Assembly (NCBI GenBank): GCA_017405965.1
Contig: JAFQZK010000022.1
Span: 124,001-188,000, forward strand
DNA: 64,000 nt
Direction: 5' to 3'
Origin: Muribaculaceae bacterium
GTDB taxonomy: Bacteria > Bacteroidota > Bacteroidia > Bacteroidales > Muribaculaceae
Positions 1 through 64,000 of this stretch are shown piece by piece. Both the position numbers and the translations under genes were made by a program. A model generated the notes under the pieces. That model had not been told where the DNA came from and did not search any database. It worked only from the letters and a program-made list of their open reading frames with translations. The stretch's first letter is position 1, and each line of letters opens with the position of its first letter.

Positions 1-953
1 TCATCGTCGAGAACAATGAATTCTACTATGGCGGATACGACCGCCGCGACAAGGATTCCAAGGCCAACTGCGGCATGATATTCTCGCTCTTCACCAACGA
101 CCTGAAGGACAGCGACCGCTGCACCACGAGCAATTTCCACCTGAGGAACAACAAATTCTACGTCAGCGATGTCTGCACGCGTTGCATCTTCATCGGATTC
201 TCGCCCAAGGATGTCCACAACGACATCTATGTGGAAAACAACCAGATCGTCAACAACAGCGTCGACCGCAACAGGCGGTACTATCATGATGACTTCACGA
301 TTCAGGACGAGAGCGCAGCCGGCGATACCATCCACCTAATCGGCAACACCGTCAAAAACAAGAACCTGGTCATCAACAACGACGGTGACAACGCCTACAT
401 CTTCCTGCATCTCTACCGCGGCAACGTGTCGTTGGTGGGCAACAAAGTCACCGACGAGGTGACCGTCAATCCCCACACGGGCAAGTATGCGGGCATACGG
501 CTCGTCTACTGCGGCTCCAACGACGGCTCGGTAACGATGAGGGACAATGTGTTTAAGGGCATCGGCCGCCTCGCCCACTTCAGCACCAGCAAGGGTATTG
601 ACCGATTCACCCTCAATGCCAGGAACAACTACTTTGCCGGCGAGACACGCATCTATTGCGACAACATCAAGTCGCTCGACATTGACTTCACCGGCAACAC
701 GTTTGTCAGCAACAGCGTCAATTTCTTCCTCAACAACTTCGCTTCAAAGGGGTCGGTGACGTTCAACAACAACGATGTGACCATCAAATCGGGCAACGGG
801 CAGTTCATCACGGGTTCCAGCGACAAGGCCAAGTTTGACAAACTGGAAATCCAGAACAACGTCTTCCGCGGCGTGAAAGGCGAGCAGGACTTGTTCCGCA
901 ACGTCAATAGGGTCAGCAAGCGCAAGGTGAGCCACAACGCCATCTCGAGGTGA
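1..953 (+). CDS. Right-handed beta-helix repeat protein, C-terminal part (5' end outside window)
   Basis: The reading frame is open from base 3 and continues without a stop to the TGA at 951-953, so the gene starts before the window; the ATG at 75 is internal. The protein is built of short repeats rich in Asn and Gly, such as VENNQIVNN, LIGNTVKNK and SLVGNKVTD, which is the pattern of parallel beta-helix proteins (pectate-lyase or polysaccharide-lyase fold), where stacked Asn residues form ladders. Proteins of this kind in Bacteroidales are usually secreted and bind or cut polysaccharide, but no catalytic residues can be assigned from this fragment. It ends without a dockerin or sorting tail. 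Exact function is unknown. Confidence 0.7.
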   Translation, partial: IVENNEFYYGGYDRRDKDSKANCGMIFSLFTNDLKDSDRCTTSNFHLRNNKFYVSDVCTRCIFIGFSPKDVHNDIYVENNQIVNNSVDRNRRYYHDDFTIQDESAAGDTIHLIGNTVKNKNLVINNDGDNAYIFLHLYRGNVSLVGNKVTDEVTVNPHTGKYAGIRLVYCGSNDGSVTMRDNVFKGIGRLAHFSTSKGIDRFTLNARNNYFAGETRIYCDNIKSLDIDFTGNTFVSNSVNFFLNNFASKGSVTFNNNDVTIKSGNGQFITGSSDKAKFDKLEIQNNVFRGVKGEQDLFRNVNRVSKRKVSHNAISR

Positions 954-1014
954 GGCTGCAACCGGAGCAACAATTACTACAGACCTCGTTTTTGACCGAA
1001 AACCGATTTTAATG

Positions 1015-1243
1015 CAGGGCAACCGCACCAAAATCGGTTGTGCGCGACAAGTCATGCTGTGTGTCAGACGCCCAAAGGGCGGCCCATTGAATAAGGGGTC
1101 GCCTCCAGCGACATGGATTGTTGCATGCTTATCCTTGGGTACGCAATCCATTTCGCTATCACTCAACGAATTGCATTACCCAGGGTTACTCAGAGGCCAC
1201 CCTCCGGGTGTTTTTTGCGACACATTTTGGTGCGGTTGCCCTG
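1015..1243. mobile_element. MITE-like element with 20-bp inverted ends and 9-bp target duplication
   Basis: The left end CAGGGCAACCGCACCAAAAT (1015-1034) is repeated as its exact reverse complement at 1224-1243. The 9 bases ATTTTAATG lie immediately outside both ends (1006-1014 and 1244-1252). This is the signature of a transposed element. The 229-bp interior holds no recognisable transposase, so it would need an enzyme supplied elsewhere in the genome. Interior GC-rich hairpins (around 1070-1085 and 1198-1210) are visible. It fills most of the gap between the beta-helix gene and the glycosyltransferase gene. Confidence 0.85.
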
Positions 1244-1285
1244 ATTTTAATGTGCCTTTAGCGGTATCTCATGCTATTTTTTTTG

Positions 1286-1293
1286 TAACTTTG
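1286..1293 (+). promoter_or_regulatory. Bacteroidetes -7 box for the glycosyltransferase gene
   Basis: TAACTTTG matches the Bacteroidetes -7 consensus TAnnTTTG. No clear -33 box is seen. Transcription would start near 1299, which makes the ATG at 1302 nearly leaderless and favours the ATG at 1317. Confidence 0.55.
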
Positions 1294-1316
1294 CGCACAC
1301 TATGGCCGCAACAAGC

Positions 1317-2414
1317 ATGAAGGTACTGATCATCAACTGCATTCTCTCGACAGCCGAGCATGGCATCATCAAGCGCAAGGAGTCCATCAGCGATTGCATG
1401 ATCAGTAACTTTGCGCGCGGTTTCATCGAGTTGGGGCACCAGGTGACTCTGCTGGCGTCGGCCGAGTTCATGCCCACCGGCAAAGACGAAGGGCTGCCGT
1501 TTGACGTCATCTATTTCCCTTCACAACTGCCCCGGGTGTTCAAGCCCTCGCTACTGCCATGGCCACGCGGGATGCGCCAGTGGCTCAAGCAACATGCAGG
1601 AGGTTATGACCTGGTCATCACCAGCGAAGCCTTCCAGATTTCTTCACTCATCGCCTCACGGGTGTGTCCCTCGCGCCTGATCATCTGGCAAGAGATGGAC
1701 CGTCACCAGCGTCTGTTATTCAAGCTGCCGTCACGACTGTGGCACAACACCGTGGTGCGCCTGCTGATGCGTGACGTGACCATTGTGCCCCGCAGCGAGC
1801 CCGCCAGGGAGTTCATCGGCCGCTATAGCCGCCGCGTGAGCGATGTGACCGTCGACCACGGCACCGATGGCCGTGTCCTCCATCCCGGCGAGGAGCACGA
1901 CAAGGCCTTCATCGTCGTTTCCCAACTGGTCAAGCGCAAGAACGTGGACAGCATCATCGCCAAGTTTGCCCGCCTCGTGGCCCGCGAGGAATATAAAGAT
2001 TACCGCCTGGATATCATTGGCGACGGCGACCAGGCCAGCGAACTGCAGCGGCAGGTCGCCACGCTGGGCATCGGAAACAATGTCACTTTCCATGGTTTCC
2101 TCTCTCATGCCCGACTGGCCGACAGGCTGCGGCGCGCGTTGGCCCTGCTGGTGGACACGAGCAGCGACCTGAACATGGTGACCATTGCCGAGGCCATCAC
2201 CAGCGGCACTCCCGTGGTCACCAACACCAAGCCCTCGACAGCGCGCTTCATCCGTGAAAACGGATTGGGCATCGTGCGCGACGGCTGGGACGAGAACGAC
2301 CTCATCCAGGTCATCGCGGGTTATGACCGCATGCACGACGCTTGTGTCGCCGCGGGCAAGGAACTGACCAATGTGGCCTGTGCCCGCAAGATGATCCATG
2401 TCCTCGATGAATAA
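1317..2414 (+). CDS. Glycosyltransferase family 4 (GT-B fold)
   Basis: This 365-residue protein begins MKVLIINCILS, the usual first beta strand of a GT-B glycosyltransferase. The C-terminal half shows the GT4 layout: the donor-side strand VSQLVKRKNVDSI, then DIIGDGDQASELQR with GNNVTFHGFL, and the nucleotide-sugar binding segment EAITSGTPVVTN with its glutamate near residue 292. Such enzymes transfer a sugar from a nucleotide donor during synthesis of cell-surface glycans; the donor and acceptor cannot be read here. An in-frame ATG lies 15 bases upstream at 1302; 1317 is preferred because of the -7 box at 1286-1293. No other glycan-synthesis gene is adjacent, so the pathway is unknown. Confidence 0.85.
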   Translation: MKVLIINCILSTAEHGIIKRKESISDCMISNFARGFIELGHQVTLLASAEFMPTGKDEGLPFDVIYFPSQLPRVFKPSLLPWPRGMRQWLKQHAGGYDLVITSEAFQISSLIASRVCPSRLIIWQEMDRHQRLLFKLPSRLWHNTVVRLLMRDVTIVPRSEPAREFIGRYSRRVSDVTVDHGTDGRVLHPGEEHDKAFIVVSQLVKRKNVDSIIAKFARLVAREEYKDYRLDIIGDGDQASELQRQVATLGIGNNVTFHGFLSHARLADRLRRALALLVDTSSDLNMVTIAEAITSGTPVVTNTKPSTARFIRENGLGIVRDGWDENDLIQVIAGYDRMHDACVAAGKELTNVACARKMIHVLDE

Positions 2415-2488
2415 TTGCCTGATTTACACGTTCTGAAGTAATAATTTCCACGTCTATCCGTTTCTTAATCAAGAGACATAATTACATC

Positions 2489-3994
2489 ATGAAACTTTCT
2501 AATATCATATTATTAGTTCTAACGTTAGTCCTGGGAGGGCTGACGGCTAACGCACAAAGCGGATTGAGGCCGCGCGGTGACGTGAATTGCGATTGGGAGG
2601 TAACTATCGCCGATTTCAACGCGATTATCGACTCCATCGTCGGTGGTGCAAAGTATCATGGGCTCTACAGCTACGCCACCGACGTCAACGGCGACCGCGA
2701 AATCAACATCGCCGACATCAACATGATCATCGACGCTATCATGGGTCACGAACTGCCGCCCATGCCTTCCTTCTCAGGCACAATGCCTGTCCTGTATATC
2801 AATACCGAGGGGCACCGCAACATCGACAGCAAGGACAGTGACGGATACCTGCACGCCGACTGGTGGCTGGACGCCATGGGCATTGAGGGTTACGACTCCA
2901 TCGGCTCGCCCGAAGCGCCTCTGGGCATGGTCATCAAGGGCCGTGGCAACTACACCTGGAATAACTTTGACAAGAAATCCTTCCGCATCAAGTTCGATAC
3001 CAAGCAGTCACCGTTGGGAATGAAGGAAAACCGCCACTTCTGCCTTCTTGCCCATGCCGACGATCACCTGGCCAAGCTCAAGAACACCATGGGGTTTGAG
3101 TTGAGTCGACGCCTAGGGCTCGCCTACACCCCCGAACAGGAACCCGTCGAGGTGGTGCTCAACGGCCAGTACATCGGCCTGTATTTCCTCGCCGATAAAA
3201 TACGCGTGGGTAAACACCGCGTCAATATCGAGGAACAGTCCGACAGGGAGACCGACCCGGCCTTGATTACCGGAGGGTGGTTACTTGAGCTGAACGACTT
3301 TGACGGCACCGTCATCTATGTGCAGGAACACTATATGGACGGCTGGGATTGGGACGACATGCTCTGTTTCCTGTCGGTCAGCCCCGAGTATCTGTCCAAC
3401 GCCCAGAATAATTACATCAAGACATTCCTCACCGACGCCAATGTCGCCATCCAGACCGATGACGTGTCCAGCACCGAATGGGAGAAGTACATCGACCTTG
3501 ACTCGCTGATCAATTACTACATCGTGGGCGAGATCATGGATGACATCGAGCACTTTGCAGGCAGCTGCTACATGCACAAGCACCGCGGAGACTCGACACG
3601 CCTGATATTTGGCCCGGTGTGGGACTTCGGCAACGCGTTCACGCGCGAGGCCCATTACGGACCCGATTCGGTGGGGCATTTCATCTATGAGCAACCGTCG
3701 TTCATCAGGTCACACTGGATCGAGGAGATGGCCAAGTTCACCCATTTTCAGGAGGTGCTCAAGAAACGATGGACCGAATTTTACGACTCGGGGTTCAACG
3801 GCTTGGACATCGACACCTTCATTGACGAGTTTGTGGAGCGCATCAGGCCGGCATACGAAGCCGACGTTGTACGCTGGCCAGACAATGGCATTGATAATCA
3901 GAAACGCGATTTCTCGCGATACATCCACGCTAAAATCGACTGGCTCAACACACAATGGAATAACAATAACCAGGAGAATGATTCCATCAACTGA
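2489..3994 (+). CDS. Secreted CotH-family protein with N-terminal dockerin-like module
   Basis: A signal peptide (about residues 1-22, ending TANAQ) is followed directly by two dockerin-like loop-helix units (residues 30-86: DVNCDWEVTIADFNAIID and TDVNGDREINIADINMIID). The remaining 400 residues match the CotH family, with MVIKGRGNYTW, KKSFRIKF, LNGQYIGLYFLADKI and the DFG-like FGPVWDFGNAF. CotH proteins are atypical kinases or pseudokinases first described in spore coats; in Bacteroidales they are secreted proteins of unknown target. Whether it phosphorylates anything is not known. The dockerin may tether it to another surface protein. The gene stands alone and converges on the C10 peptidase gene. 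A second CotH/dockerin protein lies at 32868-34799. Confidence 0.82.
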   Translation: MKLSNIILLVLTLVLGGLTANAQSGLRPRGDVNCDWEVTIADFNAIIDSIVGGAKYHGLYSYATDVNGDREINIADINMIIDAIMGHELPPMPSFSGTMPVLYINTEGHRNIDSKDSDGYLHADWWLDAMGIEGYDSIGSPEAPLGMVIKGRGNYTWNNFDKKSFRIKFDTKQSPLGMKENRHFCLLAHADDHLAKLKNTMGFELSRRLGLAYTPEQEPVEVVLNGQYIGLYFLADKIRVGKHRVNIEEQSDRETDPALITGGWLLELNDFDGTVIYVQEHYMDGWDWDDMLCFLSVSPEYLSNAQNNYIKTFLTDANVAIQTDDVSSTEWEKYIDLDSLINYYIVGEIMDDIEHFAGSCYMHKHRGDSTRLIFGPVWDFGNAFTREAHYGPDSVGHFIYEQPSFIRSHWIEEMAKFTHFQEVLKKRWTEFYDSGFNGLDIDTFIDEFVERIRPAYEADVVRWPDNGIDNQKRDFSRYIHAKIDWLNTQWNNNNQENDSIN

Positions 3995-4068
3995 TCATTG
4001 TACTGACGTTGCGTACCCAGTAAACACGCCGAGTCCTGGCCACTCGTTCATCACAAGCGTGACGTCCC

Positions 4069-6423
4069 TTAAGAGCCCAGAATCAAATCAATGACAGTGT
4101 TGATGTCGGCGATAGAAACCTCGCCGTCACCGTTGACGTCGCCATCAGGATTTTGAATACCTCTCTGTATGAAGTCAATAACGGCATTGACATCGGCAAT
4201 CGACACTTCACCATCCTTGTTCACGTCGCCACGCACAACGGTGTTGGGGAAAATGACCGTACAGGTGTTGACACCGGTGAAATCTATCTGATCGCCATTG
4301 CTATAGTAGAAGGCCATGCAGAAGTATTTCCAGCCATCTACCACATTATCGAAATGGAACACCAGATTGGTTGACGCATTGGGCGCCAGCGTCACACGCT
4401 GGTCAAAAGCCTGCACCATAGTGCCCGTATTTCCATAAACACTCTTGTAGAGCCTGACCGAGATATCCTCGTCGTAGGTCGCCGTTCCGGAATTGGTCAC
4501 CCTGACTTGAACGACAAATTCCTTGTCATTAATGATGCGATTACCAAAATCACTGAGATTGGTCACTAAAGCCGAACCCGTCACCTTGGCTGAAGGCATG
4601 TTGGAGATAAATATGGTTTCAGTAGCCAGGATATTGGTGCCATCCTCGTCAAGCGTAAACTTGAGCGTCTTCGTTCCTATAGTTTTGGGCACATAACGCA
4701 TCGTCACCAACCCTCGTTCATTCTGGCCCACATCGATAAATCCCATCGACACAAGTTCAGTGCCTTCATACACATAGATGACATCGTTACGCGTATAGCC
4801 CTTGTTGGTCAAGTCAAGGGTGAAATCCACTGGTCTGCCCTTGTGCATCGTGCCATCGGAACGGACGTTGTTGAGCTGATAGACGGGTGTTGTCGAAACG
4901 CCATGGCCGATTACCGTACAATTGTTGCCACTGATTGCGACCTCGATGTAATTGATATCGGCACCGTTGCACTGTTTCCAATCATTGGCATAGGGCTTAC
5001 TGTAGATGGGAATTATGCGGAATGTGCCGCTGGTGATGCCGCCGCCGAACGACAAGGTCCTAGTGGGGCGGAAGTAATACCAACTGCTCAGGCTCTCTTT
5101 ATTCCCGGGTTCCATGACCTTGACCAAGGAGTTTCCACGATACAAGCCCCAAGCGTAGTCAAATGCGATTTCACCATCGCTGCAGTTCAGGAAGTGACTC
5201 TCTTGAGTTACCGTGAAGTCTTGACTGGACGACGTGCGGGTGCCGGTATATTCCTTCACTTCAACAAACTTGTTGAAGACCTCAAGTTCAGGATTGCCCG
5301 ACGATTGCGGGCGCGGCTGAATGCCCGCTATGATGGCTTGGTCACAGATGTAACCATAGGCGCCGCTGGCACTGCCTGTTCCTTGCAGATCGGGATTGAG
5401 CACACTGAGCAGGAAATAGCCGTTACCTCTTCCGTTCCATCCCCAGTTGATGTGGAACCTGCCGTTACCGTCGAAACCATCGCACACAAAGGCATGGCCT
5501 CCCGAAGCCTTACGGCCACGGTAGATGACCGGACGGCGTGCAGTCAACTCTTCCAGAATCACATTCTCCCATTGCTCGCTGGTGTAGAAACGACGCTGAA
5601 GACTCTTGACCTTGGGGGAATAATCAAAAAAGCGCTTCATCGCCATCGGGACATCGAAGGTTGATGCCGATGAAGAATTCTTGTCAAAATCCATTTCGAC
5701 CGACTGAGCGCAATACAACGACAGTTGTGAGGCAGCCCGGGCCGCAACGCTGCTGACGTCATCGGTGAGATAAGTGTCGCACATGGCACTCCAGTTGAAG
5801 TCCACTACAGGCAAGGACGGCATACTCAGGCTCGAGGTTTCGGTCACATAGGCGGGAATATCCATACTGGGGCGTGGCGGCCACTTCCAGTAGTACATCA
5901 CCTGAGCCATTGCTGTTGCTACGCAACCCACCACGGCTTTGCTGCCGTCGGACAACGTGGGGAACAAGATGTTGTATGGGGAATTCTGTGACCATTGGGC
6001 TCGCATCAGCGGCGCAATCGGACGTGAGGCGCCGATGTGGGTAGCAATCTCAGTGTCCTCGCCGAGGGCGGCAATCTGATCAGCGTAGCCATCGAGCCAA
6101 TCCTGCAACGCCTCGGGGATGTCGTTCCAGTCAAAGGTACCGTTGTCGCTGTAGCCCAACACTGCGGGCACCCTGTCGTCACCGGCTACGATGACATATC
6201 CGCCATCGGCACGATCGGCATTGAACACATAGTAGGCCGACGTGCCGCTGACATCTTGTGATGGTGCCTTATGGGCTAAGCGGACAGCAGTCACAGGGCG
6301 GACGCTGGCCGACATGAAATTCTGGGCTATCACCCTGGCTGCGTTCTCATTGACAGCATCGGCCCATGCCGAGCTGAACACCATCAAACATATCAAAAAG
6401 GTAAGGGTTCGTGATACTTTCAT
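4069..6423 (-). CDS. Secreted C10-family (streptopain-like) cysteine peptidase with C-terminal dockerin-like module
   Basis: The 784-residue protein has a signal peptide (to about residue 21) and an inhibitory propeptide of the Spi type. The peptidase domain has the catalytic cysteine in VVGCVATAMAQ (Cys167), the histidine in SGGHAFVCDGF (His310) and the Asn/Trp segment FHINWGWNG (326-329). Middle domains are beta-sandwich-like, with an N-terminal-half spacing similar to Bacteroides fragipain-like and Porphyromonas/Prevotella C10 enzymes. The last 55 residues are two dockerin-like units (GDVNKDGEVSIADVNAV and GDVNGDGEVSIADINTV). It should be an extracellular protease, active after loss of the propeptide. 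It is transcribed alone, divergent from the SusA-like gene. Confidence 0.9.
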   Translation of the reverse strand: MKVSRTLTFLICLMVFSSAWADAVNENAARVIAQNFMSASVRPVTAVRLAHKAPSQDVSGTSAYYVFNADRADGGYVIVAGDDRVPAVLGYSDNGTFDWNDIPEALQDWLDGYADQIAALGEDTEIATHIGASRPIAPLMRAQWSQNSPYNILFPTLSDGSKAVVGCVATAMAQVMYYWKWPPRPSMDIPAYVTETSSLSMPSLPVVDFNWSAMCDTYLTDDVSSVAARAASQLSLYCAQSVEMDFDKNSSSASTFDVPMAMKRFFDYSPKVKSLQRRFYTSEQWENVILEELTARRPVIYRGRKASGGHAFVCDGFDGNGRFHINWGWNGRGNGYFLLSVLNPDLQGTGSASGAYGYICDQAIIAGIQPRPQSSGNPELEVFNKFVEVKEYTGTRTSSSQDFTVTQESHFLNCSDGEIAFDYAWGLYRGNSLVKVMEPGNKESLSSWYYFRPTRTLSFGGGITSGTFRIIPIYSKPYANDWKQCNGADINYIEVAISGNNCTVIGHGVSTTPVYQLNNVRSDGTMHKGRPVDFTLDLTNKGYTRNDVIYVYEGTELVSMGFIDVGQNERGLVTMRYVPKTIGTKTLKFTLDEDGTNILATETIFISNMPSAKVTGSALVTNLSDFGNRIINDKEFVVQVRVTNSGTATYDEDISVRLYKSVYGNTGTMVQAFDQRVTLAPNASTNLVFHFDNVVDGWKYFCMAFYYSNGDQIDFTGVNTCTVIFPNTVVRGDVNKDGEVSIADVNAVIDFIQRGIQNPDGDVNGDGEVSIADINTVIDLILGS

Positions 6424-6459
6424 CTTGCAAAACGTCGTTATTTGTTATTACTATACCCG

Positions 6460-6467
6460 CAAAGATA
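6460..6467 (-). promoter_or_regulatory. -7 box for the C10 peptidase gene
   Basis: On the minus strand TATCTTTG matches TAnnTTTG and lies about 37 bases before the start codon at 6423. A -33 box is not obvious. Confidence 0.5.
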
Positions 6468-6534
6468 AATAAAAATTTTGAATAATGTAAAAAATTAATA
6501 TTGAGCGATGCCTTCATCTATGCTATGACATTGA

Positions 6535-6566
6535 TTTGGCGATTACAAGAAATAGTCTTATTTTTG
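6535..6566 (+). promoter_or_regulatory. Promoter of the SusA-like gene
   Basis: TTTG at 6535-6538 and TATTTTTG at 6559-6566 are separated by 20 bases, which fits the Bacteroidetes -33/-7 architecture. Transcription would begin near 6572, 30 bases before the ATG at 6602. Confidence 0.7.
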
Positions 6567-6601
6567 CAGGTACAAATGAAAAAACCAATCTTGTAACCAA
6601 A

Positions 6602-8467
6602 ATGAAGAAGCTATTATTGATGCTTGCAGTGGCAATGGGAATATTCTCAGCCCAAGCAGCCAAGGTCAACGTTGACCGCATCGAGCCCACCGACTGGTAT
6701 GTGGGCATCAACAGTGTGCCCAGTGTGCAACTCATGGTGTACGGCAACGGCATCGGCAGTGCCGAGGTGAGCACTGCCTATCCCGGAGTGACCATCGACA
6801 GCGTGGTGAGGGTGGACTCGCCCAACTACCTGCTCGTGTACATGGACACCCGCAGCGCACAGCCCGGCACGATGGAACTCAAGTTCCAGCAGGGCAAGAG
6901 CAAAAAGACTGTGAAATACCAGCTCAAAGCCCGCGAAATGCGCGGCAGCGAGCGTAAGGGTTTCACTAATGCCGACGTGCTCTACATGCTGATGCCCGAC
7001 CGCTTTGCCGACGGCAATCCCGCCAACAATCAACTGCCCGGCATGGAAGCCTACAAGAACGACCGTACACAGCCCAGCCTGCGTCACGGCGGCGATATCG
7101 AGGGCATCCGCCAGCACATGGACTATTTCACCCAGCTCGGCGTGACCGCCCTGTGGTTCACTCCCGTGCTGGAGAACAACTCTCCCGACGGCCATGGCCA
7201 CTCGACCTATCACGGCTATGCCACGACCAATTACTACCGTGTGGACCCGCGCTTCGGCACCAACGAGGAATATCGCCTGCTGTGTGACGAGGCCCACAGC
7301 CGTGGTCTCAAGGTGGTGATGGACATGATCTTCAACCACTGCGGCGCCCACCATCCCTGGTTGAAAGACATGCCTTCCCATGACTGGTTCAACCAGCCTG
7401 ATTACAAGAACAATTACCTGCAGACGAGCTACAAACTCACGCCCGTGATGGACCCCTATGCCAGCGAGATCGACTTCAAGGAGACCGTCGAGGGCTGGTT
7501 CGTGCCCTCGATGCCCGACCTGAACCATCACAACATCCACGTGATGAATTACCTGATCCAGAACAGCATCTGGTGGATTGAGACCGTGGGCATCGACGGC
7601 ATACGCATGGACACCTACCCCTATGCCTACGCCGACGCCATGGCACGATGGATGAAGGTGCTCAACACCGAGTACCCCAACTTCAACGTCGTGGGCGAAA
7701 CGTGGGTCGAGAATCCGGCTTATACCGCTGCCTGGCAGAAAAACAACAAAATGGGCAAGCCCGAGAGCTACCTGCCCACGGTGATGGACTTCTCCTTCTA
7801 TGAGAAAATCGACAGTGCCAAGCACGAGGAAACCGACGGCTGGTGGCGTGGCTATAACCGCGTGTACAACAGCCTGTGCCACGACTACCTCTACCCCAAC
7901 CCCTCGAGTGTGATGGCCTTCATCGAGAACCATGACACCGACCGTTTCCTGCGCAATGGGCAAGATGTCCCCGCCCTCAAACAGGCGCTCGCCCTGCTGC
8001 TCACCATCAAGCGTATCCCGCAGCTGTATTACGGCACCGAGATACTGATGAACGGCACCAAGGAGGTGACCGACGGCAACGTGCGCAAGGACTTCCCCGG
8101 CGGGTTCCCCGGTGACGTGCACAACGCGTTCACTGCCGAGGGGCGCACGCCAGCCCAGAACGACATGTTCAACTGGCTGAGCGCTCTGCTGCACTGGCGT
8201 CAAGGCAACGATATCATCATCAAGGGCAAGATGACCCAATTCATCCCCTACAACGGCATCTATGTCGTTGCTCGCACCTACAAGGGCCGCCATGCCGTGA
8301 CCATTATCAACGGCACCACCCAACAACGCCAGATGAAACTCGACCGCTACAGTGAGGTGTTCGGCGATGCCGCCGTTGCACACGACGTGACGACAGGACA
8401 GCTCGTCAGCCTTGCCGACGGCGCTCTCACCCTGCCGCCGCGCGCTACCCTCATTCTCGAGTTTTAA
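6602..8467 (+). CDS. susA: GH13 cyclomaltodextrinase/neopullulanase, SusA-like
   Basis: This is a periplasmic-type alpha-glucan hydrolase acting on imported maltooligosaccharides, cyclodextrin or pullulan. The 621-residue product starts MKKLLLMLAVAMG (signal peptide to about residue 19), followed by the N-terminal domain of cyclomaltodextrinases (KVNVDRIEPTDWYVGI), the GH13 barrel and a C-terminal beta domain. Catalytic residues are Asp337 (GIRMDTYPYA), Glu366 (VVGETW) and Asp445 (FIENHDTDRF). An earlier in-frame ATG at 6536 lies inside the promoter and is rejected. It lies at the end of the starch locus but on the opposite strand from the susC operon, so it is expressed from its own promoter. 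No LacI-type operator is seen upstream. Confidence 0.88.
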   Translation: MKKLLLMLAVAMGIFSAQAAKVNVDRIEPTDWYVGINSVPSVQLMVYGNGIGSAEVSTAYPGVTIDSVVRVDSPNYLLVYMDTRSAQPGTMELKFQQGKSKKTVKYQLKAREMRGSERKGFTNADVLYMLMPDRFADGNPANNQLPGMEAYKNDRTQPSLRHGGDIEGIRQHMDYFTQLGVTALWFTPVLENNSPDGHGHSTYHGYATTNYYRVDPRFGTNEEYRLLCDEAHSRGLKVVMDMIFNHCGAHHPWLKDMPSHDWFNQPDYKNNYLQTSYKLTPVMDPYASEIDFKETVEGWFVPSMPDLNHHNIHVMNYLIQNSIWWIETVGIDGIRMDTYPYAYADAMARWMKVLNTEYPNFNVVGETWVENPAYTAAWQKNNKMGKPESYLPTVMDFSFYEKIDSAKHEETDGWWRGYNRVYNSLCHDYLYPNPSSVMAFIENHDTDRFLRNGQDVPALKQALALLLTIKRIPQLYYGTEILMNGTKEVTDGNVRKDFPGGFPGDVHNAFTAEGRTPAQNDMFNWLSALLHWRQGNDIIIKGKMTQFIPYNGIYVVARTYKGRHAVTIINGTTQQRQMKLDRYSEVFGDAAVAHDVTTGQLVSLADGALTLPPRATLILEF

Positions 8468-8471
8468 CCTT

Positions 8472-8660
8472 TAACGTGAGTTCATTAAAAATAGATCGTT
8501 GATATTGAATTCATTCGCTATGTAGAGACGCAAAATTTTGCGTCTCCAATCGTTAAGCATTACCAAATGTTGACCTAGAGACGCAAAATTTTGCGTCTCT
8601 ACTGGCCATTTGGCCACTAACCCACTGAGATATAGAATAGATTTCGTCGAACTCACGTTA
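8472..8660. repeat. Intergenic inverted-repeat element A (MITE-like) with two palindromes
   Basis: TAACGTGAGTTC (8472-8483) is inverted at 8649-8660. ACCTT flanks both sides (8467-8471 and 8661-8665), a possible 5-bp target duplication. Inside are two copies of a palindrome with half-site GAGACGCAAAA (8525-8546 and 8576-8601). It sits directly after the susA-like stop codon. Related elements are at 13657-13887 and 49729-50009. Confidence 0.75.
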
Positions 8661-8683
8661 ACCTTTACATTCACGTCATCAAC

Positions 8684-8722
8684 AAAGTGTGCCATCAGGG
8701 ATAGTCCCGATGGCACACTTTT
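8684..8722. terminator. Bidirectional terminator between convergent genes
   Basis: AAAGTGTGCCATC (8684-8696) pairs with GATGGCACACTTT (8709-8721/22), giving a 13-bp stem with A-rich and T-rich flanks. It serves the SusA-like gene and the galactanase gene. Confidence 0.85.
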
Positions 8723-8739
8723 GCTTATTTGAGAAAAGT

Positions 8740-10095
8740 TTACTCAGCGAATTTCTTGAGTTCGTAGAGGGCAGGCGTCGCGCGTCCTGTCTCATGATCC
8801 CACAGGCCGGCATTGTACCAGGCATCGTTGACGTGCAACTGGGTCCAGTAGCTGCCGCCCAGGCCATACTCGTTGGCCTCGGGGAACCACCAGAAGAGGC
8901 CCTTGACGCGGGCATACTGTCCGAGTTTTGCAATCAGGTCGGCAGTAAATTGCTTTTGTCCTGCATAGGTCAGCGGCCAGGTTGATGAGAAGTCCTGATC
9001 ACCCACCTTGTACTTGTAGCTGTAACCCGTCTCGACGATCATGATATCCTTGTCCTGGTACGAGTTACTCACGTTGTTCAGGGCATTGGTGAGCGTCGTC
9101 AAGTTGCCGTGATAGTAAGGATAGTAACTCAAGCCGATGATGTCATAGTCCACCTGCTTGCTGCGCATCTGGTTATAGAAGTTGAGCAGGATGTTGAGTT
9201 TGGCAACACGCTCGGTGTGCAAGATGATCTTAGCCTTGGGGCACTCCTCGCGGCAGGCACGGCCGGCAGCCTTGAGCAGATTGGCAAAACGCTCCCAATT
9301 GGTCTCGTCATTGATGTAGCACTTCTTGAGGTCGCCGGCAGGTGTTCCCACGGGGCCCCACAGCATGCCGTAGCTGATCTCGTTGCCCGTCTGGATATAG
9401 TCTGGCGTGGCACCGGCGGCTTTGAGGGCACGCAGGCAGTCGCGAGTGTATTCATACACTTTCTGTGTCAATTCTTCGTCATCCAGGTCGGCCCATGCGG
9501 CAGGCGTGTACTGCTTCACGGGGTCGGCCCAGCTGTCGCTGTAGTGGAAATCGAGCATGAACTTCATGCCGGCAGCCTTGATGCGGGCGCCCAGCACCTT
9601 GACGGTGTCGAGGTTCTGGATCACGCCCTGACCCATGTCGGCAGCAGATGCGTTCTCGGGGTTGACGAACAGGCGCACACGGGCGGCATTCCAACCCTGC
9701 TGCTTGAGCCAGGGGATGACGTCGTCGATGATCTGGCCGTTCACGTCATAGTAATGGGCTGTGCGTATGTTATAGCGTTGCAGGGCCATCAGCTGGTGGG
9801 CCTCATACTTGGTGAGCATCGAGATGTCACCGCCCACGACATACCCGTTGTCGGGCTCAACACCGCCGCCCAGAATGATGTCAATGACAGCATTCACGTC
9901 GGCAATGCCCACCTCGCCGTCATTGTTCACGTCGCCCTCACTGTCCACGTCACCGGCCAATATCATGTCGATGACAGCGTTCACATCGGCGATGGTGACC
10001 TCACCGTCACCATTCACATCGCCCATAACAACGGCATTGGCGCCGAACGATGTCAGCGCCATTGCCATTAAAAGGATTGTATATAGCCTTGCCAT
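8740..10095 (-). CDS. GH53 arabinogalactan endo-beta-1,4-galactanase with N-terminal dockerin-like module
   Basis: The enzyme hydrolyses beta-1,4-galactan side chains of pectic arabinogalactan type I. After a signal peptide (about residues 1-21) come two dockerin-like units at 25-76 and then the GH53 barrel from about residue 85. The acid/base Glu239 is in YIQTGNEISYG and the nucleophile Glu355 in IMIVETGYSY; ARVRLFVNP and LDFHYSDSWADP are family motifs. It has no lipobox. The start codon follows the amylase stop by only four bases, so the two are co-transcribed and probably translationally coupled. A galactanase inside a starch-type locus is unexpected. Confidence 0.92.
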   Translation of the reverse strand: MARLYTILLMAMALTSFGANAVVMGDVNGDGEVTIADVNAVIDMILAGDVDSEGDVNNDGEVGIADVNAVIDIILGGGVEPDNGYVVGGDISMLTKYEAHQLMALQRYNIRTAHYYDVNGQIIDDVIPWLKQQGWNAARVRLFVNPENASAADMGQGVIQNLDTVKVLGARIKAAGMKFMLDFHYSDSWADPVKQYTPAAWADLDDEELTQKVYEYTRDCLRALKAAGATPDYIQTGNEISYGMLWGPVGTPAGDLKKCYINDETNWERFANLLKAAGRACREECPKAKIILHTERVAKLNILLNFYNQMRSKQVDYDIIGLSYYPYYHGNLTTLTNALNNVSNSYQDKDIMIVETGYSYKYKVGDQDFSSTWPLTYAGQKQFTADLIAKLGQYARVKGLFWWFPEANEYGLGGSYWTQLHVNDAWYNAGLWDHETGRATPALYELKKFAE

Positions 10096-10099
10096 ATCG

Positions 10100-12166
10100 T
10101 TATGCCTTCAAAATCATGTCGATAACCGCATTCACGTCGCTGATGCCAACCTCGCCGTCACCGTTTACGTCGCCGGCATCGCTGGGGTTACCCGAGAGAA
10201 TCATGTCGATAATCGCGTTGATGTCGCTGATGCTGACCTCACCGTCACCGTTCACGTCGCCAGCCACCTTCTCCAGATAAGGCAGGAACTCGGCGGTGAT
10301 GTTCTTCACCTGATACTTGTTGGTCTGAGTCGTTACCTCAAAGAAGGAGGTCTTGTTGATATAGGTCACATCCTCGGTCTGGTGTTCACCGGCAGTGGTG
10401 CCGCCCTGGTTGAACACAAAGTTCATGTAATAGTCCTTGCCAGTGATCTGATAGGTATGGCAGTAGAACTTGACGCCGCCCACAACCTTGGTCTCGGTGA
10501 TGGTCTGGCCGGGCCAGTTGCCGTTGAACTGCCTGTCGCTGCTGTCCCAAGTATAGTAGTTCACGCGGGGCCAATTATTGGGAGCTGCAGTGGGATCCTT
10601 CAGATAGACGGTGATTTCATAGGGCTCAAACGATGCGTTGTCAATCTCATAATGACGGGTGATGACACCGCTCACTGCGCCACCGATCAACAGACCCACC
10701 TTAAGCGTCGTGGCCTTGTTGATGGTGATTGTGCTGCCGTCGGCCACACGCGTACCGTTGCTGGCACTGGGCGTGCTGCCGTCAAGGGTATAGACGAGCT
10801 GAGCACCGTCGGTCTGGCTCACTGCGGTGAGCTTCACGGTGATGGTTCCCTCATAGTCTCCGCTGGGCTTGCTCACCCATGCGGTCTCGGTATCCTTGCT
10901 CAGGGCCAGACGGTAGTTGGTGCCACTGGCAACGATTACATAGGTAGCGGGAATCGCATAGGACTCGCTGCCCATGGCTGCCATCAAAGAGCCACGGGTA
11001 CCTATGGTGCGCTGCACGTAGTAATTCACCGTGGGGCTGTTAGCCTGATTAAAGGATGTGCTGGTGTTGGTGATACCTGCAAGCTGGCGAGCATAAATCA
11101 TCTGCTTGATGCTCTCCTTGTAGTCCATCCAGTGCTTCAGGAAGATACAGGGAGTGCCGGGCATCGCGAGCATGAAGGCATTGGCAGCCTCGATGTTGTT
11201 GCGGATAGGATCATTCTGGTTGTTGGCATCACGATACTGAGTGTCGTGATTCTCGACAAAGGTCACCGAGTAGCGCTTGTAGTTGGAGGCCATGTTCAGA
11301 CCCTTGCTGCTCGAGGAAGCAAGGCTGGTCCAACGGTTGTTGTTGACGGCGTCACGAATGACGTAGCGGAAGGGGAAGTCAAAAGCGGCGCTCTGTACCA
11401 CACCGTTCACCTTGGTACCGTCAATCCAACCCTTGACAACGCCCTCGTTACCGTCCCAGTACTCGCCCACCGAGAACTGCACGTCGCACGATGAGTTGTA
11501 CATTCCCGTGTAGTAGGCCGAGTATCCCTTGACCATATCGTAACGGAAGCCCGCGTAGCCCAGGTCATCGAGCAGCATCTTCACATAGGCCTTGACGATG
11601 TCCTGCACGTTGGTGCTGCGGTGATCCAGGTCGCGCATGCCGCCCCAGTCTTCACCGGTGTCGTTGTTGGGACTCAGTGACTTGCCGTTCTGGTTAGCCC
11701 AGTTGAGGGTCGCGCCACCGTCATCGTTGCGGCAGATGTCGGTCGACAGCATATTGTAGGTCACACCTTTATAGGTCTCGCTCGGGAAAGTCACCCAGTC
11801 GTTGATGGTTTTACGATGATTGATGACAACGTCGGCAATGGTGCCGATGCCCTTGCTCTTGAAAGTGTTGATCATCGAGCGCAACTGCGACTCGCTGCCG
11901 AATGAGCTGTTGTAGTTGGTGAACCAGTACAAGTCGTCATAGCCCATCGACGTGCCGCCGCAGTTAGCGCTCTGCGGAATCCACACGAGTTTGAAGAATT
12001 CAGACAACTCATCGGCCTGTGACTCGAGTTTGGGCCAGCGGGTCTCGTTGAAAGAGTCCCAATAGAAGCCCTGCAACATCACGCCGTCATAGTTGGCGGG
12101 CCAGCCCTGTGCCAAAGTCAGCAAGGGCATCAACATAACCAGTGCTGTAGTAAAAATCTTTTTCAT
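10100..12166 (-). CDS. Secreted GH13 alpha-amylase with starch-binding region and C-terminal dockerin-like module
   Basis: The 688-residue protein cuts internal alpha-1,4 bonds of starch outside the cell. It has a signal peptide (ending TLAQG), a GH13 barrel with Asp210 (GFRYDMVKGY), Glu235 (FSVGEYWDG) and Asp308 (FVENHDTQ), and a calcium-type NHRKT motif near residue 116. After the catalytic domain there is a chitobiase-C-like beta domain (LVYTLDGSTPSASNG) and then a starch-binding-like domain (ITVYLKDPT..NWPRVNYYTW..NWPG). Two dockerin-like units end the protein. It heads the two-gene unit with the GH53 galactanase. A LacI-type operator lies upstream at 12280-12291. Confidence 0.92.
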   Translation of the reverse strand: MKKIFTTALVMLMPLLTLAQGWPANYDGVMLQGFYWDSFNETRWPKLESQADELSEFFKLVWIPQSANCGGTSMGYDDLYWFTNYNSSFGSESQLRSMINTFKSKGIGTIADVVINHRKTINDWVTFPSETYKGVTYNMLSTDICRNDDGGATLNWANQNGKSLSPNNDTGEDWGGMRDLDHRSTNVQDIVKAYVKMLLDDLGYAGFRYDMVKGYSAYYTGMYNSSCDVQFSVGEYWDGNEGVVKGWIDGTKVNGVVQSAAFDFPFRYVIRDAVNNNRWTSLASSSSKGLNMASNYKRYSVTFVENHDTQYRDANNQNDPIRNNIEAANAFMLAMPGTPCIFLKHWMDYKESIKQMIYARQLAGITNTSTSFNQANSPTVNYYVQRTIGTRGSLMAAMGSESYAIPATYVIVASGTNYRLALSKDTETAWVSKPSGDYEGTITVKLTAVSQTDGAQLVYTLDGSTPSASNGTRVADGSTITINKATTLKVGLLIGGAVSGVITRHYEIDNASFEPYEITVYLKDPTAAPNNWPRVNYYTWDSSDRQFNGNWPGQTITETKVVGGVKFYCHTYQITGKDYYMNFVFNQGGTTAGEHQTEDVTYINKTSFFEVTTQTNKYQVKNITAEFLPYLEKVAGDVNGDGEVSISDINAIIDMILSGNPSDAGDVNGDGEVGISDVNAVIDMILKA

Positions 12167-12214
12167 AGTCTCTTGTATTTTGGGTTAAGTTATAATCTGT
12201 TGAATGTAAATATG

Positions 12215-12243
12215 CAAATATAGCAAATTATCGGCAATTCCAA
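12215..12243 (-). promoter_or_regulatory. Promoter candidate of the amylase-galactanase unit
   Basis: On the minus strand TATATTTG (12215-12222) fits the -7 box, with TTG (12241-12243) 18 bases upstream. A second -7-like box TATTTTTG is at 12253-12260; with that choice the -33 region would fall on the operator at 12280-12291. Confidence 0.5.
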
Positions 12244-12279
12244 CTTTTCACGCAAAAATATCTGCTAAAAAAATCAAAT

Positions 12280-12291
12280 GCAATCGTTTGC
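12280..12291. promoter_or_regulatory. LacI-family operator upstream of the amylase gene
   Basis: GCAATCGTTTGC is a near-perfect inverted repeat of the GCAAnCGnTTGC type bound by LacI/PurR-family regulators. The same 13 bases with the preceding T occur at 21841-21853, in front of the LacI gene and the susC operon. Confidence 0.65.
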
Positions 12292-12316
12292 AAACCCATA
12301 GCTCAAGTTCTCAACA

Positions 12317-12348
12317 CAAAAAAAGAGGCGCAACCAAGTTGCACCTCT
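12317..12348 (-). terminator. Rho-independent terminator of the 12482-13558 gene
   Basis: Read on the minus strand, AGAGGTGCAAC pairs with GTTGCGCCTCT and is followed by seven T residues. It lies beyond the heptamer array that follows the gene. Confidence 0.9.
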
Positions 12349-12372
12349 TCAATTTCATTGGCAGCCAGACGG

Positions 12373-12481
12373 CAGTGAACAGTTAACAGTGAACAGTTAA
12401 CAGTGAACAGTGAACAGTTAATAGTGAATAGTTAACAGTGAATAGTTAACAGAGAACAGTTAACTGCTAATGGCTAACAGT
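12373..12481. repeat. Heptanucleotide array (CAGTTAA/CAGTGAA) abutting a stop codon
   Basis: About fifteen 7-base units of the form CAG[TT/TG/AG]AA run from 12373 into the stop codon (12482-12484) of the gene on the minus strand. Units differ by one or two bases. The array lies between the stop codon and the terminator, in the 3' untranslated region. Confidence 0.85.
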
Positions 12482-13558
12482 TTACTTCACAACCTTAACA
12501 GCGTTGGTGGTGCCGTCGGTGTAGGTGGTAACCACGATGGTCAGACCCTCGGCCTGCTGCATCTCCTGGCCAGCCATGTTGAAGTAGCGTACGCCGGCAA
12601 CGGTCTTGCCACTCATCAGCTCGTCGAGAGCGGTAGCTACGGTGAACTCATAAGCTACATCCTGGCTCCTGTTGTCGCCGATGAAGGCGTAAGCCTCGAT
12701 GCGAACCTTCTCACCGTTGTTCTCGAACCAGATCTCACCCTCGATGCCCTCGTACAGGGTCCAGTCGGTCCTCAGAACCCACTCCTCGGTAACGGGATCC
12801 CAAATCAGGACGCGATACATGATCTCGCTGCCCTCGGTGGTCGGAGTGATGCCAACACCGTAACCGGTGATACCGTCGATGGTGTAACCCTGGAAGACGG
12901 GAGCACCAACAGCAACGGGATCAATAGTAGGATCAACGGGAATCGAACCAGCCTCATAGGTGAAGGATGCCATGGGCAGGAAGTCATAGGTTCCATTGGA
13001 TGAGTTGTAGGCATAATAGCAGCTGTTGTAACCGATAACATCACCGAAGAAATAGGTTGAGCCATAGCTTCCAGCTTCAATCACTTTGCACTCAACTAGC
13101 AGGTTGCCACCCTGGTAGTTGAACGGTTCATCCAGGTTGAACATCATGAAATCGTCACCTTCAACGGGAACTGTTGTGGCAACGGGGGTTGCGCCAACAA
13201 TTTCGGCAACAGTAACAAATCCAGCCTCGTCAACAGTCTTGAGCGACAATTGGATAGTGGCATTCGAGAAATTGATGTAGTCATAGTAGGCAGCATCATC
13301 AATGTCAGCATAATTCTCAAAATAATAAGCAGTTGTGTAGAATTTCACACCTGTAATCTGAGAGCCGGCCATCTCGCTAAGCAACTCGGCAGGATAAATC
13401 ATCTGACCAATGGTGCCCACTTCATCAGCATAGAGACCATAGATGGGAATAGTGCTGGCTTCGTAGCCATATTCACCACCGTCACACACTGTCAACACAT
13501 TAGCTTGGGCAGCAAATGCCATTGCAGCCACAGCGATAAGAGTAAAAAATTTCTTCAT
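12482..13558 (-). CDS. Secreted protein of unknown function with T9SS-like C-terminal domain
   Basis: The 358-residue protein has a signal peptide (AFAAQANV, cleavage near 19) and an all-beta body rich in Tyr and acidic residues (YYFENYADIDDAAYYDYINFS). No enzyme motif is recognised. The last about 45 residues (VAGVRYFNMAGQEMQQAEGL..VVTTYTDGTTNAVKVVK) resemble type IX secretion sorting domains common in Prevotella and Muribaculaceae, so it is probably exported to the surface. It lies between the susF-like gene and the amylase gene on the same strand but has its own promoter and terminator. A link with starch use is only positional. Confidence 0.72.
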   Translation of the reverse strand: MKKFFTLIAVAAMAFAAQANVLTVCDGGEYGYEASTIPIYGLYADEVGTIGQMIYPAELLSEMAGSQITGVKFYTTAYYFENYADIDDAAYYDYINFSNATIQLSLKTVDEAGFVTVAEIVGATPVATTVPVEGDDFMMFNLDEPFNYQGGNLLVECKVIEAGSYGSTYFFGDVIGYNSCYYAYNSSNGTYDFLPMASFTYEAGSIPVDPTIDPVAVGAPVFQGYTIDGITGYGVGITPTTEGSEIMYRVLIWDPVTEEWVLRTDWTLYEGIEGEIWFENNGEKVRIEAYAFIGDNRSQDVAYEFTVATALDELMSGKTVAGVRYFNMAGQEMQQAEGLTIVVTTYTDGTTNAVKVVK

Positions 13559-13633
13559 GATAAAAACGCATTTAATATAAGGTGAATAAAAAAGTTATAC
13601 TATCGATACAAGTTCAGCTATTCAATTTGCCCA

Positions 13634-13664
13634 CAAAAATACAAAAAAATAATAATTAACGCAA
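13634..13664 (-). promoter_or_regulatory. Promoter of the 12482-13558 gene, -33 box inside a repeat element
   Basis: On the minus strand TATTTTTG (13634-13641) is the -7 box, and TTG (13662-13664) lies 20 bases upstream. The TTG is part of the inverted end of element B, whose end reads TAACGCAAGTTC here while other copies have TGA or TAA in place of CAA. Confidence 0.55.
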
Positions 13665-13887
13665 GTTCGACGAAAAATTCACTGTAATTCAGTGCGTTAG
13701 CAACTCCCCCTCTAAGAATAGAGGGGGTGCCCGTTAGGGCGGGGGCGTTGATGCTACAAAATACTTCGGTTATTGTGGTGTGTCATACTCCTCCGGCACA
13801 CTCCCCCTCCTCCGCCCTAACGGGCACCTCCCCCCAGGCGGGGGAGGAATTGAGTATCAACACTTTATTATCATCGAACTCACGTTA
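13657..13887. repeat. Intergenic inverted-repeat element B with GC-rich hairpin core
   Basis: TAACGCAAGTTCGA (13657-13670) is inverted as TCGAACTCACGTTA (13874-13887). The ends, including GACGAAAAATTC and the further GTTAGC, are shared with elements A and C. The core is different: GC-rich hairpins such as CCCCCTCT/AGAGGGGG (13706-13727) and GCCCGTTAGGGC, related to the sequence at 60103-60224. Confidence 0.7.
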
Positions 13888-13970
13888 ATTATTTAGTATA
13901 AGACTAGAAAAACTTTCGTGAGCGGGTGAAAAACACGCTATCTGCTGCTGTATCTCCCCTGCAGATAACG

Positions 13971-14010
13971 ATGGCGGCCTGCCATCCGAAAAACGATGAC
14001 AGGCCGCCAT
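13971..14010 (-). terminator. Long hairpin after the susF-like gene, probable terminator
   Basis: ATGGCGGCCTG pairs with CAGGCCGCCAT across a 14- to 18-base centre, giving a stem of at least 11 bp. It lies 22 bases after the stop of the susF-like gene. There is no clear T run on the minus strand, so termination efficiency is uncertain. Confidence 0.65.
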
Positions 14011-14031
14011 TATAAGAATCCGTCACTTGTA

Positions 14032-15495
14032 TTACTTCAAGATGAAGTAGTACTCGCCCAGGATATCGTTGAAGATCACGTCATAGGTACCAGCAGCAAC
14101 GGGGATATTAGGACCATTCTGCTCACCGATGCCCACGGGGAAGGCAGCACCACCCCAGTTCACAGTCCAAGAGCCGTCGGCAGCGAACTTGAGCTCGGTA
14201 TCGGGATAGGTAATATCCTTCAGACACCAGTCATGGTTCTCGACAACAGAGCTCATGGCGTTCATCTGGTTACCACCGACATTCCAGTCCTGATAGCCGC
14301 CAGGCATGGTGATCATGCTGTAAATGCTGACAGGACCAGCATACTTGGTGATGGTCAGAGCGTCCATCTCCATGTCGTAGGTGATCTGGTAGTAACCGTC
14401 CTCGGCCACCTCAATGTTGCCGCTGCCGCCATCGTTCTTCACGAGGACGCCGTCGGTCATACCCCACTGCTCGTCCCAGTTGCCCGGGTTGTGGATGAGC
14501 TTGAAGCCCTGGCCAGCGGGGAAGTAGCCCACGTAGTTGAGGATCGAGTAGTTGTCGGTAGCGGGATACAGAGGAACAAGCGCGGTGCCAAGGGCGTCGG
14601 CAGCATTGCCCCACGAACCGTTACCGATGCAGCTACCTACCAGGTACCACAGGTCGGGCGTGCCCAGCTCGATGATGGGCTCGAACTCGAAGGTGCGATC
14701 CATCATGTTGAAGCTCAGACGATACTTGTCGGCACGGATGTCAGCGGGAATCTTGAAGGCGAACGCAATCTGGTCGTTAGCGCCCTCAACAAAGCTACCG
14801 CTCATCTCGTTCTCACCGTTCACAGCGTAACCGATGAAGTCACCACCCCAGAAACCGTCAACGCCAAGGTCCATGGTCTCCTGAGAGTAGATCTTGAACC
14901 AGTTGTCCTCGCCGGTAGCGGGAACTACAACGGTGAATACGGGGTTAGTGTAAACATCACCACCGCCATTGTCCAGCTTATAGGTGGGATCGCAAGCGGT
15001 CCAACCGTTGCTGGTGCCCACATAGTAGTAAGCGCTCGAGATCATGGGAGTAGCGGGAATCACCTTCACAGTAAACTCGTCACTCATGATGCTGGTGGCA
15101 GTCGTGCCGTCGCTCATGATGCTCTTCACGCGAGCGGTGAGCTCACGCACCTCGGGAGCCTGACCGAAGAGCGATACCACATAGTCCGAAAGTTCCTTCA
15201 CGTTCATGGTGCCGTCTGCACCCAGAACAAAGGGGTTATCATTCAGATAAATGATATACTCGGGTTTGTAGGTCGTGTCAGTGGTTGCGGGAGCTGTGAT
15301 GTCACACACCTTGACAGTCTCTTGATCCTCGGGAACCTCAGCCAGGTCGATGACGCCCACACTGGCAATAGAGCCGGTGCCGAAGACTATCACGTCTTCC
15401 TGGGGATTGCTCTGGGGGTCAGCCCAATCCTTGAAATCCTCGGTACAACTTGCCAGCAACAAGGTCATTGCGGCAATATATAAAAACTTCTTCAT
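14032..15495 (-). CDS. SusF/SusE-like starch-binding outer-membrane lipoprotein
   Basis: The 487-residue protein has a lipoprotein signal (LLLASCTEDF, Cys17), an N-terminal Ig-like SusE-type domain (to about residue 160) and then tandem beta-sandwich domains with conserved aromatics (YYYVGTSNGWTA, LWYLVGSCIGNGSWG, YSMITMPGGYQDWN). In Bacteroides, SusE and SusF bind starch at the cell surface without cutting it. The last two domains closely resemble those of the upstream SusE-like protein, pointing to gene duplication. It is the last gene of the susC-D-E-F operon and ends at a long hairpin. Confidence 0.85.
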   Translation of the reverse strand: MKKFLYIAAMTLLLASCTEDFKDWADPQSNPQEDVIVFGTGSIASVGVIDLAEVPEDQETVKVCDITAPATTDTTYKPEYIIYLNDNPFVLGADGTMNVKELSDYVVSLFGQAPEVRELTARVKSIMSDGTTATSIMSDEFTVKVIPATPMISSAYYYVGTSNGWTACDPTYKLDNGGGDVYTNPVFTVVVPATGEDNWFKIYSQETMDLGVDGFWGGDFIGYAVNGENEMSGSFVEGANDQIAFAFKIPADIRADKYRLSFNMMDRTFEFEPIIELGTPDLWYLVGSCIGNGSWGNAADALGTALVPLYPATDNYSILNYVGYFPAGQGFKLIHNPGNWDEQWGMTDGVLVKNDGGSGNIEVAEDGYYQITYDMEMDALTITKYAGPVSIYSMITMPGGYQDWNVGGNQMNAMSSVVENHDWCLKDITYPDTELKFAADGSWTVNWGGAAFPVGIGEQNGPNIPVAAGTYDVIFNDILGEYYFILK

Positions 15496-15526
15496 AATTT
15501 CTGTTTCTCATTAATTATATCTAATG

Positions 15527-15560
15527 GGGTGGGCAATTGCTTGAGGGCTCTCGCCCACCC
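15527..15560 (-). other. Intercistronic hairpin between susE-like and susF-like genes
   Basis: GGGTGGGC (15527-15534) pairs with GCCCACCC (15553-15560) in the 82-base gap. There is no T run, so it may set mRNA stability or cause partial attenuation within the operon. Confidence 0.6.
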
Positions 15561-15577
15561 TGTCGATTGGTTAACAA

Positions 15578-16759
15578 TTACTCTACAGCTACAAAGTTGT
15601 AGGTGCCAAGGATATCATTGAAGAACACATTGTAGGTGCCGGCCTTCACGGGAATGTTGGGACCGCCGCCCGTACCGATACCATACGGGAAATCAGTAGC
15701 ACCCCAGTTCACATCCCAAGCATTGTCGGCAGCGAACTTGAGCTCGGTGTCCTCGTAGGTAACATTCATCAAGTACCAGTCGTGGTTCTCGACGTTGGTG
15801 CTCATAGCGTTCATCACGTTCTCACCGGTGTTCCAATCCTGGTAAGCGCCAGGCATGGCAATCATCTGATATACACCAACGGGATCGGTGATCGGCTCGA
15901 TAACGAGCTCATCGGTAGCGGTGTTCAAGAGGATGCGGTAGTAACCGTCGGCCTCTACGGTAAGGTTGCCGCTGCCACCGTCGTTCTTGACGAAGCCGCC
16001 GTCGCCCATACCCCACTGGTCATCCCACTTGCCGGGAACCTTGATGAGCTTGAAGCCCTTGCCGCCATAGAAGAAGCCAGCATACTGGATCTCGCCCTGG
16101 CCGGTGCGGCTGTCATACTCATTGCCCATGATGGGATACATCGGGATCAAACCGCCGGTAGCGACACTACCTGCGCCGTTGTCCCAATCTGCCGAGCCAA
16201 TGCCTTCACCAACGAGATACCAGATCTCGATCTCGGCGTCGGCGAGCTCAATGTAGTAAGGATTAACGTCCAGGCTGACCACATTGGAGTAGATGGTCTT
16301 GGTGCCGGGAGTGGAGGCCTTACAACGCACATACACGGTCTGCTTATCGGGAACACTGGTCTCGTCCCACTGGCAGATGCTTACCAACTGCTTGGCAAGG
16401 TCGGTAGCCGACATCACGCCGGTGCACGAAGCGTAAATCGAGGGCAGGATAGCATAATCGGCGATGGTGGCGCCAGTCTCGTCGGCGGCAGCCTCATCGG
16501 TCGAAATGGTCCAGCTGTTGGTGGGAGAAACCTCAAGCTGATACTCCACTGCAGCAGGCCAGCCACCGTAATCGGGCTGTGACCAAGCGAAGGGGATACC
16601 TGTAGATTCTGCCAGGTCGACCTGAACATTCACGGGATTGTTGAGCGTGAACGTCGTGGGCTGCGTCAGCGTGGGATTGGAATCACGGTCATCGTTGCAT
16701 GCCGTGAACACGAGTGCCATGCTCAACAGCATCAGTGATGATAAAAATATCTTTTTCAT
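15578..16759 (-). CDS. SusE-like starch-binding outer-membrane lipoprotein
   Basis: A lipoprotein signal (ALVFTACNDD, Cys21) is followed by an Ig-like SusE domain (TFTLNNPVNVQVDL..IPFAWSQPDYGG, with Val/Tyr-rich strands to about residue 170) and two carbohydrate-binding-like sandwiches (IEIWYLVGEGIGSADWD, YQMIAMPGAYQDWN). The protein should sit on the outer leaflet beside SusD and help hold starch. Length 393 residues is normal for SusE. It follows susD by 45 bases in the same operon. Confidence 0.87.
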   Translation of the reverse strand: MKKIFLSSLMLLSMALVFTACNDDRDSNPTLTQPTTFTLNNPVNVQVDLAESTGIPFAWSQPDYGGWPAAVEYQLEVSPTNSWTISTDEAAADETGATIADYAILPSIYASCTGVMSATDLAKQLVSICQWDETSVPDKQTVYVRCKASTPGTKTIYSNVVSLDVNPYYIELADAEIEIWYLVGEGIGSADWDNGAGSVATGGLIPMYPIMGNEYDSRTGQGEIQYAGFFYGGKGFKLIKVPGKWDDQWGMGDGGFVKNDGGSGNLTVEADGYYRILLNTATDELVIEPITDPVGVYQMIAMPGAYQDWNTGENVMNAMSTNVENHDWYLMNVTYEDTELKFAADNAWDVNWGATDFPYGIGTGGGPNIPVKAGTYNVFFNDILGTYNFVAVE

Positions 16760-16804
16760 GTTCTTTTTGTCAATTAATCATGTTAGACAACATTAATACC
16801 ACTA

Positions 16805-18472
16805 TCAATAACCAGGATTCTGTGTCAGCTTGGAGTTAGCAATCAGGTCATCGGTGGGAATGGCAAACACGTTGCGGAATGCCTCGAAGTCACGACCGGC
16901 ATAAACGCCGCCCTTCCACTGCCACTGGTAGTCGGTGGTGCCACCATACTTGCCAAAGCGGATCAGGTCTACACGACGACGGCCCTCGAAGTAGAACTCA
17001 CGGGCCCACTCATCCAGAATCTGGTTGAGGGTGTAGCTCGTGCGGGTGACAGCGTGGGCACGGCCACGGATGGCATTGATAGCAGCTACTGCCTCGGCAG
17101 GAGCATTGCCACCGCTCATGCGGGTCAATGCCTCGGCATAGGTCAGGTAAGCCTCAGCCACACGCATATAGAACAGATGGGAATCGGCAAAGGTGTTGTC
17201 ACTGCCCTTGGTGCCGTCGCACCTGAAGTTGTTGAACTTGGCAATGGCATAGCCATACTTGAAGTTGGACTCGTCCTCCACATTCAGGAAGCGGCCCTCG
17301 GTCTCGAACAGAGCGCGGTCATCGCCAGCGGCATAAGCTACAGCGTAGGCGTGAGCCGAGGGAGCATCATCGTTGGGGAAGAACAAGCGGATCAACTCGG
17401 GACGTGCACGGTTACCACCCCAGGTGTTGTTGTTGTACAGACCATTGACCTCACTCTCGTCGTAGGGGTTGGGATGTACATCAGCATCAACGGTGGAGCA
17501 CATCAGGAAGTTGGTGCCGCCCCACGAAGTGGTGCGCAGACCGTCTTGGATAACGGGGAATACAGCCTCATAGGCAGCATCGGTCTTGGCGTTGTCGCCC
17601 ATGAACAGCATCTGATAAGCGGAGAACTCGCGGTAAACGCCATCGGCACCAGGAGCATTGTAACCCTCGGTGTGCAGCTTGTAACCCGAATCCATCACCT
17701 TCTTGGCATAGTTAGCAGCTTCCTGCCAACGGGGAGTGCCGGTGTAAACCTCGCTGTTCAGGTACAGACGGGCAAGCAGCATCCAGGCAGCAGCCTTGTC
17801 GATGCGGCCATAACCTGGCTCACCATACTTCTTGGGCTTAGGATCATTCAGCGTATAGGCATTGCTTTCACCCTCGCCGATGATGTCCTTGAGCTCGCTC
17901 TCGATGAACTCACACACCTGAGCACGGCTGTACTGCTCGGGGTTCTCACCCGAGATCGTGGTGGCAAAAGGAATGTTGCCGAAAGCATCGGTCAGCAGAT
18001 AGAACTGCATGGCGCGCAGGAAGCGAACCTCGGCAGTCATCGTGGCATCATAATCGGGATAAACCTCCAGATACTGGTTGCAGAAGGTGATACCGATACA
18101 CAAGCCGTAGTAGAAACCACGCAGCATCGGGTGGCTGGCATCATAGGAGTTGTGGCAATAGGAAGGAATACCCTCATCACCCCAACCGCAGATGGCCTCG
18201 TCGGTCGTCAGCTCGTTGGAGTTCCACAACTGACGGTATTTGTGCTGGAAACCGCCGTCGAGACCGTCAACGTCAACGTTGTCGTCACCACCGTTGTTGC
18301 CCGAGGTGGCAAACACAGAATAGCACTTGTTGAACAGCTGCTCGGGAGTGACATCGCTCTGCAACGAGGGGTCGATGGGCTCCACATCCAGGTCGTTGAC
18401 ACAAGAGGTCATGCCTCCAGTCATCATCAGCACCAATGCAGCACTCAAGATATATTTGAAAAACTTATTCAT
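16805..18472 (-). CDS. susD: RagB/SusD-family nutrient-binding lipoprotein
   Basis: The 555-residue protein has a lipoprotein signal (TGGMTSCVNDLD, Cys24), helical TPR-like segments (FLRAMQFYLLTDAFGNIPFAT, MRVAEAYLTYAEAL) and the typical SusD end (EFYFEGRRRVDLIRFGKY, DDLIANSKLTQNPGY). It forms the lid of the SusC transporter and binds glycan at the surface. Neighbouring SusE/F-like proteins and an amylase point to starch as ligand. It lies 38 bases after susC. Confidence 0.93.
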   Translation of the reverse strand: MNKFFKYILSAALVLMMTGGMTSCVNDLDVEPIDPSLQSDVTPEQLFNKCYSVFATSGNNGGDDNVDVDGLDGGFQHKYRQLWNSNELTTDEAICGWGDEGIPSYCHNSYDASHPMLRGFYYGLCIGITFCNQYLEVYPDYDATMTAEVRFLRAMQFYLLTDAFGNIPFATTISGENPEQYSRAQVCEFIESELKDIIGEGESNAYTLNDPKPKKYGEPGYGRIDKAAAWMLLARLYLNSEVYTGTPRWQEAANYAKKVMDSGYKLHTEGYNAPGADGVYREFSAYQMLFMGDNAKTDAAYEAVFPVIQDGLRTTSWGGTNFLMCSTVDADVHPNPYDESEVNGLYNNNTWGGNRARPELIRLFFPNDDAPSAHAYAVAYAAGDDRALFETEGRFLNVEDESNFKYGYAIAKFNNFRCDGTKGSDNTFADSHLFYMRVAEAYLTYAEALTRMSGGNAPAEAVAAINAIRGRAHAVTRTSYTLNQILDEWAREFYFEGRRRVDLIRFGKYGGTTDYQWQWKGGVYAGRDFEAFRNVFAIPTDDLIANSKLTQNPGY

Positions 18473-18511
18473 TGTGATCTAATTATCAATTAGTATAATG
18501 TATCAATGCCA

Positions 18512-21500
18512 TTAGAAGTTCAGCGTCAAACCTGCGATGAACGAGATGGGACGGGGGAAGATATCACCGCCGATACCACCGAAGACCTCAGGATCAATGC
18601 CGTCATACTTGGTGATGCAGAACACGTTGGAAACGGTACCGTAGATACGGCCGCCCACACCGTTGTAGCTGCCATGCTTGAACAGGTTGTTGAAGCTGTA
18701 ACCCAGCGTGATGTTGTCACACTTGAGGAACGAAGCGTTCTGTACCCAGTAGTCGCTGAAGATAGCGTGGTTGTTATACGTCTGCCAGCCCATCTCAACC
18801 GACGTCTTGGGACGGTTGTTCAGATAGAAGCCGGAAACCTCCTCGAACACTGCTGCGGGGCTCACGTTGTGATAACCCTGCATCACATTGTTGAACATGT
18901 AGTTGCCGATGCTGGCACGCAGGCTGAAGCCGAAGTCCCAGTTCTTCCAGTCGAGGCGTGAAGCCAGACCCATGGTAACGGGAGCCCACGGCGACTTGTA
19001 CAGATACTTGTCGGCATCGCTGATCACGCCGTCACCGTTGCGGTCAACGACCTGACCCTCGATGGGCTTGCCAGCCTGGTCATAAACCTGCTGATATACA
19101 TAGAAGCTGTTGGAAGGATAACCTGCCACGTGAGCCTGGGCCGAACCGTTGATACCGATACCGCCGGTGGTCACGAAGTAGCTGGGATCGTCGCTGATGA
19201 GCTCGAGAACCTTGTTGCTGTTGTAGGTCAAGTTGTAGTCGATGGTCCACAACACGTCGTTGGTCGAGATGGCCTTCCAGTTCAAAGCGAACTCGATACC
19301 GGTGTTGCGCAGCGAACCGATGTTCTTGTAGAACGCGTTGCGGAAGTTGGTCATGGCCGAGAAGGTGGCCCAGTTCAACAGGTCGGTGGTCTTGCGATAG
19401 TACCAATCGATGCTACCGCTCAGACGCTGGTTCATGATACCCCAGTCAAGACCGATGTTGGTCGTCGTGGTGGTCTCCCACTTGAGCTCGGGGTTGTAAA
19501 CGTTGGGCTTAGCCTTAGAACCGTCGCCGGCTACATCATAGTACGAACCCATGCTACCGTTGCTCATCACGTAGGTGGCAAAGTAGTTGTAGTCGCCGAT
19601 GCCTTCCTGCTGACCGGTCTTACCCCAACCGAGGCGCAGCTTCAGGTCGCTGAAGGGGCCATCCTTCAATGCAGCCTCCTCGTTGAGCTTCCATGCCAAA
19701 GCAACCGAGGGGAACATTGCCCAGTGCTTTTTGAAGCGCGACGATCCGTCGTAACGGGTGGTGAAGGTCAACAGATAACGGTTGTCATAGCTGTAGTTCA
19801 TACGACCGAAGAAAGATACCAGATAGTTCTCGGTGCGATAACCCAGACCGTTGTTCTGACGATAAACGCCCTCGGCACGGATGGCGCCAGCCTTGCTGTC
19901 ACCAACATTGTAGCGGGCAGAGGGAATCCACTGGCCGGGAGTTACTACGAGTGCACCGTTCTCGGCGTCAGCCTCGGTGAAGAACAGGCCCGAGTTGGTG
20001 GGATAGGTACCCCATGACTCGTTGTACTCCTTGCGCCAGTTGTGCTGCCACTCGTAACCGAGCATGATGTCGAAGTGATGCTTGTCGTTGAAGTCCTTGT
20101 AGTACTGAGCGTAGGTACTCAACTGCAAGTTCTCCTTGCTCTGGGTGTAGTAACTGTTGTTGCCCCAGTAGTTGGAGGTGTTGCTGATATTGGCACTGAT
20201 GTTGTGGCCATTACCGCCGGTGAAGTCACCACCCAAGGTCAGGTGGAGTCTCAAGTCCTCAAAACCGTGGATCTTGTAATCGATGTCGGCACTACCGATG
20301 AACGAGTGGGTCTTACCACTGTTGTCATGGTTGTTGAGCATGGCCACGGGGTTGTAGGGAGCGTTGGTGTTCTTGGTGTAGGGCCAAGCGGGATCGGCGT
20401 TGTTCACCTGCAGCCACTCAAAGAAGCCACCCACACCTGCATACATCGGGTCGTTGCTGTAAACGGGCTGAGTCGGGTCCATGCGGACGGCATTGCCCAC
20501 AGCACCGGTGTCGGCCCAGCGCGACTTGGTCCAAGCCAACTTACCGTTGAGGTTGAAGGTCAGATGATCGTCAAACAACGAGGGGTTCAGGTTCAAGGCT
20601 ACGGTGTAACGCTTGAAGTCTGAGGTCTTGAGGATACCTTCCTGGTCGGTGTAGCCTGCCGATACACGGTAGGGCAAGTACTGACCCAACGAACCTGCCA
20701 CGGTCAGGTTGTGGTCGTGGCTGAAGGCGGTGCGGTAGATTTCCTCCTGCCAGTCGGTGTTGGCTTTGCCAAGCAGCGACAGAGCGTTCTCCTCGCGGGT
20801 GTTGCCTGCGAAAATCTTCTTCACGAAATCACGGTACTCATCGCCGCTCATCACGTCGATGGTCTTTTTCTTCTTACTCCAGGTAACACTACCGTTGTAG
20901 GATACGCTGGGGCGCTGGCCGCGACGGCCCTTCTTGGTGGTGATGATGATGACACCGTTAGAACCACGGCTACCATAGATAGCGGTGGCCGATGCATCCT
21001 TCAGCACGTTGAAGCTCTCGATATCCTGAGGATTGACGAGAGACAGGGGGTTGGACAGACCGCTCACACCGTTGTTATCCATGGCGATACCATCGATAAC
21101 GATGAGGGGGTTGTTGCTGGCGTTCAGTGACGAACCACCACGCACGCGGATGGTTGCACCGCCACCGGGCTCACCACTGTTGCTGGTCACGCTCACACCG
21201 GCAACCTTACCGCCGAGCATGTCCTGAGCACTGACAACGACACCCTTGTTCTTGGCATCGGGCTTGAGCGCCGCTACCGAACCGGTCAAGTCGTTTTTCT
21301 TCACTACACCATAACCGATGACCACCAGATTTTCAAGCATCTGGGTGCTCTCGGCCAAGGTGATTACTAAGTCGGTTCCGGCAGTGACCTCATGGTCCTC
21401 GTAGCCGATCGACGTGATCTGGAGCTTGGCGCCCTGGGGCACACCTTCAAGAGTAAAGAGACCGTCAAAGTCGGTCACCGTACCCTGCTGGGTGCCAACG

Positions 21501-21649
21501 ACACGTACACTCGCGCCGATGACAGGCTCGCCGGTAGCATCCTTAACAATGCCGTTCACAGTAATCTGTGCATAGGCTCCCAGTGACAGGAAAAGTCCCA
21601 TCACGAGGGTAAGAATCCTAAACGGAATTCTGATGTTTACCTGCTTCAT
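18512..21649 (-). CDS. susC: SusC/RagA-family TonB-dependent transporter
   Basis: The 1045-residue outer-membrane protein has a signal peptide (LGAYAQ), a carboxypeptidase-D-like N-terminal domain (ITVNGIVKDATGEPVIGASVRV, residues 28-110), the SusC signature and plug (SAQDMLGGKVAGVSV, TIRVRGGSSLNASNNPLIVIDG, LKDASATAIYGSRGSNGVIIITTKKG, about 135-245) and a 22-strand type barrel ending in Phe. It imports oligosaccharide with TonB energy together with SusD. It is the first gene of the susC-D-E-F operon and is divergent from the LacI gene across about 300 bases. Confidence 0.95.
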   Translation of the reverse strand: MKQVNIRIPFRILTLVMGLFLSLGAYAQITVNGIVKDATGEPVIGASVRVVGTQQGTVTDFDGLFTLEGVPQGAKLQITSIGYEDHEVTAGTDLVITLAESTQMLENLVVIGYGVVKKNDLTGSVAALKPDAKNKGVVVSAQDMLGGKVAGVSVTSNSGEPGGGATIRVRGGSSLNASNNPLIVIDGIAMDNNGVSGLSNPLSLVNPQDIESFNVLKDASATAIYGSRGSNGVIIITTKKGRRGQRPSVSYNGSVTWSKKKKTIDVMSGDEYRDFVKKIFAGNTREENALSLLGKANTDWQEEIYRTAFSHDHNLTVAGSLGQYLPYRVSAGYTDQEGILKTSDFKRYTVALNLNPSLFDDHLTFNLNGKLAWTKSRWADTGAVGNAVRMDPTQPVYSNDPMYAGVGGFFEWLQVNNADPAWPYTKNTNAPYNPVAMLNNHDNSGKTHSFIGSADIDYKIHGFEDLRLHLTLGGDFTGGNGHNISANISNTSNYWGNNSYYTQSKENLQLSTYAQYYKDFNDKHHFDIMLGYEWQHNWRKEYNESWGTYPTNSGLFFTEADAENGALVVTPGQWIPSARYNVGDSKAGAIRAEGVYRQNNGLGYRTENYLVSFFGRMNYSYDNRYLLTFTTRYDGSSRFKKHWAMFPSVALAWKLNEEAALKDGPFSDLKLRLGWGKTGQQEGIGDYNYFATYVMSNGSMGSYYDVAGDGSKAKPNVYNPELKWETTTTTNIGLDWGIMNQRLSGSIDWYYRKTTDLLNWATFSAMTNFRNAFYKNIGSLRNTGIEFALNWKAISTNDVLWTIDYNLTYNSNKVLELISDDPSYFVTTGGIGINGSAQAHVAGYPSNSFYVYQQVYDQAGKPIEGQVVDRNGDGVISDADKYLYKSPWAPVTMGLASRLDWKNWDFGFSLRASIGNYMFNNVMQGYHNVSPAAVFEEVSGFYLNNRPKTSVEMGWQTYNNHAIFSDYWVQNASFLKCDNITLGYSFNNLFKHGSYNGVGGRIYGTVSNVFCITKYDGIDPEVFGGIGGDIFPRPISFIAGLTLNF

Positions 21650-21777
21650 TTTTAAATTTTTAAAGTTAATATTAGGTTGGTAATCAAAAAATTATTTCAT
21701 TTTGGTTAGTGCAATCAGCTTTTCAAGGTGAAAGCCCTCAGATTCTAATTGGCGCTATTACCGCAATTAAAACAAGG

Positions 21778-21785
21778 CAAAAATA
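21778..21785 (-). promoter_or_regulatory. -7 box for the susC operon
   Basis: On the minus strand TATTTTTG fits TAnnTTTG and lies about 130 bases before the susC start. The 296-base divergent region also holds the LacI-type operator at 21842-21853 and long A/T runs; no clear -33 box is seen. Confidence 0.5.
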
Positions 21786-21841
21786 GGAGTTTTATATCTT
21801 TTTTTCTTTTTTTATAATGTTAAATTTTTAATTAATTATAT

Positions 21842-21853
21842 GCAATCGTTTGC
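21842..21853. promoter_or_regulatory. LacI-family operator between susC and the LacI gene
   Basis: GCAATCGTTTGC fits GCAAnCGnTTGC and is identical to the site at 12280-12291. It lies 92 bases before the regulator start and upstream of the susC promoter, a position suited to autoregulation and to control of the operon. Confidence 0.65.
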
Positions 21854-21945
21854 GTAATCCGATTTTTCAACGTATCTTCGCCGTCGAAAGAATAAAACGA
21901 CGTTTATTCGACATTAACCAACTCAAGTAAAGACCAGAACCGACA

Positions 21946-22977
21946 ATGGATGACAAACGACAAATGACGATGAAAGATATCGCTCGCGAACTGGGCGTAT
22001 CGGTGGCTACCGTGTCACGTGCCTTGAGCGACAGTCCCAGCATCTCGCGGGAACGCCGGCAAGCCATTCAGCAGTATGCCCGGGAACACAATTATTTCCC
22101 CAACGTGATTGCCGAGCAGTTGCGGCACAGCCGTCGCAATCCGTCGCGCGCCATCGGTGTGATCATGCCCGAAATGGTGCACTATTATTTCTCGTCCATT
22201 CTCGATGGCATCGAGACCGAAGCGTCGACGCGCGGCTACCACCTCATCGTTGCCAAGAGCAACGAGAGCTATGCACGCGAGGTGCAGATCTGCGAAGCGA
22301 TGCTCAAGAACAAGGTGTGCGGCATCATCGTCTCACAGGCCAAGGACACCGAGCAATATGACCACTTCAAGCACTTGGAGGCCGCCGGCGTGCCGCTGGT
22401 GTTCTATGACCGCATCTGTCCCGCGCTGAATGCCAGCCGCGTGGTCGTCGACGACTACATGGGCACGATGAACGCCGTGTCACATCTGATAGAAACGGGC
22501 TGCAAGAGGATCGCCTTCTTCGGCACATCGATGAACATGATCATCGGCAAGAACCGCTTCAACGGCTACCGCGACGCCCTGTACGAGCACGGGCTTGAGC
22601 TGGACGAATCGCTGGTGCGAATCTGCGACAACCGCGCCGACGCCGAACGCATCACCCCGCCGATGATGCGCACCGAAAACCGCCCCGACGCCTTCTTTGC
22701 CGTCAACGACGAGACGGCCATCGGCATCCTGTCGGTAGTGAAGCGGTTGGGCTTCGCCGTCCCCGACGACGTAAGCATCTGCGGCTTCACCAACGGCTTC
22801 AGGGCCACCGTGTGTGACCCGATGCTCACGACCGTGGAGCAACGCGGCTCCCAAGTGGGCAAGGAGGCCGCCGACATCCTCATCGGCCTGGTCGAAGGCA
22901 CCCTCCCCGCCGACCACGCCGAGAAACGCATCGTCAAAACCCGCCTAGTCATCCGCGGCACCACCCGCCACCCCTAA
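21946..22977 (+). CDS. LacI-family transcriptional regulator
   Basis: The 343-residue protein has the LacI helix-turn-helix and hinge at its start (MTMKDIARELGVSVATVSRALSDSPSISRERR..EQLRHSRRN) and a periplasmic-binding-protein-like effector domain (AIGVIMPEMVHYYFSSILDGIE, GIIVSQAKD, VPLVFYDRICP, FFAVNDETAIGIL, DVSICGFTNG, LTTVEQRGSQVGKEAADIL). It should bind a sugar or sugar phosphate and control the nearby starch genes. It is transcribed away from susC, and the two identical operator sites at 12280 and 21842 support local control of both units. Bacteroides sus loci normally use the membrane regulator SusR instead. Confidence 0.93.
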   Translation: MDDKRQMTMKDIARELGVSVATVSRALSDSPSISRERRQAIQQYAREHNYFPNVIAEQLRHSRRNPSRAIGVIMPEMVHYYFSSILDGIETEASTRGYHLIVAKSNESYAREVQICEAMLKNKVCGIIVSQAKDTEQYDHFKHLEAAGVPLVFYDRICPALNASRVVVDDYMGTMNAVSHLIETGCKRIAFFGTSMNMIIGKNRFNGYRDALYEHGLELDESLVRICDNRADAERITPPMMRTENRPDAFFAVNDETAIGILSVVKRLGFAVPDDVSICGFTNGFRATVCDPMLTTVEQRGSQVGKEAADILIGLVEGTLPADHAEKRIVKTRLVIRGTTRHP

Positions 22978-23059
22978 CCCCACAAAAAAAAACAACTGAT
23001 TGATTATTAGAAAACAAGAAGTACAAAGAATACAATCAATAAATCCGAAATAATTGAAA

Positions 23060-23497
23060 ATGATTGATATACCGAAACTAAAAGATCATGTTTATGACGT
23101 TGTGGGCGCACTATATGAAGTTCACAAAGAATTAGGTGCGGGACTCAATGAAAATTGCTATCAAGAGGGGCTGCAAATTCAGCTTGAAGAATCTGGTATA
23201 CAATACGAAAAAGAACTCACATTTTTTCCTCGCTATCACGGAAGATTAATGCAGACTCACTACCGCGTTGATTTCCTGTGTAAAGGGGATATCATCATTG
23301 AATGCAAGTCTGTTGAAGCCTTGAACGGCAATCACAGAGCACAACTTTATAATTACATGAGATTACTTAATCATCCATGCGGGATTTTAGTGAATTTCGC
23401 CTTGAAAAACGCTGACATTCAGCGATATTTCTACGACAACGAGAGAAAAGAAATCATTGATGTCTACGGGCGAGTCGTTCACAATTACAGGAGATGA
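23060..23497 (+). CDS. GxxExxY family protein
   Basis: This 145-residue protein matches the GxxExxY family by GAGLNENCYQEGL (near residues 30-42) and the nuclease-like core HYRVDFLCKGDIIIECKSVEAL, which has the spacing of a PD-(D/E)XK fold. The biochemical role of the family is not established. The ATG at 23060 is used; a TTG two codons earlier is less likely. Its codons are much richer in A and T than those of the flanking genes (for example ATACCGAAACTAAAAGATCA), which suggests recent acquisition. No partner gene is next to it. Confidence 0.85.
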   Translation: MIDIPKLKDHVYDVVGALYEVHKELGAGLNENCYQEGLQIQLEESGIQYEKELTFFPRYHGRLMQTHYRVDFLCKGDIIIECKSVEALNGNHRAQLYNYMRLLNHPCGILVNFALKNADIQRYFYDNERKEIIDVYGRVVHNYRR

Positions 23498-23578
23498 TTG
23501 TCTCTGTGATTTATTAATAATTGTGTTTCTTGTATTTCTTGTTTTAAAAAATAATACGATTAATAATTGTTTTAAGAT

Positions 23579-25042
23579 ATGGAGAGAATGAAGAGATTTT
23601 TAGTTGTTGTGATGGCCGTTGTGGCGCTGTGTGCCAGCGGTCAAGTGGACAGGCCCAAACTGATTGTGGGCCTGGTAGTGGACCAGATGAGGTGGGACTA
23701 CCTCTATACCTACCAGTGGGGCGAGGGCGGTTTTAAGACCTTGCTCACCGACGGTTATCGGTGTAACAACACCATCATCGACTATGTGCCCACTGTCACC
23801 GCCTGTGGTCATGCGACCATCTTCTCGGGCACTACACCCGCCTTTCACGGCATTGCCGGCAACAATTTCATGCTCGACGGCAAGAACGTGACGAGTGTGC
23901 AGGACGATACCGAGCGTGGCGTCGGCGGCAACGACAAGACACGCGGCAAGTCTCCTCGCAACCTCATCACCACCAACATGGCCGACCAGCTGTATCTGGC
24001 CACCGACTTCAAGAGCCGCACCGTGGGCATCGCCCTCAAGGACCGCGCCTCCATCCTGCCCTCGGGCCACAACCCCATCGGCGCTTACTGGCTTGACAGG
24101 GACAGCAAGACGTTTGTCACCAGTACCTACTATATGGACAAATTGCCCAAATGGGTCGCTGACTTCAACAAGAAGCACCGCGATGAGCTCGCGATGGATC
24201 TCAGCTACCTGCCCATAGGCACAACGATGACATTTGCCCTAGCCGAACAGGCCATCATTAACGAGAAGCTGGGACAGGGCGAGGCCACCGACATGCTCAC
24301 CCTGAGCGTCTCCAACACCGACATGTGTGCCCATACCTACGGCAGTCATTCACCCAAAGTTGATGCCATCTACTATCAGCTTGACAAGGAACTCGCCCAC
24401 TTTATCCAACTGCTGGACGAACGCATCGGACGCGACAACTATCTGCTGTTCCTCACCGCCGACCATGGTGGCACACACAGTTATCCCCGCATGACCGAAC
24501 ACGGCCTGCCCAGTGGCTGCGTGAGCAACTCCGCCTTTGTCAATGCCGCCAATGTCGAGCTCGAGAAACAGTTTGGTGTATCCAAACTGATCAAACAGAG
24601 CCTGGGATTCACTTACTATATCAACACCGAGGCCATCGACAGCGCCGGCCTTGACTATGGAACGGTAACGCGTGCTGCCTGCAAGGCGTTGATGAAGTTA
24701 GACGAAATTGAATGGGCTGTAGATGTCCTCAACATCGACAGTTACCCCGTGCCCACCATCCTCAAGGAGCGCATCAAGCTGGGATATTTCCCCGAGCGCA
24801 GCGGCGAGATTTATGTCGTGCCCCGCACGGGATTCTATTCCGGCAGTACCGATGAGGCAGGCTCCAACCACGGCACTTGGAGTCAGAGCGACAGCCACAT
24901 CCCGCTCATCTTCATGGGATGGCACATCACCCCTGGAGAGACTAACCGCCTCACCCACATGACCGACATCGCCGCCACCGTGTGTGCCATGCTTCACATC
25001 CAGGCTCCGAACGGCTGCATCGGCACTCCGATTTTTGAATAA
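23579..25042 (+). CDS. PafA-type alkaline phosphatase, secreted
   Basis: The protein belongs to the alkaline phosphatase superfamily and resembles the Bacteroidetes phosphomonoesterase PafA. A signal peptide ends near ALCASGQ. LIVGLVVDQMRWDYL provides the first metal Asp, PTVTACGHATIFSG (from residue 71) carries the catalytic Thr, ALKDRASILPSGH the phosphate-contacting Lys/Arg pair, and SNTDMCAHTYGSHS with LTADHGGTHS and SNHGTW the other metal ligands. At 487 residues it is shorter than usual PafA proteins; the segment between KWVADFNKKH and PIGTTMTFALA seems to lack about 50 residues. An alternative start at 23588 would remove three residues. It should release phosphate in the periplasm. Confidence 0.85.
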   Translation: MERMKRFLVVVMAVVALCASGQVDRPKLIVGLVVDQMRWDYLYTYQWGEGGFKTLLTDGYRCNNTIIDYVPTVTACGHATIFSGTTPAFHGIAGNNFMLDGKNVTSVQDDTERGVGGNDKTRGKSPRNLITTNMADQLYLATDFKSRTVGIALKDRASILPSGHNPIGAYWLDRDSKTFVTSTYYMDKLPKWVADFNKKHRDELAMDLSYLPIGTTMTFALAEQAIINEKLGQGEATDMLTLSVSNTDMCAHTYGSHSPKVDAIYYQLDKELAHFIQLLDERIGRDNYLLFLTADHGGTHSYPRMTEHGLPSGCVSNSAFVNAANVELEKQFGVSKLIKQSLGFTYYINTEAIDSAGLDYGTVTRAACKALMKLDEIEWAVDVLNIDSYPVPTILKERIKLGYFPERSGEIYVVPRTGFYSGSTDEAGSNHGTWSQSDSHIPLIFMGWHITPGETNRLTHMTDIAATVCAMLHIQAPNGCIGTPIFE

Positions 25043-25109
25043 ATGCAAGAAAACCTACAAAAAACGCAATTTTTGCAATTTTTGTTTACAATCTTTTAAA
25101 AAATTGTAG

Positions 25110-25117
25110 TAATTTTG
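25110..25117 (+). promoter_or_regulatory. -7 box for the second susC operon
   Basis: TAATTTTG fits TAnnTTTG and gives a leader of about 110 bases. The leader holds a 15-codon open frame beginning at 25155. The best -33 candidate TTTG at 25081-25084 is 25 bases away, longer than usual. Confidence 0.45.
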
Positions 25118-25235
25118 TAGCAATCTTAGATTTTAACCTCTCTTCACAAGTGCCATGACTATTACCATGGACGTATTATTAGTATTGTATCTGTTCAAAT
25201 AACTAATTTATTATCACAATATTAACTTAAAACCT

Positions 25236-28200
25236 ATGCGTATGAAAAGATTCTATTCATTGCTTGCAGGTTTGCTGCTGATATCTACAGCGGCGCTTGC
25301 ACAGGTCACTGTCCACGGCACCGTGGTCGCTGCCAGCGACAACGAGCCTATCATCGGTGCGACTGTGACCGTAGTAGGCACCAAGACAGTGACGGCCACC
25401 GACCTGGACGGCCACTTTACTGTAACTGTGCCTAATGCAAACAGTCAACTGTACATCACGTTCATTGGCATGGCCCCTGCCACAGTGAAGGCCGAGAATG
25501 GTATGGTCGTGGAACTTTACGGCAACACCCAGGACCTCGACGAGGTGGTGGTGGTTGCTTATGGTACTGCCAAGAAGAGTGAGCTCACCGGTGCCGTGTC
25601 ACAGGTGACATCACAACAGATTGAGGCCCGCCCCGTGACCAGTGTCACCTCGGCACTGGAGGGCACCACGACCGGTCTGGTGGTCAACTCGACCTATGGC
25701 CAGCCCGGTAGCGACGCCTCGATCCGCATCCGCGGTTTCGCCTCGATCAACGGTAGCAACGAGCCCTTGTATGTCATCGACGGTGTACCCTTCGGTGGCA
25801 ACATCAGTGACTTGAACAGTGCCGATATCGAGAGCATCACCGTGTTGAAGGATGCAACCTCGGCAGCCCTGTACGGTAACCGTGCCGGTAATGGTGTTAT
25901 CATGATCAACACCAAGAAAGGCCGCAACGACAAGGCACGCATCAACGCATCAGTGATGATGGGTACCTACAACCGCGGTATTCCCGAGTATGACCGCATG
26001 GACGCCCGTCAGTGGATGAACGCCATGATGCAGAGCTACGTCCGCGAGTTTTACACTGCCGGCAACAGCGGTGGCAATCCACTCAGTTGGGAACAAGCCA
26101 TGAGCAGAGCCAACCAGGAGATCATCGGTTCCTATCTGCACTACAACATCTTCGACCAGCCCGACAATAACCTGTTCAGTGGTTACAAGCTGAGGAATGA
26201 TGCTAATATCAAGAGTAATATCGCCGATGACCTTGACTGGTTCAAGGCTGCTATCCGCAGCGGTTTCCGTCAGGAGTATAACATCAGTGGCGACGGTGGA
26301 ACCAAGAACGCAAACTACTACCTGGGTGTAGGTTACACCAAGGAGGATGGTTACACCCGCGAGTCTGGCTTTGAGCGCATCAGCGGTCGTGCACGCGTCA
26401 ACCTGGAGCCCAAGACCTGGTTCAAGATCGGTTTGAACCTTGCCGGTTCTCACCAGCTCACCAGCTTCCACAGCGATAGCGAGAACAGCTACAAGAACGC
26501 CTTCAGCTACTGCCGCAACATCGCGCCCATCTATCCTGTCCACCTGCACGACTTGAGCTCACCTAATGGTGACTACGTTCTGGACGAGGTAGGTAAGCAA
26601 GTCTATGACAGCGGTGAAGAATATACCCGTCCCCAGTACCCTGGCCGCCACTACCTGTGGGAGACCGAGCTGGATATGGACAAGACCTACCGCAACACCT
26701 TGGACGGTCAGGGCTATGTCACCTTTGTGCTGCCTTACGGATTCGACCTCACATTGAATGCCGACTTGAATGTGCGCAACACCGAGAACCGCGAGTATGA
26801 CAACGCCATCATCGGTGACGGTATGGGTAACAATGCCCGCACCAAGCGCACCATCTACCGTTACAAGAACTTCACCCTCCAGCAATTGCTGAACTGGAAC
26901 CAGACCTTTGCCGATCGCCACGCCTTTGAGGTGCTGCTCGGCCACGAGAACTACTACTACAAGTACAACTACCTGTATGGTTTCAAGGCTAACGAGACGC
27001 TGGCTGGCCACATCGACATGATCAACTTCTCGGACATCCAGAACTTGTATGACTACGAGAACAACGACCGCAGGGAGAGCTACCTGGGCCGTGTGCGCTA
27101 TGTCTTGGACAACAAGTATTCGGTTGAGGGCACCTTCCGTCGTGACGGTAGCTCGCGCTTCCATCCCGACCACCGCTGGGGTAACTTCTACAGCATCGGT
27201 GCCAGCTGGATCCTGAGCCGTGAGGAGTTCATCCGCAAGTATGACTGGATCAACAACCTGAAGTTCCGCGCCGCCTATGGTGAGGCCGCTAACGATCGTG
27301 CCGCTGACTATTACAGCTACATGGCACTGTATGACATCACCGTCAATGGTGGTATGGGTGCTCTGGTAAAGAGCCAGTTGACCAACGAGCTCCTCAGCTG
27401 GGAGTCGGTAAGGAACTTGAGCGTCGGTCTTGAAGGCCGTCTGTTCAACCGTCTGAACTTCAGCATCGAGTACTTCTCCAAGGGCTCGCACGACCTGATC
27501 TTCAGCCTCAACCAGCCGCTGTCGGCCGGTGCTACCAGCACCAGCAGCGCCGTGTCACAGGTACAAATCAACTTGGGTAACATGATGAACCGCGGCTTCG
27601 AGCTCTCGGCTGATGCCGACATCGTTAAGTTCAACGACTTCCGCTTCAACCTGGGCTTGAACCTTACCTACCTGAAGAACAAGATCACCAAGATGCCGGA
27701 CATCTACAATGTTGGCGACGAAAAGGATGAGTACACTGCAGGTTTGCAGAGCGGTCAGTACAACTACCGCAAGGGCCACTCGATGTACTCCTTCTACACC
27801 TATACCTATAAGGGTATCGACGACATGACCGGTAGGTCACTCTACACCTTCAACGATCATGACTTCTATGTACCCGGCATGCTGAAAGCCGGTGAGGACA
27901 TCACCAATCGCGAGGCTATCCCCGCCGATGAGTATGTTGTTATCGACGGCGTTCCCTATGTTTACAAGCCCGCTACCTATGGTAAGCGTGAGTGGCACGG
28001 CACTGCAGTGCCCAAGTTGTATGGCAGCTTCAATCCCACGATTGACTTCAAGAACTTCACGCTGGCAGCTATCTTCTCATTCCAGTTGGGTGGCAAGTGT
28101 ATCGACTGGACCTACCAGAGCTTGACCTCAATGGGTGGTACTCCCAGCGCCATCCATGCCGACATGACCAATGCCTGGACCAAGGACCTCGATGGCACCG

Positions 28201-28589
28201 CTGTTACCTACACCGAAGACCAGCTCAAGTCCATGACCGTGGGTACTGGTGACGATGCCTACGTGAACTATCCCGCCAACCGCCTCGATCCCAATGGCAC
28301 TCCCGCAGTCTTCTCGGGTGACAACAGCTATAACAGCGCTACCAGCGATCGCTACATCACCTCGTCGGACTACTTCATCGTTAAGAATATCGGCGTCACC
28401 TACCGCCTGCCGCGCTTCATCTTGAACAAGATTGGTTTCACCAATATCTCCCTCTCGGCCACCGTCGAGAACCTGTACACCAAGACTGCCCGCAAGGGTA
28501 TGAACGCCCAGCAGAACTTCAGCGGTTACGTGGGTGACTACCTGGTAACTCCGCGCGTATTCTCGTTCGGTTTGAAGTTTGGCTTCTAA
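25236..28589 (+). CDS. SusC/RagA-family TonB-dependent transporter (second locus)
   Basis: The 1117-residue outer-membrane protein has a signal peptide (STAALAQ), a carboxypeptidase-D-like domain (VTVHGTVVAASDNEPIIGATVTVVG), a TonB-box-like EVVVVAYGTAKKSE, the plug (ASIRIRGFASINGSNEPLYVIDGVPFGG, VLKDATSAALYGNRAGNGVIMINTKKG) and a barrel that ends PRVFSFGLKFGF. It pairs with the SusD-like protein 52 bases downstream. The ligand is not indicated: no glycoside hydrolase is in the same operon, and the nearest upstream gene encodes a phosphatase. Confidence 0.94.
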   Translation: MRMKRFYSLLAGLLLISTAALAQVTVHGTVVAASDNEPIIGATVTVVGTKTVTATDLDGHFTVTVPNANSQLYITFIGMAPATVKAENGMVVELYGNTQDLDEVVVVAYGTAKKSELTGAVSQVTSQQIEARPVTSVTSALEGTTTGLVVNSTYGQPGSDASIRIRGFASINGSNEPLYVIDGVPFGGNISDLNSADIESITVLKDATSAALYGNRAGNGVIMINTKKGRNDKARINASVMMGTYNRGIPEYDRMDARQWMNAMMQSYVREFYTAGNSGGNPLSWEQAMSRANQEIIGSYLHYNIFDQPDNNLFSGYKLRNDANIKSNIADDLDWFKAAIRSGFRQEYNISGDGGTKNANYYLGVGYTKEDGYTRESGFERISGRARVNLEPKTWFKIGLNLAGSHQLTSFHSDSENSYKNAFSYCRNIAPIYPVHLHDLSSPNGDYVLDEVGKQVYDSGEEYTRPQYPGRHYLWETELDMDKTYRNTLDGQGYVTFVLPYGFDLTLNADLNVRNTENREYDNAIIGDGMGNNARTKRTIYRYKNFTLQQLLNWNQTFADRHAFEVLLGHENYYYKYNYLYGFKANETLAGHIDMINFSDIQNLYDYENNDRRESYLGRVRYVLDNKYSVEGTFRRDGSSRFHPDHRWGNFYSIGASWILSREEFIRKYDWINNLKFRAAYGEAANDRAADYYSYMALYDITVNGGMGALVKSQLTNELLSWESVRNLSVGLEGRLFNRLNFSIEYFSKGSHDLIFSLNQPLSAGATSTSSAVSQVQINLGNMMNRGFELSADADIVKFNDFRFNLGLNLTYLKNKITKMPDIYNVGDEKDEYTAGLQSGQYNYRKGHSMYSFYTYTYKGIDDMTGRSLYTFNDHDFYVPGMLKAGEDITNREAIPADEYVVIDGVPYVYKPATYGKREWHGTAVPKLYGSFNPTIDFKNFTLAAIFSFQLGGKCIDWTYQSLTSMGGTPSAIHADMTNAWTKDLDGTAVTYTEDQLKSMTVGTGDDAYVNYPANRLDPNGTPAVFSGDNSYNSATSDRYITSSDYFIVKNIGVTYRLPRFILNKIGFTNISLSATVENLYTKTARKGMNAQQNFSGYVGDYLVTPRVFSFGLKFGF

Positions 28590-28641
28590 TCGCTCAGCTT
28601 ACCTACTTAACAATCGTTACATACATTAAACAGATAATATT

Positions 28642-30207
28642 ATGAAGATTTTAAAATATTTCCTGATTGCAGGTATTGTTGCGCTGGGCTTGTCCTCATG
28701 TTCTAAAGACTATCTGGACACCGCGCCTACTGCCGAGACCGGTACTGCAACCGCATTCGAGACAACCGATAACGTTAAGCTGGCCATCAATGGCTGCGCC
28801 CGTGTGATGATGAACCAGTACCTGAGCACTCAGGGTATGTGCGGCGAGGGCTGCATCAAGATGTGGTATGGCAACTATCCCGGTCAGGACTTCTTTGTGA
28901 ACCTCCCCGGTTGGGCTCTGCTCATCAACCAGAACAACCACGACACCCCCACCAGTTCTTATACCTACTATCCCTGGTTCTACTACTACAAGCTCATCAG
29001 CAACGCCAACAGTGTCATCTTGCACGTTGACGAGGCCGAAGGCATCGAGGCCGACAAGCAGTTCCTCAAAGCCCAGGGCTTGACTTTCCGCGCCTATGCC
29101 TACATGATGCTGGCTCAGATTTACTGCAAGCGTTGGGTGGACTCTGACAATGGCAGCTGCCCTGGCCTTGTACTCCGTCTGGACGAGAGCGTTGGCGAAC
29201 TGCCTCTGACATCGCTGGCCGATGCCTATGCTCAGATCTATGCCGACCTTGATGAGGCCATAAGCCTCTATCAGGCTTCGGGCCGTCACCGCGGTGCCGA
29301 TGAGTTCTTCCTGCCCGACATCGAGGTAGCCTATGCAACCTATGCCCGTGCAGCCCTCAACCGCTGTGACTGGAGCAACGCTTCCAAGTATGCTAAGCTG
29401 GCTCGCGCCAACTACCCGCTGATGAACAACACCCAGTTGATGAGCGACGGCTTCTGCACCCACAACAGCGAGTGGATCTGGGGTGGCTACAGTGCCAGCG
29501 ACCAGACGCTGTACTACTACAGCTACCATGCTTACATTGCCTATAACAGTAACGCAGGTAACGTGCGCAACTATCCCAAGTGCATCAACAGAGAGTTGTT
29601 CGAGAAGATTCCCGCAACCGACATTCGTCGTCAGTGGTGGCTCGATCCCACGGGTTACACCTACACCACCACGACTGGTGTGGCTGCCAACAGCACCCAG
29701 CTGGCAAAGGATACCCGTGTCAAATATCCCGACCTGCTGAGCAATGCCACCGTCTATGCCTACATGCAGTTCAAGGTTCGTTGCAACGACACCCCGGGTG
29801 TTGGTGAGCTCAACAACTTCCGCTCCAGCGAGATGCTGCTCATCGAGGCCGAGGCCGAACACATGATGGGTAACACCGGTGCCGCCCAAGCTGCTCTGAT
29901 TGCCCTGAACAAGACTTCGGGCCGCGATCCCGAGTACAGCTGCAGCAAGACCGGTACCGACCTGCTCAACGAGATCAAGCTCTATCGTCGCATTGAGCTG
30001 TGGGGCGAAGGCTTTGACTGGTTTGACCTGAAGCGCTGGAAAGACACCCTCGTTCGTCACACCTACGAGGACGGCGGTAACTTCCTGGCCACGCTGGCTG
30101 TAACCATCAAGCCCGAGGAGAAGAACGAGTGGCGTTATATGATTCCGACCCGCGAGACAGACTACAACAAGGCCGTTCGCGACGGTGTCATCACCCCCGC
30201 CGAATAA
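28642..30207 (+). CDS. RagB/SusD-family nutrient-binding lipoprotein (second locus)
   Basis: The 521-residue protein starts with a lipoprotein signal (VALGLSSCSKDYLDT, Cys20), the usual SusD opening, has KFLKAQ-type helical repeats (KQFLKAQGLTFRAYAYMMLAQIYCKRW) and ends with the family segment ELWGEGFDWFDLKRWKDTLVR and YMIPTRETDYN. It would form the surface lid of the preceding SusC protein. A strong terminator follows, so the operon holds only these two genes. Confidence 0.93.
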   Translation: MKILKYFLIAGIVALGLSSCSKDYLDTAPTAETGTATAFETTDNVKLAINGCARVMMNQYLSTQGMCGEGCIKMWYGNYPGQDFFVNLPGWALLINQNNHDTPTSSYTYYPWFYYYKLISNANSVILHVDEAEGIEADKQFLKAQGLTFRAYAYMMLAQIYCKRWVDSDNGSCPGLVLRLDESVGELPLTSLADAYAQIYADLDEAISLYQASGRHRGADEFFLPDIEVAYATYARAALNRCDWSNASKYAKLARANYPLMNNTQLMSDGFCTHNSEWIWGGYSASDQTLYYYSYHAYIAYNSNAGNVRNYPKCINRELFEKIPATDIRRQWWLDPTGYTYTTTTGVAANSTQLAKDTRVKYPDLLSNATVYAYMQFKVRCNDTPGVGELNNFRSSEMLLIEAEAEHMMGNTGAAQAALIALNKTSGRDPEYSCSKTGTDLLNEIKLYRRIELWGEGFDWFDLKRWKDTLVRHTYEDGGNFLATLAVTIKPEEKNEWRYMIPTRETDYNKAVRDGVITPAE

Positions 30208-30264
30208 AAAACCGTGATTTTTAGACAACAGACACAACCTGTTGACAACTGAAACAAACTGATC

Positions 30265-30305
30265 AATCAGTGCCGACGCATCCCCGCGCCGGCACTGATT
30301 TTCTT
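30265..30305 (+). terminator. Rho-independent terminator of the second susCD operon
   Basis: AATCAGTGCCG pairs with CGGCACTGATT with further GC pairs inside, followed by TTTTC. It lies 58 bases after the susD-like stop. Confidence 0.9.
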
Positions 30306-30378
30306 AATACACCCGGTAATAATAAAAAACATCGGATGAAAAACAGGGGAAATAACGTCTTCATTAACGAGAAAATAG

Positions 30379-30386
30379 TAACTTTG
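30379..30386 (+). promoter_or_regulatory. -7 box for the Xaa-Pro aminopeptidase gene
   Basis: TAACTTTG fits the consensus and lies 43 bases before the ATG at 30429. It excludes in-frame start codons further upstream. Confidence 0.6.
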
Positions 30387-30428
30387 CAGGATTGTAAAAA
30401 AGAGAACAAACAACAAATACCAATAACA

Positions 30429-32213
30429 ATGAGTAGAGAGACTTATCCTCATCTTGAAGCGCTGCGCGAGGAGATGCGCCGCCTGAACGTCGATGCTGTC
30501 ATCATTCCCGGCACCGACCCGCACCAGAGTGAATACATCTGTGACCACTGGAAATTCCGTGACTGGATATGTGGTTTCACGGGCAGTAACGGCACCGCCG
30601 TGGTGACCCTTGACCAGGCCGCCCTGTGGACCGATTCCCGCTATTTCCTGCAGGCCGAAATCGAGTTGGCCGACAGCGGCTTCGTGATGATGAAGGAGAA
30701 TATGGGCAACGACCCCACCATCCACGAGTGGCTGCTCCAAGTCCTCAAGGAAGATTCGGTCATCGCCATCGACGGGCGACTGTACAGTGCTCAGGATGCC
30801 AACCAGTTGGAGCGCTTCTGTGGCGAAAACGGCTTCATGCTTGCTACCGAGTTCTATCCTGCCGACAAGATCTGGACCGACCGTCCCGCACGTCCCAGCG
30901 AGCCTGCCTTCGTCCACGACGTGCAGTATGCCGGCGAAGAGGCCAGTGTCAAAATCGAGCGTCTGCTCAAGGTGCTCGAGGATAACGATGCCACTGCCAT
31001 GCTGGTGACAGCCCTCGACGACATCGCCTGGCTGCTGAACCTGCGCGGCAACGACGTGGCCTTCACGCCAGTCGCCATCGCCTTTGCCTACATTTCGGAG
31101 CACAACAAGGAACTCTTCATCGACGAGAACAAGGTGACCGACGAGGTGCGCCAGCACCTCAAGTCATGCGGCGTGAGGGTGCGCGACTATGACGACATTG
31201 TCCGTTTCCTGGAGCGCGTGAGCGAGCACGAGGTGGTACTCATCGACCCCAACCGCGTGAGCGACACGCTGGCCAACGCCCTGCCCTGCCAGAAAGTTTA
31301 CTTCCGCTCCCCCATCACCGACCTCAAGTGCATCAAGAACGAGGTGCAGATCGACGGTTTCCGTCACGCGATGGAACGCGACGGCGCCGCCCTCGTGCGC
31401 TTGTTCAAGTGGATTGAGGAAGAGGCTCCCAAGGGTTCCATCAACGAGGTGGACGTGTGGAACAAGGGCATGGAATTCCGTGCCATGGGTGACATGTATC
31501 ATGAGGACAGCTTCGCCATGATCTGCGGTTACAAGGAGCACGGCGCCATCGTCCACTATGAGGCTACCGACGAGAGCGCCTCGACGCTGCATGGCGAGGG
31601 CATCCTGCTCGTGGACAGCGGCGGCCAGTACATGGACGGCACCACCGACATCACCCGCACCGTCACCTTGGGCAACCCCACGGCACAGGAGAAACACGAT
31701 TTCACCCTCGTACTCAAGGGACACCTGGCCCTGCAACGTGCCAAGTTCCCCGTGGGCACCACGGGTTGCCAGCTTGACGTGCTCGCCCGACTGCCGCTGT
31801 GGCAAGAGGCCATGACCTACGGTCACGGTACGGGTCACGGCGTGGGCCATTTCCTGGGTTGCCACGAGGGTCCGCAGAGCATTCGCACCAACTTCGTCAA
31901 CGTAGCCCTTCAACCCGGCATGATCACCAGCAACGAGCCCGGCCTGTACAAGACCGGTGAATACGGCATCCGCACCGAGAACCTGCTGCTGTGTGTCGAG
32001 GCCGAGAAGACCGAGGACTTCGGTGATTTCCTCGCCTTTGAGCCGCTGACGCTCTTCCCCTACGACCTGCAACTGATCGACCGCACGATGCTCACAGCCG
32101 AAGAAGTAGCTCAGATCAACGACTATCACCGCATGGTGCGCGAGCGCATCACTCCGCTACTCAATGCCGACGAGGCCGCCTGGCTCGCCGCCAAGACCAA
32201 GGAAATCAACTAA
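30429..32213 (+). CDS. pepP: Xaa-Pro aminopeptidase, M24 family
   Basis: The cytosolic metallopeptidase (594 residues) removes N-terminal residues that precede proline. It has two creatinase-like N-terminal domains (MSRETYPHLEALREEM, IIPGTDPHQSEYI, GFTGSNGTAVVT) and a C-terminal pita-bread domain with the metal ligands in LLVDSGGQYMDGTTDITRT (two Asp), GHGTGHGVGHFLGCHE (His) and TSNEPGLYKTGEYGIRTEN (two Glu). The start at 30429 is chosen because the -7 box at 30379 lies inside a longer upstream frame. A heptamer array fills the gap to the next gene, which may be co-transcribed. Confidence 0.9.
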   Translation: MSRETYPHLEALREEMRRLNVDAVIIPGTDPHQSEYICDHWKFRDWICGFTGSNGTAVVTLDQAALWTDSRYFLQAEIELADSGFVMMKENMGNDPTIHEWLLQVLKEDSVIAIDGRLYSAQDANQLERFCGENGFMLATEFYPADKIWTDRPARPSEPAFVHDVQYAGEEASVKIERLLKVLEDNDATAMLVTALDDIAWLLNLRGNDVAFTPVAIAFAYISEHNKELFIDENKVTDEVRQHLKSCGVRVRDYDDIVRFLERVSEHEVVLIDPNRVSDTLANALPCQKVYFRSPITDLKCIKNEVQIDGFRHAMERDGAALVRLFKWIEEEAPKGSINEVDVWNKGMEFRAMGDMYHEDSFAMICGYKEHGAIVHYEATDESASTLHGEGILLVDSGGQYMDGTTDITRTVTLGNPTAQEKHDFTLVLKGHLALQRAKFPVGTTGCQLDVLARLPLWQEAMTYGHGTGHGVGHFLGCHEGPQSIRTNFVNVALQPGMITSNEPGLYKTGEYGIRTENLLLCVEAEKTEDFGDFLAFEPLTLFPYDLQLIDRTMLTAEEVAQINDYHRMVRERITPLLNADEAAWLAAKTKEIN

Positions 32214-32237
32214 AACTCAAACCAACAGTACAATAAT

Positions 32238-32284
32238 CTATTAACTATTAACTATTAACTGTTCTCTGTTAACTGTTAACTATA
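32238..32284. repeat. Heptanucleotide array (CTATTAA/CTGTTAA) up to a start codon
   Basis: Six to seven 7-base units, three CTATTAA followed by CTGTTCT and two CTGTTAA, run directly into the ATG at 32285. On the other strand these are the same AGTTAAC-type units as at 12373 and 56171. Confidence 0.8.
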
Positions 32285-32803
32285 ATGGCTATCATCAAGA
32301 AAGTAAGGGGCTTTGAGCCCAAAATCGGAGAGAACTGCTTCCTGGCCGACAATGCCGTCGTCGTGGGCGACGTGACCATGGGCAGGGATTGCAGTATCTG
32401 GTTCAATGCCGTACTGCGTGGCGACGTGAACACCATCACCATCGGCAATCGCGTCAACATCCAGGACAACGCGGTAATACACACCCTGTACGAGAAATCG
32501 GTCACCGAAATCGGCAACGACGTGTCCATCGGCCACAACGTGGTCGTACACGGCGCCAAAATCTGCGACATGGCCCTTATCGGCATGGGCAGCATCATTC
32601 TGGATCATGCCGAAATCGGTGAGGGCGCCATCATTGCTGCCGGCAGCGTCGTGCTTGGCGGCACCAAGGTAGGCCCCCACGAGTTGTGGGCTGGCAGCCC
32701 GGCGAAGTTCAAGAAGATGGTTGACCCCAAACAGGCCAGCGAAATCAACGTGAAAATCGCCAAGAACTACCTGATGTACTCGACATGGTATGACGAAGAT
32801 TAG
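32285..32803 (+). CDS. Gamma-carbonic anhydrase-like hexapeptide-repeat protein
   Basis: The 172-residue protein is a left-handed beta-helix of the YrdA/PaaY/gamma-carbonic anhydrase group. It shows hexapeptide repeats (ADNAVVVGDVTMGRDCSIWFNAVLRGDV split over turns) and the three zinc-binding histidines expected of the group in NAVIHT and IGHNVVVHG. Proteins of this type are trimers that bind zinc; some hydrate CO2, but many have no proven activity. It follows pepP by 71 bases filled with heptamer repeats. Its stop codon TAG is itself the start of another heptamer array. Confidence 0.87.
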   Translation: MAIIKKVRGFEPKIGENCFLADNAVVVGDVTMGRDCSIWFNAVLRGDVNTITIGNRVNIQDNAVIHTLYEKSVTEIGNDVSIGHNVVVHGAKICDMALIGMGSIILDHAEIGEGAIIAAGSVVLGGTKVGPHELWAGSPAKFKKMVDPKQASEINVKIAKNYLMYSTWYDED

Positions 32804-32845
32804 TTACTAGTTACTAGTCCTTAGTTTCTAGTTTCTAGTTACTTA
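32804..32845. repeat. Heptanucleotide array (TTACTAG/TTTCTAG) directly after a stop codon
   Basis: Six 7-base units (TTACTAG twice, TCCTTAG, TTTCTAG twice, TTACTTA) begin at the base after the stop codon. The complement is the ACTARRR family also seen at 53370, 54871 and 56242. Confidence 0.8.
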
Positions 32846-32867
32846 ATAAGCATAATCAAAATTCAGG

Positions 32868-34799
32868 ATGAAAAAGTATATACAATTAACATGGCTGCTG
32901 CTCGTGCTGGCTGTTGTACCGGCACGGGCCTCCATCTATATGGTTGGAAACAACCCCTTTGGCGACTGGAATCCCGGCAATGGCGTCGAGATGACCGACA
33001 AGGGCAACGGCATCTACTCGCTGACGGTCAACATCAGCGGGACGGTGTGGTTTGTGTTCGCCGACGGGCAGAGCAGCGACTGGAACGTTTTCAACGCCAA
33101 CTACCGCTACGGCCCTAATGGCAACGGCAGCCAGGAGGTGACCGTGGGGCCGTCTTACACGACTCAAAAGAGCAACAACAACCACTCCTACAAGTTCACG
33201 GGTGGCGGCATGGATTACACGTTCACGTTCAACCTTAACAACCTCACTTTCAGCGTCAAGGAGTATGAGGAACCTCCCCTGCCCGACCCGTTCTCCCTGC
33301 AAGTGGGCGACGTGAACGGCGACGGAGAGATCAACATTTCGGATGTCAATGCTTTGATCAACATTCTGCTGGGCAGCTTTGCCAACTATGACACACGCCA
33401 ACGCAGCGACGTGAACTACGACGAAGAGGTCAACATCAGCGACATCAACCTGTTGATCAACTTCCTGTTAGGCGGAAAATTCCCCGAACGGATCAAAGAA
33501 GGATATGACTATGTGTGGGACGACGATGTCATCCCCGAGATACATATCGAGGTGAGCCTCGACGAGTGGAACAGGCTGCTGGCACTGTATGATGCCAATG
33601 CGTTCACGACCCAGTATGTCAAGGCAAACATCTCATTTGAAAAGGACGGCGAGACCACTGTCATCGACGACGTGGGATTGCGCCTCAAGGGCAACACATC
33701 GCGCCGTCGACCGGAGAATTGGTACGGTGAGACGCATCATCGCAACAACACCGACTGGCATCATGCCCACTTCGGGGTGAACCTGCGCAAGTATGTCGAA
33801 GACGACATCCATACCATCCAGGGGGTGCGCAAACTGCACCTCAAGTGGTTCAAGGACGACCCCGCCTATGTGCGTGAGAAATTCTGTTATGACTTGTTCA
33901 AGAGGGCCGGTGTGTGGACAGCGATACGCGATATTTACTGCCGCCTGTGGATTCATGTCGAAGGTGACAGCCAAGAAGCCTATTATGGTGTGTATGAGTT
34001 GTTGGAACCCATCGACAAGCGTTACCTGAAGGACCGAAAAGACCGTTTCGGCTCCAACGACGGCTACCTGTGGAAATGCCGTAACGGCGCTGCAGGACTC
34101 AATAATCCCAACGGTGACATCTGGTATGACGACGATACCGACGACCGCCATGCCTACACGCTCGAGACCAAGGTCGAAGAGTTTGAAAACGCCCGTGCAC
34201 AACTGGTGAATTTCATGGGTCGCGTCTGCAACCTGAGCGACAACGCATTCTACACCTGGATTCAGCAGGCTACCGATGTGGATCTGCTGCTCAAAACCTA
34301 TGCCGTCAATGTCGCCTTAGGCATGTGGGACGACTATTGGAACAATGCCAACAACTACTACATCTACTTCAACGGCACAGAGTTGACAGGCTACAAGTTC
34401 TTCTTCATCCCCTACGATTACGACAATACATTGGGCACCAGTATGCGCACCGGCAATCAGGACGATGCCGGGCGTCAAGACCCGCTTCATTGGGGCCGTG
34501 ACAACAATCCGCTCATTGCACGCATACTCAAGTTCGATGATTTCAAGGCCAAGTATGTCGCCTACCTCAAGGAACTGGTCGATGCCAGGAATGCACTGAT
34601 GGATCGCGCCTCGTCACAGGCCCGCATCCGCGCATGGCAACAACGCATCGAGCAATATGTCAACAACGACACGGGCGAGGAAACCGTCATCGAGGACAAA
34701 CCCGCCTCGTGGGGCAACCACAGCGAGTACAACCTGTTGAAGAACAACAGCGACAACTTTTTCAACGCCAAAGCCGCCAGCATCAACGCCCTCCAATAA
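32868..34799 (+). CDS. Secreted CotH-family protein with SusE/F-like N-domain and central dockerin-like module
   Basis: The 643-residue protein has a signal peptide (VVPARAS), then a beta-sandwich like those in SusE/SusF (IYMVGNNPFGDWNPGNGVEM, residues 23-132), two dockerin-like units at 147-203 (GDVNGDGEINISDVNALIN and SDVNYDEEVNISDINLLIN), and a CotH domain (VGLRLKGNTSRRRP, LHLKWFKDDPAYVREKFCYDL, YYGVYELLEPIDKRYL, FFIPYDYDNTLGTS). The dockerin lies between two domains, unlike the terminal position in other proteins here. A surface role is likely; kinase activity and target are unknown. It converges on dnaX. Confidence 0.82.
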   Translation: MKKYIQLTWLLLVLAVVPARASIYMVGNNPFGDWNPGNGVEMTDKGNGIYSLTVNISGTVWFVFADGQSSDWNVFNANYRYGPNGNGSQEVTVGPSYTTQKSNNNHSYKFTGGGMDYTFTFNLNNLTFSVKEYEEPPLPDPFSLQVGDVNGDGEINISDVNALINILLGSFANYDTRQRSDVNYDEEVNISDINLLINFLLGGKFPERIKEGYDYVWDDDVIPEIHIEVSLDEWNRLLALYDANAFTTQYVKANISFEKDGETTVIDDVGLRLKGNTSRRRPENWYGETHHRNNTDWHHAHFGVNLRKYVEDDIHTIQGVRKLHLKWFKDDPAYVREKFCYDLFKRAGVWTAIRDIYCRLWIHVEGDSQEAYYGVYELLEPIDKRYLKDRKDRFGSNDGYLWKCRNGAAGLNNPNGDIWYDDDTDDRHAYTLETKVEEFENARAQLVNFMGRVCNLSDNAFYTWIQQATDVDLLLKTYAVNVALGMWDDYWNNANNYYIYFNGTELTGYKFFFIPYDYDNTLGTSMRTGNQDDAGRQDPLHWGRDNNPLIARILKFDDFKAKYVAYLKELVDARNALMDRASSQARIRAWQQRIEQYVNNDTGEETVIEDKPASWGNHSEYNLLKNNSDNFFNAKAASINALQ

Positions 34800-34839
34800 G
34801 GTGGCAATAACTCAAGTGGGTGTGTCATAATTGTTTAGC

Positions 34840-34865
34840 AAAAAAATAACCGCCCTAGCGGGCGG
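34840..34865 (-). terminator. Terminator of dnaX
   Basis: Read on the minus strand, CCGCCC pairs with GGGCGG around a four-base loop and is followed by TTATTTTTTT. Confidence 0.8.
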
Positions 34866-34922
34866 GAAATTATTCAAATTGAAATAACTTTGCTTAATTT
34901 TATATGTAATTTGAATAATTTC

Positions 34923-34944
34923 CCGTGCGTAGCACGGTTTTTTT
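34923..34944 (+). terminator. Terminator of the second CotH gene
   Basis: CCGTGC pairs with GCACGG around a three-base loop and is followed by seven T residues. Confidence 0.8.
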
Positions 34945-34991
34945 GCGACGTTGATTTTTGACACACCCGTTTATTATTCGCTGGACATGTA

Positions 34992-36773
34992 TCAGGCCAG
35001 GCCTAAGTCGAAGTCTTTCAGGAACTGGGTGAAATTGGGATTGTGTTCCTTGATTTGCTCCACGACCTCGCGGGGGGACAAAATCTTGGGGGTGTCGATG
35101 GGCACCTCGCTCACTTTCACGTCGAGCACCAGGCGGTCGTTCTTGACGGCATTGCACAGGAAACGCATCAAACCTTCGCGATGTTCCTCGACATTTTTCA
35201 GTTCGGTGGGACTGGCAACAACCATCTCAAAATGCTCACCGCCATCACCTACGGGCTTAGGCAAGGCATAGGACATCGTAGTCAGCAACGCCTTCTCCTG
35301 GGGATGCTGCTCGATGTATTCCTGCCAGACCTCATGCAACCGATCGACGGTAAAAGGCTCGGTGCGCTGCTGTCGCACCGGCGCAGCGGCTTGTTGCTGA
35401 ACGGCAGCGGCGGCGGGCGATGTCACATTCACCATGATGCGCGGTTTGTTACCTAACGTGCGCGGTGCCGGCTGAGCAGCAGGTGCTGCTGGAGCGGCCG
35501 AGGCTGGCGGAGCCTGAGGGGGCCGCTGAGGAGCAACCTGTGGGCGAACCGGTTGGGGCGCTGCAGCTTGAGCCTGCGGCGGTTGTGACGCCGGGCGCTG
35601 CTGAGGGGCCGGTTGAGTGGGAGCGGCAGCAGGAGTTATCTTCTGGAGCGAAGGCTGGGCCGCTTGTTGGGGTTGCGGTACCACCAATTGACACAGTTTC
35701 ACCAACGTCAGTTCCACCAGCAATTGCTTGCTGCTGGCATTGCGGTAATTCAGGTCACAGGTGTTGCACAAATCGAGGGCACGGTAATAGAAACCGGGTG
35801 CCAATTTGGTGCTCTGCTCGCCGTAGCGCTGCGCCACCTCGTCGTTCATCTCGAGCAATACGCGCGTCTGGGGCGTGGCAGCCACCATCAGGTCACGCAG
35901 GTGCTGTGCCAGACCATTGATAAAGAACTGCGAGTCAAAACCCTTGTCACGGATTTCCTTGTAAATCAGCAGTGCCTGATTCACGTCTCCGGCCAGGAAA
36001 GTATCCACGAGCCTGAAATAGTAATCATAGTCAAGCACATTGAGGTTGTCGAGGGCGCTCTGATAGGTGATATGCCCCTCGGTCGAGGCGGCCACCTGAT
36101 CGAAGATGGACAGGGCGTCGCGCATAGCACCGTCGGCCTTCTGGGCGATGACGTTGAGCGCAGCCGGTTCGGCCTCGATGCTCTCCTGCTCGCACACGTA
36201 TTGCAGCTGCTGCACGATGTCGGGCACGGTGATGCGCGCGAAGTCATAAATCTGGCAACGTGACAGGATGGTGGGGATCACCTTCTGCTTCTCGGTGGTG
36301 GCGAGAATAAAGATGGCATACTCAGGCGGCTCCTCCAGCGTCTTGAGGAAGGCATTGAAAGCAGCCTGAGAGAGCATGTGAACCTCATCGATGATGAAAA
36401 CACGGTAACGGCCCGTCTGCGGCGGAATGCGCACCTGGTCGGTCAGGTCGCGGATGTTGTCCACACTGTTGTTGGATGCGGCATCCAGCTCGTTGATGTT
36501 GTAGGAACGCTGGTCGTTGAACGCCTTGCACGACGGGCACTCGTTGCAAGCCTCGCCGTCGGGCGTGGGATGCTCGCAGTTGATGGTCTTGGCAAAGATG
36601 CGGGCACAAGTCGTCTTGCCCACGCCACGCGGGCCGCAAAAGAGGTAGGCATGAGCCAGCCGGCCGCTGGCGATAGCGGTCTTGAGGGTGTGGGTCAATG
36701 ACTGCTGCCCCACCACGCTGCGAAACGTCGAGGGCCTGTACTTACGCGCCGATACGATATATTTGTCACTCAT
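34992..36773 (-). CDS. dnaX: DNA polymerase III subunit gamma/tau
   Basis: The clamp-loader ATPase (593 residues) has Walker A GPRGVGKT (47-54), the zinc cysteines 66, 76, 79 and 82, Walker B VFIIDEVH (125-132), sensor-1 ATTEK (158-162) and the SRC arginine finger near 171-173. A Pro/Gln/Ala-rich linker spans roughly 385-460, and the C-terminal region (RLHEVWQEYIEQHPQEKALL) is the tau-type domain. It loads the beta clamp during replication. The upstream promoter is clear. I saw no obvious programmed-frameshift site. Confidence 0.97.
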   Translation of the reverse strand: MSDKYIVSARKYRPSTFRSVVGQQSLTHTLKTAIASGRLAHAYLFCGPRGVGKTTCARIFAKTINCEHPTPDGEACNECPSCKAFNDQRSYNINELDAASNNSVDNIRDLTDQVRIPPQTGRYRVFIIDEVHMLSQAAFNAFLKTLEEPPEYAIFILATTEKQKVIPTILSRCQIYDFARITVPDIVQQLQYVCEQESIEAEPAALNVIAQKADGAMRDALSIFDQVAASTEGHITYQSALDNLNVLDYDYYFRLVDTFLAGDVNQALLIYKEIRDKGFDSQFFINGLAQHLRDLMVAATPQTRVLLEMNDEVAQRYGEQSTKLAPGFYYRALDLCNTCDLNYRNASSKQLLVELTLVKLCQLVVPQPQQAAQPSLQKITPAAAPTQPAPQQRPASQPPQAQAAAPQPVRPQVAPQRPPQAPPASAAPAAPAAQPAPRTLGNKPRIMVNVTSPAAAAVQQQAAAPVRQQRTEPFTVDRLHEVWQEYIEQHPQEKALLTTMSYALPKPVGDGGEHFEMVVASPTELKNVEEHREGLMRFLCNAVKNDRLVLDVKVSEVPIDTPKILSPREVVEQIKEHNPNFTQFLKDFDLGLA

Positions 36774-36805
36774 TGGATTACAAGATGGTCGGTTTGTCTA
36801 AACTG

Positions 36806-36836
36806 CAAAGTTACAACAATTCCCTCAACATGACAA
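36806..36836 (-). promoter_or_regulatory. Promoter of dnaX
   Basis: On the minus strand TAACTTTG (36806-36813) is the -7 box, with TTG (36834-36836) exactly 20 bases upstream. Confidence 0.7.
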
Positions 36837-36882
36837 CCGCCACGCCCAATTATTTTCATGACAAGGAGGCGACAGCAATCGT

Positions 36883-38091
36883 CTAGAAGCGAATGCCGGC
36901 CATGATGGTGCAGTCGATGATGGAGCCCAGAAAGTTGTGCTGCTCTGACTTATAGCGGTGGATGTCGGCATAGCTCTGCATGCCCATGAAGAATTGCTTG
37001 TGGTTATAAACCAGACCCATGCGCGCCTTCAGGTTGATTGACCAGTCGCTGGCCCGGTCCTCGTGCTGAGTGGCAATCATCTTGCGATAGCCCGTGTAGG
37101 GCGCCAGGGTGAGGTTGAGCAACCACTTCTTGCCCATCACCCAGTTGTAACCATAGCCCACCATCACACAGTAGTCGTTATACAGGAATCGGGGCAATTC
37201 GGCATCGGTGTTCAGACTTTCGCGAGCAAAATCGGGCAGTTCCTGGACGTCGATTGACATGTCGCGATGCAGCAAGCGCACGCCAGCGATCAATGAGCCC
37301 GCGCTGCGGCGCTGGTACTTGGAGAAACAATAGGCGGCAGCCTGGGCATAATGACGATTGTTGAAGATGTAATAGGCGCTCATGCCGTAGGACTTGCGCT
37401 TGAAGCCGCCAAAGTCCCTGAACGTCAGCTTCTCGCCCGACACTTTGTCCTTGAACCACACCGTCGCAGGGCGGGAATTCTCCATATAATAGGCATCGGC
37501 CGAGAAGCGGGCACAAGTAAACGAGAAATCCACCTTTTGGGACTTGGTGCCGCCGTGAATCAGGTCGCTCAGCCCCACCGTAAAGCCAATGCTCACCGCC
37601 ATGAACGACAGTTGAACGCCCACGTTAGACGTGAGGTTGCTGCGCATCTCCACCCACGAGTCGGCAAACGGCTCGCCCATGTAGGTATCTACCCAGTTGT
37701 TAGAGCTCAGGATGAGCTTCCAGTTCTTGCCAGTGCCCACGACATAGGCCGAGTCATAGCTGTTGAACGCCTTGTCGCCCCACTTGTAGGCCCGCCAGGC
37801 AAAACGCAGGAACTTGGGATAGTGGATGGTCTTACCTGTCACGTCCACCTTGCCGTGCTTCATCGCACGCCACCAGTAGTTACCGTCACGAACCGTGTCA
37901 TAGGGCTCGTTCATCTTCTCCTCGATGCGCTCCATGACACGGGCCTTGATCTGCTGGAACTTGTTGAGGTGCACAGCCGTGTCGGTCACGACAGTATCGG
38001 CCGCAACGACAGTATCAGCCGACACCGTCTGGCCCGCAGCCGCCAGCCACGACACCATCAACAGCAATACTATGTAGAAGCCCTTCCCCAT
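36883..38091 (-). CDS. DUF4421 outer-membrane protein
   Basis: This 402-residue protein has a signal peptide (MVSWLAAAGQ) and a repeated Asp/Thr/Val stretch (SADTVVAADTVVTDTAV), followed by beta-barrel-like sequence with many alternating aromatics (KNWKLILSSNNWVDTY, VQLSFMAVSIGFTVGLSDL, YGYNWVMGKKWLLNLTLAPYTGYRKM) and a final Phe. It matches the DUF4421 family of Bacteroidetes, whose function is unknown. It follows dnaX in the minus direction of transcription only as an upstream neighbour and has its own promoter. Confidence 0.8.
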   Translation of the reverse strand: MGKGFYIVLLLMVSWLAAAGQTVSADTVVAADTVVTDTAVHLNKFQQIKARVMERIEEKMNEPYDTVRDGNYWWRAMKHGKVDVTGKTIHYPKFLRFAWRAYKWGDKAFNSYDSAYVVGTGKNWKLILSSNNWVDTYMGEPFADSWVEMRSNLTSNVGVQLSFMAVSIGFTVGLSDLIHGGTKSQKVDFSFTCARFSADAYYMENSRPATVWFKDKVSGEKLTFRDFGGFKRKSYGMSAYYIFNNRHYAQAAAYCFSKYQRRSAGSLIAGVRLLHRDMSIDVQELPDFARESLNTDAELPRFLYNDYCVMVGYGYNWVMGKKWLLNLTLAPYTGYRKMIATQHEDRASDWSINLKARMGLVYNHKQFFMGMQSYADIHRYKSEQHNFLGSIIDCTIMAGIRF

Positions 38092-38159
38092 TCAACCTGC
38101 AAAAATACTCATTTTCCCCAAAACTCCCACTATCAACCCACGACAGATTTTCACGCCAT

Positions 38160-38167
38160 CAAAGGTA
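38160..38167 (-). promoter_or_regulatory. -7 box candidate for the DUF4421 gene
   Basis: TACCTTTG on the minus strand gives a leader of about 60 bases. A second box, TATTTTTG at 38100-38107, would give an almost leaderless mRNA and is less likely. Confidence 0.4.
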
Positions 38168-38261
38168 CAATTTTCTTCTTAAAATGGACTATGCCGCTTT
38201 GGTTTTTTAAGTCCCGTACAGCGATATTAAAAAATGTGGAAATATTTTCTACACCCATCTG

Positions 38262-38293
38262 TTTGGAAATTCCAGAAGTAATGTGTAAATTTG
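38262..38293 (+). promoter_or_regulatory. Strong Bacteroidetes promoter upstream of a leader/small ORF
   Basis: TTTG (38262-38265) and TAAATTTG (38286-38293) are 20 bases apart, the ideal arrangement. The next recognisable protein gene starts only at 38601, so the transcript has about 300 bases of leader with a small ORF (38324-38398) and a structured region (38483-38567). Confidence 0.7.
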
Positions 38294-38323
38294 CAACGTT
38301 GAAAATGCAGATACAAGCATAAC

Positions 38324-38398
38324 ATGAATTTTTTGAAGGATACATATTGGAATAGTATGAATGACGATGTTTTACTATGTCGTGAGACAATTGCGTAA
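38324..38398 (+). CDS. Possible small ORF of 24 residues
   Basis: ATG at 38324 opens a 24-codon frame (MNFLKDTYWNSM then NDDVLLCRETIA) ending in TAA, about 25 bases after the predicted transcription start. No family is recognised and no strong ribosome-binding site is visible; Bacteroidetes often lack one. It could be a leader peptide or a small protein, or chance. Confidence 0.25.
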   Translation: MNFLKDTYWNSMNDDVLLCRETIA

Positions 38399-38482
38399 AA
38401 TATTGAAATAATAATCTTTTTGCAAATCTATGAGAATGGCGTAGTGGGGGGATACTATACCCTCTTGTGAACGCTCACCCAA

Positions 38483-38567
38483 GGTGCCAAATGCACCATG
38501 GGAGAGGTAGGTCCACATGAAAACCCACTGGGCTCCCACGCTCTTGTGTAACCTAAAGGGTCGCTAC
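38483..38567 (+). ncRNA. Candidate structured leader RNA, copy 1
   Basis: GGTGC/GCACC (38483-38497) and TGGGAG/CTCCCA (38499-38538) can pair. The core CCACATGAAAA..CCCACTGGGC (38513-38538) and the later GTCGCTAC (38560-38567) recur in the same order at 39107-39150, upstream of a paralogous gene. Conservation of the core between copies whose outer stems differ supports an RNA element. Its function is unknown. Confidence 0.4.
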
Positions 38568-38600
38568 AAGGGAGCCGTTGCGATCGATGTTTGTACTGCA

Positions 38601-38843
38601 ATGTCGATACACATAGGACAAGAAATCGAAGCTGAGCTGCGCCGCAAGGGTCGCGGCGCGACGTGGTTTGCAAATGAGCTGCACTGCGACCGCACCAACG
38701 TATACAACATCTTCAAGCGTGAAGGTATCGACACGATACTGCTGCAACGCATCTGTGCCGTGTTGCAGCGCGACTTCTTTGCGCTCTATTGCGCAGCTTG
38801 GGAGGACAGGTTTGGCGCTGAAAAATATTCAACGGATTCGTAG
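38601..38843 (+). CDS. Small helix-turn-helix DNA-binding protein, copy 1
   Basis: The 80-residue protein starts MSIHIGQEIEAELRR and has a helix-turn-helix-like core (WFANELHCDRTNVYNIFKREGID) followed by LLQRICAVLQRDFFALY, the layout of short Xre-like regulators found throughout Bacteroidales. ATG 38601 is chosen because the paralogue at 39257 starts at the equivalent position. It should bind DNA, with no sign of an effector domain. The two paralogues are about 65 percent similar by eye, and both follow related structured leaders. Confidence 0.75.
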   Translation: MSIHIGQEIEAELRRKGRGATWFANELHCDRTNVYNIFKREGIDTILLQRICAVLQRDFFALYCAAWEDRFGAEKYSTDS

Positions 38844-38888
38844 CATTATATGCTATATCCATTGAAGACTCGCAGTTGCAATTAGCAG

Positions 38889-38896
38889 TAATTTTG
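38889..38896 (+). promoter_or_regulatory. -7 box candidate upstream of structured RNA copy 2
   Basis: TAATTTTG fits TAnnTTTG; a TTG lies 24 bases upstream (38862-38864). A transcript from here would cover the structured region and reach the terminator at 39165-39205. Confidence 0.4.
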
Positions 38897-39023
38897 CAAT
38901 TGCCAAGTGGGCCGCGCAGGATTACGGCCCGATGGCATCATCGTTATATTTTACTATGTATGAATGGAAATGACAAAAACAACTCACATGTATAATTCAA
39001 TCACGACTCTCCTCCGCGGGCCG

Positions 39024-39205
39024 CCTGTTTGTCTAACAGGGAAGATGTATGGCCTCTCTCCACTAAGGTAAAGATTTCCCCCATTAAGAATATCGGGGGG
39101 CCGCAGCCACATGAAATATCCCGTGGGCCCAGTACTACGGTCGTCGCTACGGCAAACGCAAGAGCCCCCTCTTGCCCAATTTCATCCAAGAGGGGGTTAT
39201 TTTTA
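39024..39205 (+). ncRNA. Candidate structured RNA, copy 2, ending in an intrinsic terminator
   Basis: The region contains hairpins CCTG/CAGG (39024-39040), GGGAA/TTCCC (about 39039-39080), CCCCC/GGGGG (about 39079-39099) and CCAC/GTGG (39107-39126), and ends with a terminator. It shares the core CCACATGAAA..CCC.TGGGC and GTCGCTAC with copy 1 at 38513-38567. Upstream boundary is uncertain; the promoter candidate at 38889 would make it about 300 bases long. It may be a free small RNA or an attenuated leader of the HTH gene at 39257. Confidence 0.45.
39165..39205 (+). terminator. Rho-independent terminator before the second HTH gene
   Basis: CCCCCTCTTG (39165-39174) pairs perfectly with CAAGAGGGGG (39187-39196) and is followed by TTATTTTTA. 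It lies 52 bases before the HTH start codon, so it can act as an attenuator. Confidence 0.88.
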
Positions 39206-39256
39206 ATAAACTTAGATTCAATTCATAAAGCTGCAACTGGAGCAGCTATCAAGTCA

Positions 39257-39496
39257 ATGCCTGTACACATCGGTAAAGAAATCAAGGCAGAGTTGCGTCG
39301 TCAGGAACGCGGCGTGAGTTGGCTCGCATACAAGTTGCACTGCGACCGCACCAATGTGTATGACATCTTCAAGCGTGAAGGCATCGATACACGTCTGCTC
39401 GAACGCATCAGCATTATCTTGAACCGCAACTTCTTCTCCCTGTATTGCCGGGAAGACAGTATCGATGTTGAAGATAATTCTACAGATGTGTCGTAA
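39257..39496 (+). CDS. Small helix-turn-helix DNA-binding protein, copy 2
   Basis: The 79-residue protein (MPVHIGKEIKAELRRQERG, WLAYKLHCDRTNVYDIFKREGID, LLERISIILNRNFFSLY) is a paralogue of the protein at 38601-38843. The ATG at 39257 follows the terminator; the upstream extension of the frame through the terminator is rejected. It precedes a four-gene envelope operon by 110 bases and may regulate it, which is inference from position only. Confidence 0.78.
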   Translation: MPVHIGKEIKAELRRQERGVSWLAYKLHCDRTNVYDIFKREGIDTRLLERISIILNRNFFSLYCREDSIDVEDNSTDVS

Positions 39497-39538
39497 AATC
39501 CGCAACTCGTTAGACTTCCCCATGAGAGTGCATGTCCT

Positions 39539-39546
39539 TAATTTTG
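39539..39546 (+). promoter_or_regulatory. -7 box for the envelope operon
   Basis: TAATTTTG fits the consensus and gives a leader of about 55 bases before the ATG at 39607. The -33 region is unclear. Confidence 0.45.
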
Positions 39547-39606
39547 TAATTTGAAAAATCGCTTTCACTGTCAACGTTAATAATGTTATTTTAAATCATA
39601 GAAATC

Positions 39607-40122
39607 ATGAAGAAAAGTTTGCTTTTTTTATTCCTAATGTTGATATCCAGTTCGGCTGCCAATGCCTTTTATTTTGAAGATGATTTCGATGGTATCCAGC
39701 TGGGTTATCGCGGCTTTACAGATTTATCTTATACCTTTGGTGTCCATCATAGCTTCGATCGTGTTGGTATCATGACTTCTCATGGATATCAGTTTGCGCC
39801 ACAACTCTTTGCGGGCGCCGGAGTCGGCTTCAACTACGATTATAATAATAGCAACTGTGGATTACCGGTGTTCGCCCACTTCCGCTGCGATATACTAGAA
39901 AACGAGATCACCCCCTATGTTGACTTGAGGGTTGGTTACTCGTTTCTGGATATTAAGGGTTTTTACCTCAACCCCTCAGTGGGTTGCCGGTTTGAGTTAA
40001 ATGATAATCTCGGCTTGAATTTCGGTATTGGCTATAGCTTGCAGATGATGAGTTATTCCTGGTATTACCACGAAAAAGAAAATTGTGGTGGTATTGATTT
40101 GCGCGTCGGAATAGATTTCTAA
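39607..40122 (+). CDS. Small outer-membrane beta-barrel-like protein
   Basis: The 171-residue protein has a signal peptide (MKKSLLFLFLMLISSSAANA) and alternating beta-strand sequence (QLFAGAGVGFNYDYN, VDLRVGYSFLDIKGFYLNPSVGCRF, LGLNFGIGYSLQMMSYSW) ending in Phe, as in small 8-strand outer-membrane barrels. Specific function is unknown. It is the first of four closely spaced genes (gaps of 27, 20 and 16 bases) with lower GC than the rest of the window. Confidence 0.72.
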   Translation: MKKSLLFLFLMLISSSAANAFYFEDDFDGIQLGYRGFTDLSYTFGVHHSFDRVGIMTSHGYQFAPQLFAGAGVGFNYDYNNSNCGLPVFAHFRCDILENEITPYVDLRVGYSFLDIKGFYLNPSVGCRFELNDNLGLNFGIGYSLQMMSYSWYYHEKENCGGIDLRVGIDF

Positions 40123-40149
40123 AAACGCTATTAAAAATGAATTGACAAT

Positions 40150-40473
40150 ATGTTTGGCAAGATTAAAATATTGGTCGTTTTAGGTGCCTTGACCATGATG
40201 GGAGGCTGTGCTTCCCCTACGCGCATCAATTTCTCCTGCGATGACCCCACAGTGGACATCTACATTGATGGGGAATATGCTGGCAAGGCATTGGTCAACT
40301 ATGTGTTCCCGAGGTCCAAGCAGGATATTGTGGTGACTTGTTATGACGAGGGAAAGGAAGTCTATCGACGCACCTTCAACAAGGAAGGGCGAATGAATAA
40401 CGAGCTGATTGACTTGCAGATTCAACAAAACTTGCAGTATTCATCAAGTGGCAGAAAAGCAAAAACAAACTAA
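40150..40473 (+). CDS. Small lipoprotein with PEGA-like domain
   Basis: The 107-residue protein has a lipoprotein signal (LTMMGGCASPTR, Cys18) and a short PEGA-like beta domain (VDIYIDGEYAGKALVNYVFPRSKQDIVVTCYDEGKEVYRRTFN), a fold linked to cell-surface attachment. No closer match is recognised. It is the second gene of the envelope operon; the next gene also carries a PEGA-like segment. Confidence 0.6.
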   Translation: MFGKIKILVVLGALTMMGGCASPTRINFSCDDPTVDIYIDGEYAGKALVNYVFPRSKQDIVVTCYDEGKEVYRRTFNKEGRMNNELIDLQIQQNLQYSSSGRKAKTN

Positions 40474-40493
40474 TTCCATAATTATAAAAAGAC

Positions 40494-41207
40494 ATGAAAC
40501 AGAAATTGTTATTGACTATGTTGCTGGTGCTGTGTGCCGCTATAAGTGCATCAGCGTTTGGCCGAACCAAGATTGTGAAGGTTTCGGTGGAGCCACGTGA
40601 AGCGGCTATTTATGTAGATAACACGTTCATGGGGAACGGCTTTGCAGAATTCCCCTGCCCAAAGAAGAAAAATGCGGTTGCTGTAATTCGCATCGAATGT
40701 GATGGATATGTCACCATCAACACTAAGTTCTACGGAGGTGACAAGCGCGAGAGCCTACATTTAGTGATGCAGCCCGATGGTTTCATCAACGGAACCGATC
40801 CGTCAGGTGCAGTGAACAAGTTTTTTACAATTGAAGTCGACAAGAAGTTCTATACTGTAAAGGCTGATGGTTCCTACGATACCAAGACTGCATGGAAGTT
40901 GCTCCATCAGATCCTGCTCAATTATTTTGATGAAATTGAGACCACCGATTTTTACAGTGGTTTTGTCCAGACACCCTGGCACTACACTGATTTTACCATG
41001 AGCGACAAGCAGTTGCGCAATCGAGTGATTATCAGGGATGTCTCTAATCCCGAACTGGTGGCATTCCAAATCAAGGTGCTCAGCGAAGTGGCCGCGACCA
41101 GACTGGGTAAACACGGCGAGTTTGTCGAGATTGATCGCATTCCCAGGGAACTGGCTCCGCTGATTCAGGAGCTACAAACGAGAGTAGGGAAATTGCATAG
41201 TTTTTAA
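40494..41207 (+). CDS. Exported protein with N-terminal PEGA-like domain
   Basis: The 237-residue protein has a signal peptide (AAISASAFG) and a PEGA-like segment (VSVEPREAAIYVDNTFMGNGFAEF, residues 30-90). The rest (TAWKLLHQILLNYFDEIETTDFYSGFVQTPW, LRNRVIIRDVSNPELVAFQIKVLSEVA) is mixed helix and strand and matches no family I recognise. It probably stays in the periplasm or at the outer membrane. Position in the operon suggests it works with the two preceding envelope proteins. Confidence 0.6.
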   Translation: MKQKLLLTMLLVLCAAISASAFGRTKIVKVSVEPREAAIYVDNTFMGNGFAEFPCPKKKNAVAVIRIECDGYVTINTKFYGGDKRESLHLVMQPDGFINGTDPSGAVNKFFTIEVDKKFYTVKADGSYDTKTAWKLLHQILLNYFDEIETTDFYSGFVQTPWHYTDFTMSDKQLRNRVIIRDVSNPELVAFQIKVLSEVAATRLGKHGEFVEIDRIPRELAPLIQELQTRVGKLHSF

Positions 41208-41223
41208 AATAATAGGTTAAGAC

Positions 41224-41823
41224 ATGATGATGAAAAAGTATGGAATTCTGTGCTTGCTGCTAGTCGCCCTAGCCATTGGAGCCAGAGCTAATGTGATTGT
41301 TGATGACTTCAGCGCGAACGTCTATGCCTGGAATGAGGGCGAAATCGATGGAGACATCGGTGCAATAGCGATTATCAACGGTCAGTTGGATATTAAGTCC
41401 AAACATGATGAAATGGCTCTCAAGACCCATTGTTATGCGCCCATTAATGTGGAAAAGGATTTCAGGGTTACAGCTCATGTGTACATCGATAGGCTTAAGA
41501 ATGACAAACAGGTAGGGCTCCTCTTTAACTATCGTGATGACGGCAACTTCTATTGCTTTTCATTTAATGAGTATGCGGTGAGTTTCAGGCGCTACGAGAA
41601 TAACGTGGAAGTGGGAAGCTATCATCAGGGAATCAAGTGGAAAAAGAAAAAGAAACTTGAGCAGGAGTGGACATTGATTAAGGAAGCAGACGAGTTGGCA
41701 TTCCTCGTTGATGGCCAAGAGATCATCCGCATCAGGTATATGCCTCTGCAATATTGCGGCATTGGCTTTTACACTATCAGTAAGCAGAGGCTCATAGTGG
41801 ACAAAATCGAGTACGAACAATAA
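41224..41823 (+). CDS. Exported concanavalin-like (LamG/DUF1080-type) protein
   Basis: The 199-residue protein has a signal peptide (AIGARANV) and a jelly-roll pattern (VIVDDFSANVYAWNEG, FRVTAHVYIDRLKNDKQVGLLFNYRDDGNFYCFSFNEY, VDGQEIIRIRYMPLQYCGIGFYT) typical of laminin-G-like or DUF1080-like sugar-binding domains. No catalytic residues can be assigned. It ends the four-gene operon. Confidence 0.65.
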   Translation: MMMKKYGILCLLLVALAIGARANVIVDDFSANVYAWNEGEIDGDIGAIAIINGQLDIKSKHDEMALKTHCYAPINVEKDFRVTAHVYIDRLKNDKQVGLLFNYRDDGNFYCFSFNEYAVSFRRYENNVEVGSYHQGIKWKKKKKLEQEWTLIKEADELAFLVDGQEIIRIRYMPLQYCGIGFYTISKQRLIVDKIEYEQ

Positions 41824-41854
41824 GTTAAAAGTCATGTGCTCAATGTCTATTTTG

Positions 41855-41876
41855 GAGACGCAAAATTTTGCGTCTC
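41855..41876. repeat. Single copy of the GAGACGC palindrome
   Basis: A 22-bp perfect palindrome with half-site GAGACGCAAAA, identical to copies at 8525, 8576, 49780, 49832 and 49935. Here it is not bounded by the TAACGTGAG-type ends. The rest of the 378-base gap holds a hairpin (41967-42013) and the tdh promoter. Confidence 0.85.
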
Positions 41877-41966
41877 TACAAGCCTCGCAATCGTTAACTA
41901 GCTGATGAACAGCAAATAGTATTTCTAACTTGTGTGAATTTACACTGGAGTATCTATCACACAATA

Positions 41967-42013
41967 AAGTGAATTCCCGAAAGATGTTTCGTCCGTCTTT
42001 CGGGGCTTCACTT
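41967..42013 (+). terminator. Hairpin, possible terminator of the envelope operon
   Basis: AAGTGAA (41967-41973) pairs with TTCACTT (42007-42013), and CCCGAAAGA pairs with TCTTTCGGG inside. There is no T run, so the assignment as terminator is tentative. Confidence 0.5.
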
Positions 42014-42122
42014 CATGATGCAATACCGTTCTCTTTAAGTCAAGGTCTGCGAGAATGATAATCCCGAAACAAACACAGGGGAAAATTTCTTTATACCTAT
42101 TAAAAAAATATGTGGGTCAAAA

Positions 42123-42153
42123 TTGCACATTAATGAGAATTGGTGTATTTTTG
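42123..42153 (+). promoter_or_regulatory. Promoter of the threonine dehydrogenase gene
   Basis: TTG (42123-42125) and TATTTTTG (42146-42153) are 20 bases apart. The start codon is at 42202. Confidence 0.7.
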
Positions 42154-42201
42154 TGGCTCAATTAACGAAACATAAACCTGACTTATTTTAGAGACACTGC
42201 A

Positions 42202-43161
42202 ATGAAAAATATCTTGATCATCGGCTCGACGGGCCAAATCGGTTCGGAGCTGACAATGAAGTTGAGAGGCATCTACACCGGTAACGTGGTTGCCGGCTAT
42301 ATCCCTGGTGCCGAGCCCAAGGGTGAACTCGCTGAGAGCGGCCCTTCGGAAATCGTTGACATCACTAACGCTGCCCAGATCGGTGCCGTGGTCGACAAGT
42401 ACAACATCGACACCATCTATAACCTGGCAGCCCTGCTGAGCGCTGTTGCCGAGAACAAGCCCCAGCTGGCTTGGCATATCGGTATCGACGGCCTGATGAA
42501 CGTGCTGGAAGTTTCACGCGAGAAGCATTGCGCCGTTTTCACCCCGAGCAGCATCGGCTCCTTCGGTCCCAATGCCCCCAAGGACGGCACGCCTCAAGAC
42601 ACCATCCAGCAACCGCGCACGATGTACGGCGTGACCAAGGTCACCGGTGAGTTGCTGAGTAACTATTATGCCCTCAAGTTCGGCGTTGACACCCGCTCGG
42701 TGCGCTTCCCCGGCCTGATCAGCTACGTTACTCCTCCGGGCGGCGGCACGACCGACTATGCAGTGGACATCTACTACAGCGCCGTTCAAGGCAAGAAATT
42801 CATCTGCCCCATCGCAGCAGGCACGCTGATGGACATGATGTACATGCCCGACGCCCTGCGCGCTGCCATCGAGATCATGGAGGCCGACCCGTCGCGTCTG
42901 GTTCACCGCAACTCGTTCAACATCGCTTCGATGAGCTTCGACCCCGAGGTCATCTATCACAAAATCAAGGAGTACATCCCCGAGTTTGAGATGGAGTACC
43001 AGGTTGACCCGCTGCGCCAAAGCATCGCCGACAGCTGGCCCAACAAGCTGGATGACACCTGTGCCCGCGTCGAGTGGGACTGGAAACCCGAGTATAACCT
43101 GGACGGCATGACCAGGGACATGATCGAGAAGCTTCGCATCAAGTTCGGTCTGAACAAGTAA
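42202..43161 (+). CDS. L-threonine 3-dehydrogenase, SDR (epimerase-like) type
   Basis: The enzyme oxidises L-threonine with NAD to 2-amino-3-ketobutyrate, the substrate of Kbl (54980-56170). It has the Rossmann motif IIGSTGQIGS (residues 5-14), YNLAALLSAVAE, the catalytic Ser/Tyr/Lys set with Tyr142 and Lys146 in YGVTKVTGE, RFPGLISYVTPPGGGTTDYAV, and DMMYMPDALRAAIEIM. The length of 319 residues fits the short-chain threonine dehydrogenases of Bacteroidetes and animals, not the zinc-dependent Tdh of E. coli. It is followed after 12 bases by a small lipoprotein gene. Confidence 0.87.
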   Translation: MKNILIIGSTGQIGSELTMKLRGIYTGNVVAGYIPGAEPKGELAESGPSEIVDITNAAQIGAVVDKYNIDTIYNLAALLSAVAENKPQLAWHIGIDGLMNVLEVSREKHCAVFTPSSIGSFGPNAPKDGTPQDTIQQPRTMYGVTKVTGELLSNYYALKFGVDTRSVRFPGLISYVTPPGGGTTDYAVDIYYSAVQGKKFICPIAAGTLMDMMYMPDALRAAIEIMEADPSRLVHRNSFNIASMSFDPEVIYHKIKEYIPEFEMEYQVDPLRQSIADSWPNKLDDTCARVEWDWKPEYNLDGMTRDMIEKLRIKFGLNK

Positions 43162-43173
43162 CACCCTGCGACG

Positions 43174-43527
43174 ATGAAAAAGTGCTTGTGCCTGCTGCTG
43201 TTCACCATCTGCCTGATTTCAGGCGGTTGTGGCGACAGTTACAAATTGGCCAAGGACTATGCCTCGACCGACAGTTTCGGCTATCTGGTGTTCGTGAGCG
43301 AATCGGGCAAACAATATGATGACTTGTGGGTCAACATTTCAGGCCTGAAAAAGACGTTCCTCGCCTCGACTGCACAAATTGTGGACGGCGAAGTCAAGGG
43401 AATGCGCTACGGCGCTCAACAAGGCACCCGACGGGTCATGGTGCGTCAGCAAAACGAGCGGCTACTCTTTCAAGAAGTTGTAGAAATCAGAGCCGGCGAG
43501 GATTGCATCATCAAGTTACAGGATTGA
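43174..43527 (+). CDS. Small lipoprotein of unknown function
   Basis: The 117-residue protein has a lipoprotein signal (CLISGGCGDSYK, Cys20) and a short beta-rich body (FGYLVFVSESGKQYDDLWVNISGLKKTF, RRVMVRQQNERLLFQEVVEIRAGED). No family is recognised. It is co-transcribed with the threonine dehydrogenase gene by spacing, with no obvious functional link. Confidence 0.65.
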   Translation: MKKCLCLLLFTICLISGGCGDSYKLAKDYASTDSFGYLVFVSESGKQYDDLWVNISGLKKTFLASTAQIVDGEVKGMRYGAQQGTRRVMVRQQNERLLFQEVVEIRAGEDCIIKLQD

Positions 43528-43609
43528 ATTGCTTGGCTTTCATAGCCTGATTTACGGTTTCAAATCGGGTCCAAGCAACCTCTAATCAGCAACGCTGAAA
43601 ACTCATCTT

Positions 43610-43646
43610 TAGCCTCCGCAGTTTGACCTGTGGAGGCTATTTATTT
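43610..43646 (+). terminator. Rho-independent terminator after the threonine dehydrogenase operon
   Basis: TAGCCTCC (43610-43617) pairs with GGAGGCTA (43632-43639), followed by TTTATTT. A further stem TTGCTTGG/CCAAGCAA (43529-43578) lies between it and the stop codon. Confidence 0.75.
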
Positions 43647-43654
43647 CATGCTTG

Positions 43655-43711
43655 GACATCAGTACCATGAAGCTCCTGATCAACTATCTGTTAAACGGAA
43701 CCAGTAATTAA
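43655..43711 (+). pseudogene. Remnant of a dockerin-like C-terminus
   Basis: In one frame the bases read DISTMKLLINYLLNGTSN followed by a stop. This matches the last helix of the dockerin-like units nearby, such as TDITDVTALINYLM in the next gene and ISDVTVLINYLL at 46498. No coding sequence precedes it; a terminator lies directly upstream. It is probably the tail of a lost gene. Confidence 0.4.
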
Positions 43712-43733
43712 CACTTCAACAATGTCAATATAA

Positions 43734-43765
43734 TTTGTACATATCATTATTTGTAATTACATTTG
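43734..43765 (+). promoter_or_regulatory. Promoter of the 43858 gene
   Basis: TTTG (43734-43737) and TACATTTG (43758-43765) are 20 bases apart, giving a leader of about 87 bases. Confidence 0.7.
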
Positions 43766-43857
43766 CAACGAATTACTAAACCCACTTACCAAATATGATT
43801 GGGTGAATAGTCGTGTTTATCAGTATATATGTTTAACTTAATACGTTTTTTTTATCT

Positions 43858-45114
43858 ATGAAGAAAGTTTTTTCATTATTTGCACTTTCCCTGCTGACCA
43901 TGTCGGCATGGGCTGCTAACACCTATGTGAAGGTAACTAGCGTTGACCAGCTGGAAGTTGGCAAGAAGTACATCATTGTCAATGAGGAAAAAAGTCGCGC
44001 TATGGGACCAATCACTGGTGGTAGCGGTACCAACTATGGTAGCTATGTTGACATCACCATCGAGGATGGTGTTATCGACATCGAGGGCACCAACGTAGTT
44101 GAACTGACCGCACATGAGAGCGGTGAATACACATACGGTCCCACGTGGGCTTTTTCCCTCGATGAAGGCGTTTACATTCTCTGGACTTCAGGCAATTCGC
44201 TGAATAGCGTCAGCGGCCCTGGTTCCACCGGCGCCAACGCCAGCGGTGCAAAGTGGATCCCCACGTTGACCGACGATGGCGTTATCTTGAAGAACAACCA
44301 AGACATCAACCGCATTCTTCAGTACAATGCTAGTGCTCCCCGTTTCGCTTGCTACACGAGCACACAGAAGCCTGCTGTTCTCTATATGCAGGGTGCTCCT
44401 GAGGACGAAGGTATTACTACCCTGGCCCAGGCAAACGCTCTGGACGATGACGAGGCCTTTGCCTTTAACGGCAACGCCGTTGTTACCGTCTGCAAGAATG
44501 GCTACCTGTTCTTGCGTGACGAGAGCGGCTTTAGCATGATTTCTGGCGTTGTAGACACTTTTGAGAACGGCCAAGTGCTGAACCCGGGCTGGGAAGCCAC
44601 CAAGACCAGCAACGACGGTTGGGTTAGGTTCACCGAAGCAAGCGGCCTCATTGCCAGCGATGAGACCAATCCCGACCTGGCAGCGGCCATCGTTCCCGAC
44701 AGTGTCGATGAGAGCTTGCTCAATGCTTATGTTTGCATCCAGAATCAGGTACCCAGTTTTTTCCCTGCCCGTAGTTTTGTGCTTCCTAACGGCTCGAGAA
44801 TTCCTAAGACCGAAAGCTTGTGGGCCGGTAATGCTGACGCCACAACTGGCAATTACAATGTCTATGGTGTTATTGTCAAGATTAACGGCCAGTTGATGTT
44901 CAATATCATTGATTACGAGGATTATGTTGCGCCCTTCATTCCTGGTGACGTAAACAGTGATGGTTTCGTAAACATCAGTGATGTGACCATGCTGGTCAAC
45001 CTGTTGATGAGCGAAGGCGAGATGCCTCCTGCCGCCGATTTCAACCAAAATGGCACAACAGACATCACCGACGTGACGGCCCTGATCAACTATCTGATGA
45101 GCATCGAGAATTAA
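43858..45114 (+). CDS. Secreted protein of unknown function with C-terminal dockerin-like module
   Basis: The 418-residue protein has a signal peptide (TMSAWAANTY) and an all-beta body with no recognised enzyme motif. The opening YVKVTSVDQLEVGKKYIIVNEE and the segments AFSLDEGVYILW and RILQYNASAPRFACYTSTQKPAVLYM resemble short carbohydrate-binding or lectin-like domains seen in Bacteroidales surface proteins. The C-terminus has two dockerin-like units (GDVNSDGFVNISDVTMLVN and ADFNQNGTTDITDVTALIN). It is transcribed from its own promoter and terminator. Confidence 0.75.
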   Translation: MKKVFSLFALSLLTMSAWAANTYVKVTSVDQLEVGKKYIIVNEEKSRAMGPITGGSGTNYGSYVDITIEDGVIDIEGTNVVELTAHESGEYTYGPTWAFSLDEGVYILWTSGNSLNSVSGPGSTGANASGAKWIPTLTDDGVILKNNQDINRILQYNASAPRFACYTSTQKPAVLYMQGAPEDEGITTLAQANALDDDEAFAFNGNAVVTVCKNGYLFLRDESGFSMISGVVDTFENGQVLNPGWEATKTSNDGWVRFTEASGLIASDETNPDLAAAIVPDSVDESLLNAYVCIQNQVPSFFPARSFVLPNGSRIPKTESLWAGNADATTGNYNVYGVIVKINGQLMFNIIDYEDYVAPFIPGDVNSDGFVNISDVTMLVNLLMSEGEMPPAADFNQNGTTDITDVTALINYLMSIEN

Positions 45115-45138
45115 TCCTTCTACAATGTCAAGCTATTT

Positions 45139-45177
45139 CCCTCATACTCTTGCAAGTGTGAGGGATTTGCTTTTTTA
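45139..45177 (+). terminator. Rho-independent terminator of the 43858 gene
   Basis: CCCTCATACT pairs with AGTGTGAGGG, followed by a T-rich run TTTGCTTTTTT. Confidence 0.88.
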
Positions 45178-45246
45178 TCCTGATGTTGTCCAATGGGCGG
45201 GCTGTTTATTATTCCGATAATTAGAGAGTTTTTCAGGAAAAATATC

Positions 45247-45254
45247 TAAATTTG
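45247..45254 (+). promoter_or_regulatory. -7 box for the BspA-like gene
   Basis: TAAATTTG fits the consensus and lies about 36 bases before the start codon at 45290. Confidence 0.5.
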
Positions 45255-45289
45255 CCGATTAACAGAATCACTAAATAACTCTACGGCCT

Positions 45290-46645
45290 ATGAAAAAGGT
45301 TTTCTTCTTTCTCACTACTCTCTTAGTTGGGCTCACAGCGCAAGCTCTGCCCGCCGATGCGGTTGACAACGCCACAGCTCAAAACCCGAGGTACACCTAC
45401 AACAGCGCTACCGGTGCACTCACACTCAACTGGGGCGAGTTCAACAACTGGGACAACTGGGACAACGACGTGACAAACACAGCCGTCAAGAGCGTCACCG
45501 CCACGAGCGAGGTAAGTTTCACTGGCGACTGTTCACAGCTGTTCTATAATTTCAACCAATGCGAGAGCATGGACCTGGGCCGTGTCAATACCAGCGGGAT
45601 GACAAATGCAAAAAGAATGTTCCGTGATTGCTCCAGTCTGACATCGCTAGACTTGTCGGATTGGAACGTCGCCAATGTCACTGACATGTATGAAATGTTT
45701 TGCTACTGCGAGAATTTGACTTCGCTCGACCTGTCGGGATGGAACACCGCCAGTGTCATCGACATGGGCTTTATGTTCAACTACTGCTTGAACCTGACCT
45801 CACTCGACCTGTCGGGATGGAACACCGCCAATGTCATCGACATGTACTACATGTTCAATAGTTGCGAAAGCTTAAGATCACTCGACCTGTCGGGATGGAA
45901 CACCGCCAATGTCACCACTACGGTCCAGATGTTCTATGGTTGCCGGAGTCTGACCTCACTTGATTTATCGGGTTGGGATACAGGCCATGTCACGAGTATG
46001 GGAGGGATGTTCTCGGGGTGCTCGGGCTTGACATCGCTCGATATCTCGAGTTGGAACACTGCCAATGTCGACTATATGGATAATATGTTCTCGGGATGTA
46101 CGGGGCTCAAATCGCTCAACCTCTCGAACTGGAATACTGCCAACGTCTCGAGCTTGGAATATATGTTCTCAGATTGTTCAGGCTTGACCTCGCTCGACAT
46201 CTCGGGTTGGAACACTTCAAATGTCTGGTTCATGACCAACATGTTTGCCCGCTGTACGAGCCTGACCACCATCTATGCCGGCTCAGGCTGGAGCACTGAA
46301 CTTGTCTTTGGCGAATGGTCTAAAGGCTTGTTTACCGGCTGCACCGCACTGGTGGGCGGAATGGGTACTGTCTATGACGAGAACCACACCGACAAGGCCT
46401 ACGCACGCATCGACGGCGGTCCTGACCATCCCGGCTACTTCACCGCCAAGTCCGCAGCCATGCGCGGCGACGTGAACGGCGACAACATCGTCAACATCAG
46501 CGATGTGACCGTTCTAATCAACTATCTGCTCACTGGTGATGCTTCCTCAATCAATCTTGAAGCCGCCGACTGCAGCCAAGACACTAATGTCAACATCAGC
46601 GATGTGACCGTTCTTGTCAACTACCTATTCTTCCAGACTTGGTAA
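45290..46645 (+). CDS. BspA-type leucine-rich repeat (DUF285) surface protein with dockerin-like C-terminus
   Basis: The 451-residue protein has a signal peptide (LVGLTAQALP) and nine tandem 26-residue repeats of the DUF285 type (SLDLSGWNTANVxxM..MFxxCxxL) from about residue 88 to 325. Proteins of this group bind host or bacterial surface components, for example fibronectin in Tannerella BspA. The last 55 residues are two dockerin-like units (GDVNGDNIVNISDVTVLIN and CSQDTNVNISDVTVLVN). Several repeats are nearly identical in DNA, so repeat number may vary. It converges on the Sir2 gene. Confidence 0.88.
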   Translation: MKKVFFFLTTLLVGLTAQALPADAVDNATAQNPRYTYNSATGALTLNWGEFNNWDNWDNDVTNTAVKSVTATSEVSFTGDCSQLFYNFNQCESMDLGRVNTSGMTNAKRMFRDCSSLTSLDLSDWNVANVTDMYEMFCYCENLTSLDLSGWNTASVIDMGFMFNYCLNLTSLDLSGWNTANVIDMYYMFNSCESLRSLDLSGWNTANVTTTVQMFYGCRSLTSLDLSGWDTGHVTSMGGMFSGCSGLTSLDISSWNTANVDYMDNMFSGCTGLKSLNLSNWNTANVSSLEYMFSDCSGLTSLDISGWNTSNVWFMTNMFARCTSLTTIYAGSGWSTELVFGEWSKGLFTGCTALVGGMGTVYDENHTDKAYARIDGGPDHPGYFTAKSAAMRGDVNGDNIVNISDVTVLINYLLTGDASSINLEAADCSQDTNVNISDVTVLVNYLFFQTW

Positions 46646-46660
46646 ATCAGTTACCATAAA

Positions 46661-46702
46661 AACAAGAGCTTGAATCATTAATGACTCAAGCTCTTGTTTT
46701 TT
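46661..46702. terminator. Bidirectional terminator between convergent genes
   Basis: AACAAGAGCTTGA (46661-46673) pairs with TCAAGCTCTTGTT (46686-46698) with T-rich sequence on the plus strand and A-rich sequence before the stem. Confidence 0.92.
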
Positions 46703-46717
46703 CTTGATTCTGTCACG

Positions 46718-47428
46718 TCAGCCGCGCAGGATGTCGATAAGCTCGGCTACGCCCTGGGTGGCGGGTTTGGGGATGACGTGGACCCAATCGGGCACAGCAG
46801 CGGGCCTGGGATCGATGTAGTAGATGGGCACATTGCGCTTCACATACTGGATGAGCGCAGCGGCGGGATAGACCACCAGCGAGGTGCCGATAACGACAAA
46901 GATGTCGGCATCGTGAGCCAGCTGAGCAGCGGCCTCCATATTGGGCACCGCTTCACCGAAGAACACGATGTGGGGACGCACGTGGTCGCCATAGGGGTCC
47001 AGCGTGTCCACACTGGTCTCAATGCCCTTGTCTGTCAGTTCATCGCAAGGCAAGGTGTACTCTCGTTCCTCGCGCCTTAACGACCTCACTTTCATCAACT
47101 CGCCATGCAGGTGCAGCACACTGCTGCTGCCGGCGCGCTCGTGCAGGTCATCGACATTCTGGGTAATCACCCTCACATCATAGTCCTTCTCCAACTCCAC
47201 CAGCCCCAGATGAGCAGCATTAGGCTGAGCATCAATCAGTTTCTTGCGCAGCATGTTGTAGAACTTGTGGATGAGCGCAGGGTCACGCAGGAAACCCTCG
47301 TGGCTTGCCACATCCATCACGGGATAGTTTTCCCACAATCCGTCGGCATCACGGAAAGTCTTGATGCCGCTCTCGGCACTGATACCTGCACCTGACGAAA
47401 TCACTAATTTCTTCTTGCTCATAGTCAT
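46718..47428 (-). CDS. cobB: NAD-dependent protein deacylase, Sir2 family
   Basis: The enzyme removes acyl groups from lysines using NAD. It shows GAGISAESGIKTFRDADGLW (NAD loop), TQNVDDLHERAG, the catalytic histidine in VLHLHGELM, RPHIVFFGEAVP and IGTSLVVYPAAAL. The zinc-binding four-cysteine set of most sirtuins is absent; only one Cys (LPCDEL) remains in that region, which I believe is common in Bacteroidetes members. The start at 47428 (MTMSKKKLVIS) is chosen because a -7 box lies at 47472-47479; a second ATG is at 47422. It is divergent from the first FKBP gene. Confidence 0.9.
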   Translation of the reverse strand: MTMSKKKLVISSGAGISAESGIKTFRDADGLWENYPVMDVASHEGFLRDPALIHKFYNMLRKKLIDAQPNAAHLGLVELEKDYDVRVITQNVDDLHERAGSSSVLHLHGELMKVRSLRREEREYTLPCDELTDKGIETSVDTLDPYGDHVRPHIVFFGEAVPNMEAAAQLAHDADIFVVIGTSLVVYPAAALIQYVKRNVPIYYIDPRPAAVPDWVHVIPKPATQGVAELIDILRG

Positions 47429-47471
47429 TGGTTTATTTTGTTGATAAGTCAATCTTGTCTTTATGTGATAG

Positions 47472-47479
47472 CAAAAATA
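47472..47479 (-). promoter_or_regulatory. -7 box for the Sir2 gene
   Basis: TATTTTTG on the minus strand gives transcription from about 47466, 38 bases before the start codon. Confidence 0.5.
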
Positions 47480-47522
47480 ATAAAAAAATCCCAAAAACAT
47501 ACACCCTAATCAAGGAAATCAC

Positions 47523-47530
47523 TATCTTTG
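47523..47530 (+). promoter_or_regulatory. -7 box for the FKBP operon
   Basis: TATCTTTG fits TAnnTTTG and places the transcription start near 47536, 27 bases before the ATG at 47563. Confidence 0.6.
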
Positions 47531-47562
47531 CACCGTTTTTTACAAAAATAGAGGATTTTTTA

Positions 47563-48150
47563 ATGGATAAATTGAGTTACGCATTAGGCTTGAGCATGGG
47601 AGGAAACTTCATTGGCTCAGGTATCAAGAAACTGGATATCAACGATTTTGCTGATGGACTGAGAGCCATCTTTGAAGGCGCCGAGCAGAAGATGAGCTTC
47701 GAAGAGGCCAAGCAGATCGTGACCGAATTCTTCACCAATCTTGAGAAGCAGGGCGCCGAGCAGAACGAGCGTCTGGGTCGCGAGTTCCTGGAGAAGAACA
47801 AGGATGTTGAGGGTGTCAAGGTGACCGCCAGCGGCTTGCAGTATCAGGTCGTGAAAGAGGGCGAAGGCCTGCAGCCCGGTCCCAACGACGTGGTCACCGT
47901 TCATTACACCGGCAAACTGATCGACGGCACCGTATTTGACAGCAGTGTGGAGCGCGGCGAGCCCGCCACCTTCGCTGTAGGTCAGGTAATCCCCGGTTGG
48001 GTCGAGGGTTTGCAGCTCATGCGCGAGGGTGCTGCCTACAGGCTGTTCATCCCCTCCAATCTCGCCTACGGCCCCCACGGCACGGGTCCCATCCAGCCCA
48101 ACTCGACACTTATCTTCGACGTCCAACTGCTTAAGGTCGAGAAGAAATAA
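47563..48150 (+). CDS. FKBP-type peptidyl-prolyl isomerase, cytosolic form with FKBP_N domain
   Basis: The 195-residue protein has a helical dimerisation domain like FkpA/Mip/FklB (MDKLSYALGLSMGGNFIGSGI.., residues 1-85) and a C-terminal FKBP domain (VTVHYTGKLIDGTVFDSSVERGEPATF, VIPGWVEGLQLMREG, YRLFIPSNLAYG, NSTLIFDVQLLKV). No signal peptide is present, so it should act in the cytoplasm, speeding proline isomerisation in folding. The start is set by the -7 box at 47523. It is the first of three consecutive FKBP genes. Confidence 0.92.
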   Translation: MDKLSYALGLSMGGNFIGSGIKKLDINDFADGLRAIFEGAEQKMSFEEAKQIVTEFFTNLEKQGAEQNERLGREFLEKNKDVEGVKVTASGLQYQVVKEGEGLQPGPNDVVTVHYTGKLIDGTVFDSSVERGEPATFAVGQVIPGWVEGLQLMREGAAYRLFIPSNLAYGPHGTGPIQPNSTLIFDVQLLKVEKK

Positions 48151-48203
48151 GCGTCCATTCAGACCATATTTTCACTAACAGCATTAACAACACAATTGAA
48201 GTG

Positions 48204-48722
48204 ATGAAGAAAGTATTAGCATTCGCTATGGCAGCCCTGTTGATGGCCGGCCTGGCAAGCTGCAGCGGCAACAACACCTCGAGCACCGAGGCCACCGAAG
48301 AAGCCGCTCCCGACTATGGCCAGCAGATCAAGGACAACAAGACCCTGGGCCGTGAGTTCATGGAACAGAACGCCAAGAACGACAGTGTCGTCCAGACCAA
48401 GAGCGGCCTGCAGTATATGGTATTGAAAGAAGGTAACGGCGCCAAGCCCGGTCCCACCGACAAGGTGACTGTTCACTACACCGGCCGTCTGCTCGACGGT
48501 ACCGTGTTCGACAGCAGCGTGGAGCGCGGCGAGCCCGCCACCTTCCCCCTGAATCAAGTCATCCCCGGCTGGACCGAGGGCTTGCAGCTCATGAGCGAGG
48601 GCTCGGAGTACAGGCTGTTCATTCCCAGCGAGCTGGCCTATGGCTCTAAGGGTGCCGGTGACAAGATTCTCCCCAACTCGACGCTCATCTTCGACGTCAA
48701 GTTGATCAAGGTCGAGAAATAA
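48204..48722 (+). CDS. FKBP-type peptidyl-prolyl isomerase, lipoprotein
   Basis: The 172-residue protein has a lipoprotein signal (LLMAGLASCSGNN) and one FKBP domain almost identical to that of the preceding protein (VTVHYTGRLLDGTVFDSSVERGEPATF, VIPGWTEGLQLMSEG, YRLFIPSELAYG). The ATG at 48204 is preferred to a GTG one codon earlier. It probably assists folding of exported proteins at a membrane. The close match to the first copy suggests a recent tandem duplication with a change of location. Confidence 0.92.
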   Translation: MKKVLAFAMAALLMAGLASCSGNNTSSTEATEEAAPDYGQQIKDNKTLGREFMEQNAKNDSVVQTKSGLQYMVLKEGNGAKPGPTDKVTVHYTGRLLDGTVFDSSVERGEPATFPLNQVIPGWTEGLQLMSEGSEYRLFIPSELAYGSKGAGDKILPNSTLIFDVKLIKVEK

Positions 48723-48777
48723 AGACAAACATTTTATATATCAACATTAAATTCACTAAAAAAACAGTTTTGTTATT

Positions 48778-49653
48778 ATGAAGAAGATTTTAGCAATTGC
48801 AGCAGCCGGTCTGTTGACCGTAGGTTTTGTAGGCTGCAACAGCAAGGGTGCAAGCGGCAACAGCGCAGTCATGGACTCGCTGAGCATTGCCTTCGGTGAC
48901 CTCTACGGCGCCGGTATGGGCCAGCAGCTGCGTGGTATGGACTCCACCATCAACATGGAGCAAGCCCTAAAGGGTATGGAGTACATCGCCAATGCCGACA
49001 CGAGCAAGGCCTTCATGCAGGGTCTGCAGATGGGTATGCAGATTGCCCAACTGTATGCCGGCATCGAGCAGCAGTGCGGTATGCCTATCAACAAGAGCAT
49101 CTTCATGAAGCACCTGCGTGAGGGTCTGATGAAGACCACTCCCATGGGTCAGGAAGACATGATGGCTCTGCAGAGCAAGATTGAGCCCCTGCTGAACAAG
49201 GCTATGGAGCAGTCCCCCAAGGCCATCGCCAACAAGAAGGCCGGTGAGGAGTACATGAAGAAGATCAAGGACGACAAGAGCTACACCTTCACCAAGAGCG
49301 GTATCGCTTACAAGGTGCTGGCCGAGGGCGAAGGCAAGAACTTCAGCGACAGCGACGTTGTTAAGGTGAACTACGTGGGCAAGCACATCGACGGCACCGA
49401 GTTCGACAAGAGCGGTGACCAGCCCGTTCCCTTCAACCTGAAGCAAGTCATCCCCGGCTTCGCCGAGATGATCCAGCTGATGAAGCCCGGTAGCAAGGTA
49501 ACCGTTGTTATCCCTGGTGAGCTCGCTTACGGTCCTCAGGGCAATCGTGGCATCGAGCCCAACGAGACGCTGATTTTCGACATCGAGACCCTGGGTATTG
49601 ACGACACTCCCAAGCGTCCTCAGATGACCATCCCCGCTCGTCCCGCTAAGTAA
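48778..49653 (+). CDS. FKBP-type peptidyl-prolyl isomerase, lipoprotein with FKBP_N domain
   Basis: The 291-residue protein has a lipoprotein signal (TVGFVGCNSKG, Cys20), a helical FKBP_N-like domain (VMDSLSIAFGDLYGAGMGQQLRGM..) to about residue 160 and a C-terminal FKBP domain (VKVNYVGKHIDGTEFDKSGDQPVPFNL, VIPGFAEMIQLMKPG, VTVVIPGELAYG, ETLIFDIETL). It combines the domain layout of the first copy with the envelope location of the second. A strong terminator follows, closing the operon. Confidence 0.92.
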   Translation: MKKILAIAAAGLLTVGFVGCNSKGASGNSAVMDSLSIAFGDLYGAGMGQQLRGMDSTINMEQALKGMEYIANADTSKAFMQGLQMGMQIAQLYAGIEQQCGMPINKSIFMKHLREGLMKTTPMGQEDMMALQSKIEPLLNKAMEQSPKAIANKKAGEEYMKKIKDDKSYTFTKSGIAYKVLAEGEGKNFSDSDVVKVNYVGKHIDGTEFDKSGDQPVPFNLKQVIPGFAEMIQLMKPGSKVTVVIPGELAYGPQGNRGIEPNETLIFDIETLGIDDTPKRPQMTIPARPAK

Positions 49654-49682
49654 ACCGGACAGCAATAGATCGATTTCATCAC

Positions 49683-49715
49683 CGCTCTGGCCTTTTAGGT
49701 CAGGGCGTTTTTTTT
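49683..49715 (+). terminator. Rho-independent terminator of the FKBP operon
   Basis: CGCTCTGGCCT pairs with AGGTCAGGGCG around TTT, followed by eight T residues. Confidence 0.92.
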
Positions 49716-49728
49716 AATGGAAACAAAC

Positions 49729-50009
49729 TAACGTAAGTTCGACGAAATTCTATTCTCGTTCTCAGTGAGTTAGCCAGTAGAGACGCAAAATTTTGCGTCT
49801 CCAATCGTCAAACATCAGCAATGCTGCCCTTGAGACGCAAAATTTTGCGTCTCCAATCGTCAAACATCAGCAATGCTGCCCTTGAGACGCAAAATCTTGC
49901 GTCTCCAATCGTAAACATCAGCAATGCTGCCCTTGAGACGCAAAATTTTGCGTCTCTACATGGCGAACAGGTTGATTATCAATGCTTTATTTTTAACAAA
50001 CTCACGTTA
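49729..50009. repeat. Intergenic inverted-repeat element C with four tandem palindromes
   Basis: TAACGTAAGTTCGACGAA (from 49729) matches the ends of elements A and B, and the other end at 49998-50009 is AAACTCACGTTA. Inside, the GAGACGC palindrome occurs at 49780, 49832, 49884 (one base changed) and 49935, with a period of 51-52 bases and an almost constant 30-base spacer. It fills most of the 401-base gap between the FKBP operon and the convergent methyltransferase-like gene. Confidence 0.8.
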
Positions 50010-50054
50010 AACCACAACAGGAAAATGGGGGTAAAGCCCTCGTATTGCAGTCTT

Positions 50055-50759
50055 CTACAGCCAGAGTTGGAAGTCCTCGCGCTGCAGTTTGGGATTAGGA
50101 TTAAGGATGGCGATCTTGTTGTTGGTGTAGGTCTGGCCCATCGGCATGTACTGGCAGCAGGAATTGAACAATCCCGACATCGCCTCGTCACGGTTGATGT
50201 TGCGCAGGACGACTACACATCGGGCATCCAGCAGGCGCTTTAACACGGCTTCATCCACGGGGTAGTTAACCAGCGCCAATCCAGGGGCCTCATCGGCTTT
50301 CCCTGATGCCAGGAACTCATCGGCAGCCACCTTGATGTCATCGTAGCACTCTACCCTATCGAGTTGGCTTTGCAGCACACGCACGGCAAGCGCTTTCTGT
50401 TCAAGCTGCGGATCATACAGGTAAAGACGGGTATCATGGCTCACCTCCAGCATGGCCACACTCTCGATGCCCGTGGCAGCGCCCACCTGCAGGATGCGGC
50501 GGGGATTGAAGAAGTTGGTCACCCTGAACAGCAACCTTGCCTCTCGCTCACCGATGAGGTCCATTTCAAGGCGTTGCTGGCGTGTCGTGCCGTCCTTGAC
50601 GGTCTCGATCAGCGCGTGGATGCCCGCATAGGCATAATAGGCCTGTGGCTGACGCCACACCTCGCGCACAAACCGATAGGCAAAGGGCGAATGTATGCCG
50701 AAGCCGCCACTACGGTGGTGGCGGCTCCAGGCATTCAGATATCTTCTCCAATCAGTCAT
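50055..50759 (-). CDS. SAM-dependent methyltransferase-like protein
   Basis: The 234-residue protein contains the Rossmann motif RILQVGAATGIESVAML (near residues 90-106) followed by an acidic strand end (TRLYLYDPQ) as in class I methyltransferases. The N-terminus (RRYLNAWSRHHRSGGFGIHSPFAYRFVREV) is typical of Bacteroidetes members of this group. Substrate is unknown. The ATG at 50759 is used; a TTG codon before it is not needed. It follows the YfhO gene in the same direction by about 40 bases and may be co-transcribed. Confidence 0.72.
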   Translation of the reverse strand: MTDWRRYLNAWSRHHRSGGFGIHSPFAYRFVREVWRQPQAYYAYAGIHALIETVKDGTTRQQRLEMDLIGEREARLLFRVTNFFNPRRILQVGAATGIESVAMLEVSHDTRLYLYDPQLEQKALAVRVLQSQLDRVECYDDIKVAADEFLASGKADEAPGLALVNYPVDEAVLKRLLDARCVVVLRNINRDEAMSGLFNSCCQYMPMGQTYTNNKIAILNPNPKLQREDFQLWL

Positions 50760-50799
50760 CAAATTGCTAAAGGCTGACTGCTAAAAGCAACAAACAGCA

Positions 50800-53313
50800 T
50801 CAAGCCTCCTTCTTGCGGAACTTGTCGCCGAAGATGGCATAATTCAAGGCCAACAGGAGCAACAGGTAGATGACGATGACAGCCACCTTGGCCCACGTCT
50901 GTGTCTTGGTCACCTCGACAGGAGCGTACTTGAAGTCGATCTCGTGATCGCCGGCGGGTAATTGCAGGGCGCGCAGCACATAGTTCACGCGGCCCATCTC
51001 CACGGGCTTGCCGTCGATGGTGACGTTCCAACCCCACGGGAAATAGATCTCGCTGAAGACCGCCAGTCCGCCGTTAGCACTGTGGCTCTTGTAGGTCAGG
51101 TGGTTGGGTGCATAGGACGTCTCGAAGATGGTGTCGCCGGGCTGTACAGCCTTGGCCTCGCCCAACTGCTGCTTGAACTTGGCATCGGCAACAGCGCTAT
51201 GGGCAGGATTGAAGTTGTCCATGAAGGCCATCTCCTGATCGGCATTGTTGACATAGGTGAGTGAATCCACAAACCAAGCGTTGCCCAGTGCGTCGGGATT
51301 GCGCTGAACCGTCTGGTCATCGATGATGAAATAACGGGCATTCAGCATATTGAGCACCTGGATATTGTTCTTGGCAATCTGGTTGTTGATCAGGTCGTTA
51401 TAGCGCGTCAGCTTGGCGGCATGGTAACCGCCGATGGTCTTGTGGAAGTAGCTGGGCATCGCCTCGCCGAAGTGCTGCACATCCATCACACGGTAGTTCA
51501 TGTCCTTGTCCTGCAGAATCTGAGTGTCGGCGGGACGCGGAGCGAAGGTCTGCTCGGGCAGGTCGTAATGAGAGGTGAACGTGTCGCTGTCGAGATAGCG
51601 CTTGTCCACGGCATACATGTCCACCAGCACGATGCCGGCAATGATGAGCGTTGCGGCCAGCTCGTTGAGTTTGCCCTTGAGGTAAACAAAGATGACTGCG
51701 AAGCCCAACGCCAGGATGAGCAGGCTGCGCCATGCATCGGCGCTCACCAGGGCGCCACGCACGGCTGCGATGGCGGCATCAACACTGGGGAATTGCTGAA
51801 TCTGGCCCGAAACCACCAGTTGCTCATATTCCTGAGCCGAGAAGTGGCCGAACACGCCCGGGAACACTGCTGCAACGAGGCAGATGAGACCACACAGGCC
51901 GAAGCTGATGAGCAGCGGCAGCTTGTGCTTGCGCCATCCGTCGGGGTCACGGAACAACTCGCGCAGGCCGAGCACTGCGAGGATGGGCATCGCTATCTCG
52001 GCAATGACGAGTATCGAGGCCACTGTTCGGAACTTGTTGTACATGGGGAAGTGATCAATCATCCAGTCGGTGAGCCACATCATGTTGTGGCCCCACGAGA
52101 GCAGGATGCTGATGATGGTGGCGATGAGCAACGCCCACTTCACGGGACCCTTGACAATGAGGCAGCCCAGCAAGAACAGGGCGCAGATGAGGGCACCGAC
52201 ATAGACGGGGCCGTTGGTCATCGGCTGATCACCGAAGTACTGCGGGAACTGGCTCAAGATTTGAGCATCTTGCTGGTTCATCTCGCCCGAGTTGGCCATC
52301 GATTCGGCCTTCTTGGTATCGCTCAGCGCCAGCATGCGGTTATCGCCATGCTCAGGCTTGATGGTCGCACCACCCTTGCAGTTGGGGATGAGCAGGGTGA
52401 AGGTCTCACCCTTGCCGTAGCTCCATTGCGTGATGTAGTCCTTGTCGAGGCCGCCCTCGGTGGGTTTGGCGTTTGCAGCCTCTTCACCCGAGGGGGTGAG
52501 CTCGCTGTGACCGCCACGCATGGTCTCCTGGGAGTACTTATAAGTCAAGTAGAGGTTAGGCGAATTGGCTGCCAGGGCCAACAGAGCAGCCACAGCCAGG
52601 GCACCGGTAGCGATGAACCAGCGTCCCACCTTCTTGTCGATGATGGCCTTGACCAGATAGGCGATGACCAGGGGCACGATAAGGAACATCGAGTAATAGG
52701 TCATCTGCACATGGTTGCTGTGCAGCTGCAGGGCGGCAAAGAAAGCCGCCACGGCAGCGCCGCCCAGATACTTGCCACGGTAGCACCACACGATGCCGGC
52801 GATGGTGGGCGGGATATAGGCGAGCACCCACAGTTTCCAGATGTGGCCGGCGCCTATCAAGATGAAGAAGTAACTCGAGAAGGCATAGCCGATGGCACCC
52901 AGCACAGCATAGTACCATTTTACCTTAAATGCCAGCATCAGCAGGAAGAAACCCAGCATGAGGATGAAAACCCAGCTCACGGGTGCCGGGAAATACAGGC
53001 TGTAGATGTCCTTGGCGGGCAGCAGATAGGAAGTGCCCTCGTAGGAGGGAGAAATCTGGAACGTGGGCATTCCGCCGAACAGGGCATCGGTCCAACGCGA
53101 CTTCTCGCCAGTCTGTTGCTCAAAGGACGAGATTTCTTGGCTGTTGGCATAGCCCTGCATCATATCGTGCTGCTGCAGCGCATCGCCATTCATGACATTA
53201 GGGTAGAAATAAATCCACGAGATTGCAGCGAACACAATCACCGCAATCACAAAATGGAGCACGTCGGCCAGCGACAGCGACCCCACCAGTTTTTTGTCTA
53301 AGTTACTTTTCAT
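50800..53313 (-). CDS. YfhO-family membrane protein
   Basis: The 837-residue integral membrane protein has a short cytosolic start (MKSNLDKKLVGSLSLAD), about a dozen hydrophobic spans (for example VIAVIVFAAISWIYFY, WVFILMLGFFLLMLAF, ALICALFLLGCLIV) and a large exported C-terminal part (WFVDSLTYVNNADQEMAF, YFPWGWNVTIDGKPVEMGRVNYVLRALQLPAGDHEI) typical of YfhO. In Firmicutes YfhO is implicated in lipoteichoic acid glycosylation; the family has a GT-C-like fold. The role in Bacteroidales is not known but a surface polymer glycosylation step is plausible. The start is fixed by the -7 box at 53353. Confidence 0.87.
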   Translation of the reverse strand: MKSNLDKKLVGSLSLADVLHFVIAVIVFAAISWIYFYPNVMNGDALQQHDMMQGYANSQEISSFEQQTGEKSRWTDALFGGMPTFQISPSYEGTSYLLPAKDIYSLYFPAPVSWVFILMLGFFLLMLAFKVKWYYAVLGAIGYAFSSYFFILIGAGHIWKLWVLAYIPPTIAGIVWCYRGKYLGGAAVAAFFAALQLHSNHVQMTYYSMFLIVPLVIAYLVKAIIDKKVGRWFIATGALAVAALLALAANSPNLYLTYKYSQETMRGGHSELTPSGEEAANAKPTEGGLDKDYITQWSYGKGETFTLLIPNCKGGATIKPEHGDNRMLALSDTKKAESMANSGEMNQQDAQILSQFPQYFGDQPMTNGPVYVGALICALFLLGCLIVKGPVKWALLIATIISILLSWGHNMMWLTDWMIDHFPMYNKFRTVASILVIAEIAMPILAVLGLRELFRDPDGWRKHKLPLLISFGLCGLICLVAAVFPGVFGHFSAQEYEQLVVSGQIQQFPSVDAAIAAVRGALVSADAWRSLLILALGFAVIFVYLKGKLNELAATLIIAGIVLVDMYAVDKRYLDSDTFTSHYDLPEQTFAPRPADTQILQDKDMNYRVMDVQHFGEAMPSYFHKTIGGYHAAKLTRYNDLINNQIAKNNIQVLNMLNARYFIIDDQTVQRNPDALGNAWFVDSLTYVNNADQEMAFMDNFNPAHSAVADAKFKQQLGEAKAVQPGDTIFETSYAPNHLTYKSHSANGGLAVFSEIYFPWGWNVTIDGKPVEMGRVNYVLRALQLPAGDHEIDFKYAPVEVTKTQTWAKVAVIVIYLLLLLALNYAIFGDKFRKKEA

Positions 53314-53352
53314 TATCGTTGTTAATGATTTGGTTTTCTTGATTACAACCTG

Positions 53353-53360
53353 CAAAGTTA
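53353..53360 (-). promoter_or_regulatory. -7 box for the YfhO gene
   Basis: TAACTTTG on the minus strand gives a leader of about 34 bases before the ATG at 53313. Confidence 0.6.
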
Positions 53361-53369
53361 GTATTTTTT

Positions 53370-53404
53370 CTTTAGACCTCAGTTTTTAGCCCTTAGTTTT
53401 TAGT
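53370..53404. repeat. Short heptanucleotide array (TTTTAGT family)
   Basis: Five degenerate 7-base units (CTTTAGA, CCTCAGT, TTTTAGC, CCTTAGT, TTTTAGT) lie just upstream of the YfhO promoter. They belong to the ACTARRR family on the other strand. Confidence 0.6.
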
Positions 53405-53494
53405 CGGGATTCACATTAAATAAGGCTGGACGGGGAGGCCATATAGCGGCGACACGGGGGAACCTTGAAGCGAAAAAGGATGGGGAAACATTAA

Positions 53495-53539
53495 GAGACA
53501 ACCTACAACAACAATCACTCATGTTGTCATGGGTTGTCC
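53495..53539 (-). terminator. Imperfect hairpin after the cytidine deaminase gene
   Basis: GAGACAACCTACAACAACA pairs imperfectly with the GTTGTCATGGGTTGTCC segment; on the minus strand a short T-containing stretch (TCTCTTAAT) follows. It lies about 80 bases after the cdd stop. Confidence 0.45.
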
Positions 53540-53620
53540 CTTGATGTTGTCGGATCTGATAAAACAGAGAACCGATGTCTCAATTAGCTGAATTCGAGCA
53601 ATTCGCAGTTTTGTAAAAAA

Positions 53621-54085
53621 TCAGAACTCGGTGAAAGACAGCGGCATGGTGTCCTTGAAACTGTCAAGGATGTAGATTTTCTCCTTGCCGGCGAGGATGA
53701 GCTCGATGGGATGCCCGTTCTTCTCAAACTCCAGGAAAGCCTGGCGGCAGACACCGCAGGGGGCGGTAGGCTCCTCGACAAACTCGCCGCGGGTGAACGA
53801 AGTGATGGCAACGGTCTTGACCGGAATACCGGGATATTTGGCCCCCGCAGCATAGAGCGCAGCACGCTCTCCACAAATGCCTGCAAACGCCGCATTCTCC
53901 TGATTAGCACCGATAAACATCTCTCCATTATCCATCAGCAAGGCGGCTCCCACCTTGAAATTACTGTAAGGCGAATATGAGTGTGTCGTGGCCTCTCGAG
54001 CCATGTCCACTAATTTTTTTTGCTCTTCGGTGAGTTCATTATAAGAATAAACCCTTACCTTTGTGGTGATTTTCTTTTCGTCCAT
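53621..54085 (-). CDS. cdd: Cytidine deaminase
   Basis: The 154-residue zinc enzyme deaminates cytidine and deoxycytidine to uridine forms in pyrimidine salvage. It has HSYSPYSNFKVGAALL, the zinc-binding and catalytic segment NAAFAGICGERAALYAAG (Cys and Glu) and the second zinc pair in APCGVCRQAFLEF. The length is that of the tetrameric class. The more usual CAER is CGER here, a conservative change. It is divergent from the glucosaminidase gene, with start codons 10 bases apart. Confidence 0.95.
   Translation of the reverse strand: MDEKKITTKVRVYSYNELTEEQKKLVDMAREATTHSYSPYSNFKVGAALLMDNGEMFIGANQENAAFAGICGERAALYAAGAKYPGIPVKTVAITSFTRGEFVEEPTAPCGVCRQAFLEFEKNGHPIELILAGKEKIYILDSFKDTMPLSFTEF
54056..54063 (+). 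promoter_or_regulatory. -7 box for the glucosaminidase gene
   Basis: TACCTTTG fits the consensus and lies inside the start of the divergent cdd gene, giving a leader of about 26 bases. Confidence 0.5.
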
Positions 54086-54094
54086 GTGAAAATT

Positions 54095-54847
54095 ATGAGT
54101 TTGAACTTTGAACGCAAAATTATAGAAATTTTCCCGATAAACAAGCGAATATTAGTTTTTTGCTTGATTTTTGCCCTGTTTTGGGGCATTTCGGCATCGG
54201 CTCAGCCCAAACATCAGCGATATCTTGACTACATCGAGCGCTACAAGAGCGTGGCGCTGCAGTTTGAGCGCGAATTCGGCATTCCCGCCAGCATCACCCT
54301 GGCTCAAGGCCTGCTCGAGAGTTATGTCGGGCAGAGCAAGATGGCTATCGAAGCCAACAATCACTTCGGCATCAAAGCCTATCACTGGAAGGGTGAAGTG
54401 TACGGCCGCTGCGACTCCCTCAATCAAGTGGGTTACCGCAAGTATGGCAGCGCCGAGGACTCGTACCTGGATCATGCTATGTTCCTGAAGGGGCCCCGTT
54501 ACAGTGTGCTCTACGACCTTGACGTGACCGATTATCGCAGCTGGGCCCAGGGCCTGCGCGATTGCGGCTATGCCGAGGATGCCAATTACCCTGCCAAGCT
54601 CATCACCATCATCGAGCAGTATGAGCTGTACGCCCTCAACGGCGGCAAGAGGCTTGACAGCACGTTAGCCGAGCAGGTCATCGAGCAGGAGGAGGCACAG
54701 AGCAGCAGCAACCGTTGGCACCACCGCAAGCGCCGCGACCGCTCACGCGAGGCCAACACCGTGCAACAGGAGCAACGCCCCGAGCAACCCTCGACCTACA
54801 CGCCCATGCGCCAAGGTCTCGTCGGCTCCAGCGCCGATAACGATTAG
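54095..54847 (+). CDS. Glucosaminidase-domain (FlgJ-like) cell-wall hydrolase
   Basis: The 250-residue protein has an N-terminal signal/anchor (RILVFCLIFALFWGISASAQ, about residues 18-37) and a peptidoglycan endo-beta-N-acetylglucosaminidase domain: FGIPASITLAQGLLESYVGQSKMA contains the catalytic Glu, followed by NNHFGIKAYHW, YRKYGSAEDSYLDHAMFL and the end segment GYAEDANYPAKLITIIEQYEL. A low-complexity Arg/Gln-rich tail follows (NRWHHRKRRDRSREAN). It probably trims peptidoglycan in the periplasm. The start is fixed by the -7 box at 54056. Confidence 0.88.
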   Translation: MSLNFERKIIEIFPINKRILVFCLIFALFWGISASAQPKHQRYLDYIERYKSVALQFEREFGIPASITLAQGLLESYVGQSKMAIEANNHFGIKAYHWKGEVYGRCDSLNQVGYRKYGSAEDSYLDHAMFLKGPRYSVLYDLDVTDYRSWAQGLRDCGYAEDANYPAKLITIIEQYELYALNGGKRLDSTLAEQVIEQEEAQSSSNRWHHRKRRDRSREANTVQQEQRPEQPSTYTPMRQGLVGSSADND

Positions 54848-54870
54848 TTGACAGCCGTCAGCAGATGACA

Positions 54871-54906
54871 ACTAAAAACTAAGGACAAAAAACTAAAGGG
54901 CTAAAG
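54871..54906. repeat. Short heptanucleotide array (ACTAAAA/ACTAAGG)
   Basis: Units ACTAAAA, ACTAAGG, ACAAAAA, ACTAAAG and a partial fifth lie 23 bases after a stop codon and just before the kbl promoter. Confidence 0.65.
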
Positions 54907-54917
54907 AAAAAAAATAC

Positions 54918-54925
54918 TACCTTTG
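54918..54925 (+). promoter_or_regulatory. -7 box for kbl
   Basis: TACCTTTG fits TAnnTTTG; the leader would be about 50 bases. Confidence 0.6.
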
Positions 54926-54979
54926 CATCATCTAATGAACCTAACTTAATGTCAAACCTTTTAAAATAGATTTTTTATC

Positions 54980-56170
54980 ATGTTCGGAAAATTTCAGGAA
55001 CATCTCCAGAAGGAGCTCGCCGACATCCAGGCTGCCGGTTTGTACAAGAACGAACGCATCATCACCACGCCGCAGCGCGCCGACATCCGTGTGAAGCCCA
55101 ACGACGAGGTGCTGAACTTCTGTGCCAACAACTATCTGGGTCTGAGTGACAACAGCCGCCTTATCAAGGCTGCCACCGAGACCATGTCTCATCACGGCTA
55201 CGGCATGTCATCGGTTCGCTTCATCTGCGGTACCAGTGATATCCACAAGGAACTTGAGGCTGCTATCGCCGACTATTTCCACACCGAGGACGCTATCCTC
55301 TACGGCTCATGCTTTGACGCCAACGGCGGTCTGTTCGAGGCCCTGTTGACCGAGGAGGACGCCATCATCAGCGACTCGCTGAACCATGCTTCGATCATCG
55401 ACGGCGTGCGCCTGTGCAAGGCTAAACGCTACCGCTATGCCAACGCCGACATGGGCGAGCTCGAGGAGTGCCTCAAGCAGGCTCAGGAGCAGCGCTTCCG
55501 CATCATCGCAACGGACGGCGTGTTCTCGATGGACGGCAACGTGGCTCCCATGGACAAGATCTGTGACCTGGCCGAGAAATATGATGCCATGGTCATGGTC
55601 GATGAGTCGCACTCGGCAGGTGTCGTTGGCCCGACTGGCCACGGCGTAGCCGAGCAGTTCGACATCTATGGCCGCATCGACGTCTTCACCGGCACATTAG
55701 GAAAAGCCTTCGGCGGTGCCATGGGTGGTTTCACCACTGGCCGCAAGGAGATTATCGACATGCTGCGTCAGCGCTCACGCCCCTACCTGTTCAGCAACAG
55801 CATCGCTCCCGGCATCGTGGGTGCCAGCATCGAGATGTTCAAGATGCTCAAGGAGAGCAACGCCCTGCATGACAAGTTGGTGGACAACGTGAACTACTTC
55901 CGTGACAAGATGATCGCTGCCGGCTTCGACATCAAGCCCACCCAGAGCGCTATTTGCGCCGTGATGCTCTACGACGCCAAACTGTCGCAGGACTTCGCTG
56001 CCGAGCTGCAGAAGGAAGGCATCTACGTTACCGGTTTCTACTATCCCGTTGTGCCCAAGGGCCAGGCCCGCATCCGCGTGCAGGTATCGGCCGGTCACGA
56101 GCGTGAGCACCTCGACAAGTGCATCAACGCCTTCATCAAGATCGGCAAGCAGATGGGAATCATTAAGTGA
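54980..56170 (+). CDS. kbl: Glycine C-acetyltransferase (2-amino-3-ketobutyrate CoA ligase)
   Basis: The PLP enzyme (396 residues) splits 2-amino-3-ketobutyrate with CoA into glycine and acetyl-CoA, completing threonine breakdown begun by the dehydrogenase at 42202-43161. It belongs to the alpha-oxoamine synthase group: FCANNYLGLSDNSRLI, GYGMSSVRFICGT, DSLNHASIIDG, MVMVDESHSAGVVGPTG (PLP Asp and His) and the Schiff-base Lys242 in TGTLGKAFGGAMGG. The length agrees with E. coli Kbl. A heptamer array begins at the base after the stop codon. Confidence 0.95.
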   Translation: MFGKFQEHLQKELADIQAAGLYKNERIITTPQRADIRVKPNDEVLNFCANNYLGLSDNSRLIKAATETMSHHGYGMSSVRFICGTSDIHKELEAAIADYFHTEDAILYGSCFDANGGLFEALLTEEDAIISDSLNHASIIDGVRLCKAKRYRYANADMGELEECLKQAQEQRFRIIATDGVFSMDGNVAPMDKICDLAEKYDAMVMVDESHSAGVVGPTGHGVAEQFDIYGRIDVFTGTLGKAFGGAMGGFTTGRKEIIDMLRQRSRPYLFSNSIAPGIVGASIEMFKMLKESNALHDKLVDNVNYFRDKMIAAGFDIKPTQSAICAVMLYDAKLSQDFAAELQKEGIYVTGFYYPVVPKGQARIRVQVSAGHEREHLDKCINAFIKIGKQMGIIK

Positions 56171-56226
56171 GTTAACAGTTAACAGAGAACAGTTAACAGA
56201 GAACAGAGAACAGAGAACAGTTAACA
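56171..56226. repeat. Heptanucleotide array (GTTAACA/GAGAACA) directly after kbl
   Basis: Exactly eight 7-base units, GTTAACA or GAGAACA, start at the first base after the kbl stop codon. They match the family at 12373 and 32238. Confidence 0.9.
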
Positions 56227-56241
56227 GTTGCATCCGCCAAC

Positions 56242-56500
56242 GGACTAAGGACTAAGGACTAGGGACTAAGGACTAAGGACTAGGGACTAAGGACTAGGGA
56301 CTAAGGACTAAGGACTAGGGACTAAGGACTAGGGACTAAGGACTAGGGACTAAGGACTAGGGACTAAGGACTAGGGACTAAGGACTAGGGACTAGGGACT
56401 AAGGACTAGGGACTAGGGACTAAGGACTAGGGACTAAGGACTAAGGACTAGGGACTAAGGACTAGGGACTAAGGACTAGGGACTAGGGACTAGGGACTAA
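56242..56500. repeat. Minisatellite of 37 heptanucleotides (GGACTAA/GGACTAG)
   Basis: Thirty-seven uninterrupted copies of GGACTAR cover 259 bases; units differ only in the last base. Degenerate units (GGAATAA, AAACTAA) follow. Each unit contains TAA or TAG, so every forward frame is stopped within 21 bases. The array lies between the kbl stop and its terminator. Confidence 0.95.
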
Positions 56501-56557
56501 GGAATAAAAACTAAAACACTACAATCAGTTTAACGCCCAGAGAAAAAACCTCATGTT

Positions 56558-56593
56558 GACGGTCGCAGGTGCATCCACCCGCGGCCGTCTTTT
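56558..56593 (+). terminator. Terminator of kbl
   Basis: GACGGTCGCAGGTG pairs with CACCCGCGGCCGTC with two mismatches, followed by TTTT. Confidence 0.75.
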
Positions 56594-56661
56594 CTTGTCA
56601 CAGTCCATGACCATCTAACCCGAATTTTCTCTTTTTTCTCCTTTTTTTCTGTGCGTGTAAA

Positions 56662-56691
56662 CAAAAAGCCCACCGAGGCGAGCGGTGAGCC
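56662..56691 (-). terminator. Terminator of the serpin gene
   Basis: On the minus strand GGCTCACCG pairs with CGGTGGGC and is followed by TTTTTGTT. It lies about 40 bases after the serpin stop codon. Confidence 0.85.
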
Positions 56692-56728
56692 AATAACACT
56701 GTAATAAGAAATTATGGTTTATATTCAA

Positions 56729-57982
56729 TCAGTTGCCACAGTAGGTGCCGATGAAGAAGATGCTGCGAGTGCTCTCCTCGAGTATGAAATATAGGAAGGG
56801 GCGGTTGGCATGGAACTCGGCTTTTTCATAGTGCTGTGGTCCAGGGGATGTGAATCCCATCGACGCAATGGTCACTGCCGAAGCTTTGGCTCCGTCCTCG
56901 TTGACTTCGATCTTGGCCTTCTGCTTCATCATGGATACAAACAGGCTTGCGTTGGACATGTTTGAGAAGTCGGCGCTTGCGGTGAACGCCGATTGGATGC
57001 CCATGGGTTTGAGGACTTCAATCAGATCGATATCGCTCACGATTTCAAACCGAGGCATGAGGATATCCACCTCGTGAGGCGTCATGTCGATGGCGTCCAG
57101 ATGGTCGGTCAATTCCTGCTGGCTCATTTCGCGGATGAGGTCGCCTGTGGTTTTCCCCTCGGCAGGCAGCATGACATACATGCTGTAGCTGTAGCCGCCA
57201 CTGCCAAAGGGTATGCGCAGCATGGAGCACAACTCGCTCTCGCAGCCCTGCGCGATGGCCTTGCGGTGCATGAGTTCACGCGTCACGATAGATCCGTCAG
57301 GCAAGGTGAAACTCGAGTTACGGGTGTCATTCACGTCAAATTTCTCTTTCCAGTCTGCATTGAAATAGATGGCGTTCAACAGACACATGGCGGCATCGGG
57401 ATTCAACTCGTCTAGGATACTGGGAATCATCCCGGCTGTGTTCTTTGAGCACCACTTATTGATTTTCTCCAAGGTACTGCTCTTGGTGAAGTCCAAATCT
57501 TCGACTTGAGCGCTATAATAGTTCTTCATGTCGTTGACATATTGTTTGAGCAGGCTTAATCCCATAGCAGAATTGACGTTGATGCAGTTGGCGATTTTCA
57601 CGGTCGCGGCCGGATCGACATTGGGCGCTCCTTCAATCATTGTTTTGCAATATTCGTTCACCGCCGTCGGGTCTGAGCCGAATCCTAATGTTGCGGTGAT
57701 TTCATCGCGTGTTGTCCCTGCCGCGCCGGCGTTAAGCATGCCCAACATATAGGTCACGCTGATGGGTGAAAGCACAGTGCTGACCTCGCCTTTCTGCTCC
57801 TGCATGGTCTGGAACAGCCGCCATGCAAACTCATTGTTGTTGTCACGCATCTGCTTTTGTTCAGCACTCAACTGGATAGGCTTTTTCTCGGGGAGCATAT
57901 AAACAACCTCACCGTCATCTTTACAGGCCGTCAATGCCAGCATCACCAGCAGCAGGGCCATCAGTTTCTTTGTCGTGTTCAT
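56729..57982 (-). CDS. Serpin-family protease inhibitor, lipoprotein
   Basis: The 417-residue protein has a lipoprotein signal (MLALTACKDDG, Cys20) and a complete serpin domain: NNEFAWRLFQTM, VSTVLSPISVTYMLGMLNAGAAGTT, INKWCSKNTAGMI, LLNAIYFNADWKEKF, and the signature FHANRPFLYFILEE..SIFFIGTYCGN. The hinge of the reactive loop (VNEDGAKASAVT) has the small residues of inhibitory serpins, and the loop runs to about GFTSPGPQHYEKAEF. It should trap serine or cysteine proteases at the cell surface, possibly host enzymes. It is the last gene of a minus-strand run that starts with a sigma factor. Confidence 0.92.
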   Translation of the reverse strand: MNTTKKLMALLLVMLALTACKDDGEVVYMLPEKKPIQLSAEQKQMRDNNNEFAWRLFQTMQEQKGEVSTVLSPISVTYMLGMLNAGAAGTTRDEITATLGFGSDPTAVNEYCKTMIEGAPNVDPAATVKIANCINVNSAMGLSLLKQYVNDMKNYYSAQVEDLDFTKSSTLEKINKWCSKNTAGMIPSILDELNPDAAMCLLNAIYFNADWKEKFDVNDTRNSSFTLPDGSIVTRELMHRKAIAQGCESELCSMLRIPFGSGGYSYSMYVMLPAEGKTTGDLIREMSQQELTDHLDAIDMTPHEVDILMPRFEIVSDIDLIEVLKPMGIQSAFTASADFSNMSNASLFVSMMKQKAKIEVNEDGAKASAVTIASMGFTSPGPQHYEKAEFHANRPFLYFILEESTRSIFFIGTYCGN

Positions 57983-58003
57983 AATCTTATCTCTTTATTA
58001 GTT

Positions 58004-58477
58004 TTATTTCATGGATTCATCTATCCACAAGTCATATTTCCATGTTTCGCCAAAGGCTATACCATGCCCATCATGTTTCTTCTGCCATGCTGTTTCGTGA
58101 TTCCACAACTCAGGCTCAAGGGACTTTTCGCCAATGGTTATTGATTTGATGTAGTACCAGAATGGGGTAACACCATCTTCCTCAAATGTGGAAAGATATT
58201 GGTTGAAAAGCCAGATTTCTGCCAAAAAGTCTTCTCCTGGAGCGAGGAAAACTAGAGTGTCTCGATCATCCTGTAAACGACGAGTATACAACTTGTCTAT
58301 CAGCACTTCCCCATTTTTCTCATATCCGTATTGAAGAGTCAAGGTTATTTCTATCAAGACGGTATCTTGAGTTTCGTTATGGACTTTGAATTTATAGGAT
58401 GATCCGAAGTCACAGGAGCAAAGCATCGCCAAGCAACATGCCAGCAGCAGTGCCATCAGTTTCTTTGACGTGTTCAT
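58004..58477 (-). CDS. Lipoprotein of unknown function
   Basis: The 157-residue protein has a lipoprotein signal whose first residues (MNTSKKLMALLLACCLAMLCSC) are nearly the same as those of the serpin (MNTTKKLMALLLVMLALTAC), indicating exchange or duplication of the leader. The body is a single beta-rich domain (SSYKFKVHNETQDTVLIEITL, DTLVFLAPGEDFLAEIWLFNQY). No family is recognised. It lies 21 bases before the serpin gene and is probably co-transcribed. Confidence 0.7.
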   Translation of the reverse strand: MNTSKKLMALLLACCLAMLCSCDFGSSYKFKVHNETQDTVLIEITLTLQYGYEKNGEVLIDKLYTRRLQDDRDTLVFLAPGEDFLAEIWLFNQYLSTFEEDGVTPFWYYIKSITIGEKSLEPELWNHETAWQKKHDGHGIAFGETWKYDLWIDESMK

Positions 58478-58574
58478 GATTCTATGCTTTATTTCAGATT
58501 CAAAAACACTATTGTTAAGTCACTATGCCAATACCCAAGGGTGTTTATCTCATCTTACAACCCGGCTGATATGA

Positions 58575-59189
58575 TTAGAAGCGGTAGCCGATGGAAAGTT
58601 GGGCGTTGCCGTTCCTGGCGTTACTGCCTTTATATAGCGGTACCAAGCCCAGGGTGTAGCGGAGCTGAACAAAGACCTTTTCATTGAAATTATAGGTCGC
58701 ACCAAGCCCGAGGCCGAAATCAAAGCCTCTGTGGCCCATGTTGTGCTTTTCTTTCCAATGGCCACTGCTATCGTCCCACTTATCGGTACTCTTGTCATAG
58801 ACTTTAAAGCCAAATTGTGGGCCCAGATCAATGCTCAACGATGAAGCCACATAATACTTCAACATGACAGGAATGTTGATGTAATTAGTCTGATGAGTCG
58901 AAGTTATATCACGGGTGGGCTCTTCGCTCAACCACCAATCTTTCCATTCTATCTTGGGGCGTTTATTGGTTGCGAAAACCACCTCGGGGGCGATTGCAAA
59001 CTTATTGCCAAAGCGGTATTCCATGAAAACACCTGTCTGATAGTTCAACGCACTTTCATCGTTGATGTTTTTGCCCCACTGGTGGGTATAGTCCACGCCG
59101 ACTTTGGGGCCAAAAGTGAAATTCTTCTGCGCCATGGCCGTTCCAGTGGCCATCAGCATGCACACGAGTGCAATCATTGTCTTCTTCAT
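58575..59189 (-). CDS. PorT-like outer-membrane beta-barrel protein
   Basis: The 204-residue protein has a signal peptide (LMATGTAMAQ) and the pattern of small outer-membrane barrels of the PorT/OmpW-like group (FTFGPKVGVDYTHQWG, TGVFMEYRFGNKFAIAPEVVFA, INIPVMLKYYVASSLSIDLGPQFGFKV, VQLRYTLGLVPLYKG, QLSIGYRF), ending in Phe. The exact function is unknown. It belongs to the minus-strand set between the receptor and the serpin. Confidence 0.8.
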   Translation of the reverse strand: MKKTMIALVCMLMATGTAMAQKNFTFGPKVGVDYTHQWGKNINDESALNYQTGVFMEYRFGNKFAIAPEVVFATNKRPKIEWKDWWLSEEPTRDITSTHQTNYINIPVMLKYYVASSLSIDLGPQFGFKVYDKSTDKWDDSSGHWKEKHNMGHRGFDFGLGLGATYNFNEKVFVQLRYTLGLVPLYKGSNARNGNAQLSIGYRF

Positions 59190-59237
59190 GATTATCGGTT
59201 ATTATATGTAAATTTCTTTTTTTTCTTTCTAAACCTG

Positions 59238-60050
59238 TTATTCCACGGCCAGGCGGTTCAGGCTTGCCTCGATGATGGTGGAGATGCGGTCATCAGGTTT
59301 ATCGACGGGAGGGAATTGACAGGCAAAACGTATATATGTCTTGAGGAGATACAGTTGCTCGTCGGGCAGTGTGGTGTCGTAGTGATAGGCAATAAAACCG
59401 CCCAGCAGATAGGAGAATGCGAGATTGATCCTTTCGGTCCCATCGTTGAATCTTGAAGTTACCACTCGCGCTAAACGGGATACCTGCTCATTGGAAAGCA
59501 CCTTGTGATCCACAGCAGAGCAGACAAAGAATGTCCAAGGCTGAAAGCGCGTGAACGAGATGTCCAATACGCGGCCGTCTAATTCGGCATACAGGTCCAA
59601 GGTTGCCTGCAAGCCACCCTTGCGTTTCATCAGTTCGGCATATCCGTTGAAGTCTGCGATGGTTCCCAGAAAGCCTTTGTAAGCATCGTTGTAAGCCCCG
59701 AATATTGCATTATACGGGTAATTTGAGCAGGTTATGGCCAAATTCCGGGTTGACATGGCCTTCAACAAATCCGCGGGGATGTTGCACATGGCCACCATTT
59801 CCTCCATACTTTTGGCTTCGGTTTTGTGCTGATTCCAGTATCCAAAGTCATAACCTGGCCCCTGCAGCCCGCTGTCATCTATCGAAGGCGTCGGCCAGAA
59901 GACAAAATCTTTAGTCCTGTCGTAATCGAACATGGGCAAATCCTGGTTGTTGTCAAAATCCATGGGCTGCTGTGTTTCCGGCTCATCGGTCGTGCAGGCT
60001 GTCAGAGCCATCAAGGCCATCATTGCGAGTAATATCATTCTTGTTTTCAT
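59238..60050 (-). CDS. Lipoprotein of unknown function
   Basis: The 270-residue protein has a lipoprotein signal (LMALTACTTDEPETQ, Cys19). The body is mainly helical (MEEMVAMCNIPADLLKAMSTRNLAITCSNYPYNAIFGAYNDAYKGFLGTIADFNGYAELMKRKGG split over several helices) and matches no family I recognise. The ATG at 60050 is used because it starts a proper lipoprotein signal; an earlier ATG at 60083 would add 11 residues. It follows the receptor gene after a 210-base gap that holds a GC-rich repeat. Confidence 0.7.
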   Translation of the reverse strand: MKTRMILLAMMALMALTACTTDEPETQQPMDFDNNQDLPMFDYDRTKDFVFWPTPSIDDSGLQGPGYDFGYWNQHKTEAKSMEEMVAMCNIPADLLKAMSTRNLAITCSNYPYNAIFGAYNDAYKGFLGTIADFNGYAELMKRKGGLQATLDLYAELDGRVLDISFTRFQPWTFFVCSAVDHKVLSNEQVSRLARVVTSRFNDGTERINLAFSYLLGGFIAYHYDTTLPDEQLYLLKTYIRFACQFPPVDKPDDRISTIIEASLNRLAVE

Positions 60051-60102
60051 ATCTCTATTGTTGTTTAATTGGTTAATTGACATATTTGAGTTGTCTATTC
60101 TT

Positions 60103-60224
60103 AACTCCTCCCCTAAGATAGGGGAGGTGGCGCGAAGCGACGGAGGAGTATGATGCCTCCAGGTTGTAAGCCTTGTGTAGTATCAACGCCCCCTTACCCC
60201 CTCTAATCTTAGAGGGGGAGTTGC
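60103..60224. repeat. GC-rich double-hairpin repeat, related to the core of element B
   Basis: CCTCCCCTA/TAGGGGAGG (from 60108) and CCCCCTCTAA/TTAGAGGGGG (60198-60219) form two hairpins. On the minus strand the order CAACTCCCCCTCTAAGA, GGGGGCGTTGAT, CATACTCCTCCG matches the interior of element B at 13701-13850. The TAACGTGAG-type ends are missing here. Confidence 0.7.
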
Positions 60225-60260
60225 TGATTACCTCATTATTTTGCAAGTGAATTATCATGG

Positions 60261-62921
60261 TTAATTGACTGTTTCTTGGGTGCGTTGCAGTGTGGCATCG
60301 TTGCCGCTGCGGCGCTTGAACGGATTGTTGATAGTGTTGAACGTCCACCTGACTATGAGCGAGACGCTACGCAAGTCGTTGTGAATATCGGTGCGGTTGA
60401 ACACGTTACCGTATTCAGTCTCGATGCGGGTGCTCATGCTTCGGTTGAACACGTCATTGAAGTTGGCGCCCAGGGTGAGCCTGTCGCCGAGCAGGCTCGC
60501 CATCACGCTCAGGTTCAGTCCCAACCTCGAATTGCAATGGGTGCTGCAGCCCGAGGTCCATGGCGTGGAATATAGCAGGTCGCACCCCAGCATCACATGC
60601 TGCGAGAGGTTGTACTGTAGGTTGCCATGCAGCAAGGCAAACGGCCTGCTCTCGATTTCTTTCCGACTCAACGATGGCACGGGAATGCGGGGCCATGTGC
60701 CCGACGCCAGCAAGAAGACGTTAAAAAATCTGTTGCTGTAGGAATAATCCAAGTCGAGGCTCAAGGCATGAATGCGGCCGATGTTGATGGGGCTCTGGAG
60801 CAAGGATCCTGAACTTAATAACTGATGTACGGTCTGGATAGCATTGTCCACACGGCTGTAGGACAGTTGGGCCGCAAAGTGCTTATACTGTGCCGTCAGG
60901 GCAAAGCGGTCGGTCGCCGTGGGGCGCAACTCGGGATTGCCCGTGGCGAGGTCATCGGCACCCAGGTAGATGATATTGGGCGACAGGCTGTTGCTCGGTA
61001 AATTCTCTTGTGATGAATGACCCGTTATGAAATCGGAGTTTGACAAGAAGGAATACCCTAGGCTGTTGTACGGCAACACGTTAAAGTAGAATGTGGAGCG
61101 CAACTGGTTGTAGGACGGGCGCACGAGCGTGCGGCGATAGCTGGCCATGAGGTCCAGGTCGTCGTTCACGCGATAGCCCACCTTAACGCTCGGCAACAGG
61201 TCATGATAGGTTTTCTCATAACGGATAACGACGTCCTGACGCGTTCTGGTGAAGTCATACTCGTAGCGCAACCCCAGGTTCAACCGCCAGCGATTCCATT
61301 GCTTGCTCAGCGCATAATAGGCCGAGGTCCAATAGTTGTTGCGTTTGCTTCGCTGGATATCGCCCTCTTTCTCTACTTCGCTGAAATTATTTGCGTTGCC
61401 CCATTCCAGCCCCGTCTTGTGTTCCCAACCTCGGGTGACAAAATCATATTTTGCCGTGGCAGTACTGATCTCATAGTCGTTGTAATAGTCTATCGTTTGG
61501 GGGGCTAGGCCAGGGCTCAGGACGTCCTGTCGATTGGACTGCCAGGATAAAGCACGGTCGTAGATAAGCAGCAGTCGGGAATCGTCGGTGCGTTGCCACG
61601 AGTAGCTGGCCGAAATGCTCTGGTGGTCTGATCTCAAAGCCATGTCACACTGTTTGTCGGTCTGCTCAGTGACAAAACCATGGTTGTACTCACGTGACGT
61701 CTGCAAGTCAATACCCGTCTTGCTGAAATCACCACTGTATTGAACACCTACAACGCTCTTGGGGGTGAAGGCATAGTTGATGCCGGCGAACACAAGGTAG
61801 TTGTCTCCGCTGCCCGCATAGCTCGTGGTGTCGTTTTTCTGGCCACTGCCATAGGCATGAGTGTATTGCGTATTATGGCTGCGGGAATAGTTGCGGCTGT
61901 AACCCAGCGAGACGTTGCCCGACAGCTTGTTATACTTGCCGTCAATCGTCAGAATCGTGGCATTGGACACCTTGTGCTTGAAGTCCACGATGTCGGTAAG
62001 ACTGGCGCCCAGGTGGTTCTTGATGGAGCTGTGGGTGTATAACTTGATGACCGCATCGGCAGTGGAGGCATATTGTGCATCGGGGTCGCGGATGACCTCA
62101 ATGCGCTTGATGTCTTGGGAACTCAAAGCCCTGAGTTCAGACCTGTCGGTTATCTTTCGGTCATTGATATAGACTTCGGCGGAACTGCGCCCGATGACCG
62201 AGATACCGTCACCTGCATCAACCATGATACCCGGCGCCCAGCGCAATAGGTCCAGCGCATTACCCGCATTACCCATGATGGTGCCGCCAAGGCTGTAGAT
62301 GGTATAATTGGTCCCGTCGCGAGCTACCTGCATCCTGGGGGCGGTGACAAAGGTTTCCTGGAGCCTGATAATCTCGGGTTCCATCTTGATGGTGCCGATT
62401 CTCATCGTCTTACAAGGCTTGTACACTGTCTTGTAACCCACATGACTGATACGCGCAATGACCTTTTCACGCTCAACGGGAATGACAAAGATACCGCTGG
62501 CGTTGCTCACGCCGTGGGTGAGCAGAGTGGAATCCCGAGGGTCCATCACGATGATGTTGGCATACTCCAGCGGCTGTCCCTTCTCGTCAATGAGGCGACC
62601 GATGAGACGGCGGTCGGTCTTGTGGGTACATTCCACATAGATCTCATGCTTGTCGTTGACGGTCATGGCGATGGGATAGAAACCGATGAGTTGACGAATG
62701 GCGGCGGGGACGCTTTTGCCTCTCACGTCGGCAGTGACACTGAAGTCCTCGAGTTCGTTGAAGATGAACACGATGCGGTAACGGTCGGTTTGGCCTTGCA
62801 GATACTTCAGCGCCTCGCTCATCGATACCCGATTGAAACGATGCGTGATCTGTTGTGCATCCACGCTCATAGCCATGGCACAACAGATGAGGAATAATAT
62901 CAAAACCCGCAATCTCATCAT
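60261..62921 (-). CDS. STN-domain outer-membrane receptor (TonB-dependent type, OMP_b-brl_3-like)
   Basis: The 886-residue protein has a signal peptide (AMSVDAQQ), an STN signalling domain (MSEALKYLQGQTDRYRIVF..VRGKSVPAAIRQLIG, about 33-85), a carboxypeptidase-D-like domain (LIGRLIDEKGQPLEYANI, 105-190), a plug (LDLLRWAPGIMVDAGDGISVIGRSSAEVYIN) and a long barrel. STN domains touch an inner-membrane anti-sigma factor, here the preceding gene product; the genes overlap by four bases (ATGA). The ligand is unknown. The receptor therefore couples sensing at the outer membrane to the ECF sigma factor at the right edge. Confidence 0.88.
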   Translation of the reverse strand: MMRLRVLILFLICCAMAMSVDAQQITHRFNRVSMSEALKYLQGQTDRYRIVFIFNELEDFSVTADVRGKSVPAAIRQLIGFYPIAMTVNDKHEIYVECTHKTDRRLIGRLIDEKGQPLEYANIIVMDPRDSTLLTHGVSNASGIFVIPVEREKVIARISHVGYKTVYKPCKTMRIGTIKMEPEIIRLQETFVTAPRMQVARDGTNYTIYSLGGTIMGNAGNALDLLRWAPGIMVDAGDGISVIGRSSAEVYINDRKITDRSELRALSSQDIKRIEVIRDPDAQYASTADAVIKLYTHSSIKNHLGASLTDIVDFKHKVSNATILTIDGKYNKLSGNVSLGYSRNYSRSHNTQYTHAYGSGQKNDTTSYAGSGDNYLVFAGINYAFTPKSVVGVQYSGDFSKTGIDLQTSREYNHGFVTEQTDKQCDMALRSDHQSISASYSWQRTDDSRLLLIYDRALSWQSNRQDVLSPGLAPQTIDYYNDYEISTATAKYDFVTRGWEHKTGLEWGNANNFSEVEKEGDIQRSKRNNYWTSAYYALSKQWNRWRLNLGLRYEYDFTRTRQDVVIRYEKTYHDLLPSVKVGYRVNDDLDLMASYRRTLVRPSYNQLRSTFYFNVLPYNSLGYSFLSNSDFITGHSSQENLPSNSLSPNIIYLGADDLATGNPELRPTATDRFALTAQYKHFAAQLSYSRVDNAIQTVHQLLSSGSLLQSPINIGRIHALSLDLDYSYSNRFFNVFLLASGTWPRIPVPSLSRKEIESRPFALLHGNLQYNLSQHVMLGCDLLYSTPWTSGCSTHCNSRLGLNLSVMASLLGDRLTLGANFNDVFNRSMSTRIETEYGNVFNRTDIHNDLRSVSLIVRWTFNTINNPFKRRSGNDATLQRTQETVN

Positions 62922-63580
62922 TGATTGGCCATCATGTTGTTCCCGGTAATCACCAGTTGATCACCATCGAGCTTGACACTGAATGCCTCGAAATTGTTGA
63001 GCATCTCAACGACCTCGTCAAGGGTGAAATCGGGTTCCCACTTATAGTATAACCGCAGCGAGCGCACCTCGTTGCCATTCCATTGGGGCTGGACGTTGTA
63101 GTGTGCGGCCAGGTCATTGATGATCTGCTCTAGCGGCACGTTATCATACAGGTGCGCCTGAGGTTTGTCCGACTCAACATCGATGGCGCTGGCAGTTCTG
63201 TCGGCCTCTTGCGGTTTTACGTTGGGAGCGGTGTTTTCCACGGTTTCGGTTTGGGGAGTATGTGCGAAATGGGAATAAATGGCAGCGGCAGCGAGCCCGA
63301 AGACCGCCAGGACGACAACAGCGGCAGCGATTTTTCGCCAAACAAAAGGCTTGACGGTGCGAGCCTGATGGGCAGCAGCAAAGCGTTCCCATTCCCGGTC
63401 AACTATCTCGGCCGTGAATTCCTGATCGACCTGCTCTGCGTCAAGGGCACTGCGCGTCTTGCACATCATCTCATAGAGCGATGCACATTCACTGTCGGCG
63501 AGAATCTCCCGCCATTGTTCATCGGTATATTGTCCCGGATCGTCCATCATTCGGAACAGTAAATCGGTCTTTTCCATCAT
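62918..63580 (-). CDS. Anti-sigma factor, FecR-like with DUF4974-type C-terminus
   Basis: The 220-residue protein has a cytosolic N-terminal region of about 80 residues, one membrane span (KIAAAVVVLAVFGLAAAAIYSHF, split near residues 83-106) and a periplasmic C-terminus (VPLEQIINDLAAHYNVQPQW..LYYKWEPDFTLDEVVEMLNNFEAFSVKLDGD) like DUF4974. FecR proteins hold an ECF sigma factor until signalled by an STN receptor. It is shorter than typical FecR proteins and the full FecR beta-helical domain seems absent, leaving only the DUF4974-like end. It overlaps the receptor gene and follows the sigma gene. Confidence 0.83.
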   Translation of the reverse strand: MMEKTDLLFRMMDDPGQYTDEQWREILADSECASLYEMMCKTRSALDAEQVDQEFTAEIVDREWERFAAAHQARTVKPFVWRKIAAAVVVLAVFGLAAAAIYSHFAHTPQTETVENTAPNVKPQEADRTASAIDVESDKPQAHLYDNVPLEQIINDLAAHYNVQPQWNGNEVRSLRLYYKWEPDFTLDEVVEMLNNFEAFSVKLDGDQLVITGNNMMANQ

Positions 63581-63601
63581 CCCAAAGATTTTGAGGGACT
63601 C

Positions 63602-63763
63602 CTATAAATTAGCTTGAGTTGGATTTTGAATGATTTTTGAGCAGATTTTGTCTTAGCTTCGCAGGAGCATAGCAAACTATGCTCCAAGAAGATAAGGCAA
63701 AAGATGCCAAAAAGCAGCAAAATACAGCCAACACAAATCATAATCATTTCGATAATTTATAGG
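63602..63763. repeat. Inverted-repeat element between sigma and anti-sigma genes
   Basis: CCTATAAATTA (63602-63612) is inverted at 63753-63763, and the centre is a perfect hairpin GGAGCATAG/CTATGCTCC with loop CAAA (63664-63685). Partial complementarity continues between (GATTTTGAATGATTTTTGAG and the matching right part). The right end lies within the last codons of the sigma gene, so the element or its copy contributes coding sequence. Confidence 0.65.
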
Positions 63764-64000
63764 TGTCCCGTAAAGTTAAACGTAATTGATTGAGCGCGTT
63801 GCGCAGATGCTTGTAGACTGTCGTCTCGCTCACGCCCAGCCGTTTGGCGATTTGCTTGAACGTCAATCCACACCTGTAGTGGAGCATGATGATTTCACGG
63901 CAAACGGGCGGAGTGAGGCTGCTGATGCCGTTCTGCAACGCCTTAATCTCGCGTTCAAACGCCTCGCTGTCATCTGGGGCCTCGTCGTCTATCGGAAAGT
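63744..64000 (-). CDS. ECF RNA polymerase sigma factor, C-terminal part (5' end outside window)
   Basis: The frame is open to the right edge, so the start is missing. The visible 85 residues are sigma region 4: LQNGISSLTPPVCREIIMLHYRCG followed by the helix-turn-helix LTFKQIAKRLGVSETTVYKHLRNAL. This is typical of Bacteroidetes ECF factors encoded next to FecR-like proteins. It should direct transcription of the receptor operon and perhaps the downstream lipoprotein and serpin genes. Confidence 0.9.
   Translation of the reverse strand, partial: FPIDDEAPDDSEAFEREIKALQNGISSLTPPVCREIIMLHYRCGLTFKQIAKRLGVSETTVYKHLRNALNQLRLTLRDTYKLSK

Follow-up and report, generated by a model that had tools for sequence, protein, structure and literature searches.

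What partner do the dockerin-like modules bind on seven proteins of unlike function, all encoded in one 64,000-nt stretch of DNA (hereafter the window), and do they join these proteins into one assembly? The host is an uncultured, Gram-negative rumen Bacteroidales bacterium, as shown by Pfam matches to SusC/SusD in the window, by SprA and by the neighbours of its DnaX; Ruminococcus, first suspected because of the number of dockerins, was rejected on these grounds.

Dockerin modules in the window and across the genome

In a Pfam scan of 20 window ORFs, all seven proteins to which the initial annotation had assigned dockerin-like modules passed the curated cut-off of Dockerin_1 (PF00404, 22.9 bits). 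An iterated profile built from dockerins of this genome and run against all window ORFs of at least 80 aa recovered the identical seven and no eighth. Module placement varies, as had been described (N and T below denote dockerin classes). It is N-terminal in a secreted CotH-kinase-like protein (2489..3994, forward strand; PF08757, 7.1e-31; PF00404, 27.8 bits; class N), whose module has two calcium loops (residues 30-84; 2576..2740, forward), and in a GH53 enzyme of the galactanase family (8740..10095, reverse strand; PF07745, 7.4e-78; PF00404, 25.3 bits; class N; module at residues 25-74, 9874..10023, reverse). A second CotH-kinase-like protein (32868..34799, forward; PF08757, 6.2e-38; PF00404, 42.6 bits; class N) carries it centrally (residues 147-201; 33306..33470, forward).

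The other four modules are C-terminal. They belong to a C10 peptidase with a Spi propeptide (4069..6423, reverse; PF01640, 3.6e-58; PF13734; PF00404, 29.8 bits; class N; module at residues 732-781, 4081..4230, reverse), on which a tail-profile search found no tail resembling a type IX secretion system (T9SS) sorting domain; a GH13 alpha-amylase with a CBM26-like domain (10100..12166, reverse; PF00128; PF00404, 33.0 bits; class N; module at residues 635-686, 10109..10264, reverse), the CBM26-like call resting on a PF16738 score of 26.0 bits, under its cut-off of 28.1; a protein of unknown function that matches PF00404 alone (43858..45114, forward; 47.6 bits; class T; module at residues 362-413, 44941..45096, forward); and a BspA-like leucine-rich (LRR_5/DUF285) adhesin-like protein (45290..46645, forward; PF03382, 6.4e-101; PF13306; PF00404, 50.2 bits; class T; module at residues 393-446, 46466..46627, forward). 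The amylase gene adjoins a Sus-like starch locus.

The paired loop-helix units noted from the sequence correspond to two calcium loops per dockerin. Across the 14 window loops, D occupies positions 1 and 12 in every case, position 5 holds D except for one N, and position 3 holds N except for one S (13 of 14 loops each); this count is confined to the window loops, since our later parses demanded such ligand residues and are thus no test of loop conservation. Structural modelling, proposed as a check on the annotation, agreed for the GH53 module (63 residues; pLDDT 86.6): 33 of 35 Foldseek rows were dockerin or cohesin-dockerin entries, with TM 0.55-0.75 by query length and a best E of 0.044, no row reaching E≤0.001.

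A genome-wide search with the own-dockerin profile, likewise proposed earlier, found at least 167 dockerin ORFs, the window's seven among them (dockerin counts per genome are lower bounds throughout). PF00404 matched 144 of the 147 complete dockerin-only ORFs at E≤1e-4. The dockerin is C-terminal in 126/147 and N-terminal or internal in 21/147, and a T9SS-like tail is present on two, so that dockerin and tail are near-exclusive on cargo. Cargo families include proteases, BspA/LRR adhesin-like proteins, CotH proteins, starch and galactan enzymes and nucleases; BspA-type cargo numbers 33 by Pfam LRR_5, and the 66 obtained by a looser search seeded from the window was set aside. The cellulosome-like modular logic and the mixed cargo that had been read from the window are supported.

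We parsed both repeats in 142 of 174 dockerin matches, leaving out 32, and retained 140 unique sequences. Cargo dockerins fall into two classes, N and T, and both repeats of one dockerin match in class; no mixed dockerin occurred in the strict parse and one did under looser grouping. Coupling between repeats is present at the recognition positions of both. Positions 7 and 9, which have no cited cohesin contact, are strongly coupled as well (z 10.4 and 7.0). In the same sequences it is absent at positions 2, 4, 6, 8 and 22, which rules out mere relatedness of paralogues as the reason for class matching. Two cargo classes with matching repeats suggest that the genome probably holds two cohesin specificities. 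A third type, apart from N and T, is found in the dockerins of the large cohesin proteins.

Cohesin-like domains, their carriers and tails

As the annotation had stated, Pfam and own-profile searches found no cohesin-like domain in the window. Its description of the dockerin partner as unknown is corrected to this extent: in the same genome, the suggested cohesin profile search revealed 15-16 divergent cohesin-like domains on scaffoldin-like ORFs as candidate partners. Their best score with the Pfam cohesin model (PF00963) is 22.0, just under the cut-off of 24.1, so the term cohesin-like is used here on the strength of profile and fold and does not imply a Pfam assignment. By sequence profile, the closest PDB cohesins are Clostridium perfringens NagJ/NagH (2jh2, 2ozn; E 0.008). 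A model of one own cohesin has the cohesin beta-sandwich fold in fold comparisons, of which the VIA comparison took in model residues 3-141, the dockerin half lying outside it. Generic Ig-like sandwiches were considered as the source of these sub-threshold matches and rejected, since cohesin is indicated by a sequence search of the PDB, by both fold comparisons and by homologues above the cut-off.

Three architectures carry these domains: three small adaptors (signal peptide-cohesin-dockerin); large cohesin-dockerin-cohesin-tail proteins, with LRR repeats in 3/4; and a conserved pair (LRR-dockerin-cohesin-tail). The ORFs include L120:6695-7372, L119:5354-7330, L119:7588-9696 and L121:1805-4990. 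Nine of the ten own cohesin ORFs also bear a dockerin, so co-occurrence of the two modules is partly built in. On an eleventh ORF (L208:1012-5712), where the cohesin match is weak, we recognised no tail, and its C-terminus lacks a dockerin. No own ORF holds more than three cohesins, one of them weak, and the total is small against at least 167 dockerin ORFs. Pfam scans of 15 cohesin ORFs otherwise showed LRR, Big2 and Flg_new_2 domains and one F5/8 type C domain (G248).

The tail of the cohesin proteins resembles a T9SS sorting domain, as judged with profiles seeded from those same proteins. No own cohesin ORF reached the TIGR04183 tail model at E≤0.01, and one genus member's cohesin ORF scored 22.1 against the cut-off of 23. 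Four of seven cohesin ORFs scanned from other families exceeded it (G121, 30.4 and 31.8; G231, 28.5; G162, 26.9). No NCBIfam model matched a window protein with a 'type B' tail. A search for T9SS genes, covering SprA and the sortase, found SprA_N (616.6 bits) and two PorU-type sortase matches (921.6 and 699.2 bits; cut-off 420).

Co-occurrence of cohesin and dockerin runs genus-wide, and relatives of the system are found across one Bacteroidales genus and in other families. In the sister species G059 and G118, scaffoldins with six cohesins end in a cargo-like dockerin; in these two, G039 and G087, many, not all, of the dockerins on cohesin ORFs share the species' cargo motif. Dockerin motifs vary by species, and sister species use others than this genome does (145 unique dockerins in eight genomes, of which five were used, with 107, 13, 7, 6 and 6, at most seven drawn from each and kinship ignored). 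Elsewhere single ORFs hold eight and five cohesins (G121), ten (G162) and five (G358), the last two ORFs being cut by the end of the stretch. PF00963 was passed by two of the six other-family cohesin ORFs found with profile A8 (G121, 58.8; G231, 34.6) and missed four, the eight-cohesin ORF among them. G109 has at least 128 dockerins, against which the cohesin search gave two strong and three weak matches. In G001 we found 31 dockerins and no cohesin, and its stretch L251, a blind choice at a contig start, gave no match with the own profiles. Profile A8 detected no cohesin at E≤0.001 in the dockerin-rich G205, G226, G166, G229, G384, G217 and G339. Among stretches of such genomes searched with the own profiles, a second G205 stretch, G295 and G384 gave no match, and one G205 and one G226 stretch gave partial matches of 12-15 bits, including a 12-bit cohesin fragment in G226.

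A proposed surface assembly and its alternatives

We propose, with a probability of roughly 70%, that this rumen Bacteroidales bacterium has a cohesin-dockerin assembly on its cell surface and that the seven window proteins belong to the cargo of this assembly. The proposal draws on dockerin identity and fold, one cohesin fold, the architectures, the class structure, genus-wide co-occurrence and the T9SS genes; from these we infer physical binding, the pairing of classes with cohesins, surface location and the passage of tail-less cargo across the outer membrane. Cargo would leave the cytoplasm via its signal peptide, bearing one calcium-loaded dockerin and nearly always no T9SS-like C-terminal tail. 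The divergent cohesins of the adaptors, the large proteins and the conserved pair would take up the cargo dockerins, and the T9SS-like tail would put the cohesin protein on the outer surface; SprA and PorU-type sortases are encoded in the genome. A bolder version, which we regard as doubtful, is sortase-free display: Bacteroidales might have swapped the T9SS tail for a dockerin on more than 100 secreted proteins, so that a few tail-bearing cohesin carriers take folded cargo through the T9SS as passengers and then hold it at the surface, one cell using two orthogonal dockerin codes that are reset between species.

The paucity of cohesins relative to dockerins, here and in G109, would also be expected if the dockerins were real and bound the cohesins of other organisms, while the own cohesin-like domains linked only the proteins that carry them. 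Dockerins on nearly all own cohesin ORFs, of the third type on the large ones, make such self-assembly of carriers possible, and borrowing of scaffoldins is speculated on for R. albus in a passage of PMC4035507. We consider this unlikely: cargo-type dockerins occur on the three small adaptors and on the conserved pair, the cargo motif recurs on many, not all, cohesin-ORF dockerins of the four species named above, the G059 and G118 scaffoldins end in cargo-like dockerins, and motifs that differ between species suit a shared foreign partner poorly. There is still less to be said for dockerins that serve as calcium-stabilised terminal caps or sorting tags and bind no cohesin. The rarity of tails on dockerin-only ORFs and the prevalence of C-terminal dockerins fit such a role; it leaves the coupling at the recognition positions of both repeats without a reason, does not account for two classes per genome and species-dependent motifs, and sits badly with the 21 N-terminal or internal dockerins.

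Ruminococcus flavefaciens is Gram-positive. The portions of PMC2930009 on the cellulosome of strain FD-1 describe a similar number of dockerin proteins (222), in groups with distinct recognition patterns comparable to our classes; peptidases, LRR proteins, serpins and unknowns among the cargo; and scaffoldins with both cohesin and dockerin, like those here. That the present system is an ordinary cellulosome related to it nevertheless seems very improbable. The FD-1 cargo is for plant cell walls, whereas proteases, LRR proteins, CotH proteins and starch enzymes are listed here, and the host is a Bacteroidales bacterium with SusC/SusD, a T9SS and a T9SS-like anchor. Neither GH5, GH9, GH48 nor another cellulase is among the families listed for the 147 dockerin ORFs (25 of 28, 31 and 39 per batch), and the 15 scanned cohesin ORFs bear no CBM3 or other cellulose-binding module.

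Relation to known systems and implications

In connection with Ca. Stygibacter (Cloacimonadota), a 2017 work is cited that is reportedly a T9SS review. The part of PMC8542988 on this organism predicts a cellulosome-like complex for starch, chitin and protein, not cellulose, with C-terminal dockerins on S8 and C25 peptidases and glycosidases, as here, and a scaffoldin anchored by a C-terminal domain, akin to our tailed cohesin proteins. That organism belongs to another phylum, and the components named for it are one scaffoldin, one halomucin-like protein with a dockerin, and four enzymes bearing dockerins. The genome studied here has at least 167 ORFs with dockerins and several small ones with cohesins; its cargo dockerins form two classes, and related systems extend across one Bacteroidales genus and into other families.

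C. perfringens NagJ/NagH are enzymes joined to one another, and no T9SS is known to be involved. Their structures (2jh2, 2ozn) illustrate non-cellulosomal use of cohesin and dockerin, as here. In the sections describing them, the Limousia mucinolysome (PMC12997984) and the planctosome (PMC6461901, PMC8542988) are likewise cohesin-dockerin or cellulosome-like systems for substrates other than cellulose, from other phyla and with other cargo.

For rumen Bacteroidetes, excerpts of PMC6071333 list camel-rumen bin 136 with five dockerins and one cohesin gene (the bin is also named as one of those in which two to four cohesins stand in tandem), bin 129 with two cohesins, and bins 49 and 58 with 11 dockerins and no cohesin. 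PMC4035507 assigns cohesin fragments to Bacteroidetes, and PMC7480376 says of dockerins in the PULs of rumen Bacteroidetes that their role 'is not defined yet'. Neither an anchoring tail nor a series of adaptors nor classes of dockerins are described in the relevant sections of these three reports; here, candidate cohesins under the Pfam cut-off are set in a dockerin-rich genome, with architectures and a recognition analysis. The excerpted 2024 genome survey counts 33 cellulosome producers, mainly Acetivibrio, Ruminococcus, Ruminiclostridium and Clostridium, and 'bacteroid' occurs there only within the reference list (PMC11557425). The suggestion of a new kind of surface assembly is thus too strong as a category, given the non-cellulosic cohesin-dockerin cargo, the PMC8542988 scaffoldin and the PMC6071333 Bacteroidetes bin already in print, and fair as a variant. 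The open-access literature searched yielded no description of T9SS-tailed scaffoldins or dockerin classes in Bacteroidales. Bensoussan et al. 2017, cited in PMC5742341, reportedly treat bovine rumen cohesins and dockerins and may include relevant cohesins.

Cohesins below the Pfam threshold are a likely reason for part of the reports of dockerins without cohesins, such as bins 49 and 58, and if our reading is right, PF00963-based searches undercount such systems. Large assemblies of cohesins and dockerins, serving protein, starch and adhesion, would then operate in a Gram-negative gut genus, with anchorage by the T9SS and not by sortase or S-layer domains. The route to the surface of cargo that lacks a T9SS tail then becomes a question in its own right. 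The differing dockerin codes of sister species would form a natural set useful for orthogonal protein assembly.

Dockerins of the window and the whole genome

The initial annotation had described dockerin-like modules on seven secreted proteins, namely two CotH proteins, a C10 protease, a GH53, a GH13 amylase, a BspA/LRR protein and one unknown protein. These modules are real: in a Pfam scan of 20 window ORFs, Dockerin_1 (PF00404) exceeded the Pfam cut-off in all seven, and each dockerin has two calcium loops. The GH53 module is predicted to adopt the dockerin fold, as judged by a structural model and a fold search. A dockerin profile trained on this genome found no eighth dockerin among the window ORFs. 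The genome-wide search extended the observation, with at least 155 PF00404 matches at E ≤ 0.01 (150 of 322 candidates scored). A sample of 805,802 bases, made up of the window and 86 stretches nearly all picked around matches, contained 174 dockerin matches on 167 ORFs.

Complete dockerin-only ORFs number 147; the module sits at the C-terminus of 126 and the N-terminus of 13, and lies internally in the other 8. A crude rule assigned a signal-peptide-like start to 145 of the 147, compared to 83 of 359 control ORFs. Pfam, run on these ORFs in three batches, detected the dockerin itself in 144 at E ≤ 1e-4. Cargo family counts are minima because only the best 25 of 28, 31 and 39 families per batch were listed: LRR_5 (at least 33), Peptidase_C10 (14), CotH (12), FGE-sulfatase (10), Peptidase_M6 (7), Peptidase_S8, alpha-amylase and CBM26 (6 each), endonuclease I (4), GH53 and GHL10 (2 each), and GH32 and peptidyl-arginine deiminase (1 each). 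No cellulase family appears among those listed. The window also holds SusC/SusD pairs and, at 6536-22977, a Sus-like starch locus with a cyclomaltodextrinase-type GH13, SusC, SusD, a SusE/F-like protein and a LacI regulator; one amylase of this locus bears a dockerin. DnaX, encoded beside the cluster, has its closest full-length matches in MAGs of uncultured rumen Bacteroidales (RUG11934, RUG12435 and RUG14590; 83, 78 and 75% identity), followed by a Muribaculaceae MAG at 64%.

Cohesin ORFs and their C-terminal tails

Cohesin-like domains were found on ten ORFs of the host genome, nine of which also carry a dockerin. Seven of the ten end in a T9SS-like tail, as counted with profiles seeded from these same cohesin proteins, and a dockerin closes the other three. 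An eleventh ORF (L208), whose cohesin match is weak, lacks both a tail and a terminal dockerin. Three small signal peptide-cohesin-dockerin proteins (L120, L121 and L122) each adjoin a larger cohesin-dockerin-cohesin ORF with a tail. The large form also occurs without a small neighbor (L123), and one ORF has a single cohesin and a tail but no dockerin (L124). At a further locus, L119, two dockerin-cohesin-tail ORFs, both with LRR repeats in the host, form a pair kept in all six sister species aligned; adjoining it, at L119:9878-13000, is an ORF with a type B tail and loose similarity to the window GH13. In two sister species (G059 and G118), an ORF with a signal peptide, six cohesins and a dockerin adjoins a dockerin-cohesin-tail ORF.

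T9SS-like tails are present on two of the 147 dockerin-only ORFs (L185:1841-4195 and L190:11591-13903), both with sub-threshold similarity to deoxyribonuclease I. The type A sorting model TIGR04183 fell below its cut-off in the host cohesin ORFs; the L190 ORF passed in one scan (24.0 bits) and failed when scored as a whole protein (18.4). A window protein (12482-13558) ends in a type B tail, TYTDGT....KVVK, and matched no NCBIfam model. Four cohesin ORFs and at least four more ORFs near dockerin genes (L177, L159) have this tail too, which is possibly a T9SS tail family for which no model exists.

A cleaner case than the host genome is G121, of another Bacteroidales family, where two neighboring ORFs, one with eight cohesins and one with five (own profile), both end in a TIGR04183 domain above cut-off; PF00963 (cohesin) passed in the five-cohesin ORF (58.8 bits) and went undetected in the other. 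Across cohesin ORFs of other families, TIGR04183 passed in 4/7 scanned and PF00963 in 2/6. The host encodes SprA and two PorU-type sortases, the latter in tandem at G000:C21:128983-137251, about 7 kb from a single-cohesin ORF at C21:121598. A second SprA_N-like stretch (G000:C35:28226-28801) has one in-frame TGA and is apparently a fragment.

Matching between dockerin repeats

We computed mutual information between the two repeats of 140 unique host dockerins in which both were parsed. Coupling is highest at positions 14 (z 29.5), 11 (24.7), 18 (13.9) and 20 (12.1), followed by 10 (11.1), 7 (10.4), 16 (10.2) and 9 (7.0). It is 2.7 to 3.8 at positions 5, 13, 15, 17, 19 and 21, and −0.6 to 1.3 at 2, 3, 4, 6, 8 and 22; positions 1 and 12 are nearly invariant, partly because the parse requires them. 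Where position 14 is only N or T, 60 dockerins are T/T, 41 N/N and none mixed, against 48.8 mixed expected and a minimum of 30 over 10,000 shuffles; a looser grouping gives one mixed case. Over five genomes, the four sister samples being small (6 to 13 unique dockerins each), residue choice depends on species most strongly at positions 10, 17, 9, 7 and 11 and hardly at all at 2, 4, 5, 6 and 8. Positions 10 and 11 are named as specificity determinants of known dockerins (PMC8063739). Such matching would be expected in the sequences if the dockerins shared a cohesin partner whose interface is symmetric; it does not prove binding.

On the cohesin ORFs, the dockerins of the host L119 pair differ in class, one being N-class (N at position 14 in both repeats) and its partner T-class. 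The small adaptors have the T-class kind, and the four large cohesin ORFs have a third type, VTDVV- or VGDYV-like. Many, not all, dockerins on sister cohesin ORFs share their own species' cargo motif.

Distribution and proposed surface assembly

Nine genus members have at least 153, 122, 71, 97, 72, 104, 60, 128 and 89 PF00404 matches and, in the same order, 16, 18, 6, 10, 10, 10, 5, 5 and 16 cohesins by A8, a broader cohesin profile (E ≤ 0.01, weak matches included). A genome of another genus in the family (G001) has at least 31 dockerins and no cohesin by A8. Both domains occur in 17 of 110 other family genomes, dockerin only in 18, cohesin only in 6 and neither in 69 (p 3e-6); the order sample, minus the host genome, gave 27, 78, 5 and 183 (p 3e-9). 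These p values overstate the significance because genomes are non-independent and many cohesin ORFs also bear a dockerin. Seven dockerin-rich genomes of the order sample, G205, G226 and G384 among them, lack a cohesin by A8.

Five genomes of other Bacteroidales families (G205, G226, G295, G229 and G384) are rich in PF00404 with one cohesin or none by A8, and many of their matches start at profile position 8 to 11. Stretches from G205 and G226 gave few matches to our own dockerin profile, with repeats that look differently ordered, and one from G384 gave none. Dockerin-like repeats possibly serve a second, distinct purpose in these genomes.

Dockerins of rumen Bacteroidetes are already published, with a PUL role "not defined yet" (PMC7480376), and so are cohesins: of the camel-rumen Bacteroidetes bins, bin 136 has 5 dockerins and 1 cohesin gene and is grouped with the bins carrying two to four cohesins in tandem, bin 129 has 2 cohesins, and bins 49 and 58 have 11 dockerins and 0 cohesins (PMC6071333). 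Ca. Stygibacter, of a different phylum, is described with a predicted scaffoldin bearing a surface-attaching C-terminal domain and with protease cargo (PMC8542988), and R. flavefaciens with 222 dockerin proteins, peptidases and LRR proteins included (PMC2930009). We found no Bacteroidales description of T9SS-tailed scaffoldins, such cohesin-ORF series or dockerin classes in the open-access literature searched.

Most likely, dockerin cargo would cross the inner membrane via its signal peptides and be held at the cell surface by tail-bearing and adaptor proteins through their cohesins. Tail-less cargo might cross the outer membrane as a passenger with the cohesin-tail carriers, by another route or in vesicles. 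Cargo in the host species would most likely be served by two cohesin specificities.
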